Positions 1-64,000 of a DNA stretch of 64,000 nucleotides are shown here, one piece after another; position 1 is the stretch's first letter; each line of letters begins with the position of its first letter. Made by a program: the position numbers and the translations under genes. Source of the stretch: Epichloe hybrida. Taxonomy: Eukaryota; Ascomycota; Sordariomycetes; Hypocreales; Clavicipitaceae. A model generated the notes under the pieces. The model worked only from the letters and a program-made list of their open reading frames with translations. It had not been told where the DNA came from and did no database searches. Location of the stretch: assembly GCA_019022495.1 (NCBI GenBank), contig JAFEKR010000002.1, forward strand, positions 2,108,001 through 2,172,000. Direction: 5' to 3'.

Positions 1-1030
1 GTAATCCGTAATGACTGGCAGTATTACGGAGTACTCCGCAGACAGACCAAATGAAGACAAGACTTGGTGCGAAGGAGCTTCTTGTTGCGGAGCCTGCGGT
101 GGCAGAAGAAACAATCGCAAGCCATCTCAATGCTTTTGGCATTCCAGATTGACCAAGGCAAAAGGCGATCTGTCCAGTCTCATGGTCTATGCAGGGTGGC
201 ACGCAGCAGTGGATGGGGTTGGAAGGAGAATCCGGGGCCGCACCTGCCGCAAGTCGAACTGTCTGGTGCGATGCTGTTCTCCCTCCAAGTTTGGAGTTGG
301 CTCATTTGGGAGCGCATAGTTGACATGGTAGATGTGTCATTTGGCTCGGCTCATCTCATTTATATTGCTTCAAGCTTCTACCAATGAATTCACCACATGC
401 CCGGCCTTTCGGCGTGAGCAGAAGCGTATTTTCGCATCCGATACATGAAGAGACGTTTCCCGGTAACGAAACAAAATGACAAAAGGAACGAAGGAACAAA
501 TGATGAGAAGGAATGGCAAGGGGGATGGATGTGAGCGAAGAATCATCACCTCCATCTCTTGGGAGTACTGACACTGTACTGTACTACATGTCACGAAAAT
601 CTGCCAGCACGGTCTCGCGTGGGCTGGTGGGCTTGGCAATCAAGTTCAGTTCATGATCATGATAGCTCATGTGTGGGGCTCGCCATGTGCATGGGATAGT
701 TTCAAATTTCTTGCTTTTTGCGTGGCTTGCCCAAGGCAAAAAGTGCAGAAGAGCAAAGTAATTGCACAGCCATCGCACCTATTCGCAACCCGCCTTTCTT
801 TGAGCTGCTTACACTCTATTAGATCTGACGGAAGGCTCTTGTATCCAATTATTTGTTTTGTTTTGTAACGTTTTGTTTTGTCCCACTTTATTTTTTATTT
901 TTCTGTTTCTTCCTGCCGACCTGAACCTCCTGGTCGAAGACTACTGCAGACTCTGCAGCAGTCATCGTTACAACGTTTAACCACGAGGTTTCCGACAAAA
1001 ACAAATTCCTCGGCACTTGCTTTACTCGAA
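1..1030. other. Intergenic / upstream of IPI3
   Basis: No convincing gene is visible. Open frames here are short, overlap on both strands and show no recognisable protein signature. The last 150 bases are T-rich with repeated TTTTGT blocks just before the IPI3 start, as is common in fungal promoters. Confidence 0.6.
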
Positions 1031-2426
1031 ATGCTCTCAGAGCAGGTGTTCTCCTCCATATGCGGTCCGCCGATCGCCGCCAACACGGCAGTATCCAAAG
1101 ACGTCGGCATATACGGTCATTCCTTGACTCCTTCATGGGCGGTCAAGTCGACGTTCAAGAAGAGCTCCGCGCCACCTCATTGCCTGGCCATCAGCGATAC
1201 CCACATCTTTGCTGCTCAAGACCAAAAAGCCCATGTGCATGTTTATTCCCGCCTGCGTGGCAATCAGGAGGCACTCGTTGCTTTTCCGGAGCGCATTCGC
1301 AGCCTCGCCCTCGCTGGCGACGTCCTCATCTTAGGCACATCAGAGGGGCGCCTAATACTCTGGGAGGTACGTGACGGTACATCTACTCTACTGCAAATGC
1401 ATTAGAAGGAACGTTGCTCTCTCCAATGCATCTAATTTAGCAAAACAGATTTGCACCGGTAGACAGGTCACCACACCACCTTGTCATGTGCAAGCCGTCA
1501 CCTGTTTGGCAACGACTCCCTATCATCTCTTGTCAGCATCTGAAGATTCCAACATTCATGTCTGGTCTTTAGCTCGCCTTCTAGAATTTGGCGCTGATGC
1601 GGGACAAGAGCCTGATTCGACACTGTCCAATCATCGAGGTGCCATCACTGATCTTCTTGCTGGTCCAAGTACCAATCCTGAGACGAGCCTCTGCGTTTCG
1701 GCTAGCACGGACAAGACCTGTATCTTGTGGAACTATAACTCAGGACAAGTGTTGCGGACGCTCCTTTTCCCATCAGCCCCCGTGTGCGCCGCACTCGACG
1801 CCTCGTCCCGGGCCCTCTTTGTCTGTGCCGAGGACGGCGGCCTCTATCTTGTCGAGCTATTTGGGGACAAGCCCCTTATTGGGTCTCGGAGTGCTGAGCT
1901 CGCCTCGATTGTCGTTCAGGCTAATGCTCCGTTAGGGGTGGCAGATGGAGAAGATGGCCATGCAACATGTTTGTCAGTCAGCTACGACGGCACTTACATC
2001 TTGACTGGTCACACAAAGGGTAAGATCCAACGCTGGAATCTTCTCGATCACTCACACCCGACAGAGCTTGGGAATCTCAATGCCTCTGTGACGAACATTG
2101 TTGCGGTTCCTCTATTATCATCCGACAAAAGGTGTAAGACTGTCAACGTGGTGAAACCGAATCATAGCCAACGACAATATTCCATCACCACTCAGCTAGA
2201 AGGAGACGTGCATGGTCCAACAAAATTCAGTCACGGTGCTGAATCGATAGGATTGCCTGTCGATACTTTGGAGAATGCTATCATGTCCTTTACCACTTCT
2301 CAACCCGACCTCAGCGAGGATTTTGATTTGCGGAAAGAGAACGAGGAGCTGAAAGCGATTATCGAGGAGCAAAAAGAACTTCAGAAGGCTACATTGCAGT
2401 ATCGTGAAGCCGAGAAGAAGTCATGA
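1031..2426 (+). CDS. IPI3: Ipi3-like WD40 pre-rRNA processing protein
   Basis: Two exons, 1031-1366 and 1449-2426, give 437 residues; the 82-bp intron starts GTACGT and ends ACAG, and splicing restores the LILWE-ICTGRQ junction expected of the family. Ipi3 is a WD40 beta-propeller subunit of the nuclear Rix1 (Rix1-Ipi1-Ipi3) complex, which works in ITS2 processing and 60S ribosome maturation and also in pre-replicative complex assembly. The sequence shows WD-type blades (for example NIHVWSL, CILWNYNSG, KIQRWNLL) and the N-terminal signature HVYSRLRGNQEA followed by FPERI. The C-terminus is a short charged helix rich in E, K and Q that could form a coiled coil. The start is the first ATG in frame with the conserved N-terminus. 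Length is near the usual fungal size. Identification rests on remembered family pattern, not on a search. Confidence 0.86.
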
Positions 2427-3170
2427 AAAGCCCATGTTGAGCAGAACTCTCCAAGCAGCATCGTTCGAGCGAGTTCTATGCTAGGCAGGCATCTGATTTC
2501 TACGTGCAGAGTCTATCAGAGTGGATAGGGTGATATTCGAAATGAGAGTGGCGGAACGTCACCGACAAATCTTATTCGAGCTATTCAACACCGCGTCGAA
2601 CAAACTACACAACACCGCACCGCAATTGAGTAGCATCATCGGAATATTCATGTCTCCAAGAAATAATCACAAATGGAAACACCAAATAAGGTAATAGGAG
2701 GTGAACACAGCTCAGCGAATATACACATGTGCTCCAAGCAAAATCAGCATGGAGGCCTCTCGGGTTTCTTGAGCAGATCACTCGTTTGTGGCAGAAATGT
2801 CCAATCGAGATGTCCAATCGAGTCGAACCTTGGTTCATCGAGTGGATTCCTCGTGGACATGGGACATAAAACCTCTACAGTATGCCGCCAAATAAAATAA
2901 ACCGTTCCTGGAGCTCACGGCCAATCAAAGTCGCTGTAATTGATCCAAGTCATTGTTTGGCTAGAATGGATATCTTTGTGGTGGGTGGAGCGCGGCGTGG
3001 CGACGACGAAAGCGACGGCGGGTGTGGGTTGTTGGTGATTATCGGGCTCGGACAATTCTCCACCCGAGCCAAGCCCGCGCATTCTCCAGAGCCAGAACGT
3101 AATTGTCACTCACGTATTTTTGGAACTGGACCATCTCCCTCCTCATCCCAGGCCGTTATCGTGTCCCAAA
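2427..3170. other. Intergenic region between IPI3 and ISD11
   Basis: Both neighbours are on the plus strand, so this holds the IPI3 3' end and the ISD11 promoter. Short overlapping frames at 2605-3187 have no recognisable content. Nothing else is seen. Confidence 0.55.
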
Positions 3171-3866
3171 ATGTCGCTCGTCGGTAGTTTAAAAGGCGAC
3201 ATGCCTCACCAAGTCCGTTCCCTGGTACGTATTGCCAAGCTTTGACAAGGCCAATCTCCCGGTCCGCAAAAGCAAGAATTAATCGGTTGCCTTTGGCGGG
3301 AGACGACTGTGATACCCACTAGAGTGCTCAAAACTTGCCTTGGACGCTTGCGCCTGCTCACTCGAGGTGGATCAGGATTGAAAACGTGAGGCTAATCTGC
3401 AATCACGCACAGTATCGTCAGTTATTACGGCAAGGCGAGCAATTCACGGCCTACAACTTTCGCGAATATGCCAAGCGAAGAACTAGAGATGCATTTCGAG
3501 AGAACAAGTCGATCTCAGATCAGCGCCAGATCCAGGAACTCGTTCAGAAGGGGCTAAAGGAGCTCCAGGTGCTGAAGGTTTGCGGACCACGCGCCTGACA
3601 CTTCTTATCGCGTTCGGCACAGACTGCGGCTGATCAAATTGGTTTTCCTCTAGCGCCAAACCGTCATCGGTCAATTTTACACAATGGACAAATTAGTAGT
3701 GGAGGGAGGTATTTCGGTATGCAACCACGATCATTTTGCACACGATTCAGCGGGACGAGGTATTGACACATGTGATAGGGAAGGGACAACTCTAGCAATG
3801 GAGCGGTGGTCCGACAAAAGGAGCAAGGGTAAGTTAGGATTGTTTGTGCAAGCAGTCAAGTCATAA
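3171..3866 (+). CDS. ISD11: ISD11-like LYR protein of Fe-S assembly
   Basis: Exons 3171-3224, 3413-3577 and 3654 onward. Spliced, the protein reads an N-terminal [10 protein letters not shown], then an LYR-type segment [10 protein letters not shown] (residues about 17-26), then [17 protein letters not shown], then [20 protein letters not shown] and DKLVVEGG. This block order is that of Isd11 (LYRM4), the small mitochondrial matrix protein that stabilises the cysteine desulfurase Nfs1 in Fe-S cluster assembly. Introns of 188 and 76 bp have GT-AG ends and keep phase 0. The family normally continues after VEGG with a short KTGKQTG-like tail; here the genomic frame instead reads through an unrelated 50-residue tail to a stop at 3866, giving 143 residues, longer than the usual 90-110. 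A third intron beginning GTATTT at 3709 is possible but I could not find a convincing acceptor, so the 3' end is uncertain. Confidence 0.8.
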
Positions 3867-4624
3867 TTTCTAGTGTTTCTAATGCTCATGCAGATGGGAC
3901 TAACTGCATCATGGTTCGGCTGTCCCATGGGGGCCCATGAAGCATTGTATAGTAGGGCGGACAACGAGTGTACATTGAATAATGCAAAGGATCCCTCGGT
4001 CTAAGCGCATGGCTCGACTCTAGGTCGGAGTAAATAAAATTTCTTTGGGTTGCTAGACAAGACAGGGTGGAAATGAGAAGCGTGTCTCGCTGTTTCGTGG
4101 ATGACATTGAGTTGAGGGTGTGTATCGCGTGGCCTAGACGTCGGGCAAATCGTAGTGAGGATGCCGATGTCAATCCCACATGCGAAGCCGAGGACATCAT
4201 CACAATTTGGGGTTCTTTATAACAACATATAGCTCTACGCGCTTCTACTACACAACGCCACGAAATAAGAATCCCGCCGTGTGCTGTATTCACGGGAGTT
4301 TTCCACGTCCACAGCGATGCAGCGATGCATTGCTATTTCGTTCACCCGCATGCATCTGCTGTGTGTGTGTGACTCTGCGCTGAGGCAGGTATGATTATGT
4401 CAGCGGGCCTAGCCTTGCCATTGGCCTCGTGGCGTGTCCGTAGGCCTCATCTCGGATTCAGCAACCCATCAGACGTTTCCCCACAGCCAGCCCCATTGCA
4501 ATCTCAAATGACGGCAATTTATGCATCAGGAGAAGACCAACTACCCGTCGTTCATATACTTCAAAGAAGCGAGACCTTGCAGGAGCTGCTGTGAGGCAGT
4601 TCGGGTCGACGTGCACAAGGCGCA
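3867..4624. other. Intergenic region upstream of disordered protein gene
   Basis: Between two plus-strand genes. Short frames on both strands overlap each other and carry no family signal. The true end of the ISD11-like transcript may lie in here. Confidence 0.5.
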
Positions 4625-7412
4625 ATGGCTCCGGGAGTTCGTACCACTCATCATTTCCACACTAAACCATACCAGCTAACACGACACTTTTCTCGACAGA
4701 CAAGACGAGCCAATCGCAGTGGCTACGCCGAACATGATGACTTTGAAGGTTTGCGAAATCTTGCGGTTTCAGACAACGACGGCTACTGACGAATGGAACA
4801 GGCCTGCCTGTGCGACAATGGCGACAAGACTGGGTAAATGTTGCGCCTCCGCAACCTCAAGAACAGGTTCAACAAAACGACATCTGGGCAATCGAGCTTA
4901 TTCATGGCATGCCAAAAGCCTCCGCCCTATTGGCGCCTCACAGTCAAGAACTTCTCCGAGCTGCTCGGTCTGGACGACTATATAAGCGACCTGCTCCGGC
5001 CGAGGAGGAAGAGGCTGACACTGAGGCCCTGCAAGCAGCAGAGAAGGCGGAGAAGAAGGACGAGGAAAACGCCGTACAAGGATTTTCAATCAAGTTGTGG
5101 AAGCAGATTCCAAGAAACAATGAAGGACCGGGACTGTCTCACCTCGCGAAACGACGGAAAGGCACCGTGACCATCTCAAGCAAAACCAGCGAAGAGAAGA
5201 CGGCGGGACTGACGGTTACGAGGGCAACTGTGCGAAAAGTAGATGCAGCCGGAAATCCATACACAGAAGAAGTGACGTTGGCGGATGGCCAGCAGGTTGT
5301 TGGTGAGATCATTTCCACTCGTGTGGAAGCTGCCCCCGCGGCGGCCGCGGAAGGCTTCGTTGCTCCCGCACCACCCCAAAGAAGACGGCCGCCGCCGCCG
5401 CCAAAGAGAAAGTCCAAGGCTGGCCCTGGGCGTGGAAAGAAGAAGATCAATAACCCCCCGCCCGGCGAGGGCCTGGCAGCGGGGGTGACACCAGCTGCCA
5501 ACGGGGTGGGAGCCGTCAAGGTGGAAGGTCTTTGGAAGCATGTGAGAGTCCTCTTTATCGACTCTTAATTGCCAAGCACTGATGCTGATATTTTCAGGGC
5601 ACCTCACAAGAGGGTACCGGGACCCCTAACCCGGATAGCGGAATGGCCGATGGTAACGGTGACGGTGACGGTGACGGTGACGATGACGACGACGATGACG
5701 ATGACGACGGCGATGACGACGGCGACGGGGATGACGATGATCAAGATGAAGGAGATCAGCAGGGCGATGATGCTGATGACGCCAAGATTCAGGACGAGGA
5801 AATGACGGACGCCATAGATGAGCCGAACCCCCCCACCCCTAGCAAGCCAGTTTTCCATGCCATGGATGGCATCGCGACATTGCCCGACGTAGTACCTCCG
5901 AATCCTCTCACACTGGCACCTTCCCTCGCTAGCCTCGCCGCCAGATCGCCCAAGAACGAGGGTAGTCCGCTCAAAAATGTCATGCTTCAGGCGCAGTCGC
6001 CCGCGGAATCTCACGCGCCACCAGTTATACCGACGAACGCTGCCGAGGCTGCTCCGGTTCCTGCAGCTGTCCCTGTCGAATTGCCTGCTCTAGAGACAGT
6101 AATTAGCAAAGTGATCGACACTGAACCACCAAGGAATGAGTCCTTGGTCGCCGAGCCGCCTTCTATGGTTGCAGGTGATGAAGGACAAGTAAGGGCGGAA
6201 GTGGATATCACCATGTCCAAGGCGGTCCCTGAGGAATTGGGAAAGGCCGATAAAGCGCCTGCAGAAGACTCAAAAGGTGAGGCGTCGTACAAGGGTCCAT
6301 CTCCTGATAATGTAAACCCGTTCCCGGATGTGCCCTTGAGGGACGAGGCTTTATTGCCACCACCTCCAGAGCAAGTGGGCAATATTTCAAGCCCTAGGGC
6401 GTACGACGGACCAGACAGGGTCTCCGATGTCGGCGACAAGAGCAGAGACAGCCAGATGATTGACTCTGGCATGATGCCCGAGCGACCGCCTCTGCATGCT
6501 CACGACTCAGTCATGACAGAAGACACAATCAAACCCGAGGATTCGGCGTCAGTTCGATACCAAATGACGGAGTCAGGTGCTCCGTCTGAAGTCGGCACTG
6601 CGTCGGCTGAGGAGACGAAGGACTCGGCAGTGGCAAGAGTAGGACCAGTGGCAGAGGCGTCTAGGGAGTCTTCTCCCCCCAAGGCAGCTTCCCCGATGGA
6701 AGAAACCGAAACGGAGATGACCGCGCCCGCCGAACCCGTCAGCGGCAAGATGTCTGACGAAACGAGGCGAAATTCTCCAGTTGCGCCTGCGTCAGTATTG
6801 GGTGATAACCCTCAAGCACCCGCGATCAGGGCATCACCGCAAACGCTTGGACAAGAGTTGGTTGCTGAGCCAAAAGAGCCGACCCCATCCGAGGCTGTTC
6901 GGGATGAGAATTCCCCGGCACTCAAAAGAGCTGTTCAGGACAGTCGACGCGTAAATACTCCCGAGCAGATGAACCCAGTGACCGTGGTAGAGCCCAAGCC
7001 CTACGAAAATGTCGAAGCTGAACCCGTACCAGAAGTGCAAGATCTCCAGGAGCCTGCAAGTACAACAAGAGACGAGAAACCGAAGAGAGGATACCGGGAA
7101 AAACAGAGCCAAGAGCCAGTGGAAGAGCGAAAGCAAGAATCGCAGGACGAGCACAGAACCGAACCGATGAAGGAAGCGAAGCCGCCGGCGCTGGAACCAG
7201 AACCTTTCCCAGTCGCAAAGCCAGCACCGACTCACCTCCCAGAAGAAGCACCGTCGACGAGCGATGCAGTTCCAGTCCCAGAAGCAGCTCCAGCTCCAGC
7301 TCCTCCTCTTATCTCGCCGCCCATTCTGCCCCCTATTGCTGATATAGCGTCCGAGAGTCGTCTCACAGATGCGGCAGAAGAAAGGAAGGAAGACCCGCCA
7401 GCCGGTGCGTAG
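4625..7412 (+). CDS. Conserved acidic, proline-rich disordered protein
   Basis: Exons 4625-4748, 4802-5541 and 5598-7412 keep frame through introns of 53 and 56 bp and give 892 residues. The N-terminal 100 residues look folded and conserved ([55 protein letters not shown]). From about residue 190 there are basic patches ([19 protein letters not shown]), which suggest nuclear localisation. Around residues 300-330 a run of Gly and Asp encoded by GAC/GGT triplet repeats (5650-5760) is followed by a long tail rich in Pro, Glu, Ala and Ser with the short conserved block [12 protein letters not shown]. Similar proteins occur in other Sordariomycetes, some labelled LYR-family or apopolysialoglycoprotein, labels I do not think are informative. 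The overall make-up suggests a chromatin or transcription-associated protein, but this is inference. No catalytic motif is seen. Confidence 0.7.
5643..5765 (+). repeat. GAC/GGT-type triplet microsatellite in coding sequence
   Basis: About 120 bases of imperfect GACGGT and GATGAC units encoding alternating Gly-Asp and then poly-Asp. Such purine-rich triplet tracts vary in length between strains; the unit of three keeps frame. Confidence 0.8.
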
Positions 7413-8887
7413 AACGTACGGTGGCTGACAACACATGATTACGACAAAGGGATTCAAGGCGTTTGCTCGTGGGGCAAGGTTTGCCATGGGTAGCAAGTCA
7501 AAGGCGGGACGGGATGAGAGGGCCTCAGATGGAAATCGTAGCGGAAGACGTATTCATACCAGTATTCTCGGTCATAGTATTGTACAACATGGCGCTTGTA
7601 AATGCTTTAGCTTATGCATGGTCTGTGTCTGTCGTCTAACTTTGTATGTTGTATGTCCCTGTCCCCCCCATTATATTTGCACCCAAGATGAAAAAAAGCA
7701 CGTTGAAAACAAGAGTGTAAATCCGACGTGTTATGCAAGAAGTCCTTCTTCAGCATGACGCAACATCCGACGGCCCCCCCCCCAATCGCCTTTCTCAGTT
7801 CAGTTCCAAATCCTATCCTTAAACAACTTGCCCCCAACGCGGCCATTCTCCCTATCCCCAACAACGTCTGCCTCTGCCTCTGCCTCTGCCTCGGCCCTCG
7901 CAACAGCCTCGACGGCACTATGCTACCTCGCAACCCCCTCGAATGAGCATTGCTCGGTCCCAGGATGCCCGCACTCGCCAAGGGTTCGGTTTGTTGGAAT
8001 AATTCGGCCATTGGGGGGGGGGGGGGGGAAAGGGTGGCGTTGGTTTGTAGGATGTGGTGATCCTTGCTGTGGGGAGGTGATGTTTACATGTCGGATGAGA
8101 AGCTGGGGTATTGCAGGAAATCAAGTTTTTGTATAGATGGATGGATGGTGGAAGTTGCGCCTTGTGGTCACGATAAAACTCGCAGCACGACGACACGACG
8201 ACACGACACGACGGCAGAGCGTAGACGGTGGGAATGGATGCAACATTTTACAGGTGTATGATGCAGACTATTGCAACATTTTACAGGTCCCATGTCAACG
8301 GCCACGGGGTTCGTAGATAAACAAGCCACGACAGATGTCGACACATCGTATCACGCTGGTGGTGGTCAGGGGCTCACATGAATTTGTTCAGCGTTGGGCG
8401 TTCATCGGTCGGAGGGTCGCAGCTGTAGCAGCGCCGTTTGCTCGTCGACGCGTGGTGTGAGTTGAGGCAGATTGGCCAGAGCGTGTGACTTTTGACTTGT
8501 TGTTGGCGGGCTTCGAAAGCGGAGTTTCGTTGTTGCAGCGTTGTGATGACGACTCGGTTGCTCCGTGCAAGCCCTTCGATTCCATGAGATGAGGGGGGGG
8601 GATGGCGCCTCTCAAGACAAGATGTTGCGCATCGACAAGTGGAAATATGTGACGAGGCGCAATTTGCGCAATCGAAGCATCGGAAATGGAACATGGCAAG
8701 GTTCGAATCATCATGCCATCGGTTCCTTTGACAATGTAGAGGCAAATGTAGAGAAAGTAAAAAAAGAGCAAATGTTTCAAGAAAAAGGAGGTAAAAAAAA
8801 AAAAGCATTAGCTTCTTTATTTCTTACCCTCATCATCCCTATATATAGCATTACGCTGGCTGCCATTTTTCTGTACACGATTCCTTA
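7413..8887. other. Convergent 3' intergenic region with simple repeats
   Basis: Lies between two genes whose 3' ends face each other. It holds a TGCCTC hexamer tandem (about 7868-7893), a run of 16 G at 8013-8028, a CACGACGACA repeat near 8190, a run of 9 G near 8590, and a duplicated ATTTTACAGGT at about 8245 and 8278. Frames here are low-complexity and I see no gene. Confidence 0.6.
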
Positions 8888-11858
8888 CTACAAGAATGCT
8901 TCCCATCTTCTATTAATTTGTTTTCTCCGGACCTAGCACGAACTTATTAGGACGATTTGCGGCAGACACGGACAACAGCAGCACACTTACCATGGGAGCT
9001 AGGAACATGACGCCGGCAAAGAGGGCAAGGACAGTGCCAACCAGCGTCACCTTGTTGAAGCCCTTGCCCAGAATGTCAAACAGACCACTGGGGGTGGAGC
9101 GGGTGCCGAACACATCCACGCCATAGGCGAAGAGCAAACTGGTGCTCTCGACTACGGCCGGCGTGGCAATGATTTCTTCCACTCCAATCACATCAAGTTC
9201 GTGGGAGATGATGCTCCGTCCATCAATCTCGAACTGCGGCGCATACTTCATCAGCGACTCAGCTTCCATTTCAGCTGCTGTCGGTTCTCTGTCAACGGGT
9301 CGACGAGGGTCGATGATGTGTCTAGGTAGGGCGAGGATGCCGTGACTTTCGGGGAGGTAGGCCAGCAGCTGGCGACTGGTGATGCCCTGAAGGGTCTTCG
9401 TGGTCGTCAACTTTTGCAGCGGCTGCGAAAGCACTATAGCCTGTGAGGTAACCCATGGCAGAGGCACACCAGAAGGGGTGTCGACGGGGTTCAAGGAAGA
9501 AAACTTCTCTTCATCGCCAAGAGGACCGCGATCATTGGGCTCGGGAGACTCGAACAGATCGGAGGTGACAAGTTGGTATCCTTTGATGGTACGGTTTGTG
9601 CCGTCGTTGGCCATGTAGTCGCCAAAGAAGGTGCATGCGTACCAATTCTCGGCCATTGTACACGACAGACTTTTCGTTGCGTCGACCCCATTGTAAGATT
9701 GAGAGGACAGCACCTGACCAGAGATGGTGTCAACCAGCTGGACCGAGAGCTTGCTCGTAGCCTCCTCTGCAATCGCGACGACTACAGTATTTGGGTTCAG
9801 ATACTTGTAGGCGACCTTGCGGTCACCGAGGACGCGGCCGATGGATGCAGTTGGGTTGTGTTCTGGCAGAGTGGCGACCTCGACGATTTTTTCGCCCTTG
9901 CCGACTTGAAGGTGCCACATGTCCGTCCGTGAGACCTTGCCGTCCGTGGAGGACAGTTTGATACCTCTCAAGGCCTGATCCCCTTCTCGAATGACGACAG
10001 TGTCTTCGGGAAGAGTTACAATAGGAATGTTGGGGACCGGAGACCCGTCAGCGCCCAATGCGAGGAGCCACTTGCTGGATTCGTCGCCGACAACGGCAGT
10101 CCTGGCAATCTTGGTGAAGGACTCATCCTGATGATGCTCGACAACCTGTCCTGTAATTGCGCGAATGACGGCGCGCTCGCCGTTAGATCCAACGACGGAC
10201 ACAAGGCCTTCGTTGTCCTTGGCCGCGATTCCCTTGATAGAGAGACTCTCGCCAGGTTGTGGCTGAAATACAGCCTTGGACCACAGGACTTTCCCGTGAT
10301 GGCCGGTGTCCAGACCGTAGAAGCGACCACGACGAGTGGCGAGAACAACAATCTTGTTGAATCCAAACGCATCCCGATGCAAAGCCTCCTTGTTTCCGGA
10401 CAAGTCAGCACCAAAGATGGAATCAAGAATACGCTGCGGGAGACGAGCGAGATACGCCGGCAGGTACTGCAGGTCCGCAATGTGGCGGTTGACACGGTGT
10501 ATGTATGCTGCAACAGGGTTGGCATGAGCTTCCTCGGCCAAGTCTTCAGCAAGTCTCTCAACCTCGGGAATGTCGGCCCATACAGCAGCCACGGCACCAG
10601 ACAACCCTTCGCGTCTAGTCCAGTCAATCTTCCCATCTCGAATCAAGACCCAGTCATGGCCATTGGTCAAAGCAGCGGAGCGAACGGCAAACTCCTTGCC
10701 GCCAGCCTTCTTGACGACTTCGGAGACTGATTGGATAGCGTGGCCATCTTCCTTGGCGTTATAGGGCCATCGGGCCAGGACACCATGAGACTCGGACGAG
10801 ATGACAGTGACCTCTTCGCGCGTGATCCGGGTGAAGTAGACATTGGCGGCCTCTGAGCTGGTAGAGAATGCGCCATTGCCAGCCAAATGTGGGAGGTCGT
10901 ATGCTTTGGAAACTTGTCCGGTCTTGAGATGGGTGTGGTAAACTTGACCCTTGTGGCCGGTTGTGGTGCCGATGTGGACCAGGAAGTGCGGCAGAGACTG
11001 CGTCAAATGAGGGGCATGAACACGGACAGAGACAGTATCAGCGGGCAGGGTGATGTCTTGCTTCGTTTTGGTGCCGAGAACATTGATGCTCAGCTTGGAC
11101 AATCCGCGACTGGCCCAGGCAGCAATAGGCGCCGCCGAGTTTGCGCCGACGAACATGACATCCTCGGCGCCGTGGATATCGCCTCTGTTGCCGAGAGACC
11201 AGTGATCAACTCGACCCCCCGTGGCGGTGTCCAGAGACGTTACCTTGAGGTTGTAAGAGCCTGGTGACCCGTGCAAGCTGAGAACATAAACATTGGCAAT
11301 GTTGGTTGAAACCTGGACCGGTGCGTCTTTGCTCGTTTCGCGGAATTCCCAGATGACATTGCCCAGCGCTCCATGTAATCGTCGTAGAACCGTAATGCCG
11401 TCCGCGTCGAATAAAGCGAGGACATCTTTCCTCGAGCTTTCGGTCAATTCGATGATTTCGATGTCTTTGACATGGCCCTTGAACTCCTGGTGCCAGATGT
11501 TCCTGCCTGTGAGGGCATTCCATGCTTGAACCTTGGAGCCGTAACCTGAAACAACCCAGTTCTCGCCCTCGGGGGCTCTCAGGTGACCGCCGCCGTTTGC
11601 AATGCCATCACTGACTTGTTGGCGCCATACGACGTTGCCGTTGCTGGGGTTGATGGCGCCGACTACACCCACATCCCCGAGTGTGTAGAGCAAGCTGGCC
11701 TTGTCTTCCTTGCGCGGACGATGAAAGAAGGTGGTTTCCTGTTGGGGCAAGCCGACGAGCGAGTAGTGGAAATCGATGTCGCCAACCTCATCTTTGAAGA
11801 CGGCAGCTACGAGCGACGAAAGGCCCAGCAGCAGGGCGGATTGGAGAGTGCGCCGCAT
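8888..11858 (-). CDS. EMC1: ER membrane protein complex subunit 1
   Basis: Exon 1 is 11858-8991 and exon 2 is 8932-8888, joined over a 58-bp intron (GTAAGT to CTAG), for 970 residues. Splicing replaces an unrelated read-through tail by VRRKQINRRWEAFL, the basic cytosolic tail expected after the last membrane helix. EMC1 is the large lumenal, membrane-anchored subunit of the ER membrane complex, which inserts tail-anchored and some multipass proteins. Features: a signal peptide at residues 1-20 (LQSALLLGLSSLVAAV), a PQQ-like beta-propeller beginning FKDEVGDIDFHYSLVG and NVVWRQQ, a C-terminal DUF1620-type region, and one membrane segment at about 936-956 (LVGTVLALFAGVMFLAPM). The reading frame also extends 39 codons upstream of the chosen ATG, but only this ATG puts the signal peptide first. 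Confidence 0.9.
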
Positions 11859-12139
11859 GTCAACGTATTCTGAGCTTGGGCGGCGACGTCGTGCTTGAAG
11901 CTTCGAAGCTGGTCTTGAGCTGGTCTCGAGGTACGGGGGTACTTGTTGGCCCCACTGTGGGGGGTCGGTCCACAACAGGAAGGCTCTGCTGACTCATCGA
12001 TGCACCTCGTTGGCCTATGGATTCGCAGACTTTGATCGCGCAATCTTAATACTGCGACAAAAAGAATGAAATATTTCATGCGACTTATCATCCTTTGCTG
12101 TGCTCGAGCTAGCGGGCCGAGTGACATTAGTGAACAATC
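11859..12139. other. Upstream region of EMC1
   Basis: Promoter-side sequence of the minus-strand EMC1 gene. No gene is visible; the SDR remnant begins just beyond it. Confidence 0.45.
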
Positions 12140-12400
12140 GCCACACCAGCTCGAATTCTTTGAGAGCTCTTGGTCAGTCCTGAAACCCCCCCAGGGTCTT
12201 CTTCACAATATACTTTGCCATACCGGCTACTTTGTCAGCTCGCTCGGTCATAGCATCCGATACGTAGTTCACCACCACAGAGGCTCCCGTTACGAGCAGC
12301 CAGTGCTATGGCGATACCGGGTCCGATGCCCTTCTCGCGTCCAAAACCAGTCACGATGGCGATCTTTCCCTCGAGAGACAAGAGTGTCGATGGCCAAGGG
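12140..12400 (-). pseudogene. Short-chain dehydrogenase fragment
   Basis: Read on the minus strand, the sequence gives LEGKIAIVTGFGREKGIGPG followed by IAIALAARNG, the Rossmann N-terminus of a classical SDR with the TGxxxGxG cofactor motif. One base out of frame it continues as ASVVVNYVSDAMTERADKV and VKKTLGGFQD, then stops. The catalytic YxxxK and SDR core are missing, so this is a 5' fragment with a frameshift, not a working enzyme. It shows no RIP-like AT richness. It may be a relic of a metabolic gene. Confidence 0.72.
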
Positions 12401-12471
12401 GTCCGGTACAATTTGTGCAAGGTTTTGCAACCTTTTGCTTCCTCCTTTAAGAAGGGAGTGTGCAGGATCAT

Positions 12472-12883
12472 AGTGTAAATGGGGGCGACGAAGGCTGGGA
12501 ATGACTAGACCAGAAAGAGCAAGGAAGAATGCCGGCTTTAGGCTGACGGTAGTAGTACTCCTCGGACATGGTGATTTTGAAAATGAATACGTGTCAATGG
12601 GTCGGTAACCAAGGCCACTTACTAGCGACGACTGCGTTTGAACAGGGTCGTTAGGTCGGCAATGAGTCTGGACGAAAGAGCCTGCAGCCGCTCCCTATTG
12701 GACCATGAGAGAGGCTGAGCGCCGTGAATGAATGAATCAACGTTGGGCGAACGCAGAGCGAGGAAGCCGAAATCTCACCTATGCGAACAACCACATGGTT
12801 GTCTTCGCCAATGTTTGCCCTTTATTCGCGACGTTGTGGTTTCATTTTTACTCCTCGATCGGTAGCGAATCCCACATCGAAGT
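12472..12883. other. Intergenic region
   Basis: Between the SDR relic and the small unknown gene. An ORF starting at 12732 overlaps the next gene in another frame and has no family signal. Nothing else is recognised. Confidence 0.45.
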
Positions 12884-13705
12884 ATGCCTCCCGGACATGC
12901 AAAACGTGGAGATGTTGCAGCGTCTCTGTGTCGAGTCAAGGACTTCTTCCGCAAGAAGCGAGGGGCGGAGGAGACTGATTTGCACGGTGCACATGGCATA
13001 CGGGAGCTTTTGAAACAAGATCGCGATGCTCTTCTACGAGATTTCGAGAGGATCCTGGACAACAAGAGAGCTTCGGAGAGCTTGGTGTCGCCCAGCGAGC
13101 TGCATGTCGCAAGCCCGTATCGGTCTGTCGCGACACAGACCGAGGTGCACGAAGAGCCAGCCCGTCCGACCACCCCAGGAATCGAGGAAGCAGCGCGACA
13201 GATACCTACCTACACCTCTTCCTCGACACAAGTCGAGATGGAAATGGAGACAGCGGATGAGACAGAACCTAGTATATCCGCAGACGCTGCTTCGTTGCGT
13301 CATTCTTCAAGAGGTGTTGGCCCGACATCGGACGCGTCAGGAGAATTGTGTGATGAGGAGCCCGAACCCGCACAAGTCGTCCAGAATGAATCAACATCCG
13401 GCCAAGATACTTTTTCTTTTTGTGTCCCTATCCGCGAAACGAAAAGAAGACACGCGTCGTCGGCCTCGGACACACAGAGTGATCCGTCACTCCTAGCGGT
13501 GAGAGCCCCCCCCGTGAGTCGCCCAGAGCCGTACATTTTTGGCACCTCGGGGGCAGCGAGGTTGATCAAGAAGGAAATGAGCCCACTTTCCCGGGAAAAG
13601 AGAAGAACGATCCGCCGTCGCTCACAGGCTTCTACCCAGAGTACTGGGACTGCACAAAGGCCTAATTTGATAGGTGGAGATGGGAAGAACGTTGGCCGAA
13701 GCTGA
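12884..13705 (+). CDS. Hypothetical charged protein
   Basis: A single uninterrupted frame of 273 residues. I do not recognise a family. The N-terminal part has a basic patch (RVKDFFRKKRG) followed by a predicted helix, GIRELLKQDRDALLRDFERI, that looks like a coiled-coil or tethering helix. The middle is Ser/Thr/Glu-rich with ATQTE and STQVE repeats; the C-terminus is basic (REKRRTIRRRSQ). Composition suggests a mostly disordered, possibly nuclear or cytoskeletal protein. The start at 12884 is the first ATG in this frame after a stop; an upstream coding exon cannot be excluded. It lies on the same strand as, and about 2.1 kb upstream of, MCD4. Confidence 0.5.
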   Translation: MPPGHAKRGDVAASLCRVKDFFRKKRGAEETDLHGAHGIRELLKQDRDALLRDFERILDNKRASESLVSPSELHVASPYRSVATQTEVHEEPARPTTPGIEEAARQIPTYTSSSTQVEMEMETADETEPSISADAASLRHSSRGVGPTSDASGELCDEEPEPAQVVQNESTSGQDTFSFCVPIRETKRRHASSASDTQSDPSLLAVRAPPVSRPEPYIFGTSGAARLIKKEMSPLSREKRRTIRRRSQASTQSTGTAQRPNLIGGDGKNVGRS

Positions 13706-14514
13706 TTCATGACGTGTTTTGGTCGTTTGGCGATAATTCCAGGGAACTCGAGCTAGAGAAGAGAAGCTGGACGGAGGGTGACGGAGCATGATGATGGGGG
13801 CTCTGCTTCGCTGCTTTGTCCTCTTTTGAGGAACCGAGAGGCAGCGACACCATCCCTAAGTCTACATGTAATCGCCTCTTCACCTTTAGCCTCAGTCGTC
13901 CCCTCAAAACATCTTTTAATCTCCGATACCTACCAGTTGCGAAGAGGTTGGAACAACTTCCAGTGTAGACGCGGAGGGGCTACTGATTTCCTTATAGCTG
14001 CAGGCTTAGGACTATTAAGATATGGATTGCCTATTGTATTTTGGAGAGACTGATCTACATGCTCGATGACGATCCAGGAAATATAAAATGTGTTCGTGGA
14101 TGGAATGGCTCGACACCTTCAACTTCGAGCGGCGTGCTCACCTGCCCCCGTACACCACGCCCCCTGCAATAGCCGATGCCCATCCTCCGTATTCGCGATC
14201 AAGGACCGCGACGGATGCGCCCTTCTCGGCGGCCATACAATGGTGTGCGCCGTTTTGTCCATCTTGAATTGAATGCCTTTCCACTTCTCTGTTGCAACCC
14301 ATATCTCACTATTTCTTCAACGTCACGCATGTCAACAACTTTGTTTTGTTTCACTAGACGACGTACAAGCAGAAAAAAAAAAAAACCTCGTCGAATGAAG
14401 GATGCGGTGTACATGTACGGATTACATTTCCAAAAAAAATTCCATGGGTGGTGGCCCTGGTGGGTGCATGGTTGTGGTTCGGGAAGAGGATAAAATAAAA
14501 TGCAAAAATCGTTT
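13706..14514. other. Intergenic region before tRNA
   Basis: Short overlapping frames only. An A-run of 12 lies near 14373. Nothing recognisable. Confidence 0.5.
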
Positions 14515-14614
14515 TACCAAGACTGGGGTTCGAACCCAGGCATCTCTCGATAGTGCAGGTTAAGCGCTGAGCATAGCTTAAATGCACCGCCTTAGACCAC
14601 TCGGCCATCTTGGT
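14515..14614 (-). tRNA. tRNA-Leu(UAA) with intron
   Basis: On the minus strand the sequence folds into a type II tRNA: a 7-bp acceptor stem ACCAAGA/TCTTGGT, discriminator A, D-stem GCC/GGC, anticodon stem GTGCA/TGCAC, anticodon TAA at 14580-14578, a long variable arm, and a T-arm CTGGG-TTCGAAC-CCCAG. An 18-base intron at 14559-14576 sits one base 3' of the anticodon and carries CTTAA, which can pair with the anticodon-loop TTAAG as in standard eukaryotic tRNA introns. Mature length would be 82 bases. A T-run a few bases downstream (about 14503-14507) is the likely RNA polymerase III terminator. Confidence 0.93.
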
Positions 14615-14988
14615 TTGATCAATGTTATCTACAAATTGGTACTATCATGAGTTTGTGGCACTCACAGCTTTGTAGGGTCCTCATCCACTCTTTTTCGCTG
14701 GCACGAGGAGGTGACCTTGAGTAACGATTCTTCTGATTGGTCTAACATATTTGTCAGTCATCATATTTGGCGTGGCGGTGCCGCTTTTGTGGGAAATTAA
14801 ACTCATTCAATAAGTTTGCCCCTTGCCAGCGATGCAAGGTGTACCTGTGTACCTGCGTACCTGTACGGGCAACTGCATGGTGACGTGACGCAAGTGACGG
14901 CTCCAAAGTTTTGCATCCTCCTTCCTCGTTGTAGCCTTGCACAGCTCCAAGTACAACGACACCGAGTTGTCGAAAAGTCCCCGTCAAC
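14615..14988. other. MCD4 promoter region
   Basis: Lies between the divergent tRNA gene and MCD4. Contains a short GTACCTGTGTACCTGCGTACC repeat-like tract near 14840-14865. No gene seen. Confidence 0.5.
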
Positions 14989-17900
14989 ATGGCCACGGCC
15001 ACCGCGCGCTTCAAGTTCCTGGCAATAGCCATTGCCTTCCACCTCGTCTACATCTACTCCGTCTTCGACGTGTACTTTGTGAGCCCCATCGTCACGGGAA
15101 TGCCGCTTGTCCCCGTCGACCGCCCGCCAGGATCCAAAGCCCCAGCCGATCGGCTCGTCCTCTTTGTCGGTATGACTGACCATGACTGACCATGACTGAC
15201 CACGGCTCGTCAACTGCTCCCCTCCAAACCCCATAAACGTCTCATTTGCTAACGCAAACCTTCCTGGAAATCAGGCGATGGATTGCGCGCCGACAAGGCC
15301 TTCGGGGCTTTCCCCGAGCCGTACCCCAAGACCGACCACGATCTGACTCCGCGCCATCTCGCGCCGTTTTTGCGCTCGCGCGTCCTGCAGCACGGCACCT
15401 TTGGTGTTTCTCACACCAGAGTGCCTACCGAGTCCAGGCCCGGTCATGTGGCGCTCATCGCTGGCCTGTACGAAGATGTGTCGGCTGTCGCAACGGGGTG
15501 GAAGCTGAACCCCGTCAACTTTGATAGTGTCTTCAACAGGAGCAGGCATACTTGGAGCTGGGGCAGTCCTGATATCTTGCCCATGTTTGACAAGGGCGCT
15601 ACGCCTGGCCGCATCGATGCCTACTGCTACGATGCTGAGTTTGAGGATTACTCGCAGGACGCGATTCAGTTGGATCTCTGGGTGTTCGACCATGTCAAGG
15701 ACTTCTTTGCCGCTGCTGCGCAGAACAAGACGCTTGATGCTGCCCTGAGACAGGATAAGGTGGTCTTCTTCCTTCATCTCCTGGGCATCGACACAACCGG
15801 GCATTTCTTCCGGCCCTACTCAAAGGAGTACCTGCGCAATATCCAGGTCGTTGACGAGGGCGTAAAGGAGATTTCTGAGCTGTTTGACCAATTTTACGGC
15901 GACCAACGCACGGCATTCGTCTTCACGGCCGATCACGGCATGGGCGACTGGGGGAGCCACGGAGACGGACACCCAGATAATACGAGGACCCCCCTCATCG
16001 CATGGGGCTCAGGCATCGCCAAGCCCGTCGTGTATCCCGAGTCCAACGCCCCTGGCCACGACGAGTACTCGTCCTCCTGGAACCTGAACGGCATAGAGAG
16101 GCACGATGTCTCGCAGGCAGATATAGCTGCGCTGATGGCGCATCTGGTCGGCGTCGAATTCCCAGCCAACTCTGTCGGGGAACTGCCCCTGTCCTACCTC
16201 GATGCGGGCATCCGCGAGAAAGCAGAGGCGCTGCTTCTCAACGCCCGGGAGATTCTCGAGATGTACAACGTCAAGGAGCGCATCAAGAAGGCATCGCAGC
16301 TGCGTTATGCGCCCTACCAACCACTCAGCGCAGCGCATCAAACACCTCGTGAGAGGACACAGGCTATACGGGCGTTGATCGACGAGCAGCGCTTCCAGGA
16401 AGCGATTGACCAAACAGCCATGTTGATCAAGATCGCGCTCCAGGGTCTCCGGTATCTTCAGACGTACGATTGGCTCTTTCTGCGGGCCCTCATCACGGCT
16501 GGATACCTCGGCTGGATCGCATTCGCACTGACTACCGTCGTTGATCTCCACGTTCTGCAGGGCACGACACAGCCCAGCCGTTCCGTAGGTGGCACGACAT
16601 TCTTCTCAGCTGTCCTGGCTGCCTTTTACGCGTCCTTTATCGTGTCCGGCTCACCCTTGACATACTACGCATACGCCTTCTTCCCCGTCGTCTTCTGGGA
16701 GGAAGTGTTTGCGAGGAAGGACATCTTGACGAAAGGAAAGCAAGCTATTTTCGGACATGTCCGATCGCGGAAAAATGTCTTGTCCCTCATCGCGGGTTCC
16801 ATCACGTATCTGGGAGTAGTTGAATCCCTGGTAAGACAATTTCGTGGTGCAGACATGCTGATCTCGCGGCTGCTAACTCCTTCCCTTCCAGGCACTCGGG
16901 TACATACATCGCGAAGTACTAACGGTGCTTTTCTGCATCGGCGCTTTCTACCCGCTCGCCCTAGGCACATCATTTATAAGAAAATTCGTCGTCCTCACGA
17001 CGACCTGGTTTGTTTCATGTGTGGCAATGAGCTTATTCACTCTCCTGCCTGCCACGCGGGTGGAGAACCTCACTTTGATGTACGTACGTCTTCCAAACCA
17101 ATGAGCCGAAGTAAGTACTCACTCACTCACCATCGCAGTGTCATCGGCGGACTGTCCATCGTCGCCATCGGAACACTATACCTGATCCTCGGCAACAACA
17201 CGGTCGCCGACAGCCCCGGCGCCTGTCGCGAGCAGAACAACACATCGAGGTTCTTGATCGGCGCACAGGTGAGCACAAGCCTTTCCTACACATTCAGCCA
17301 TTGACGCCCTCTCACCTGAAACACAGACTCTTCTCGTCCTGCTCGCAATCATCGTTACGCGCTCCAGCGCCCTCTCGCTTCAGTCGAAAGCCGGTCTACC
17401 CCGCGGCAACCAAGTAGCCGGATGGGCCATACTGATCATCTCCCTGATGATGCCGCTGGCCCATCAGCTCCGACCAAGCAGCCACTACTTCCACCGACTA
17501 ATGGTGATATTCCTAACCTTTGCACCCACCTTTGTGATTCTCACCACATCATACGAAACCATCTTCTACGTCGCGTACTGCACAACGCTACTCACATGGG
17601 TCCGGATGGAGCATTACAGCCAGGCCTTCTCGACCAGCACCGCAGCCGGGAAGGGAACCAACGGGTCGACACCACCGCCTTTCCGCCCGTTAAGACTATC
17701 TGACGCGCGGGTAGCTCTCTTCTTCTTCGTCCTCCTGCAATCCGCCTTCTTCAGCATCGGCAACATCGCGTCCATCTCGTCATTCAGTCTAGAGAGCGTC
17801 TGCCGCCTCATCCCTGTGTTTAACCCATTCTCTCAAGGCGCGCTACTCATTCTCAAGCTGATGATACCGTTTGCCTTGCTGTCCGCCAATCTTGGGGTTC

Positions 17901-18121
17901 TCAACATGCGATTGGGCGTGGCACCGTCGGCTCTGTTCATGGTTGCCATGGCCACGAGCGATTTGCTGACGCTGTATTTCTTCTGGGTCGTGAGAGATGA
18001 AGGCTCTTGGTTGGAGATTGGGTCAACCATTACCCATTTTGCCATAGCAAACTTGTTATGCGTGTTTGTTGCGGGCTTAGAAGGCGTAAGTGCCATGTTC
18101 ATATCTGGCATTGAAGCATGA
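14989..18121 (+). CDS. MCD4: GPI ethanolamine phosphate transferase 1
   Basis: Five exons, 14989-15169, 15275-16830, 16892-17079, 17139-17268 and 17327-18121, all with GT-AG introns and matching phases, give 949 residues. Mcd4 (PIG-N) is a polytopic ER enzyme that adds ethanolamine phosphate to the first mannose of the GPI anchor precursor. Seen directly: an N-terminal membrane anchor (FKFLAIAIAFHLVYIYSVF), then the alkaline-phosphatase-fold lumenal domain with the predicted nucleophile in RVPTESRPGH (Thr112), metal ligands in GDGLRADK (Asp62), GIDTTGHFF (Asp233, His237), TADHGMGDWGSHGDGH (Asp280, His281, His293), and a C-terminal half of many hydrophobic segments. Length is close to the yeast protein. 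The first intron contains a triple repeat of ATGACTGACC. The last exon has no further intron signal that improves the match. Confidence 0.93.
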
Positions 18122-18339
18122 AAGAACTAGAATACATTATACGGGGCACAAGGCCAGGCCAAAAGGGCAGCAGGGCAACTTGTTGCGGCCACCGCGGCGT
18201 ATAGGCCATTACTTGCTATAGGAAATCAGCAGGCAGGGCCTATCATAATTCACATAACTTGGTTCGGCTCAGAGAAATGTCTAGACTTTCATTCGGTGTA
18301 TTTAACGTGCTGGCTAAGAGAAGAAGTAAGGGCAACGAC

Positions 18340-19517
18340 CTATGCCAGTCCCAAGCCTATTTCCAACTGGTCTCTTATAGCCTCCAAAATCGTGTTGACC
18401 CGAGTCGACTCGTAAAACGCATCGTTGTAACACGCACTGAACACCATTTGATCCCTCCACGTCCACAGATAAACCTGGAAATCACCCGTCGTCATAGTGG
18501 AGCTAACCCAATACTTGCTGAGCTCCCAATCGCCATAACGAGAGTCCAGGATGTGATCCACGACGCCCATGCTGGACAAGTAAGGCGTGCTGCTGCTGGG
18601 TGGTACCTGGCCGCCGGCCACCATTTGCCCATACACGGCCATCCCAGGGCCCAGACAGCCAAGGTCGTCGTTTGCAAAGGAAAACGGATGCTTGTACTCA
18701 TATTGAAGACCTCTGCTGATACTCTCAAAGCTGCTTCCCTGATCGCAATGAACCACGAACGGCAGCGCAGTCTGCAGACTTGCAATCGAGTCTCTCTCCT
18801 TCTGAAACGGCTCGGGGACCCAGCGCCGGAGGTCAATGGTGGTAAATTGTACATCCAGAGACAGCTCTCGATGCACAGCCTTGCCGGGTGGACGTTTGAA
18901 ATCCACACCGGGGATTCTCACCGGGTGCTCCTGTGATAACCGACCGAATCCCGCCCGGGCCGCCTCAATATTTTGCGGTGAAGGTGTTTGCAAGAAGTGC
19001 AGCCACTCATTCAGGGGCTTGTTCAGATGGGGTTGGACGCGACCATCGACGACTTCTTGCGCAGACCGTCGATCCACTGGCGTCTCGGACAAGGCCGAGA
19101 AGAGGGCACGGAAACAGATACAGGATGCCTCGGCCGTCTGAAAGGGCGTGCATGGCCTGCACCACGAGCTCATTCGTATTACGCAGGAAGTGGAGCGTGA
19201 CGGAGAATTGGCTCCTGAAGTCGGAGAAGAGCTGTTCTGCTGTGATGCCATTGTGAACCAGGAACGAGTCTTCCGCCGCTGCCGATCATCCAGTGCACGG
19301 GTTGGCCCTCTGGACTGGCGAGACTCAAGTAAACGTCTCCATGGAGCCCAGGTCTCCTTTTCCAGATGCCATTTTGCTCTTTCCAGGAGTATGGCTTGTC
19401 CATGACGCTGTTCAAAGACGCAGAAGGGTGAGAAACGTTGAGTACTTGCTTGGTCAATGTTCGGACACGCAAAGAAGCGGCGCTGGATCCGGGGGTTTGG
19501 GCACGCTTACTTCCCAC
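18340..19517 (-). pseudogene. Tri3-like acyltransferase pseudogene
   Basis: The minus strand encodes pieces of a condensation-domain-fold acyltransferase like trichothecene 15-O-acetyltransferase Tri3, spread over different frames. An N-terminal piece (19517 downward) reads PYSWKEQNGIWKRRPGLHGD; a middle piece in another frame reads AEQLFSDFRSQFSVTLHFL and VVQAMHALSDGRGILYLF, with the HxxxD catalytic motif (HALSD) at about 19127-19156; a long C-terminal piece reads RALFSALSETP to the stop at 18340, with TPYLSSMGVVDHIL and FQVYLWTWRDQMVFSA. The middle-to-C-terminal switch is explained by one extra C after ATCTGTTTC, and a further shift lies near 19240-19280. No intron fits these junctions, so I call it a pseudogene with at least two indels. 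Confidence 0.75.
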
Positions 19518-19969
19518 ACTTTAATCAACGACCTTGAACCGTGGCAATGTCTCGCAAACAAAACCTCCAGAAAGAATGTCAAAGATGGAGGGAATGCGAT
19601 AAAATCGGACATCATAGGGTGTATACAACCTGATGCCTTTGCTCCGATTGGCTATAGCCTTTCGGACGTGGGTTTCATCCCGACTTGGCAAAAAGTCTCC
19701 GAAGACCCCGGTCCGTCCCGGCCGTTCCGTCCCGGGCACTAATACCAAGCGGGAATTAGTTCCGTGATCGAGCCCAACGAAATGAAGCGAAGGCCGGACC
19801 CGATTCATCTTCATCGCACAAGAAGCCGATTGAGCGTGCAAGCACTTGGTAAACGCAAAAAGCATGTAGTGCGTGCGTCAATCCACTACAATCAAGCCGG
19901 CGTGATCGCACGCAACCGATACCGGGGATCAGAACAAAGCGGGAAGAAAAGCCCTTTGAGTTGGCTAGA
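19518..19969. other. Divergent region between two pseudogenes
   Basis: Would have been the shared promoter of the Tri3-like and P450 genes. Minus-strand frames of 114-126 residues here have no family signal and I treat them as chance. Confidence 0.5.
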
Positions 19970-21533
19970 ATGATACGAGAACTCGTCAGCGGAGCCGTGG
20001 CTCTGATTATCTTGGCGTATACGATCGAATACATGCTCAGCATGGGCGATGACCCTCGCGAACCCCCAGTGGTACGGCCGCGGATCCCGGTGGTCGGACA
20101 ACATATACTGGGAATCATGAGAGGAGGTCCGACCTACTACAGTGATAGAAGGTTCGTGAATGATGAAGGCCACGCGCTGCTGACTTTGTCTCGCACCGCA
20201 ACGCAAGTGATGATGGACAAAGGGGCTGATGGAGCGCGCGCAGCAACTCAACATCTGCAGAAATGCATACACTCAGAATTTTCAACTACAAGATATACGT
20301 GAGCACCTCGAACTGGCTGCTCCCCATGATCCAAAAGTAATCCAGGACTTTGTCTTTCCGACCGTTTCTGCAAATAACAGCCCGTAAACATGATGATGCA
20401 TCGGACGAGACATACGAGATATCCGACATTTGGTGGTTCAAGCATCGAGCTGCGGCGTATACGGTAACAATCACCCTCTGCTAGACCCAAAAGTGGAAAG
20501 AACTTTCTGGTAAGAAACCCTCTCTTATTTTTACTTACACCGTTCTAATTCGTTCCTTGTCCCTTCTTGAAAGTCTTTTTCCTGTGGGTACGGTACGCAC
20601 AGGATGAAAGCGAGGAAACTTGTCATTGACTCTTTCAGGCAATGGCAAAATTACCTCACGGCCCATCTGGCAGGGCTGGAAGTGTTTGGAAAAGGCTACC
20701 GCCGGCTGCGCCAGACAGTCTACGACGCGTACATCAAATACTGCAGAGAACTCCCCGACGACGGCTCGCAGCTCGCCCGGGGACACAAGAGAGTCATTCG
20801 GGAGGCGGGGCGTCAACGAGCTGGACTACGCGAAGCAAGCGTCGCTCTTCACCATTGCCGTGCTCAGCAACACGGCGCCAACCCTGTTCTGTACCATCTG
20901 GGAGCTCTTCTCTCGGCCAAAGGTCCTCGATCAGGTCAGGAAAGAGGTAGAGACGCATGCAGTGCGGCGCTCGGGGGAAACTCGCCACTTCACCCTCGAC
21001 GTGGCAGCCCTCAAAACCAAGTGCCCCGTTCTCCTGTCCGTGTGTTCCAGGAGATCCAGCGCACGCGTCATGTGAATGCCAGCTTCCGGAAAGTCATGGC
21101 CGACACGGTCCTGAACACGGCCGGTACCTCCTGAAGGCTGGCAACTTTCTGCAGATGCCGGGACATCCCATCCACAACAACACTGTTCTCTGGGGCCCCG
21201 GATGCGGCAGAGTTCGATCCCTATCGTTTCGTGTCCAACAGGGAAAAAAAAGGGGCCACCCGCGGCGGTGCCGTCTACCGGCTTTGTCGCATGGGGTTCA
21301 CCTCCGCAACTTGTGTCCTGCGAGGCAGTTTGCAGCCGCCGAGGTCCTGATCGCCACGGCGCTCTTGGTGGTCAGAGCGGACTTGCGACCACAGTCCGGT
21401 GTGTGGGATCCCTCGCCGTCATTGAACTACAGGGGCTTGTCTCTACATTGTTGAATCCCACGAAGGATGTTCGAATCGATGTCATGGCGCGCGACCAATG
21501 GGCTGGAACTTGGAGTCTCGAGATGGGGAGTTA
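19970..21533 (+). pseudogene. Cytochrome P450 pseudogene (first)
   Basis: The start MIRELVSGAVALIILAY is a good membrane anchor and is followed by DDPREPPVVRPRIPVVGQH and GGPTYYSD, a P450 N-terminus. The rest is broken: TLRIFNYKIYVSTSNWLLPM ends in an in-frame TAA at 20338-20340; much of the B-to-D region is deleted before CGVYGNNHPLLDPKVERTFW (about 20450-20512); a four-G run at 20807-20810 causes a shift between HKRVIREAG and VNELDYAKQASLF; a GT duplication near 21041 causes another before FQEIQRTRHVNASFRKVM; a further one precedes GRYLLKAGNFLQMPGHP. The heme region survives as VAWGSPP then LCPARQFAAAE in different frames. Damage is by small indels and deletion, not by RIP. The family resembles CYP7/prostacyclin-synthase-like fungal P450s found in metabolite clusters. 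Confidence 0.8.
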
Positions 21534-22921
21534 GTAGGAGTCGTGTAACGCTTGCATCAGGATGAGCCTTTTATAAATCATGCTGCATAGGCAATGCTTG
21601 CTTCTGACTCTGACGCTTTGATGTTGATATGATGGAGCAAAGGATGCTTGAACTGCGCTGGCATCAGACGCTACAGAGGGTGGCCCATTGCAGACAGCTG
21701 AATTCAGGCAAGCTGGAGGAGGAAATACGACATTCTTTGATCTTTTTTTTTAAAAAAAAAAATGTTACATGAGTGAAATTGCTCGTGAAAGTCATGCATG
21801 AAATAGTTCTCACAATCCAGAATACCACCCTGCGTGGTTGGGACGTAGAATAGGGTCAAACAAGATTCCACTACAAGGAGAGGCGGTAATATTGGTGTGG
21901 CCAAGACTTTCGACAAGGAGCTTGACGCCTTTGTCCGAGGCTGTCCAAAACCAAGCAACCAGTGGGCGGAGATCCTGCATCTATGATGATGGCGCCTCTT
22001 GCGTAGAGACTTGAAAACCTATACGTACAAGAGGATAGTCCTACATGTCAGCCTTGGAATTTTTCCAACGGGCTTGTTGTGCCCAGTGAGCCGCCTGGAA
22101 GAGGAAATAAAAACTGAAGCATGTTTCATGCGTCTTATGAGGGAAGCCTTCGTACAATTCCCGCGTGGTCGAGATGCGAACGAGTCGGCGCGCAAACGAG
22201 CGCTGTTGTCTCTTGCGAATCAAGGAAAACCGGTAGACCTCTTCTCTCGCCCATCATGAGAGCTGGAATGCGGATGTGCGAATGCTGTCGTTCTCCTTCG
22301 CGACCCTATATTATGATCTGCTGGTCATGATGTAGGCCCGTCGACCGAGGAGGTACAAATTTTCACCATGGCATTCGCAACCGCTGCGTGCTTTCAGTCG
22401 AGGGGGTGGCATGGCAGACCATGATACGAAATCCAATGAAGCCAACTTGGCCTGAACCAAGACTGTGGCCAGTTGTCTGGCGATTGAAGGGCCGCCAAGT
22501 TGCAATCGTCAATGCTTGTTCAGCAGGCTATTTCACGAATGAGTGAAAATAAGAAGGTTGGTCAGATTGTTTTGCATTCCAGCTGCTGAGACCTTTTCCT
22601 CCATGGCACAATGTTAAGCGGTAGATAGGAGGCTTGAACAAGATGAACGCAGCAGCGACAGGAGAGACCTAGAGAGACTGAGAAAACTCCCCCAAAAACA
22701 ATAAACAGCGACTGTGTGGTCAATCTGTGACGAGCCAAGCCCATTTCTCATCATCTCCGAAAACCTCCATTGACCCAGGCATACTTATGCTTATGGCCCT
22801 TGCGAGCTCTGAGTTCAAATTCCATTGTACACCTAATGTGTCACTGTTGGAGCCCAGTCAACGAGCCCCCGGTTGATCCAACGGACAGACTATGAGAGCC
22901 GCAGCCATTAATCCGTGCCGT
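21534..22921. other. Gene-poor region
   Basis: About 1.4 kb without a supported gene. A T8/A10 palindromic block is at about 21744-21761. Frames of 60-86 residues overlap on both strands and show no signature. It may hold further decayed sequence of the cluster arm. Confidence 0.5.
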
Positions 22922-23001
22922 TCACTCGATCTGTTTTTCGCATCCAATACGATTCAATAACTCTTTCCGATCACGGTGACTAGGAAAGCTGACGTTGCTG
23001 A

Positions 23002-23036
<35 letters not shown>

Positions 23037-24732
23037 GTGGTCTTGATGACGCCGGTGCGGCGCTCCCGCGCTTTCCAATCGATACCCTCCGCATCGCACT
23101 CCTCCAGGTAGTCGGGTTGCGCAGGTCCATAGCCGTCCTCTTGCTTTTCAATTTTCTCCTCGTCTGTATCCTCTGCTTCACTATTGCTTCTGACATCTTC
23201 GGCTCGCTTTCCCTGCAGCATTCGTAGCATAATCCGCATAATCACCACAAACCACACTACCATCATCGCCTGTAGAAAAAGAAGAAACGATAGAAACGCA
23301 TACATGATATTGTTGTTGAAGCAAATGGTTCCTGTAGGATTGAAGAATGGTTCCCATAGAGGCAACCAGCCGTGCTTAGGAATAGGCAATGGACCTTCAA
23401 GCTTGGCAGCCGAGCCGCGGTAACATGCTGGTGGCGTCAAACGGGGGACATCAAAGAAAACACTCCAACAGGTTATGACATATAGAACATGTCGCGCAAT
23501 GACCCAGGAGATAATAAATCCTCCAAATATTACGTCGCAAATCGTAGTAAAGCCGAGATACTTGAGACACTTTGCAAGCTTCAGCTCGCCATGAAAAAGT
23601 TAGAGAGGTCAAAGAAGAGAGAAGTCAAAGGCGAAAAAAAAAAGATAAAAAGAAAAAAGAAAAATTGAATAACCCCATTGATTAACTGCGTCTCGGCAAT
23701 GAGGAATCATATAAGGGCGCACAAAGAGTTTGAAGTTGTATCAACGACTTACAGGCAGAAATAGATCAATCACATCCATCAAGATGAGAATTAAATTGGC
23801 AACCCGGGTCTGATGATACGCATACGAGCCCGCCAGCAAGGCAATGGTAACGAAGTGGTGTATCAACATTTGCCAATAGTCTTTTCTGCGCTCTTCAATA
23901 TTAATGACTAGGATTTGCTGGATCCAAAAAGACCACTGTCCGAGAATGTAAGCTTTCATCAAGCCATCTATTTCTCGCTGTGGCCAATCAGTCCACAGCT
24001 CCTCCATGTTCAGGAAGTATTTGGACTTGGAATATAAATGCTTGCAATTCGTCCCATGTTAGCCACACCCTGTGCAAGAATCCATGAAGCGGGAAGCGAA
24101 ACGCACCATTCCTACGGGCCAGAACACGTTGTAGTACATCAACATCCAGCCTTGTTCGGCAAATCTGGTTCTGTCTTTCGCCTTTGAAACGCCCCAGTGC
24201 GAGGCAAAAGGTGCTAGCATATGGTTCATAACGCCAGCGCGAAGACCTGTCAAAACGACTATACAAAATGTCATGAAGTAGAAATCGTCAAAGCCGGCGG
24301 CATACTTGGTTGTCTCATGATCATAGTAAGACAAAGTAAAGAACTTGGATGTGTACGGCCGTGCGGCGGATATGCATCCATGTGTGAGGAACAAAAGCGC
24401 AATCAAATTGAAGGAGAAAACTGGTTTCCTTAGCCACATGGGAAGCATCATGGTGATCAACGAGAAAATGAAAGGAGAAGTATGGAGTATGGAGGACAAG
24501 ATGTCAATGGCCGCTGAGACGCAAAAGGGACATCCGTACCAATTTGGTTCTCCAATAACCACCGAGCGAGACTCTGTGACACCGTCTGGCCTTTGCACAG
24601 CCCGGGGTTCTTTGAATGCGCCATCTTGTTGGTCATTTCCAACGATTTAACGGGTTGCTGTCCTGCAGCTGTGTGGTTGGATGAGTAATCTGAGCGGCTA
24701 TCTTCACGTCGTTGGTACCTTCTTCTTCCCAC
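22922..24732 (-). CDS. Ceramide synthase (Lag1/Lac1 family)
   Basis: Four exons on the minus strand, 24732-24540, 24420-24107, 24040-23753 and 23578-22922, with introns of 119, 66 and 174 bp and consistent phases, give 483 residues. The enzyme is an ER polytopic protein that joins a fatty acyl-CoA to a sphingoid base. The TLC domain is clear: KFFTLSYYDHETTKYAAGFD, ELWTDWPQREIDGLMKAY, then WQMLIHHFVTIALLAGSYAY with the Lag1 His pair at residues 230-231, and LILMDVIDLFLP-LAKCLKYL. The C-terminal tail is acidic and carries a poly-Ser stretch encoded by an AGC-type run (about 23004-23035). The N-terminus is short and Arg-rich; the ATG at 24732 is the first in frame, but 24636 is possible. It lies between pseudogenes and the LovC-like reductase, away from housekeeping genes, so it may be an accessory copy. 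Confidence 0.88.
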
Positions 24733-25403
24733 ATCGATCGTGAGATCCGAAATTTGCTGCAGGTTGTGGAAGTCAATGGATCTGACGACTACTTATTGGA
24801 GCAGTTGCGGTCAAAGAAAGCTGTTGCAATGGTGCGGACCGGGCAGTAAATAAGTACAATTATCGTGACCAGCTCTGGTGAGGAAATTGAAGGCCGCAGA
24901 AAGTGGACACCTCGGGCCTCGGACCTTGCTCAATCTGGATCACCAATTGAAAGGCGGTGAATCAAAAGCCGAGGAGGGTAATTTTTTTAGCCCCCCCTCC
25001 CCCTCCTTTCTTACCTTACCCTTGCCTTGCCGCGTCTACAACCCCTGCTCTTTTTTTTTTTTTTTTTTTTGTACTTACTCCGTACTCCGTACAGTACCAA
25101 AAGTACAGTAATATCTCCAGGCTGCCTATGTATGTACATGATATTGATTCCTGTCGTCAGACGCGTCGAGTCGCTGCCGGTCCAAAACGTAACAGCACAC
25201 GACGACACCTTGTGCACCTTGTTGGGGTGATGCAACTTGTGGGGCGGCAAAATCAAACAAATCAAACCCAGGCGGACTCAACAAGATGAACACAGAGCAT
25301 AGCACTCAGTGCCACTCACAACGGCGGGATTTGTCTTTTATTATTAGACATGCAAATCGCCATGTCTATCGCTCTGATGGGATGCGGTACGGACCTTCTC
25401 TCT
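24733..25403. other. Intergenic region with poly-T tract
   Basis: Upstream of the ceramide synthase and at the 3' side of the reductase. Includes a C-rich to T-rich stretch and an uninterrupted run of about 20 T at 25051-25070. A short GTACTTACTCCGTACTCCGTAC repeat follows. No gene seen. Confidence 0.55.
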
Positions 25404-26565
25404 TCATGATGCAGATCCAATACGAACCACCACCTTTTGTCCCCGAATGCGCCCATGCTTCAACATCTCCAGCCCCTCAATGATGCCATCCCACTTGCCT
25501 GGTATTTCACGAGGAGGATGGCACCGGAGCTGCCCATTGTCCAGAAGCGTCTGTATCTCGTGGCGCCAGCGTGTGGCTAGTTCCAAATTGGCTGGATCGG
25601 CCTCGCGGTGATAAACACCACGGATCTCAACTTCTTTGCCCCATAGAGCATAAGCCAACGGCATGTCAACCTTGACTGCCTTGCGAGTTCGCCATTCCGG
25701 AAGAGCATAATCAAGGCCAGCATATCGGGGCCCCGCTCTCGCCAGGGCTCCGAAGCAGCAGCGCACAGAGTCAGGACTAGTGATGCAGTCCATTGCGTTC
25801 TTCAACGAGCCTTTGGTTTCCTCTCGAATTGTGTCTGCGCACGATGGAGATATATAAGGGATGACAGTGGAAGCACCAAAGCTTTTCACGAGAGCCGAGG
25901 AAGTGGTGGAAGCAGTGGCAATGACGTGGTAACCAGACCTGCAAGATGGACGTTGTTAGAGTTGAAGGTGGTGTTCAAGTAACAGTGTGATCTAGGAACA
26001 GAGCCACTCACTTGCTCAGAATCTGGCATGCCATTGTGCCCGTGGCCGTGGCGCCACCATATACAAGCACTGGTATACGACTCCCGTCTGCCCTCAGTTG
26101 AGCAGGTGCTGATGGACGCCCTGCGAGCTTCAGACAATCCTCCATAGCAAGCGCAACCGTTGCCCATCCGACGCCACCCAGCGCTGCGGCTTCGACGTCG
26201 CTCCACGTAGCAGGCACTCGCAACAGTACGCGAGAATCTGCTATGAGATACTCCGCGAAAGCGCCATTATCTGGGTTCGCGGGGTTGCATCCATGCACTG
26301 GGCCACAGAGGCGCGTACCAGGGGGGCATTCGTCGGCCAAAGGCCCAGCCTCAACGACGGTGCCTACGAAATCGCACCCCAGTATCGCGCCAGGAGTAGG
26401 ATGATAAGCTGGCATGCGGTAATCTGTTGGGTTCAAGGCCACTGCTAAAACTCGTATCAAGACATCGAAGGGCTCAGTCACCACTGGCATCGGGTGTGTC
26501 GTGGAAATGACGGGTCGATTGCCCTCATCATGAGGTTGGACAAGGCAGGTCTGCATTTGCACCAT
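25404..26565 (-). CDS. Trans-acting enoyl reductase (LovC type)
   Basis: Two exons, 26565-26012 and 25938-25404, with a 73-bp GTGAGT-to-GCAG intron, give 362 residues, the usual length of LovC-family reductases. These medium-chain dehydrogenase/reductase proteins work in trans with highly reducing polyketide synthases whose own ER domain is inactive, using NADPH to reduce the enoyl intermediate. Seen: the GroES-like N-terminus (VLIRVLAVALNPTDYRM, GAILGCDFVGTVVEAG), the cofactor loop VYGGATATGTMACQILSK at about 168-185, and AMDCITSPDSVRCCFGALAR, a typical LovC-family block. Zinc-binding Cys residues of ordinary alcohol dehydrogenases are absent, as expected. Start: ATG at 26565 (MVQMQTCLVQ) matches family length; an ATG at 26631 would add 22 residues. 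It is intact while its neighbours are broken, and its likely partner is the PKS at 63,502. Confidence 0.9.
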
Positions 26566-26972
26566 TTTCCGAGTGAGTACTTGTAAGATACTTTTCGTAG
26601 TGAGAGTAGTTGAGGCTTCGGTGAACTCCATTCTAAACAAGCTTCCTTGACAATAGTAAAGCAACTGTCAATCTTTTTTGTTGCCAGTTCGTCGAGAAAC
26701 CTTCGGCTATCAAATCATCATTTTCGCCAGCCAAAGTGCTTCGTCGGGGTAAAAGTCGCCGAGTCGGGATCGGATGCTGACCAGGTTCGGAGGCTTGGGG
26801 CCCGCTACTGAGTTCTCTATCCATAAACTGTCCGATTGGCTCGGCAGCTGCGAACATGGGTTTCACTCACGAAATGTAGTTCTTCCAGAATCATACCGGG
26901 AAAAGTCAAGCAGAACGTCTCTGCAGGCTATATGGGAGAAGTACAGTTTCGGGATAGCATTCACCGCTGCAC
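26566..26972. other. Divergent promoter region
   Basis: Between the reductase (minus) and the second P450 relic (plus). Short frames have no family signal. Confidence 0.5.
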
Positions 26973-29457
26973 ATGGGGTACGTCTCTATTTGGCATCATT
27001 CTTCATGCTACGGCAGTTGGTCCTGGACCAAGTTGACCGTATCAGCTGTACTAGCGACGTGTATATTTGATCTTGGCTCAAAGGTCTATCGTGACTTTCG
27101 CCTTCGGCGCATTGGCTCTTCGGCTAAGCCCATCCCATTTATGGCACCACTCGGTCAGTCTTGCTCAGCTTGCATCGTTGCAGCAACAAGTCATGGCCAT
27201 AGTTGAGTACCATTCTAACATGCGGTGCGCAAATATCAGGTCTTGACGTGGGGATTTACTCCCTGTATCGGTTCTTCACCAACACCTACTTTGACTTGGT
27301 TTCCGCATGGCTTGACGCGTCGCCTGGTCGAACCGTAGAAATGCGCATGTTTTCTCAGGGGCTAATCCTCACTGACGAGCCGGCCAACATCAAGGCCATC
27401 ATGTCCACCGAGGTCAGTTATACAACAGTCTTGCCCTCGAATTTGCCATGGGCTACAGGTGGCTGACTTGATAAATAATACAGTGGTCTAGTTTTGGGAA
27501 AGGAGAGGTAACACGACGCATTTGGGTCAACATGATTGGTCAAAGGAAAATTTTCGCAAGTAAGAGAGCACAGAATAGATCAAGCATCAACCAGAAGGGA
27601 ACGAAGAGGAGTGGAGGCAGCATAGGAATACTGAAGCGCGTATTAGTCGACGGGGAACACTGGCAAAAAGCAAAGGCATTACTTCGTCCACATGTAAGCG
27701 CAAAGGAGATCCTTCCCTCTGTGCAATCTTTCTAACGGGGGACTCGGATTGGCCACGCTCGGTCAGATGATCTTTTAAGAACTGAGCGCCATGTCAGGAG
27801 GCTATTTGATCGATTTAACACTGAACAGCCACTTGAAGGCTACGATTGGATTGATAGGTTCCAACTTGATGTGACGACGGACATTTTCTTTGGGGAGTCG
27901 GCGGATTCCATCATATCTGAGCCGCCGTTTCGACCTGCGATGGACGTGCTTCTTCCCATAAATACGGCTCGCATGCTTTTCGGGTAGGCACCGAGATCAG
28001 ACTGGTGTAGTACACTGCGACTGACCACGGCTATGTCAGATCGAGGGCCTTCTATATGCCTGACACCCTGTTGGCGCCGAAAGCTTTGCAAGTTTTGAAA
28101 TAATATACCGACTCGCTGACTGACCGAGCCTACGAAAGAGATTTGTCGAAGAAGAAGCCCCAAGAGTATAACATGCTAGGCGACCTAGTCAGCTAGAGGA
28201 AAAGCTATCATGTATAAGGCACACGCCAGTTGTTGGTACTTGGGCCGTGAGAACGTCGTATGATCAGATGCTCACAAGCTGCAGGACATCAAAGAAGCTC
28301 TCATGTCTGTCATGCTGGGTGGCAAGGTCAGTTGTAGTAACTTGGCTGTACACGAGTTGATGTGGGCTAATTTCGACCCGGCATGCAGGATCCATCTTCC
28401 AATTTTGATTACCTGGGCCATTTTCCTGATGGGAAAGCATCCACAAGTCATGAAGAAAGTGCAGGCAGAAGTAGCCAAGGTGTAGGTTAAAGTCCAACCA
28501 ACAACTGGTGCCAGCCAAGAAGTATTGACACCAGCGCCAATATCAGGTCTGGGACAAAACCGCCAACAGCATCCGAATTGAAAGAGATGACCTACCTTAG
28601 ACACGTCATCAACGAGACTTTTCGCCTACACCACCCATGTTAGTATTTGATTTTCTTCCTGACGTGGCAAGCGAATAAAAGCTTTTGCAGTACTATGCAG
28701 TAAGCTGACGCGTGCGAACGGCGTGGCATAGTGGGCATGAACATACGAGTCGCCCTGAACGACGTGACATTGCCAACGGGGGGTGGCAAAAGCGGAAAAG
28801 AAGCACTGGCTATCGCCAAGGGGCCCAGTATCAGTAAGCAAAGCTCCCAGCGTACACTTTCAATCTCTCATGCAAGCCAATTTTCGTCAGGTCCGAGGGC
28901 CGGAACAGAGCCACTGACAGGTGTACTTGGCACCAAAAGTCTACTCTTTGATGGGAATGCAACGCCGGCAGGACTTTTTGGCGAAGACGCTAGCGAGTTC
29001 AGGCCGGAACGGTGGGAAGAGAAGAGTGTTCATCGTTGGCATTTTGTGCCGTATAACCAGTGAGTCAGAGTCTGATGGGATGTCCCAGACATTGGCCTCC
29101 GCTCCTCATCATCCTCCTCCCGTCCCCTCACACCCCCCCTTCTTCCTCAATCACTTCCCCAGCCCGCTCCTCCCTCTGCTTCCTCTTTTCCCCTAAATTA
29201 TCTGCGTATCCCTCCTTTCCTCCTTCTTTAAGAAGCTCCATATACGGCCTTGGTAGTGACATGAAATCGTTAAGCGGCCCGCGGATGTGCATGGGCAGAA
29301 ACTTTGGTCACAGCAAATGGAGTACGTTCTGGCCAGGATATGCCAGGAGTTCGAGGAGATACGGGTTCCGGGAGGCCAACATGAACAGCAAGTCAAAATC
29401 GAGCTCAACTGCAAGATGACGCATCCTTGTATGTGCGAATTTATGAAGAGGCAGTAG
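26973..29457 (+). pseudogene. Cytochrome P450 pseudogene (CYP52-like)
   Basis: Order of recognisable pieces: anchor and SKVYRDFRLRRIGSSAKPIP; GLDVGIYSLYRFFTNTYFDL; DEPANIKAIMSTE; EWSSFGKGE; DGEHWQKAKALLRPH; DWIDRFQLDVTTDIFFGES; DIKEALMSVMLGGK; LITWAIFLMGKHPQVMKKV; EMTYLRHVINETFRLHHP with the ExxR motif; FRPERWEEK; and the heme loop GPRMCMGRNFGH. This matches CYP52/CYP539-type fatty-acid or alkane hydroxylases. Lesions: an in-frame TAA at 28101-28103, another stop near 28194, loss of frame near 27736, one extra T in the I-helix segment near 28405, and a shift between the heme Cys loop and MEYVLARICQEFEEI near 29316. Several genuine introns are still visible (for example GTCAGT at about 27154 to CAG at 27239). 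Base composition is normal, so decay was not RIP. Confidence 0.8.
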
Positions 29458-30646
29458 GTGAAGCTGTTAGGGTATTTACGCTAGTAGGAGATACCATATT
29501 CTTGGTAAAATCCTAAAAATATCTCTGTTGGAACAAGCATGATATCAATCGCGCTTCGCAGCCGCAAATGTCCGGCAAAAGATCGGCTTGCGCGAACCCC
29601 ACACGTGACCCACACGTGACCCACACGCGACCCGTTTTCCTTCTCTTCGAATGCCTTCGCTTTTGACCACTCTTTCCCTCCTTTTCTTCTGTAGCTTAGA
29701 ATAGATGATTAACAACGATACTATTCTTCGGGCTCACAATGTTACGGCCATAATATCAGGAATCCTGTGATACCAACAATCTCCTTATGTAGTTGTGATA
29801 TGGCTTGTGGAGTCACATCAGCTAAGGTCTGCATCCAATTGGAAAAAAGTGCATTAGAAGTACATGAATTTATATATGAATTGATCCTATAATCATTGTA
29901 ATTATCATACTAGTAATTTTCCTGCACTTGACAATTTTCTTACATAGATAAGCGGTAACTGACCTTGTGTCAGGAGCGCAGAGGTCGGAGACAGGACGCT
30001 TATGATAGTGGAGCTCCGGAGGCACTTCGGACCGTTCAAATGATAAAGAGGCTAGCTAGCTACGAGCCTACGAGATAGCCTCGTGTTCGCGGGGCGGAAT
30101 AAGGCACTTCGCATGTACCTCACTTGATGCCACACTAGGCCACGGAAAGACCTGTCATTGGCCTGCTGCCCCTAGTTCTGTACCCCCTGTAAGGACAAAC
30201 AGTGATTACATATGTGTACTCCGAATGTACTGTAAAGGTGGCAGCCAAAGCCGGGCGTCCAGCTGCGAATTCACGGGACCGCCGTGTTCATATTATTTGT
30301 CAGCAGCTCGCCACCTAATCCCCTCTCTCCCCCTGCCAACGGGAGGGAACTGGACGCTGAAGAATATCTACACGCCCCCTTCAACCAAGACAAAATGGGC
30401 GTTTCTGCGCCTGCCAAGATACCCCAAGCCGCGTGAGATTTTTCAAATTGCACTTCCTCCAACGACTCGCAACATGTTAGAATTGTATGATTTGACAGCT
30501 TATATTGCATGTAAAGTACCAGTTACATAGGTACAGATTGTGGGCAGTACGAGCCCTAATGTACACTCCACCGCGCAATCTAGCGGAAGTGGTCCTGATT
30601 GGCTGTGAAATCCAACAACACACACCATCACAACCCTATGTAATAG
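29458..30646. other. Left flank of the transposon island
   Basis: No gene is supported. It includes a CCACACGTGACC tandem (about 29599-29631). GC falls gradually toward the island but does not reach island levels. The last five bases, 30642-30646, are the AATAG target duplication. Confidence 0.6.
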
Positions 30647-30877
30647 TGTCAAGGTAAGGGTGTAAATGGATGATAAAAAGCGTTCAATTTCGGTTAATTA
30701 GAGGTGTAAATAGCACCTAACTTTTGTACCTAAAAGGTACATAGTGCGCTATAGTAATAACTAGTTTATAAAGGTACTTCTAATATATTATATTTACTAA
30801 TATCTAACCTTATATTTATCCCTATTAGTGTATGCTACCCTTATATAACCTATGCTTTAAGGGAGCTCTCCCTAATA
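30647..30877 (-). repeat. Left LTR of the outer Copia element
   Basis: 231 bp aligned end to end with 58785-59016. Differences are almost all C-to-T or G-to-A changes, for example CTCGCG on the right against CTTATA here. The 3' end CTAATA corresponds to CTGACA after RIP. Confidence 0.88.
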
Positions 30878-31082
30878 CACCCCCCTTAGCTAAGATATTT
30901 ATTAAAGCTAAAGATTATAGGCATAGGAAGAGATTATAATAATTTTCTAGTGTTATAATTAAGTAGGAATTTCCTATAAGCTAATTCTATAATAAAATTC
31001 CTTATATATTTACCTTAATAAAGGCTTTATAAAGCTATTAGTAAGTATCTTAAAGGTCTTTAACTAATTTACCTTAATATTA

Positions 31083-31284
31083 TGTGAGGCCCCACTCACA
31101 ACAACACCCGTAACCACTAGTGCACCCCGCGGGCAGGCCATATCCTAGGGCTAGGTTCACATAACACTAGCAAGCCACTAGCTATAAGCTAGTAACTTAC
31201 ATATATAACACACTTAGACCTAGTAAGCTTTAGTTAATATACTAAAGCCCTTATATCTCTTACCTAGCTACTATTATTCTTATA
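31083..31284 (+). repeat. 5' LTR of the Gypsy element
   Basis: 202 bp, begins TGTGAGGCC and ends TTCTTATA (TTCTCACA before mutation). Preceded by TATTA. Confidence 0.88.
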
Positions 31285-34200
31285 ATTCTAAAGCTTCTCT
31301 TACTAGCTACCTAAGAGTAATATAAGGGGGAGAATTACTTAATTTACTAAAGTAATATTAGATAATAACCTAACCCTAATAGATAAGAGTTATACTTAAG
31401 TAAATAAGGGTAATACTATAGGTAAAGATATACTATATACTAATAAAACTATACTTATAATAAGACCCTTTACCCCTTATAGTAAAGCTATAGTAATACT
31501 AGAGTAAATTACTTAGCTAGAAAAACTCTAAAGATTATAAGAATAAAAATAAGAGCTTATTAACCTTATTAGAGGTAACTTAGGGGAAGTATAAGGGAAA
31601 AGTAAGTAAAGAGCTAGCCTCTCCTTAAGTAATAGTAGCTAAGAGATTAAAGTTAAGAATATTACTAAGCTTTAATACCCTATAAACCCCTAGAGGCATA
31701 AGATATAAATAAATAACCTAAACTATACCTTTAATAAGGCAAAGAAAAAATACTAATGTAATTACTAAAAGATTCTCTTTACACTTAACTATATACACAC
31801 TAATTATAGGGTAAGATAGAATAAATACCTTAATAAATAATAGGCTAATAGCTAGGATAATCTTAAGGATAATTAGGATAAATTCTAGACCTAGATACTT
31901 ATACTACTTAGGGACTTTATAAACTATAATACCTAAATAGCTATATAGCTTAAGAATATAAAGTAATATAAGGGCTAGAGCCCTATTAAATTTAGTATCT
32001 TTCTAGATTTACTAGAGATATACCTAGAAAAAGCCCTTAAAAAGTCCTATACCCTTATATTCTTTATAAAGTTACTCCCTAAGCTATAGGACTATATTAA
32101 TTTACATACCTTTATTACTAGGAAAATATAAGAGAAGGTTATATAACTTACCTAGTGATTTTAGGAGGCTATACTAAAGAGTAAGTAAAAGCCTAAATAT
32201 TTAGGAGATAAGGGATTATATAAGAATCCCTAATATTATAGAAATAACTTACCCTAAGGTTATAAGCTATATAAAGATTAAAGGAATAAAGACTAAGAAA
32301 AGGGCCTAACTATATACCTAAATAATAGTAAAGTTAGGGATAAGAGGTAATATTATAACTATAATAGCCTAAACTACCTTATAAAAAAATATAATAAGCT
32401 AAGGAAAAACCCCTAAGATAAATAAGGAAACTTCCTAAGGTAAAAGTAAAGGCCTTTACCTTTACCTTAAATACTAAGGTACTAATTAGGTATTGATTTT
32501 ATATACTAGTTACTATTTATAAGTATAAAGACATTAAAATAGCGGTAAATCTAGATAGCTACGCTAAGCTTAATATTATTAGTATTAAATTTATAAGAAA
32601 CTATAAGCTTAATTAGGCTAAGGCTATAGTACTTATCCTCTAGGTAGTAAGGGCCCTTATAGTCCCTTAATATAGTATTTATAAGGTACCTATTACTATT
32701 AAAGACTTAAGAGAGAAAGAAAAGGACTTTAAGCTACTATATATAGCTATAGATAAAGACCTAAGAGTAAGGGGAAGCCTTATCTTAATTAGGATATATA
32801 TACTTACTAAAGGATATATATATCTTTATTTATACTCTTAAGAGTAATAGTTTAAGAAAAAGAAAATAGCCTTTTTACTTATAACTCCTTATAAGTTTAT
32901 AAAGGTAATATATAATAAGGCTATTATATATACTATTATAGGAGTTATAAAAGATAAGTTTATTACCCTTAAAGATAATAAGGAGGTAAAAGTATATAGA
33001 ACTATTAAAGATATCCCTAAGGAACTATATAAGTTTAAAGATATATTTATAGTAAATAAAGTAAGTAATTTACTATTAAGAAAGAAAACTAATTATATAA
33101 TTAACTTAATACCTAAGGCTACGCCCCTATATAAACTAATTTACTCTCTCTCCTAAAGTAAGTTAAAGGAGCTTTATAAATATATTAATAAAAACCTATA
33201 GAAAGGCTAGATAAGACCCTCTAAGAGCCCTATAAGCATACCTATCCTATTTATACTAAAGAAAAATAAAATACTTTAACTATATATAAATTATTAGGGA
33301 CTTAATAAAGTAATATAGAAGAATTACTACGCTCTCCCCCTAATTTTATAGATCTTAAACTAGTGCTAAGGAGCTTACTACTTCTTAAAGATTAATATTA
33401 AGGATACTTACTATTAAATTTATATTAAAGAGAGTAATAAGTAAAAGACTATGTTTTATACTTACTATAAATACTATAAATACTTTATAATACCCTTTAG
33501 GCTAACTAACACACTAGTTACTTTCTAGAGCTATATTTATAAAGCGCTTTATAGGCTAGTAAATACTATTTATATAGTGTATCTAGATAATATCCTTATT
33601 TTCTTAAAAATATAAGAGAAGTATACTATATATATTAAGGAAGTTTTAGAATATATAAGGTTAGTAAAGTTATATATAAAACCCTTAAAGTATTTATTTT
33701 ACTAGGAATTAGTGAAATTCCTAGGGTTTATTCTATTAGTTAATAGTATTTTAATAGATATATATAAAGTAAATATAATCTAAGACTAAAAGGAGCCTAT
33801 AAGCTTTAAAGATATATAGTCCTTCCTAGGATTCTATAACTTTAACTAAAGGTTTATTTACTAATACTCTAGGATTATAGTACTCTTATATATACTAATA
33901 AAAGGTAGTTAAAATAGCATCTAGACTAGGAAGTTTATATTTAGGGAAAGAGAATAGCTAGTATTTAACTAGCTAAAAGATACCTTTTAATAATCACCTT
34001 TTCTTTATTATTATAACCTAAGTTAGCTAGTGTGTATTAAGATAAATGCTTTAGTCTTTATAATAGTAAGAATCTTATCTTAGTAAGATAATAAAGGCTA
34101 ATAGTATTCTATAGTATTTTAGTTAAGGAAGTTTATAAATACTAAATATAATTATAGCATAGTGAATTAGAAGCTACTTACTATAGTAAAGTTATTTAAA

Positions 34201-34504
34201 TACTAGTAATACTATATTAAAGGTATAGTAACCCTAGTAAAGGTCTTATTAGATTACTATAACTTATAGACTTTTATAAAGTAATAAAAGCTAAATAGGA
34301 AATAGGCTAAATAGTGTATATTTCTCTACCCCTTTTACTTTATAATTAGGCATAGACTTAGGAAAAGTAACCTAGTAAATACACTATTAAGATAGTCTAA
34401 TTATAAAGGTAAACCCTTAATAAATAAGTTACTTTTACTAAAGCTTTAAAAGAAAATAGTAGTTACTAAAGAATTAGTAAAAGAAAAGATACTAATATAT
34501 AAGA

Positions 34505-34655
34505 GAAGATATAGTAAGATACCTTTAGGGGAGGAAAATACCCTAGTCTTAATATATTAAAGAAAATATAGTAAGATACCTTTAGGGGAGGAAAATACCC
34601 TAGTCTTAGTAAAGAGGCTTAGTAAGATACCTTTAAGGGAGGAAAATACCCTAGC
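34505..34655 (+). repeat. Three-copy tandem repeat inside the Gypsy element
   Basis: Three copies of a unit built on AGTAAGATACCTTTAGGGG and GGAAAATACCCTAG with a period of about 53-56 bp, between the RNase H and integrase regions. Copies are nearly identical apart from one G/A change. Confidence 0.8.
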
Positions 34656-35865
34656 TACTATAGAGAGAGCTCTAGAGGCTAAAGTAGCCTAGTTAAGAGG
34701 CTAGTTAGCCACCGTAAATCTAGTAAAAGATTAGCTAAATAAGGGTAATTTCTAGGAGAAAGTAATATATATTTAAGACATTAGCATAGTATAAGAGATA
34801 TAGGAGACTATTAAGCCACTAAATCCTTACTAATCTAGGCTAAATAAACTATTAGTATAATTACTATAGAAAGCGTAGGATTAAGATCTAGATTTATAAA
34901 GGCAAAATAGTAAGATTAATAATTCCCTAGTAAAAGGTAAGGGAAAAGCTAGTCTATAGTTATATAGTATAAGGGGCCTTCTAATATACTAAGACTAGGT
35001 AGTTATTCCCTAGGAGCTTATCTTATAATAGGAGCTTCTATAGCTACACTATAATAATTTACTAGTAAGTTACTTTAGGACTAAACACACTCTTAAGCTA
35101 TTAAAGTATTACTTCTAGTAGCTAGGTATAAATAAGTTAGTATTTAACTATATTATAAGCTACAGAGTCTACTAGTAAGTAGTAGCTAGAAGGCATTACC
35201 TATATAGAAGCCTTAAATCCTTACTAATACCATAGTAACTATAGGCGGAAATCTTAATAGATTTTATTATAGAATTACTAGTTACCTAAGCAAGTAAATA
35301 AGAGACTAATGCAATCCTAGTAATTATAGACTAATTTACTAAGTACTCTATCTTCTTACTTATAACTATAATAATTAATATAGCTAAACTAGTAAAGCTT
35401 TTCTATAAGGAAATTAAACTAAGGTTTAGGGCACTAAAGGGCATTATATCTAATAGGGGATTAGTCTTTATAAGCTAATTCTAGTTAGACTTATACTACT
35501 TATTATACGTAAAGCAAAGGCTTTTTATAGTGTTTTACCCCTAAACTAATAGGTAAATAAAGAGAATAAACTAAGTACTTAAGCATTACCTCTAATACTT
35601 TATAGCTAATAACTAATAAATATAGCCTAAGTTACTTCTAATAGCCTAATTTACCTATAATAATATAGTAAATAAGACTATAGGCTACTTTCCTAATTAC
35701 TCCCTTATAGGCTATTTACCTAAGTTTTACCTAGCTCTTAAGGATAAGACTAAAGGAGAGAAGGTATTAGAAACTTATATATATATTATAAAGCTATATA
35801 AAGTTAAAGAGTAGCTAAAGTAAAACTAGGTAAAAGCTACTAAGACTTAAGTAAAGTACTATAAC

Positions 35866-37315
35866 CAGAGCTTTGCACTACAATACATTACATTATGTAG
35901 TATTTGTAGTGTAGTGTAGTATACTACACATTACACTACACTACACTACACTACATACTACACTACAAGGAAATTTTTTCACTACACTACACTACATGTA
36001 GTATTTTGTAGTATTTTGTAGTATTTATAGTAAATAGCTTATAATAGCTTATAATAGCTTATAATAGCTTATAATAGCTTATAAATTTATTAGCTATTAG
36101 TATTAATAAGTATTTCCTTTAAGTAAAAATCATATATATAAGTAAAAAAGCTATAAAGAAGTAAGTTATAGTTATAATAACTTACTTATAAACTCACTTT
36201 TATAAAAATCCCTCTCTTTTAAGTAAAAATTATATATTTAAGTAAGAAAGCTATAGAGAAGTTACTTATAGTTATAAAGACTTATTTATAGACTTACTTT
36301 TATAAAAATTCCTTTATTTAAAAATCTTATATTTAAGCAAGAAAGCTATAAAGAAGTTACCTATAGGTATAAGGACCCACTTTTAGACCCACTTTTAAAT
36401 AAATTTCTCTTTTAAAGTAAAAATTATATATTTAAGTAAGAAAGCTATAAAGAAGTTACTAATAGTTATAAGGACCCACTTTTATACCCACTTTTATACC
36501 TATTTTTAGAAAAAACTATATTACTAAGTAAGAAAACTAAAGATAATCTATATTATTTAACTTACTTTTAAAGCTTATTTTTAAATAACTTTAATACTAA
36601 GGAAAATTCATTATATATATTTATTAAATCTAAATTAAATATTTAGTTCTTTTTAAGTAACTTTACTTAGTACTTTTACTATTTCTTTTACTAAAAAAAC
36701 CCTTAAAGTTAATATAATTATTTATAATTCTAATAAGATAGCTATATTACTAGGAACTTCTTTATTAGTTAAATTTTAATATTCTCTTATTAATAAGATA
36801 GTTATATAATATATATAATATTATTAGAGTTTTAGTCTTATTTATATATAATAAAAAATAATTTCTTTAGGGTAATTCCTATATTTTAAGTAAAAAAAGC
36901 ATACTAAAATAAATAGTAAATCTAAAGAAAAAGATATTAAGATAAAGTAACCTCTATAATTAAGGGAAAAAAATAGGTTATAATTATAAACTAAAATATA
37001 CCTTATTTAGCTTCTATATACCTATAATTAGCTTAATAATCTTAATAATATTAAACTTTAAGAATTTATAACTAAATAACTAAATTATAATAAAAAAAAC
37101 AGCTAATATTAAATTAATTAAGAAAAATCTAAGGAATATTATAAAACTATATAATACCCCACTTTTTTTTTTTTACTACACTACATGTAGTATTTGTAGT
37201 GTAGTGTAGTATTTACTACACTACATTACATACTACACTACACTACAATTCACTACACTACATACTACAAGGAAAGTCAAAATACTACATTTACTACACT
37301 ACATGTAAAGCTCTG
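35866..37315. mobile_element. hAT-like non-autonomous element, copy 1
   Basis: 1,450 bp. Ends are inverted: CAGAGCTTTGCACTACA on the left and TGTAAAGCTCTG on the right. Flanked by an 8-bp duplication ACTATAAC at 35858-35865 and 37316-37323, the size typical of hAT elements. Subterminal blocks at both ends are made of CTACA and CTACAC repeats. The core is AT-rich with several GTAAGAAAGCTATAAAGAAGT blocks repeated every 90 or so bases. No transposase is visible. It splits the Gypsy element between integrase and chromodomain. Confidence 0.85.
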
Positions 37316-39076
37316 ACTATAACTAGTATTATTAGCTATTAACGCTAAAAAGAGGTAACCTAGTACTACTATTAGTAAAGAATATTAGGCTTAAGGATAT
37401 AAAATAAAAGCTAACCCCTAGATTTATTAGACTATTTTAAGTACTTAATACTATAGGAAAATAAGCATATAGACTTATATTACATAAAAAATATAGTTAG
37501 CTATATAATATATTTTATATTAGCCTATTAGAGCTATAGAATTACTATAAAGACACTAGAGATAAGGAAATACTAATACTAGACTTAAAGGATAAAGATA
37601 ATAAGTATAAAGTTAAGGAGGTTAAGGACTATAGGAAAACCTAAGAAAGTAATAAATACCTAGTAAAATAAAAGGGCTAGCTAAGTAAATATAACTAATA
37701 GGTTATAGTAAAGAATATAGAAAGCGCTTAATATATAATTTAGGTATTTTACTAAAATAAGTCTAGTAAGAAAAGTAGTAAGATATAAGTAAGTTATAGG
37801 CAAAAAGATATAATATTCTTATAGAAAAGGCATAGCCTTATTAGCTATTATTATACTCTAGAATAAAAAACCTTAGATTACTTACTAAAAAACAAAAGAA
37901 AACACGCTTATAAAGTAAGGAAAGCTAAGGGAAACCCCTTTATAGTAGCCCCTATATAGGAATATACTATACTCCTATAAAGAAAGTATTTACTTACTTT
38001 CTTATTCTCCTTAATAAGGCCCCTTATTACCTAGAAAAAGCAATGCTTTACTACGCCCTAGGGCATAAAACCTAGGTTATAAGACTATAAATATAAAGTT
38101 ACCTTTATCTTCTAGATATAGAAAAGTTTATAATAGTTTTACTATAAAAGGGTTAGTAAATTAGTAATAAAAAGGAATAGAATACTTACTACTCCTAGGA
38201 TAAGCGCTAGCTATATTATAATAGAAAGTTACTACTAAGATATAATATACTAATTATATAAAATTAATACCTCTTACCCTAAAATATAAGTAAAGCACTA
38301 GTGTATAGGTAAGGAAAAGATAAACCTAGTAAACCTTTATAGCCCTTATAAGGCTAAATATAATATAGTGTGCTATATTAGCATAGTTAAAACCTAATAT
38401 TAAGGCTAAGTAAGACCTAGTAATACTAAAGTAAGTTACCTTAGAGAATATAAAGTCCTTAGGGTTCTCCTTAATAGTATTACTAAGGGTATTTATAAGG
38501 GTTTATACCTAGTCTAAAAGGACTAAAAGGTCTAGAAAGTTACCTTTTATAGTGGCTATTGCCTATATAAGGATATTAGAAATAAGGGACTAAAAGACTA
38601 GTAAATAGTAGTATACTTATAGTATTATAAGTATTACTATATTTATAATACTAAATATAGTATTTAAAATGCTTTACTATTATAATAGTAATAGTAAATA
38701 ATTTAATAGGGAATTAATAGTTAATCTTAGGTAGTTTAGGCTTAGATAAAGGGTTTTTCTTAAAGTCTATATACCTAGTATATAAATAGTATATATAGGA
38801 ATATTTCTTTAAGGGAATATATTTAGCTTCTATAATAAAAATATAGTAATAAGTAAGGGTAAAGTAAAGGTATTTAAAGGTATAATAATAATTTATAGAA
38901 AACTTATCTAGTGTTATAGAAGAGAAAAGTATATAATATAATAGGGAGTTACTAGTGAATTTATACTTAAGCGCTACTTATTATTTATTATTATTTTAAT
39001 ATAGTAGCTAGGTAGTAAATAGCTATATAATAGCTAGTAAGCTATTTAGGAGCCTAGCTATAAGTAAGGGGGTAAT

Positions 39077-39278
39077 TATAAGGCCTTACTTATAATAACA
39101 CCTATAACTACTAGTGCACCCTGCGGGCAGGCTATGTCCTAGGGCTAGGTTTACGTAACACTAGCAAGCCACTAGCTATAAGCTAGTGACTTGCACGTAT
39201 AATATACTTAGACCTAGCAAGCTTTAGTCAATATACTAGAGCCCCCATACCTCTTGCCTAGCTACCATTGTTCTCACA
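39077..39278 (+). repeat. 3' LTR of the Gypsy element
   Basis: 202 bp, begins TATAAGGCC (TGTGAGGCC before mutation) and ends TTCTCACA, followed by TATTA. The two LTRs are equal in length and differ by transitions. Confidence 0.88.
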
Positions 39279-42200
39279 TATTACCTAAGGTATATTACTC
39301 TTAAATTTATATTTAATTTATATTAAGATACTTTAAACTAGTTTAAAGCCTTTTTTCCTTATATTTTATAATATAAATTATTTACTTATTATTATACTAG
39401 ATAATTAATAAAGAAAGGACTTATATACTAATATTATAAAGTAGTTTACCTAGAGATATATACTCTTTTACTTTATAATTTATATAAAAAGCTTTACTTT
39501 TATACTTAAGGTTATTATATAATACTACCTCCTAGACTTCTAATTAATTATAGCTTTATATATAATAAAGATATAGCCTTATATTAATTTCTAAGTATTA
39601 AGGTTATTACTAAGAGAGGCATTAGTACTAGAGAAAAGCGTATTAAAGTTATTTACTCCTAAGTATTAGATATATAATTTCCTTATATTCTAAGTGTATA
39701 TTAGAGTAACCTTTATAAGCTTAATATGCTTTATTAAAGGGTTTATTATAAAGGAGGCTAGCTTTAAAGCTATAAAGGCTATATTAGGTTTTCTAATAAT
39801 ATAAAGATAAACTAAAGAGCTAATAATTACTTTATAGTAATTAATCTCTTTATTAGTAGCCTAACTATTATTTAGAACTATTATAGCTATTATTAAAGGT
39901 ATTATAATTAAGCTCTTTAAATTATTATTAATAATATTAGGAATAAACTTCTAAGCTATCTTTTAAATATATAATTCCTATAATAACTATATCTCTTTAG
40001 TATTATAATTCCTAATGATTTTAATGCCTAGGAACCACTTTAAATTGCCTTAGTCTTTAATATCTAGACTATTTATTAACTACTTATATAGCTCTTTAAA
40101 TTCTACTTTAAATCTATTTAGAAATAGCACTATAATATTATCTATATAGAAAAATAAGATAAATTTACCTTTTATAAAAATATATAGGTCTTCCTTTCCT
40201 TAGATAAAGCCTAGATTTAATAGGAATTATATTAGGTATAGAAACCATTATTAAGAAGCTTCTTATAGCCTATATAATACTCTAGTTATCTTCTAGAGAT
40301 AACCTTATATATTTATACCCTCTAGTAGCTTATAAAAGATAAGTTCTTTAAGTTTTATATATAAGAAAGCATTTTAAATATTATATTAATATATATTAAG
40401 ATTATTAGCGTAATAAATAGTAAGTAGTATATATAGAGATTATAAAGTAAGTATAGTAATATAATTATTAAGGCTATCCTTTAGTTATTAGTTACCTTAG
40501 ATTACTATTTAAGCCTTACACTCTATAATAAAACTTTTTTTATTAGTTTTATACTTAAAAACCTATTTAAGGTTAATAATCTCCTTAAGATTAAATAATT
40601 TATCTAGTATATTCTCCTAGTAGTTTAAGAATTAAAGCTTTAAAAGCTTCTTTATAATTACTTCCTTCTAGTAGTTATAATATAATAAGGCTATTACCTA
40701 ATAATAATATATAGGTTTTAAAGGCATATCTTTAATATATAAACTATATTAAGTTCCTTAAAATACTATTAAGAAAGTAAAAGAAAACTATACTTACTTA
40801 GCTTTTCTTATTTCCTTTCTCTAATATTTCCTAGTAATAATATTATTTAAATTAATACTATTATTATAGGGATTATAATTCTCTATAGCCTTACTACCTT
40901 TTATAGTAAATTTGCTAGTTTCTATAGTAATTACTATATAGTTAGCTATTACCTTACTTATAAATTTATTAATCTTATAAAATAGCATATTATTACCTTA
41001 TACCTAAAGCTTTAAGTTCTTTATAATAACTAGTACCTTTTAAGAGAAGTTAGGAGGGGTTAAAAGTACACTAGAAAGGTTCTCTTTATCCCTTATTATA
41101 TAAGGAGGTATTTTTACTTTAAACTACTTATTTTCCTAGCCTATAGCTAATAGTAAAGAGATAGAATTATTCTCTTTAAGCTTTATTTTAATAAGATCTT
41201 AACTAATTTCCTTATTAAGGTCTTTAGCTTTAAGCTCTTTAAGTAACTTAATTATTAATATCTTCTTTTATTAAGCTAATTCTAGCTTTTTTTCTAGCTT
41301 AAAGAAGGAGTTCTTATTAAACTAAACATATACTAATATAATAACCTTATAATTATAAAGTAAAGGCACTTATATAATATATTATAACTTACCTCTATAC
41401 CTAATAAGGTATTTAATATAAGCTTTTTACTCTAACTATTATATTACGTTATATAATTTAATATACTCTAAAGCCTTTATTATTATTAGAAATGCCTTAT
41501 ATTTATAAGCTTATAGGTATATAATTAAGGGCTTTTAAACCTCTAATATCTATAAATAAGCTAGGACTATTTTCTATACCTAATTTTACTAGAGTTTATA
41601 GGGTATAACCTAATTCCTATAATACTTAAAAGGTATTTTATTTAGTAAATAGACTACTATATTAAAGACCTTATTATTAAGTTCTAAAGGAAGGTAAGCC
41701 TTAAGGCTTAATATATAAGCCTTTTACTTAACTACCCCCCTAGATCTCTTTGCCTTTTTATTTTAACTAGGCATTAAGGGAGCTAAATTATAGACTATAA
41801 TACTAGTAAAGGCTATCTTATCTCTTATACTCTCTATAAATAAAGCCTTTTTAATATTACTATATAAAAATCAGTGTTAAACCTTAAATTATATATATAG
41901 AAATACTATTATTATATAAAAGCTATTATAAATTTTATCTTTAGTCTTAAATAAATAAAAGAAATATATTAAGGTTATAAGGTATATAAAAACACACTAA
42001 TACCTATTACTATTCTAATAAGAAGAGTTATAATAGTCTAGATTAACTAAAAGGCTATATCTAAGGCCCTAAGGAAGCCCTTCTAATGTAACCTATAATC
42101 TTTAGCACTTAGCTTTACCTATAGTATAAATCTTACACTTTATAAGCTTAAGTCCTATTAATTTAACGCTAAGAGTAGCGTTTATAATCTCTATAAAGGC

Positions 42201-43316
42201 CTTTTTACCTAGATAACTATATTATTAATACTAAAGCTCTATATTTTCTTTTATAGGTAGCCTTAGTGCTTTACTAGTTATAGTGTAGGCTTCTTTTAAG
42301 TTATCTAAGAGTATAAATAATATATAAAGCTTATTAATATTATAAAGCTTAGTAATAGAATACTTTCCTTAGAATAGGAAGCTTTTCTTCTAGTTTTAAT
42401 AAATCCTTACCTTTATTAGAATTATTACTAATACTAGGTTTACATAGAATTCTAGAATTAGCAAAGCACTTTACACTATAATCCTCCTTAGCCTTTATAA
42501 TACTAGGTCTATAACTAATATATAGACTAGCCCTTATTCTAAGGATATATAGATTATGCCTCTAGCTCTAACCTCTATTATAATAGTTCTATTAAACTTA
42601 GACTATTTAAACTAATAAATATTATTAAAAATATAAATATTAGCTTTAGAATTATAGATAACTATATTCTAATTCCCTTTAAAGCTATTTATAGTATTTA
42701 AAGTTAAATATATAACTTTCCTTAAAGGTTAAAAGCTTTATAAGTATATAAATAATAATATATTTATAGTTTTCTTACCTAGAGTTACTATAAGTAAGTT
42801 ATTTATTAGGTTTTATAAGGGAATAATAATATTACTACTTTTCTCCCTTTTCTCTAGCTTTTAACTTATAGCTTTTAATCTCTCTTATAGGTTTTCCTTT
42901 AAATATCTCTTAATATTATCTTTAGAGCTCTTTTTAACTTCTTAATTCTTAGGAGTAGCCTTTAGCTTATAAAGAGCCTTAAATAAATTATAGAATTCCT
43001 ATTACTTTAAGGTATTTCTAATATTATAACTAGAGTATTTAGGGTATTTCTTTTACTTTAATTTACTCTAACTATTTAATCTCTTAGTAATAATAGTATT
43101 ATTAGCTAATTTTGTTATTATTAAGCTTTAAGGAGCTTTATAATCTCTTTTAAACTTACTAATTACTAGAGTATTGCACTAAAACGTGTAGTGTAATGTA
43201 GTATTTATAGTGTAGTGTAGTAACTACACTACAAACTACACTACACTACAAACTACACTACACTACAAACTACACTACACTACAAACTACACTAACTACA
43301 AACTACATTAACTACA

Positions 43317-43638
43317 TGTTAAAAATAAGACCTATTTTTAGCCCTTTCTAGTTAAAGGACCTTTCTATTACTAGCTTGCATTGCAAGCCTAACAGCTGCA
43401 CTGCAGCTGTCAACAGTCGCGAAGGTGGCCGTCAATAGCTACGTCGCAGCTGTCAAAAGCTGTGACTGACCGTGTAAATAACTAATCCAAATCAATTATC
43501 AATTGTGAATTATTCAATTGCGTTATAGCTACAAGCGCAGCTACAACCGCAGCGCCACTAGTAATTAGGTAAGCTAAGGTGACGTAAGCAGGTTACCCTA
43601 TAGCTATTTTTAACAGCGATTTTCTCTTTAACTAGAGG
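43317..43638 (+). repeat. GC-richer inverted arm, left
   Basis: About 320 bp, starts TGTTAAAAATAAGACC and runs to CTCTTTAACTAGAGG. It is the inverted partner of 55,738-56,057. It contains short palindromes (GCTTGCATTGCAAGC; CAGCTGCACTGCAGCTG) and is far richer in G and C than the sequence on either side. Confidence 0.85.
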
Positions 43639-44159
43639 CAGAGTATTGCACTACAATGTGTATTGTATTGTATTAAATACAATACAATACAAAATACAAT
43701 ACAAATAAAATACAATACAAATTATTTTGTAGTAAATACAATAAATACAAATTAATTTGTAGTAACTACACTAACTACAAACAATACAAATGTATTGTTA
43801 GGTAAAAAAAAAGTATAACTTTTTATTAACTAAGGTTATTATTAGGATTAATAGAAAATTAGTTAATAGAACCCTTATATTATTAGCTATTTTATCTAAT
43901 TAGTTATATAATTTATGATATTATACTATTTTATTAATTTTACTATAACTAGGGTTATATATAATATTATAACTTTTTAATAGTACTACTATACTTAATA
44001 CTTTATTTTACTAATATAGCTTAAAGAAAAACCTTCTTATTATATTATTTACTATTTTTATTAATTGTTTTCTATTTCTATAAATTATTATTATTACTTA
44101 TTTAAAAAAAAACTGTAAACTAAAGTAATTACATAAAATAAACTACTAATTAGCTTACT

Positions 44160-47100
44160 ACAAGTATCTTATTATAGGTTATTATAGGTTATTATAGCTT
44201 AGAATAGCTTAGAATAGCTAAGAATAGCTTAGAATAGCTTATATTAGCTTATATTAGCTTAGAATAGCTTATATTAGCTTAGAATAGCTTAGAATAGCTT
44301 ATATTAGCTTATGTTAGCTTATATTAGCTTATACTAGGTTATAATAGTATATTATAGCTTACAATAGCTTATAATAGCTTAAGATAGCTTAAGATAGCTT
44401 TTAATAGCTTAAGATAGCTTATACTAGCTTAAGTTAGCTTATACTAGCTTAGGATAGCTTATACTAGCTTATATTAGCTTATAATAGCTTATAATAGCTT
44501 ATAATAGCTTATAATAGCTTATAATAGCTTATAATAGCTTTACCATAGCTTATATTAGCTTATATTAGCTTATAATAACTTTCTAATAGCTTATACTAGC
44601 TTAGAATAGCTTAACATAGCTTATAATAGCTTATAATAGCTTTGAATAGTTTATATTAGCTTATACTAGCTTAGAATAGCTTATACTAGCTTAGAACAGC
44701 TTAACATAGCTTATACTAGCTTAGAATAGCTTATATTAGAATAGCTTAGAATAGCTTAGAATAGCTTAGAATAGCTTAGAATAGCTTAGAATAGCTTAGA
44801 ATAGCTTAGAATAGCTTATATTAGCTTATGTTAGCTTATATTAGCTTATACTAGGTTATAATAGTATATTATAGCTTACAATAGCTTATAATATCTTAAG
44901 ATAGCTTAAGATAGCTTTTAATAGCTTAAGATAGCTTATACTAGCTTAAGTTAGCTTATACTAGCTTAAGTTAGCTTATACTAGCTTAGGATAGCTTATA
45001 CTAGCTTATATTAGCTTATATTAGCTTATAATAGCTTATAATAGCTTATAATAGCTTATAATAGCTTATAATAGCTTATAATAGCTTATAATAGCTTTAC
45101 CATAGCTTATATTAGTTTATATTAGCTTATAATAACTTTCTAATAGCTTATACTAGCTTAGAATAGCTTAACATAGCTTATAATAGCTTATAATAGCTTT
45201 GAATAGTTTATATTAGCTTATACTAGCTTAGAATAGCTTATACTAGCTTAGAACAGCTTAACATAGCTTATACTAGCTTAGAATAGCTTATATTAGAATA
45301 GCTTAGAATAGCTTAGAATAGCTTAGAATAGCTTAGAATAGCTTAGAATAGCTTATATTAGCTTATGTTAGCTTATATTAGCTTATACTAGGTTATAATA
45401 GTATATTATAGCTTACAATAGCTTATAATATCTTAAGATAGCTTAAGATAGCTTAAGATAGCTTAAGATAGCTTATACTAGCTTAAGATAGCTTTTAATA
45501 GCTTAATATAGCTTATACTAGCTTAAGTTAGCTTATACTAGCTTAAGTTAGCTTATACTAGCTTAGGATAGCTTATACTAGCTTAAGTTAGCTTATACTA
45601 GCTTAAGTTAGCTTATACTAGCTTAGGATAGCTTATACTAGCTTATATTAGCTTATACTAGCTTATACTAGCTTATAATAGCTTATACTAGCTTAGAATA
45701 GCTTATACTAGCTTAGAATAGCTTATACTAGCTTATACTAGCTTATACTAGTATGTGCCGTAATACGCGCGCCTATAAACGCGCGTATTCGCGATGATAA
45801 GCATAAGGGATATAAGGGATCATAGGGATAAATAACATAACAAGGGATAATAATATTAGTTATCTAGGCAAAGGGACTATTTAATCTATAAAGAAATCAC
45901 CTATAGCTAGATTCTTTTAAGGTTCTTTATGCATGCCTAACTTTAGATTTTTAACTTAAATACCTAGCGCTACTATAGCCACTATTGTGTTTACCTTAAC
46001 AAGATAAATTAATAAGATTATTTCCCTAACTTAACCAAAAAGTCACTTCTAATCTAATAGACTATTTAATCTAAATTATCTCTATCTATAAAGACTGATT
46101 TAGCTGTTATTATAATCACTGCTATTTAATTTAATTAACCCTTTTAATGTAAGCAAATATCACCACTACCTATGACCGTAGGCTAGTATTATGTCTTTTA
46201 GGGTGTTATTTTCCGCTTAATAAACTAGCTTACAATAGCTTATACTAGCTTAGAATAGCTTAGAATAGCTTAACATAGCTTAGAATAGCTTAAGATAGCT
46301 TAAGATAGCTTATACTAGCTTATACTAGCTTATACTAGCTTATACTAGCTTATAATAGCGTATACTAGCTTATACTAGCTTAGAATAGCTTATATTAGCT
46401 TAGGATAGCTTATAATAGCTTTTAATAGCTTAAGATAGCTTATACTAGCTTAAGTTAGCTTATACTAGCTTAGGATAGCTTATACTAGCTTAGGATAGCT
46501 TATACTAGCTTAGAATAGCTTAGAATAGCTTAGAATAGCTTAGAATAGCTTAGAATAGCTTAGAATAGCTTAGAATAGCTTATATTAGCTTAGAATAGCT
46601 TAGAATAGCTTAGAATAGCTTAGAATAGCTTAGAATAGCTTAGAATAGCTTAGATTAGCTTAGATTAGCTTAGAATAGCTTAGAATAGCTTAGAATAGCT
46701 TAGAATAGCTTAGAATAGCTTATATTAGCTTATATTAGCTTATATTAGCTTAGAATAGCTTATATTAGCTTAAGATAGCTTAGAATAGCTTAAGATAGCT
46801 TATACTAGCTTATACTAGCTTATACTAGCTTATACTAGCTTATACTAGCTTATACTAGCTTAAGATAGCTTAAGATAGCTTAAGATAGCTTAAGATAGCT
46901 TAAGATAGCTTAAGATAGCTTAAGATAGCATATACTAGCTTATACTAGCTTATAATAGCGTATACTAGCTTATACTAGCTTATACTAGCTTATACTAGCT
47001 TAAGATAGCTTAGAATAGCTTAAGATAGCTTATACTAGCTTATACTAGCTTATACTAGCTTATACTAGCTTATACTAGCTTATACTAGCTTAAGATAGCT

Positions 47101-47765
47101 TAAGATAGCTTAAGATAGCTTAAGATAGCTTAAGATAGCTTAAGATAGCTTAAGATAGCATATACTAGCTTATACTAGCTTATAATAGCGTATACTAGCT
47201 TATACTAGCTTATACTAGCTTATACTAGCTTAAGATAGCTTTTAATAGCTTAAGATAGCTTATACTAGCTTAAGTTAGCTTATACTAGCTTAGGATAGCT
47301 TATACTAGCTTAGGATAGCTTATACTAGCTTAGGATAGCTTATAATAGCTTATAATAGCTTCTAATAGCTTATACTAGCTTAGAATAGCTTATACTAGCT
47401 TAGAATAGCTTAGAATAGCTTAGAATAGCTTAAATTAGCTTAGAATAGCTTAGAATAGCTTATATTAGCTTATGTTAGCTTATGTTAGCTTAGAATAGCT
47501 TAAATTAGCTTAGAATAGCTTAGAATAGCTTAGAATAGCTTAGAATAGCTTATATTAGCTTATGTTAGCTTATATTAGCTTATAATAGCATATATTAGGT
47601 TATAATAGTATATTATAGCTTATAATAGCTTATAATAGCTTATACTAGCTTATACTAGCTTATACTAGCTTATACTAGCTTATACTAGCTTAGAATAGCT
47701 TATGTTAGCTTAGAATAGCTTAGAATAGCTTAGAGTAGCTTAGAATAGCTTAGAATAGCTTAAAA
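44160..47765. repeat. Decamer satellite array (TAGCTTANNA)
   Basis: About 3.1 kb of tandem 10-bp units, mostly TAGCTTATAA, TAGCTTATAC, TAGCTTAGAA, TAGCTTATAT and TAGCTTAAGA, interrupted by unique DNA at 45,757-46,225. There is higher-order order: a marker block GGTTATAATAGTATATTATA occurs at about 44,338, 44,855, 45,392 and 47,599, the first three spaced 517 and 537 bp apart. A second tandem duplication of about 230 bp spans 46,700-47,220. Confidence 0.92.
45757..46225. other. Unique segment inside the satellite
   Basis: About 470 bp without decamer units. It opens with the palindrome ACGCGCG-CCTATAAA-CGCGCGT near 45,763-45,787, the only CpG-dense spot in the array, and ends with TTTTCCGCTTAATAAACTA. 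No coding potential or known terminal repeats are recognised. Confidence 0.6.
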
Positions 47766-49199
47766 TACTAATATTACTTAGAATATTATTAGTGTTAAAG
47801 TTTAATAAAATATATATAACTAATAAATAAGTAAAATATAAATACTAGTAATTATAAGTAAATTACTATAGTAAAAGCTATAGTTTTTAATAACTTAGTA
47901 TTTTAAGGTTTTTAAAAATATTAATATTATAAAAATGTTTTCTTTTTTAAGTTTTTTAAAATAATAATAAAAGTAAGATAATAGTAATAATAGTAATAAT
48001 AGTAATAATAGTAATAATAGTAATAATAGTAATTAAGGTTATTAAATCTCTTATAATAAGTATAGTATATTATATAAAAGTTAGTCTTACTATTATTTTT
48101 AAAAATAAGTTAAACTTATTTCTATAGCTTATTTAAGCTATATAAGGTAACTAAAATATACTATTAAGAATCTATTAAAATATTATAAATATTTTCTATT
48201 ATATTCTTTCTTTATATATTATTATAATAAGATATATAAAGTTACTATATATAACTTCTTAAAGCTTTAGAATTATAAAGCTTAAAGTAATATTTAATTA
48301 GTTTAAATAGTAAATAAATAGTTTAAGCTTTTTTTAAGTTCTTATTTTATTAATAATAATATTTGAGTACTAAGTATATAGTCTATTAACTTATAGATAT
48401 TTATTTAGATTTCTAATTTAATTTAATTATATTAGTTTAGGGTATTTTTTAATTAAATTAATTAAATTAATAAAAGAAATATAAAATAATTCCTAATAAT
48501 AGTAAATAAAATAATTAGAAGGTTTTTCTTAAAGTTATATTAGTAAAATAAAGTAATAAGTATAATAGTATTATTAAAAAGTTATAATATTATATATAAC
48601 ACTAGTTATAGTAAAATGTTTAAAATAATATAATATTATAAATAATATAACTAATTAGATAAAATAGCTAATAATAAAAGGTTTCTATTAACTAATTCTC
48701 TTTTAATCCTAATAATAACCTTAGGTAATAAAAAGTCACACTTTTTTTTTTACCTAACAATACATTTGTATTGTTTGTAGTTAGTGTAGTTACTACACTA
48801 ATTACACTACAAAATAATTTGTATTTAATACAATATAATACAATAAATACAATTTTTTTTAAATACAATACAAATACAATTTTTTCCGAAAAAATACAAT
48901 AAATACAATACAAACAATACTCTAGTTATGCCTCTTACTATAATAACTATTAATTTAGCATAATAAGGGGTAGTGACTATAGTGTTTATAAAAATATCTC
49001 TTCTTATAATACCTAACTTATCTATAGTTATAGTTAACCACTAATTAGTGTTAGTTACACTAAGGAACGTTACACTAGTGCAAAGGGGTTAAATTTAATA
49101 AAGTTAATAATAATAGCTAAAAAACTAAGAGAGAAGAGAAAAGAGAGAAGGAGAGGAATCTAGCTAGAAGAGAAAGTAAGCAAAAAGGGGGAAAAGTAA

Positions 49200-49335
49200 G
49201 GCTATAGTGCAGTGCCACTGCTAACGGAGCGGGGTAGCTTACGATGCGTCTAATTGCATCGTGTGTATCCCTTTAGTGGCTCCACTCTTTAGCCACGGTC
49301 AGACTATCTATCGTCCAAAGGTCCGAAGGAAGCCA
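49200..49335. other. GC-rich pocket
   Basis: About 130 bp of near-balanced composition (CAGTGCCACTGC, GGAGCGGGGTAGC, TTAGCCACGGTCAGACTATC) between very AT-rich sequences. It borders the left end of the second Copia remnant. No gene is recognised. Confidence 0.6.
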
Positions 49336-51763
49336 CACTATTATTATAGCTTACTATTAAGAAAAGCTCCTATAAAATCAACCTATTTGATTTCCTAGTT
49401 ATTCCAAGCCACTAGGGCTAATAAAATCCTCTAGCTAGGGGGAATGCTTATTACTGCAAAGGTCTCTAAATAATCTAGACCTTTAATTTGCATAAATCCC
49501 TTAGCAATAAGTTAGGCCTTGTATTTTAAAGGATTATTTTCTTTGTCCTTTTTAAGCTTATATATAAGCCTATTCTTTAGTACTTTACGGCCCTTAGGTA
49601 CTTAGTCTTTCCCTATAAATTTAAAAGTACTAGCCTTTAAAAGCTATTTATATTCCTTATATGTAGCTTCTATCTATTTATCCCTTTTAGGGCTAGATAT
49701 AGCTTACTTCTAGGTCTTAGGTTTAGGGCTATTAGGGTTATTTTCCTTTAGCTTCTCTTATACCTTAAAGTAAATTTCTTTTATAAAATCTAGAGAAAAA
49801 GGGGAACTAATATTAACATCTATAGGGTTAATATTAGGGTTAAAGTTAGTAATTTTATTAAAATTAAGGTCTAGAGTTAAAATCTAATTTCCTAGGGAAG
49901 TTATAGGCGTGGCCTTCTCTAAGGCCTCTGGAATTAGTTCCTTAGGGGGTTATACAGGCCCTATAGGGTATTTTTCTTAACCTATAGGGGGACCTCCTAT
50001 ATTATCTATAGGGTAATCCTTTAAACCTTAATTTAGATCTTAATCTTCTAAATTATTTTCCCCCTCTAAAGGGTTATCCCCTATAGAAAGCCTAGGTAAT
50101 CCTTTAGAGATAGGACCTATAGGCTTTATAATCTTAATAAATCTAGTCTTTATAACTAGCCTTTTAGAGAGGATATACACTAGATAGGTGTTAGAACCTA
50201 GTGTAGCTAATAACCTTCTAGGGATAGTCCTAGCTGCTAACTTCTAGGCTTTAGGTTGTTTTTCTAGGGGGATTAGAATCTCATAGTGAGATCCTATAGC
50301 TCTAATACTACTAATATTAGTTATATAGGGCTAATTTAGCTCCCTAGCTAGCAGTTATTTAGGGCTTTTATCCTTTATGGTATTAGCAGTTATATTAACT
50401 AGGTTAATAACTGTAGGTAATATAAAACACCATAGATATAAAGGTAATTTTGCCTACTAGATAGTAGCCCTTAATCAATCTAGAATAGTACGAATTAAAC
50501 GCTTTGCTAATCTATTTTGCTTATAGATATAGGGACTAGAAGTTATAAATTTAATCCCTTTAGAATTTAACTAGTTTTAACAGCTAGAATCGATTTCTTA
50601 GCCCCTATTAAAGTAAAGGTACCTAGGATATTAACCTAGTTAATTTTTAAGCCCTCTAAAGAAGCCCTTAATAGCCCTATAAACAGTTAGGCCTTCCTTA
50701 TTAGGTAATAAGAACACCTACTTATATCTAGTTTTTTGATTAACTAGAAATAAGCAAATTAACTGTTTATTATATAGTATAAGGCTGATTTTTAGTGTAT
50801 CCCCCTCTATTTAATCTAGAGCTCTAGGGGGGTTAAGGATAGCTAATTTCCTAGGTTTTCTAACTGCCTTAGATTAATCACAAGCTATATATCTAAAGTC
50901 TTTATCCTTAATTTTAGAAAAATTAGGGATTCCTTTAGTTATAAGGCTTATTTTCTTTAGTAAAGGAAGCCCTAGGTGCCCTAATTATATATGCCATAGG
51001 CTAGCTAGTTCTAGTAACTTTTGATATTAAAGGTCTTTAGGGCCTGAATTAAGGTCTAGATTTAGGTCTAGATTAGGGCCCTCTTTGTTAGTCCCCTACT
51101 AGGCCCCTTAAGAACCATAGGCCTCTTAGGGAGGTATTAGGGACCTTTTTCTTTTACTAAGGCCCTTTAACACCCCTAAATCTATATCTTTAGATTTATA
51201 AGGGACCTAGCCTAGGGCTATAGGCATTAGAGAAGGGACTAAATCCCCTAAATTATCCTGTATAATTTCTTTAATATTATTATCTTTGTTAATTTTAGCG
51301 ATTTTATCTAAATTAGAAGCCTAATCCGGCTTTTTAGAGGGAATTTAAACCTCTATAGGGTAGCTAATTGGATAGCTATAACCCCTAAAGCTAGTATAGG
51401 TAAAAGGTTAGATATAATAAGATTTTTTACATGGCCCTTTATGTAACGTTAGTGTAGATTGGTTTTTAACGTGAAAGAAAAAACCATGTTTTTCTATATC
51501 TAGGGTAGTAATATAAGACCTATCTTTAAGATAAAGATAGTTTTTTATAAAGTAACCGCTAGATATATAGTGAATAAGGCTACTAACTATATTAACATTA
51601 AGCTAAGGAAAATATAGAGCGTCCTTTAGCACTAAGGTCCTATATTTATTAGGTTTCTTTTAATATAAGACCTCAAAAATAGCACTACCATGACCCTTAG
51701 GATAAATAGGGCTACCACTAGTTATAATAGGGTTAGATTCCCCCTTCTTATAAGGGGTATAAT

Positions 51764-53564
51764 CAGAGCTTTGTACTACACTACACTACATACTACACTA
51801 CACTACATACTACACTACACTACATACTACACTACACTACATACTACACTACACTACATACTACACTACACTACATACTACACTACACTACATACTACAC
51901 TACACTACATACTACACTACGCTACATACTACACTACACTACATACTACACTACACTACATACTACACTACACTACATACTACACTACACTACATACTAC
52001 ACTACACTACATACTACACTACACTACATACTACACTACACTACATACTACATTACACTACATACTACACTACACTACATACTACACTACACTACATACT
52101 ACACTATAAGGAGATTTTTCTACTATATGTAGTATTTGTAGTATTTTGTAGTATTTGTAGTATTTTGTTATATTTAGTAATATAATAGCTTATAATAGCT
52201 TATAATAGCTTATAATAGCTTATAAATTTATTAGCTATTAGTATTAATAAGTATTTCCTTTAAGTAAAAATCATATATATAAGTAAAAAAGCTATAAAGA
52301 AGTAAGTTATAGTTATAATAACTTACTTATAAACTCACTTTTATAAAAATCCCTCTCTTTTAAGTAAAAATTATATATTTAAGTAAGAAAGCTATAGAGA
52401 AGTTACTTATAGTTATAAAGACCTATTTATAGACTTACTTTTATAAAAATTCCTTTGTTTAAGTAAAAATCTTATGTTTAAGTAAGAAAGCTATAAAGAA
52501 GTTACCTATAGGTATAAGGACCCACTTTTAGACCTACTTTTATATAAATTTCTCTTTTTAAGTAAAAATCATGTATTTAAGTAAGAAAGCTATAAAGAAG
52601 TTACCTATAGGTATAAGGACCCACTTTTAAACCCACTTTTATATAAATCTCTCTTTTTAAGTAAAAATCATGTATTTAAGCAAGAAAGCCATAAAGAAGT
52701 TACCTATAGGTATAAGGACTTACTTTTAGACCCACTTTTAGACCTGTTTTTAGAAAAAACTATATTACTAAGTAAGAAAACTAAAGATAATCTATATTAT
52801 TTAACTTACTTTTAAAGCTTATTTTTAAATAACTTTAATACTAAGGAAAATTCATTATATATATTTATTAAATCTATAATTAAATAGTTAAGTTCTTTTT
52901 AAGTAACTTTACTTAGTACTTTTACTATTCCTTTTACTAAAAAAACCCTTAAAGTTAATATAATTATTTATAACTCTAATAAAATAGCTATATTACTAGA
53001 AACTTCTTTATTAGTTTAATTTTATTATTCTCTTATTAATAAGATAGTTATATATATATATATATAATATTATTAGAGTTTTAGTCTTATTTATATATAA
53101 TAAAAAATAATTTCTTTAGGGTAATTCCTATATTTTAAGCAAAAAAAGCATACTAAAATAAATAGTAAATCTAAAGAAAAAGATATTAAGATAAAGTAAC
53201 CTCTATAATTAAGGGAAAAAATAGGTTATAATTATAAACTAAAATATACCTTATTTAGCTTCTATATACCTATAATTAGCTTAATAATCTAAATAATCTT
53301 AAACTTTAAGAATTTATAACTAAATAACTAAATTATAATAAAAAAAACAGCTAATATTAACTTAATTAAGAAAAATCTAAGGAATATTATAAAACTATAT
53401 AATACCCCACTTTTTTTTTTACTAATACTATATTTGTAGTATTTGTAGTGTAGTGTAGTATTTACTACATTACACTACATACTACACTACACTAAAATCT
53501 ACTACACTACATACTACAACGAAAGCCAAAATACTACATTTACTACACTACATGCAAAGCTCTG
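51764..53564. mobile_element. hAT-like non-autonomous element, copy 2
   Basis: 1,801 bp, ends CAGAGCTTTGTACTACA and TGCAAAGCTCTG, flanked by an 8-bp duplication GGTATAAT at 51756-51763 and 53565-53572. Homologous over its length to the copy at 35,866-37,315; the extra 350 bp are mainly an expanded 17-bp minisatellite at the left end and one more internal repeat unit. Inserted in the second Copia remnant. Confidence 0.87.
51775..52108. repeat. 17-bp minisatellite
   Basis: About 19-20 copies of CTACACTACACTACATA with only three or four single-base changes. Because 17 is not a multiple of three, all frames stay open and translate to a 17-residue repeat; this creates a 139-residue open frame that is not a gene. 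Confidence 0.92.
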
Positions 53565-54910
53565 GGTATAATCCCTAAAGACCTCCCTAGAATTAACTAT
53601 ATGTATGGTTAAACCTGTATTATATAATAGGGCCTTTTTTATATCTTTACTATAATAATTAAAACCATTTAAGGAATTAATTTCTTGTTTTTCATTATTA
53701 TCTAAATCACTAGAGCTAGAATTAGAGCTACTATCACTAGAGCTCTTATAACTAGTCTTATAATTACTAGGTTTCTTATATAGATTAAGTGCTCTATTAG
53801 AAAGGTTATAATTTCCTAGTATAAAAGAACCCTCTATAAGTTCTTTAGTATCCTTTTTATTTAATTTTTAACCCTTTTGCTTCTTTTTCTTCTTATTAGA
53901 ATTAGAAGAGCCTTTATTTTCTTTAGAGCCTTCTTTCTTTTTCTTCTAACCTTTAGGGGCCTTTTCCTTATCTTTAGCACCCTTTTCTAGGTCTTTAGCC
54001 CTATAATTCAGGGCTTTAGCTACCGTAAATAACTTATCCCTCTGTTTAGCTAGAAGGTCTGCTATTAGAAATTCAAGATTTAGGGCTTCTAAGGGGACCC
54101 CTATAGCCCTATTTATACGCATACTAAATCATTACCTCTTAGCCTACTAAGGGAAGGTTAATTTTAGGGATTAAAGATATTAATTAACCTAATCTATAGG
54201 ATTAATTAGGACCCCTGAAATTAATAATCTAGCTAGTAAATTATTAAAGACTGCATTAAAGGCTTCTAAAGTCCCCTTAAATCCATGAAAATTCAGGTTA
54301 TGAAATTCAGAATATAGGGACCCTCTCTGGATTTTAACGCTATGTAAAATATTGCCTAATAAATAACTTATAGGCTTCTTTAGGTGATTTTTGCTAAGTT
54401 ATAGTGGCTTAGGGGCCTTCCGTATAACTATCCCTTAGTAACATAAGGATAATAGCTTAGTTAGCATCCCCTAGCACCCTAGAAATATCCGGATTATCTA
54501 GAAAATTAGGCATGCCTAAAGCTCTAAATTAGATAGCTAGGGCTTGTTTCTATTAATTGAAATTTTCAGCTCCTTTAAGCTTAGTAGTCTTAGGGAAGCT
54601 ATAAACCCTCTTATTAAATTCCTTAATAATCAAATTATTAAAGGTAGCTTATACAGAGCTAGATTTAGGCGCCTTATCTTGCTAAATAGGCTATTAAACT
54701 TACTGCTAACTAGTAGGCTTAGTAGCTTCTATACCCTCTATAGGTCTATTATTAATAGCTAAAGTTAAGGACTCTAGCTTCTATATTACTAGATTAATAG
54801 CATTTTATTGTTTAATAACCTTCTCTTTTAGCTAGTTATTTAGAACCTCTTACGCACTAAGATTAGGGACTAGAGGTCCCTGACCTTGTTGATTAGTAGC
54901 TATCTTCTAA

Positions 54911-55184
54911 TTTTATAGAAGGGAAGTCTTCTATTTATACTGAAAATCCTTTTTATAGAAGGGAAAAGCTTCTATCTATACTTAAATTCCTTTTTATAGA
55001 AGGGAAAAGCTTCTATTCACGCTAATTTTCCTTTTTATAGAAGGGAAAAGCTTCTATATTACTTATGCGCTTCCTGTTTTATAGAAGGGAAGTCTTCTGT
55101 AACCATAATAATTTCTTTTTTATAGAAGGGAATAGCTTCTATCTTATAAGTCCTTCCTATTTTATAGAAGGGAAGTCTTCTATA
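54911..55184. repeat. Seven-copy hairpin tandem repeat
   Basis: Seven units, starting about 54911, 54951, 54992, 55034, 55077, 55118 and 55160 (period about 41 bp). Each has the core ATAGAAGGGAAAAGCTTCTAT or ATAGAAGGGAAGTCTTCTAT, whose ATAGAAG and CTTCTAT arms can pair as a hairpin, joined by variable spacers. The arms are kept while spacers differ. Confidence 0.85.
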
Positions 55185-55737
55185 ACTATACATAAAGTGC
55201 ACTAGAAAGAATTTTATAGTAATAGGCTAGGCTTATAACCTATTAAAATGTAAGGAGCTAGTTACTAGCTAGCAATAGCTATATAAGTGTAGCTTTTACG
55301 GTTAGGGACTAATAGAGCCACTACATTAAATATTTAACGTAACGTAATAGAAGGTTTTAGCAGTTATTAACTAATTAAATTTAATCTAGATAAATTTTAT
55401 AATATCTTATATACTAATAAAATTGATTTTAGTGATATTATATAGGCAATACAGCTATTAGATTAAGAGGTCTAGCTATCTAGCTAGGTTAAAAAGATCT
55501 TCTTTCTCTTATATACTTACTAACCATATTAGTAAATCTAGACCGCTAAAGAGGTCTTACAGGCTACTTTTTATTTTCCATAAAATTTATTTATATGTAA
55601 AATCCAAAAAATCAACTCACTACCATATAAACTAGCAACCTATATGCACTAAATTTTAGTCTAAAAAATATTCCTATATAAAATAAAAGCCCTATCTTCT
55701 AGCTTTAATTTACTATATATAAGACTTTTGTATAACC

Positions 55738-56057
55738 TCTAGTTAAAGAGAAAATCGCTGTTAAAAATAGCTATAGGGTAACCTGCTTACGTTACCTTAG
55801 CTTACCTAATTACTAGTAGCGCTGCGGTTATAGCTACGCTTGTAGCTATAACGCAATTGAATAATCCACAATTAATAATTGATTTGGATTAGTCATCCAC
55901 ACGGTCGGTCGCAGCTGTTGACAGCTGCGACGTAGCTATTGACAGCCACCTTCGCGACCGTTAACAGCTGCAGTGCAGCTGTTAGGCTTGCAATGCAAGC
56001 TAGTAATAGAAAGGTCCTTTAACTAGAAAGGGCTAAAAATAGGTCTTATTTTTAACA
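55738..56057 (-). repeat. GC-richer inverted arm, right
   Basis: Inverted copy of 43,317-43,638, ending CTTATTTTTAACA at 56,057. The two arms bound a 12.7-kb segment. No target duplication is seen outside them (left flank TAACTACA, right flank GTATTACT), so they may be two copies of a MITE or a rearrangement product. Confidence 0.85.
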
Positions 56058-56081
56058 GTATTACTAAGATTACTAAGATTA

Positions 56082-56660
56082 TGTCAGAACCTGAAGGTGT
56101 GCAGGTAAGCCATTGAACTAAAAGATTCACCAATGCTAGCTCTCGCTCGCATCGCACCTTACAATTAATTATCAAGCCACGCGTACGCGCGCGCGCACCT
56201 GACAATTATCCCTTCCCTCGTAAGGCTCGCCCTAAGCTAAGGGCCCCACACAGGCTAGCGGCTAGTAACGTAACCTTAGCTTGGATTAGGCCTAGTTATC
56301 CGTGGCCTCTAAGATAATTAACTAATTGTAAACCCCTAAGGCCTAGTACGCACAGCAGCTAGGCCTATACATTACCTAGTGCACGTGACCTTATATAGGT
56401 GTGTGCCCGTACCTGCCCTATGAGCCTAACGTAAGCACCTAGCCTAGCAATTTAAACCTAGACCCGCTAGGTTAATCTAGCTATAGGAATTAAACCTAGG
56501 ACTAGCACACTAGAAAACCCGTGAGAGCTAGCATTAATGTCAGAACCTGAAGGTGTGTAAGTAAGCCATTAAACCAAAAGATTCACCAATGCTAGCTCTC
56601 GCTCGCATCGCACCTTACAATTGATTATCAAGCCACGCGTACGCGCGCGCGTACCTGACA
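56082..56660. mobile_element. TRIM (miniature LTR retrotransposon)
   Basis: 579 bp. Two 123-bp direct repeats (56082-56204 and 56538-56660) each begin TGTCAGAACCTGAAGG and end CTGACA, bounding a 333-bp internal region without coding capacity. Flanked by the 5-bp duplication GATTA (56077-56081, 56661-56665). Composition is near balanced, with CGCGCGCG runs at each LTR end, in the middle of very AT-rich sequence. The LTRs differ at a handful of sites, mostly transitions. Confidence 0.9.
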
Positions 56661-58784
56661 GATTACTAAGATTACTAAGATTACTTATAATATTATTAGT
56701 GTTAAAGTTTAATAAAAAATAAAAAATAAATAAATAACTTAAATATAAATACTAGTAATTATAAGTAAATTACTATAGTAAAAGCTATAGTTTTTAATAA
56801 CTTTATATTTTAAGGTTTTTAAAAATATTAATATTATAAAAATGTTTTTTTTATATTTTTTTAAAATAATAATAAAAGTAAAATAATAGTAATTAAGGTT
56901 ATTAAAGCTTTTATAATAAGTATATATATATTCTTTTTACTAAATAGCTAATTATATAGCTAGTCCTAGTACTTTAACTACCTTTTATAATAAGTATAGT
57001 ATATTATATAAAACTAAGTCCTAGTATTATTTTTAAAAATAAGTTAAACTTATTTTTTATAGCTTAATTAAGCTATATAGGGTAATTAAAATAATACTAT
57101 TAGTTATCTATTAATAAATTATAAATATTAGTTTATTATATTCTTTCTTTATGTATTATTATAATAAGATATATAAAGTTACTATATATAACTTCTTAAA
57201 GCTTTAGAATTATAAAGCTTAAAGTAATATTTAATTAGTTTAAATAGTAAATAAATAGTTTAAGCTTTTTTAAATTTCTTATTATATAACTAATAATATA
57301 TTAATACTAAGTATATACTTTATTAACTTCTTATTATTTATTTAGATTTATTAACTAATTATATTATATTAGTTTAGGGTATTTTTAATTAAAATAATAA
57401 TAATAAATTATAGAAATAGTAAATAATTAGTATTAATAGTAAATAAAAGAATAAGTTAGTTTTTCTTAAAGTTATATTAGTAAAATAAAGTAATAAGTAT
57501 AATAGTATTATTAAAAAGGTATAATATTATAAATAACCCTAGTTATAGTAAAATCCTTAAAAAAAGGTAAATATTATAAATTCTATAACTAATTAAGTAA
57601 AATAGGTAATAATAAAAGCTTCTATATAACTAGCTTTCTTTTAATCCTTATAATAACATTATATAATAAAAAGGCTTACTTTTTTTTTTTACTAACACTA
57701 CATTTGTAGTTTTTGTAGTTAGTGTAGTTAGTAACTACACTAACTACACTATAATATAAGCAAAAAAAAACTACAATACACTACACTATAAAAAAAAAAA
57801 CTACACTACACTAACTACAAAAAAAAAAAACTACACTACAAATACAAATTTTTCCTAAAAACTACACTAACTACACTACAAACAATACTTTGCTAATTAC
57901 CTTAAGAAAGCTATAGTTCTTTCCTTTATTTAGTAAGTTATTTTACTTCTTTTAAAATACCTTAAATTTACTTTAAAGAGAGATAATAAACTTATATAGT
58001 ATTATCTCCTTAGTTTATTAAGTCTTAAGATCTAGATAATTTCTCTATAGTACCTTTATTATTATAGCTTACTTATACTAATTATAAGTACCTTTAGCTT
58101 ATAAGTAATTATTAAGGTAATTCTCTATAAGAATAAGTATTTTCTTAGTATTTAGCTTATATTAATTATAAAGAAGCTTAAGTATTTTATAAGTATAATA
58201 TTAAACTAACTCCTTTTCCTTTACTTTAGTATTAAAGTTAAGAAAGTCTTATATATTCTTTAAAAGGGTTTTATAAATATACTTCTTAATCTTTAGTATT
58301 TACTTTAATAAGTTTATATACTTTATAAGGTTAAATTAAAGCTCTTTATATTTAAAGTTAAATTAGTCCTTTATATCTTTATAAGTAATCTTTTAATCTT
58401 TAAGAGTATTAAGGTTATCTAGTATAATCTCTAGTCTTAAACCCCTTTAAGAGTATATAAGTATTATAGGTTCTTTAAGTAATTTAACCTTATTAGGGTT
58501 AATATACTTTTAAATACTATATAATTCTATATAATTCTTAACTTAGGCAAACCACTTAATCTAATTTTTCTTTAATAATAATACTATATTTAAGGTTTCT
58601 TTAAATATTATAAAGGGGAATATATTAGTTAAGGGAAGCATAGGATATAATATTAACTAATAAATAATATAATAAGGGTGTTTATCTTATAATATTAGTA
58701 AGCGTTAATTAAATTAATTTAATAAAGCTAATAATCTTTAAAGATAGTAATAAAATAGTAATAAAAGCCTCCTAGGCTTATAAC

Positions 58785-59016
58785 TATTAAGGTAAGGGTA
58801 TAAATAAATAATAAAAAGCGTTTAATTTCGGTTAATTAGAGGTATAGATAGCACCTAACTTTTATACCTAAAAGGTATATAGTGCGCTATAGTAATAACT
58901 AGTTTACAGAGGTACTTCTAATATATCATATTCACTAATATCTGACCTCGCGTTTTATCCCTGTTAGTGCGCGCTGCCCTCATATAACCTATGCTTCAAG
59001 GGAGCTCTCCCTGACA
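58785..59016 (-). repeat. Right LTR of the outer Copia element
   Basis: Starts TATTAAGG (TGTCAAGG before mutation) and ends CTCTCCCTGACA, followed at once by AATAG. Its outer half keeps C and G (GTTAGTGCGCGCTGCCCTC) while its inner half is AT-rich, so RIP was lighter at the edge. Confidence 0.88.
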
Positions 59017-59214
59017 AATAGGGACCAATTTGGCCATCAAGGCGATTGACACCAGCTTCTTCATATCTCATGTGCTTATGCGCCTTCATCTCGCCGCGTC
59101 AGCATGGAAACGAGCATGGTCGTCCGAACGCCGGCGCAGATACTTGTCGCCGTGACATAAAAGAGACCACCGGGTCGTCGTGACGAAAATCAACGATTCG
59201 GACAAGCCGCACCC

Positions 59215-60579
59215 ATGACGACCATGAAGCCAAACCAGCCATCCCTCTGTAAGAGGTATGCGTGTGACCGGTGTAGGGAGCAGAAGCTTCGATGCTCTCG
59301 CAGCTCATCGGGAGATAGATCGTGTGAGCGATGTCTCAAATCTAAATCCTCCTGCGTGACCAGCTACGCACGCCCACTTGGCCGACCGCCTCTTCACTCG
59401 AGCATCGATAACGGCAATCAACACCGTCGTCACCAGCACAGCAGATTTAGTGTCCAAGGGAGCAGAGCCGATGATGACAGCACAAGACCCACGTCATCAC
59501 TCAATCAGGTGAAAGAGAAGCAGCATTCTGAAAACTGCTCACATTACGCCTGGCACCAATTCACGACGGCAGATAATCCCCTTCTGTCGCCCTGCAGCTG
59601 TTCGTCATCCATGGCTCATGCTCATGGCCCTGGCCCAGACGCGTCTGGTGCGACGACTCACGCTGCCAGCTTCCAAGGTGCACCCGGCATCATCATTCCT
59701 CAACAACAAGCCATGCCGGATGTCCAACTTGACTCGTCCCACTTCATCAATGGTGGATGGGACACGGGAGGCTTCGATGACATTGGCGCAGCAGACTTTG
59801 AGCTCCAGCTCGAAAGCAGCCCCTGCTGGATGCAGGACCTGCCGTTCGACCATGTTGCACATGCGTCGCCGACGGTGGAGCACGTCACCCATGACGAATC
59901 TACTGCTGCCGACACAGACGACGATACTCCGCCATCAAGAGGCTCATGTGCGGCAAGCTCCGCGCTCATGACAGTCGGAAACAGCTTCCACGAAATCGCG
60001 AATCTAAATCACCAACGCTTGGATTCCGCGAATCTGTGTGACACAAAGCTGCTTCATGAAGCCTTGTTCGGGATGCAGCCCCCGAGGAGTCCTCATGACG
60101 GCCAAGAGGGCTGCATGCCCCTGAGACGTGTCTTCGATGTGACCGTGAGATTTGTGTGGGCCCTCCAGACCATGAATCCCGTTGCTTGTGGAACAGGACT
60201 GGCTCGACCCTCGCCGCCCGCTCTGTCCGTCCAACTCATGGTTCTCTCAACATACCTTGAACTAGGGCAGTTGCTGGACAGATTCCTGACACGTATGCAT
60301 GATGACCATGCTTCTCATAGGCGGCTAGCGAATTGCGGACAGCGGGCCTCTCGACATGGCACGATGCTAGCGCAGGTTATTGAGCACCAAATGCACTCCA
60401 TTGAGCGTTTGATAGGGCTACCGGAGGAGTTCAGGCTCTGGAGCCGGCAAGACTCTTACGTGGGAATCTTGGACCAGGATCGACCCTCTGAACTCGCGCT
60501 TGCCGTCATGGGGCAGGCAAAGGGGACGTTTACATCGCTGAAACAGACCATGGACAGAATCACCACGGCTCCGGAGTGA
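59215..60579 (+). CDS. Zn2Cys6 transcription factor, AflR-like
   Basis: A single exon of 454 residues. The binuclear zinc cluster is C17-x2-C20-x6-C27-x9-C37-x2-C40-x6-C47 (CDRCREQKLRC, then CERCLKSKSSC), followed by the linker RPLGRPPL, a pattern shared with aflatoxin regulator AflR and other cluster-specific regulators. A long Ser/His-rich middle lacks the large fungal_trans domain; the C-terminal 190 residues (HEALFGMQPP, FDVTVRFVWALQ, LELGQLLDRFL, QMHSIERLIGLP) form a helical region of the AflR type. Such proteins bind promoters of the adjacent metabolite cluster, so the P450 and PKS to the right are its likely targets. The start is only 194 bp from the transposon island, so its promoter was probably truncated or replaced by the insertion. 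Confidence 0.85.
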   Translation: MTTMKPNQPSLCKRYACDRCREQKLRCSRSSSGDRSCERCLKSKSSCVTSYARPLGRPPLHSSIDNGNQHRRHQHSRFSVQGSRADDDSTRPTSSLNQVKEKQHSENCSHYAWHQFTTADNPLLSPCSCSSSMAHAHGPGPDASGATTHAASFQGAPGIIIPQQQAMPDVQLDSSHFINGGWDTGGFDDIGAADFELQLESSPCWMQDLPFDHVAHASPTVEHVTHDESTAADTDDDTPPSRGSCAASSALMTVGNSFHEIANLNHQRLDSANLCDTKLLHEALFGMQPPRSPHDGQEGCMPLRRVFDVTVRFVWALQTMNPVACGTGLARPSPPALSVQLMVLSTYLELGQLLDRFLTRMHDDHASHRRLANCGQRASRHGTMLAQVIEHQMHSIERLIGLPEEFRLWSRQDSYVGILDQDRPSELALAVMGQAKGTFTSLKQTMDRITTAPE

Positions 60580-60877
60580 CGATGGGATTGAATCACGGTT
60601 GTAGTGAATGAATGAATGAATGAATAAAAATGAATAAAAACACAAGACTGAATTAGAGACAGGGAAACGGGTTCATCGCTCAGTGATGATTACTTGATTC
60701 TCTCCAAGATGCAAGGACGACTGGAAGTGCCGCATCCTCAAGTCTCGATTTCCAAAAACAACGTGCCATCACACTACTACAAACGTACTGCGTTTATCTA
60801 GCTCATAGCATATAATTCAATGTTCTCTCTTCCGCGCCGATGGCTTCATGGATGTGGGCATCCTCCGGGGCCACGTT
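60580..60877. other. Convergent spacer with GAAT microsatellite
   Basis: Between the convergent 3' ends of the regulator and the P450. A GAAT tetranucleotide tandem is at 60,606-60,628, followed by two AATGAATAAAAA units. Confidence 0.7.
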
Positions 60878-62957
60878 TCAGGTCTTGGCCGTATAAGGCG
60901 TGAGACGAACTCTGACAGGCGGCTTTTGCCACACCATGTAGACACGCAAGTCCCTGTCCCAGTCGACTTCGTCCCCATTCGCCAGGCGCCAATCAAACCG
61001 CCAACACAGCCTTGCAATCATGACTCGAAGCACAGTGTACGCCACGGCTTGGCCGATACAGTTTCGAGACCCGATGCTAAATGGACGAAATGCGCTTTGA
61101 GCGTCCGCATCATACATTCGATCGTAGTCTGCGTGGGCGGCGGGAAGCCATCTTTGAGGCTTGAATCCGTATGGGTGCCGGAAGTATCGCGCGGAATGCG
61201 TCGTGGCGTAAGCGCAGGTGGAAACTACACACTAAGTGAAGACGATTTAGTTGCCAAGTATTCAATGTGCAGCGAGAATTGAAAAAAGCACCGGAAGAGA
61301 CAAGGAGACAACAAAACTTTACCCCCTTTGGCACAAAATGACCATCGATCATGTGTCCCGGGCTGATGCGAGGCAGCCCGTACGGGACATTTGTATGGAG
61401 CCGAAGCGTCTCCTCGATAACGGCATGGAGCCATGGAAGTTCACGGAGCGAATCATCCGTCATCTCGTCCAGGGAGTGAAACTTCTCGCGCAGCTCTCCT
61501 TGCAATTTGCTCATGGGGCCCTCGTTGGTGGTGAGAAAGTAGATTGCAGCGGAAAGCACACTGGAGGATTCGAAATGGTCGAAAATGAGATGAACGGCCT
61601 GCGAGACGAGAAACTCCTTTGGGGGCAAGAGACCGCCCTCGTGGACGAACTGAGCCAGGTAATCAAGCTCCTTTGCATCATCTCGGCCCTTGACTCGCTC
61701 TTCAACGAGTTTGCTGCTCAATCTATGGGCCCTGACATAGCTGAGCGCGACGTTGGGGGGTAGCAGGAGATAGGAGAGCCAAGAGATGAGAGGGAATCGT
61801 CGAAAGACCATCCGAATCGTAGTCCACTGGCCTACACCAAGAATCGACGCAAGGATCGGGTTGTTTCTCCCTATTTTTTGTTTTTGCCAATTCCGGATTA
61901 GCGGATGAGTCTATCTGGATATGAATAAAAAAATGAAAGTTCTTTCTCGTCAAACGCACCATCCCGGACATTGTGAAAGTCATGATTCACGGCAATAGCT
62001 CCACCGATGTCGGTCGTGACTCGCTCGAACCACTACGTCGTCACCACTCAGATCACAAACACACATCGAAGACGCCAGGTATAGGGATAGGGGTATGTTA
62101 TACGTACGGGGACGATATTGAATCCATCGCGGGTTTCCGACATGTCCTCCAGTTTTTCAAGCAGTAGATCAGTGTGACGATGTATCTTCGGTTGATATGC
62201 CTTCAAAGAGCGAGGACTGAATGCCGGGGCCAGTTGCTTGCGTGCAGCGCGGTGCTGCTCGACATCACGCTCAGATGCCAGGCCTTCATACTTTTCACCC
62301 AAATCCAGCATATCCGACTTGACAAATGCAGGGCGACCTTGAATGGTGCTGGTATAGATGTCTGAGAAACGATGGGAAGTCAGCATGGACACGCATTTGT
62401 CGAGCGCAGTGCGGTCGCTCAGCAGGCGGAGTCCAGCTTACCAGTATATGCCTCTGGCGTGAAGAACACCACCTCATTCGGCGCAATTCGCACTACATCT
62501 CCTATTCCTGCTCGTCAGCCAACTCAAGGCATCATGGGCGGTGAGTCGTGCGAACCGTGTTCGTGAAAAGCGCGCTGGATAGCCCAGGGATAGCGGCCAG
62601 ACAGCCTGGAAAACACTCAAGACCCGTCCGTCAGTCACTGCTTTCGAGTCATGTTCTGGGAAAGAGGGCAGGCAGCTTGTATCTTACCAATGATATCCAT
62701 ACCACAGGTTGGATATGGCGGCGAGTTTTGGGCCAGGGAAACGGGCCAGCGGGTGAAACCGAAGCAAGTAGATGGCTCGTGAGAATGCATATATGATTAT
62801 CTTTCTGCGTATTTAGCCACATCATATACATAACCTGTGCCTCATTAAACAGCCTGATTCTTACACTGGTTAGAAGAACGACTACATATTGCTGGAGGGA
62901 CAACCTGTTGCTCAAAGTCGTCATCTCCAGGGCCAAATTTCTCAGTTGGGCTTCCAT
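60878..62957 (-). CDS. Cytochrome P450 (CYP65-like, cluster type)
   Basis: Eight exons on the minus strand: 62957-62867, 62775-62688, 62605-62556, 62507-62442, 62361-62108, 62032-61958, 61910-61323 and 61231-60878, giving 521 residues. Order: membrane anchor ([17 protein letters not shown]), [52 protein letters not shown] (C-helix), [13 protein letters not shown] with the ExxR motif, [11 protein letters not shown], and the heme loop [13 protein letters not shown]. Resembles isotrichodermin C-15 hydroxylase-type P450s that oxidise polyketide or terpene products. All junctions keep frame with GT-AG introns except exon 6 to 7: the obvious GTGCGT donor gives the wrong phase, while a GC-AG intron (61957-61911) restores [14 protein letters not shown] one-base deletion there is the alternative. 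It is divergent from the PKS, sharing a 544-bp promoter. Confidence 0.8.
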
Positions 62958-63501
62958 GTTGGGGGTTTCGATTTGCCGGGCCACGAACGCGGATCAGAAC
63001 AACAGTTCTAGTTGCGGATATGAATTTTGATGGAATTAGAGGACATGTTATTATCGAGACTGGAACGACTTCGTTTTCGGATACATTCTGCTCCCCCACA
63101 ATCTGTTTGATACCCCGATGCACTGTCATCCTATCGGAGGGCTCAAAATGCTCCGAATCAATTCACGCCGACCCCGGAGCGTAAGCTCTGCGGAGCTGAG
63201 GCGACTCGGTCGGAACTGAGCCGGGAATCATGCTCAATCGTGATTGTTTCCACTTGCTATATTCTAGTCCTCGGAACCTTTCGAACATTTTTGAGATTCC
63301 GTGAACTTCAGTTCGAAGAGTCAACGGCAACCATCACCAGACAGAGATTTTCCAGCCAATACCCTCTGTGATTTCGCATCAATTGCCGAAAATACCACAT
63401 ATTCGCGGTTGTCACGGTCACTCAGACCCACCAAAGTCAAATCAAGTTTATCGTACTGTGCTTGAGCGCATTTGCCTCTGTCTAGGTCATACTTGCGTGT
63501 C
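62958..63501. promoter_or_regulatory. Bidirectional P450/PKS promoter
   Basis: A 544-bp region between divergent starts, the usual layout for co-regulated cluster genes. It contains CGGAGG at 63,136 and a cluster of TCGGAAC and GGCGACTCGGTCGGAACTGA-type half-sites at about 63,190-63,220 (two TCGG direct repeats), plausible binding sites for the Zn2Cys6 regulator. The site assignment is inference. Confidence 0.5.
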
Positions 63502-64000
63502 ATGGAGACGGGGGAAATGCCTCCATCACAACGAGGCAATGAGCCCATTGCCATTATTGGTAGTGGCTGCCGACTTCCGGGTGGCTCCAACTCCCCTTCG
63601 GCACTCTGGAAGCTCCTGAGTGAACCTCGTGATGTTCTCTGCCAGATCCCGCCCAGTCGATTCGATGTGCGTGGATTTTATCACGAGGATCCCCAGTTTC
63701 CTGGCCATACCAATGTGAAGCACTCTTATCTTTTGCAAGAGAATATCGCACGCTTCGATGCTGCTTTCTTCAACATCACGCCGACAGAAGCCATGGCCAT
63801 GGACCCTCAACAGCGGCTGCTGCTGGAAACGGTATATGAGGCCATGGAGGCGGCAGGCTTGACCATACAAGGCTTGAAAGGCTCCGATACGGGAGTTTAT
63901 GTCGGCCAGATGTATGGTGACTATGAGGCCCTTCAAAACCGAGATCTTCACCGTGTTCCCACGTATCACGGGCTAGGTGAGTGGTTTTTTTGTTGGTCGA
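63502..64000 (+). CDS. Highly reducing polyketide synthase, 5' end (LovB type)
   Basis: The first exon, 63502-63976, encodes the start of the ketosynthase domain; a GTGAGT donor at 63977 begins an intron that runs off the window. Seen: EPIAIIGSGCRLPGG near the N-terminus, WKLLSEPRDVL, IPPSRFDVRGFY, HSYLLQENIARFDAAFFNI, the hallmark MDPQQRLLLETVYEAMEAAG, GVYVGQMYGDY, and PTYHGLG, where the family continues with the active-site exon. This pattern is that of LovB-like highly reducing type I PKSs and PKS-NRPS hybrids, many of which lack a working ER domain and need a trans reductase. The LovC-like gene at 25,404-26,565 is the natural partner. Everything downstream of the first 158 residues lies outside the window, so domain make-up is unknown. 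Confidence 0.9.
   Translation, partial: METGEMPPSQRGNEPIAIIGSGCRLPGGSNSPSALWKLLSEPRDVLCQIPPSRFDVRGFYHEDPQFPGHTNVKHSYLLQENIARFDAAFFNITPTEAMAMDPQQRLLLETVYEAMEAAGLTIQGLKGSDTGVYVGQMYGDYEALQNRDLHRVPTYHGLGEWFFCWS

What the first reader, a model, noticed from the sequence alone, without database searches (positions are those of the whole stretch)
25404..64000. Polyketide cluster apparently split by a 28.4-kb transposon nest
A LovC-type trans enoyl reductase (25,404-26,565) has no PKS beside it, while a LovB-type PKS begins at 63,502 with its P450 and AflR-like regulator. LovC-type reductases are normally encoded next to the PKS they serve. The only thing between them is the island bounded by one exact 5-bp target duplication, so before that insertion the two halves were about 9 kb apart. 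That both enzymes stay intact while neighbours decay suggests they are still needed together.
Basis: partly seen in the sequence, partly recalled or inferred. Interest (0 to 1): 0.82.

Follow-up and report, generated by a model that had tools for sequence, protein, structure and literature searches.

The report
Fungal metabolite cluster split by transposons
A fungal gene cluster for an unknown polyketide-peptide compound has been cut in two by a 28-kb block of dead transposons, and a sister copy in the same genome, which lost nearly all of the main enzyme gene, shows that the two separated pieces once sat together; the pattern is already known from this fungal family, and here the main enzyme gene is probably broken too.

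Summary
The split is real. The synthase is not LovB-like: read past the window end it is a PKS-NRPS hybrid (KS-AT-DH-MT-KR-ACP-C-A-T-R) with no ER domain detected. Two tests tie the halves together. (1) A collinear second copy of the locus (contig C74) lacks the island; there, sequence beside the reductase is fused to a stub of the synthase R domain, so the ancestor carried reductase and synthase in one locus. (2) For 10 of the 25 nearest reductase relatives, a relative of this synthase has the same species and contig length, with neighbouring locus tags in one. "Both intact" is wrong: the synthase has a frame change near 68.97 kb, unless that is a base-call error. The C74 reductase, without a synthase, has lost its start codon and 5' splice site; the window's copy is clean. 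This fits dependence on the synthase, with the window's system dying recently. Clusters broken by RIP-mutated repeat blocks are known from epichloid fungi: a new member of a known kind.

The parts
25404..26565 (-). trans-acting enoyl reductase (LovC type), 362 aa, one intron (26,011-25,939), open
26870..29450 (+). decayed gene beside the ER, probably a P450 (in-frame stops near 28,101 and 28,194); approximate limits
   Evidence: frames; weak support for P450: PF00067 on 1 of 6 pieces at 17.1 bits, below the 22.8 cut-off, 2 of 120 P450 proteins hit at E 1e-4 to 6e-4 against 0 of 120 in two control stretches; lesions
30642..30646 (.). target-site duplication AATAG, left copy
30647..30890 (+). 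left LTR (aligned core 30,651-30,873; right limit approximate)
30647..59016 (.). RIP-like AT-rich transposon nest, GC 0.26, with further internal repeat pairs (such as 35,921-37,322/52,062-53,571 and 47,766-48,817/56,673-57,759)
58787..59016 (+). right LTR (aligned core 58,789-59,012); at least 40 copies in the genome (334 candidates, 40 scored)
59017..59021 (.). target-site duplication AATAG, right copy
59215..60579 (+). Zn2Cys6 regulator; first ATG about 193 bp from the island border; only match in the genome search
60881..62993 (-). cytochrome P450 (P450b), several exons; frames look open but no close orthologue was aligned; other P450 matches in the genome are at most 36% identical
63502..64000 (+). 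start of the PKS-NRPS gene (exon 1 63,502-63,976, intron to 64,038). It continues past the window to about 75,960 in window coordinates (C69:2,171,502-2,183,960), frame change near 68,967-68,987

Best explanation
This is one biosynthetic cluster for a polyketide-amino acid hybrid: a PKS-NRPS without a detectable enoyl reductase domain and the trans-acting reductase that would serve it, with a Zn2Cys6 regulator and P450s. On this chromosome copy an LTR retrotransposon inserted between the reductase side and the regulator/P450/synthase group, gathered further insertions and was mutated by RIP (shown: anatomy; inferred: order of events). On the sister copy (C74) a deletion removed the regulator, one P450 and nearly all of the synthase, leaving two fused stubs (shown for the synthase; for regulator and P450b inferred from their absence there). 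The orphan reductase there has since decayed (shown: lost start codon and 5' splice site; inferred: because its partner is gone). The window's reductase and synthase were kept under constraint until recently, since the synthase deviates little at invariant positions and keeps its motifs; a frame change has now probably ended the pathway (shown in the assembly; a base-call error is not excluded).
For: C74 is collinear with the window from 3,051 to 28,513 and then jumps directly to window-coordinate 74,815, inside the synthase R domain; the two breakpoints seem to share about 3 and 6 bp. Genome search with the synthase A-T-R part: one full copy on C69, one fragment on C74 (90%, one stop); the other 45 of 47 matches are 27-35% identical. 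Regulator: C69 only. P450b: the other 13 matches are at most 36%. The ER has two copies plus one 29% match. ER and PKS distance matrices over 15 pairs (14 same-contig pairs plus the window) correlate at r 0.86, 0 of 5000 permutations as high. No ER-domain hit in the synthase pieces, nor in the Pfam lists of the nearest relatives P0121-P0123. ER on C74: 24 derived changes against 5 on C69, 7 unresolved; 10 against 0 at near-invariant columns. ER omega 0.51 against 0.07-0.24 in seven pieces of EMC1, PigN, P450c, FAH and MAAI. The window synthase deviates at 12 of 555 and 16 of 508 invariant columns, within the spread of 13 orthologues.
Against: The excess of changes on C74 is not specific to the ER: P450c, present on both copies, shows 14 against 5 (16 unresolved), Fisher p 0.49 against the ER. 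Two ORF pieces of the neighbouring TLC-domain gene have omega 0.46 and 0.64 (they may run over introns). 16 of the 29 fungal PKS-NRPS relatives P0121-P0149 have no ER partner in the 120 ER hits listed, including the third-best, Lecanicillium saksenae. That the decayed gene beside the ER is a P450 rests on weak matches. No empty site for the island was found, because the C74 deletion covers it. The frame change argues against present function.
Confidence: 0.86

Rival explanations
1. The cluster is still active: the frame change is a base-call error, and reductase and synthase work together across the island although their starts are 37 kb apart.
For: The ten synthase motifs looked for are present and private deviations are low. 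The window's ER has 0 deviations at 96 invariant columns. The frame change is the only lesion seen in the synthase.
Against: The site is not in a homopolymer. The probable P450 beside the ER is a pseudogene. The regulator starts about 193 bp from a RIP-like block, where silencing might be expected (inference).
Confidence: 0.2
2. Reductase and synthase belong to different pathways and lie near each other by chance.
For: They are separated by the island, and 16 of 29 synthase relatives have no listed ER partner.
Against: The C74 fusion of the ER side with the synthase stub, same-contig pairs and neighbouring tags, matching distance matrices.
Confidence: 0.03
3. The C74 arrangement is ancestral and C69 gained the synthase together with the island, for example by horizontal transfer.
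For: The sister copy has no island and no full synthase.
Against: C74 keeps a 3' piece of the synthase fused in the collinear orientation to a truncated remnant from the ER side, which a gain on C69 does not explain.
Confidence: 0.03
4. The island itself switched the pathway off, and all decay followed from that.
For: The island lies just upstream of the regulator and is RIP-like.
Against: The sister copy lost the pathway by deletion, and no match of 150 bp or more to the island is seen in its 80 kb fetched. The order of island, stops and frame change on C69 is not known.
Confidence: 0.2

Closest known systems
Epichloid alkaloid loci (EAS, IDT/LTM, LOL) broken up by AT-rich, RIP-mutated repeat blocks (PMC3585121, passages seen)
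   Same: Clavicipitaceae (this genome by nearest hits); a metabolite cluster separated by a long nested, AT-rich, RIP-like transposon block; partial losses; that paper also mentions repeat blocks disrupting a polyketide synthase gene next to LTM
   Different: Here a PKS-NRPS with trans-ER; the same abstract says that such blocks were not characteristic of most other specialised-metabolism loci. One island with a clear outer LTR pair and target duplication, and a second copy of the locus in the same genome for comparison
PKS-NRPS hybrids with trans-acting ER (tenellin, leporin, cytochalasin and others; PMC7421883, passages seen)
   Same: Hybrid domain order, no ER-domain hit, LovC-type reductase gene in the ancestral locus, P450s nearby
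   Different: No hit listed carried the name of a characterised product of this pair; reductase displaced from the synthase; synthase interrupted
LovB/LovC of lovastatin (PDB 3b6z)
   Same: The reductase is LovC-like over 350 residues
   Different: The synthase has a full C-A-T-R extension, so it is a PKS-NRPS and not a LovB-type PKS (LovB's layout recalled)

Membership tests
LovC-type trans-acting enoyl reductase | sequence relationship to LovC over full length | tested here: met
   3b6z E 7.1e-58 over residues 9-358
LovC-type trans-acting enoyl reductase | gene linked to a PKS or PKS-NRPS | tested here: met
   ancestrally linked, from the C74 junction; 10 of 25 relatives with the same species and contig length as a synthase relative
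LovC-type trans-acting enoyl reductase | reduces the synthase-bound chain in trans | not testable with these tools
   needs enzyme assay or gene removal
PKS-NRPS hybrid with trans-ER | KS-AT-DH-MT-KR-ACP-C-A-T-R domain order | tested here: met
   Pfam hits on open pieces (the ACP hit is below its cut-off), motifs
PKS-NRPS hybrid with trans-ER | no active ER domain | tested here: met
   no ER-domain Pfam hit between MT and KR in the pieces, nor in the Pfam lists of the nearest relatives P0121-P0123; the frame change lies in this stretch
PKS-NRPS hybrid with trans-ER | continuous reading frame | tested here: not met
   frame change near 68,967-68,987; base-call error not excluded
LovB-type HR-PKS | ends after a C domain without A-T-R | tested here: not met
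   AMP-binding, PP-binding and NAD_binding_4 follow; that LovB ends after its C domain is recalled, not from a call
RIP-mutated LTR retrotransposon island | LTR pair with TG...CA ends and target duplication | tested here: met
   outer ends are TG and CA, inner ends are mutated
RIP-mutated LTR retrotransposon island | RIP index | tested here: met
   TpA/ApT 1.73, (CpA+TpG)/(ApC+GpT) 0.33

The most novel reading that the evidence does not exclude
A trans-ER/PKS-NRPS pair that keeps working together across a 28-kb RIP-mutated, presumably heterochromatic island, while the partnerless reductase of the sister locus copy in the same genome decays: a natural test that selection on a trans-ER depends on its synthase and survives physical splitting of the cluster.
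Probability: 0.15. Interest if true: 0.65.

Novelty: new member of a known kind. Interest (0 to 1): 0.4.

Why it matters
The two copies of one locus in one genome give separate endings of the same cluster: deletion on one side, island plus small lesions on the other. They let one ask whether a trans-acting reductase outlives its synthase; here the partnerless one has decayed. The case also warns annotation: a cluster caller with a usual distance limit could list an orphan reductase and a synthase without one.

Tried and rejected
LovB-type PKS: rejected, the gene is a PKS-NRPS. An intron at the frame change: rejected, P0121, P0122 and P0123 align through the site without missing residues. P450c (76,143-77,746 in window coordinates) as a cluster member: not supported; its nearest named relatives are in Metarhizium, and no hit named Metarhizium is among the 120 PKS-NRPS hits listed, so it looks like a flanking gene. 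Rate asymmetry of C74 against C69 as ER-specific proof: rejected by the P450c control. Dating the island from LTR divergence: not attempted, since RIP makes it unreliable. The repeat finder on the island was swamped by a 10-bp tandem array and was replaced by self-BLAST. Paper searches: none of the listed titles and abstract openings describes this cluster; one search found nothing, possibly because an accented genus name cannot be searched. An empty site for the island in a relative: no fungal genome collection was on hand. The species was not identified; nearest named relatives are Claviceps, Cordyceps and Metarhizium, and many genome matches come in pairs, which suggests two subgenomes.

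Full report
What is there. The window is C69:2,108,001-2,172,000 of a 79.9-Mb assembly in 156 contigs. The reductase runs on the minus strand from 26,565 to 25,404, with one intron and 362 residues. LovC is its best solved relative, and its nearest sequences are from Claviceps africana (73%), Cordyceps javanica (72%) and Claviceps maximensis (69%). Beside it, read the other way, lies a decayed gene with two in-frame stops. It is probably a P450, on weak evidence: one of six pieces hits PF00067 below the cut-off, and 2 of 120 P450 proteins match it, against none in two control stretches; P450b is matched by 120 of 120. Then come the island, the regulator, a second P450 and the synthase.

The synthase. 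I fetched C69 for 28 kb past the window end and later 10 kb more. Open pieces carry KS, AT, DH, MT, KR, C, AMP-binding, PP-binding and NAD_binding_4 domains, and an ACP match below its cut-off, so it is a PKS-NRPS of about 4,000 residues with four introns. No ER-domain family was hit. Against P0121, P0122 and P0123 the match moves from one frame to another near 68,967-68,987 without missing residues. The first frame closes at a stop at 69,255. The pieces otherwise look constrained: 12 of 555 and 16 of 508 invariant columns deviate, while the 13 orthologues range from 1 to 46 and from 0 to 63 deviations. All ten motifs that I looked for are present (motifs recalled). So either the break is recent or it is a base-call error.

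The island. The outer LTRs align at 88% over 224 bp; with outer ends TG and CA and AATAG on both sides, they mark one element of 28,370 bp. Inside are other repeat pairs that are not all neatly nested and a 3.6-kb array of a 10-bp unit. Indices are strongly RIP-like, whereas the decayed gene next to it (TpA/ApT 0.71) and the regulator-to-synthase stretch (0.47) are not. The LTR family has many copies: 40 scored of 334 candidates. The first ATG of the regulator lies about 193 bp from the border.

The sister copy. The reductase has a second copy on C74. I fetched C74:440,001-520,000 and compared it with C69. Where they align they are collinear at 78-96% identity. The match stops at window position 28,513, inside the decayed gene, and resumes at 74,815, inside the synthase R domain, with no other DNA between. 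The junction seems to share about 3 bp, and a second small deletion about 6 bp. Two truncated remnants fused in collinear orientation are the mark of a deletion, and show that the ancestor had the reductase side and the synthase in this order. Genome-wide, the synthase has one full copy plus this fragment, which holds a stop; the regulator has one match; P450b itself plus 13 other matches of at most 36% identity.

Other fungi. The search output gives the length of each protein's contig. Of the 25 best ER hits (P0001-P0025), 10 share species and contig length with a PKS-NRPS hit: P0003, P0004, P0012, P0018, P0019, P0020, P0021, P0022, P0024, P0025. P0002 and P0005 share the species only; 13 have no partner in the list. 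The contigs of C. maximensis (66 kb) and Aspergillus thermomutatus (26 kb) are short, and Penicillium atrosanguineum has neighbouring tags. From the other side, 11 of the 29 PKS-NRPS hits P0121-P0149 have a same-contig partner, 2 the same species only, 16 none. Both lists show only the best 120 hits. Same species and length is taken as same contig; this is an inference. Over 15 pairs the distances correlate at r 0.86; shared species history may contribute to this.

Did the reductase need the synthase? On C74 the reductase has lost its start codon and its 5' splice site, and has 24 derived changes against 5 on C69 (7 unresolved; sign test p 0.0005), 10 against 0 at columns kept in at least 11 of 12 orthologues. 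On C69 it deviates at 0 of 96 invariant columns; C74 at 7 of 97, where orthologues range from 0 to 7 in the same set. Omega for the pair is 0.51, against 0.07-0.24 for seven pieces of five other genes. Against this: the flanking P450c also has 14 derived changes on C74 against 5 on C69, 16 unresolved, so the rate bias alone is not specific, and two pieces of the TLC-domain gene have omega 0.46 and 0.64. The lost start codon and splice site and the changes at near-invariant columns (10:0, against 2:1 in P450c with 2 unresolved) carry the point. The synthase fragment on C74 is also decaying: 7 derived changes against 3, 7 unresolved, with gaps.

Known or new. [quoted passage not shown] Passages of PMC6921081 describe AT-rich, retrotransposon-rich regions in the JTM locus. 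Passages of PMC7421883 list trans-ER as a key enzyme of many PKS-NRPS cluster groups. So the kind is known; this locus was not seen in the listings. What is added is the comparison of two fates of one cluster within one genome.

Noticed in passing
window 44168-47785: 3.6-kb tandem array of a 10-bp unit (about 362 copies, 76% matches) inside the island.
   Followed up: no
window 51774-52106 and 43223-43316: 17-bp minisatellites with 97-98% matches, unusually uniform within RIP-like surroundings.
   Followed up: no
C69:2184143-2185746 (window coordinates 76143-77746): P450c next to the synthase is 99% identical over 372 residues to P0241 (source 'lgn', 7 contigs, no name) on the C69 side but 90% on the C74 side, so a close relative of the C69 parent seems to be in public data.
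   Followed up: partly
whole genome G000: Several synthase matches come in near-identical pairs on different contigs, and C69 and C74 are collinear; the assembly looks like a hybrid or diploid of two clavicipitaceous genomes.
   Followed up: partly
window 22922-24646: TLC-domain gene next to the ER (Pfam hit on the 22,922-23,599 piece only) differs more between the two locus copies than other neighbours (omega 0.46-0.64 on ORF pieces that may include introns).
   Followed up: no
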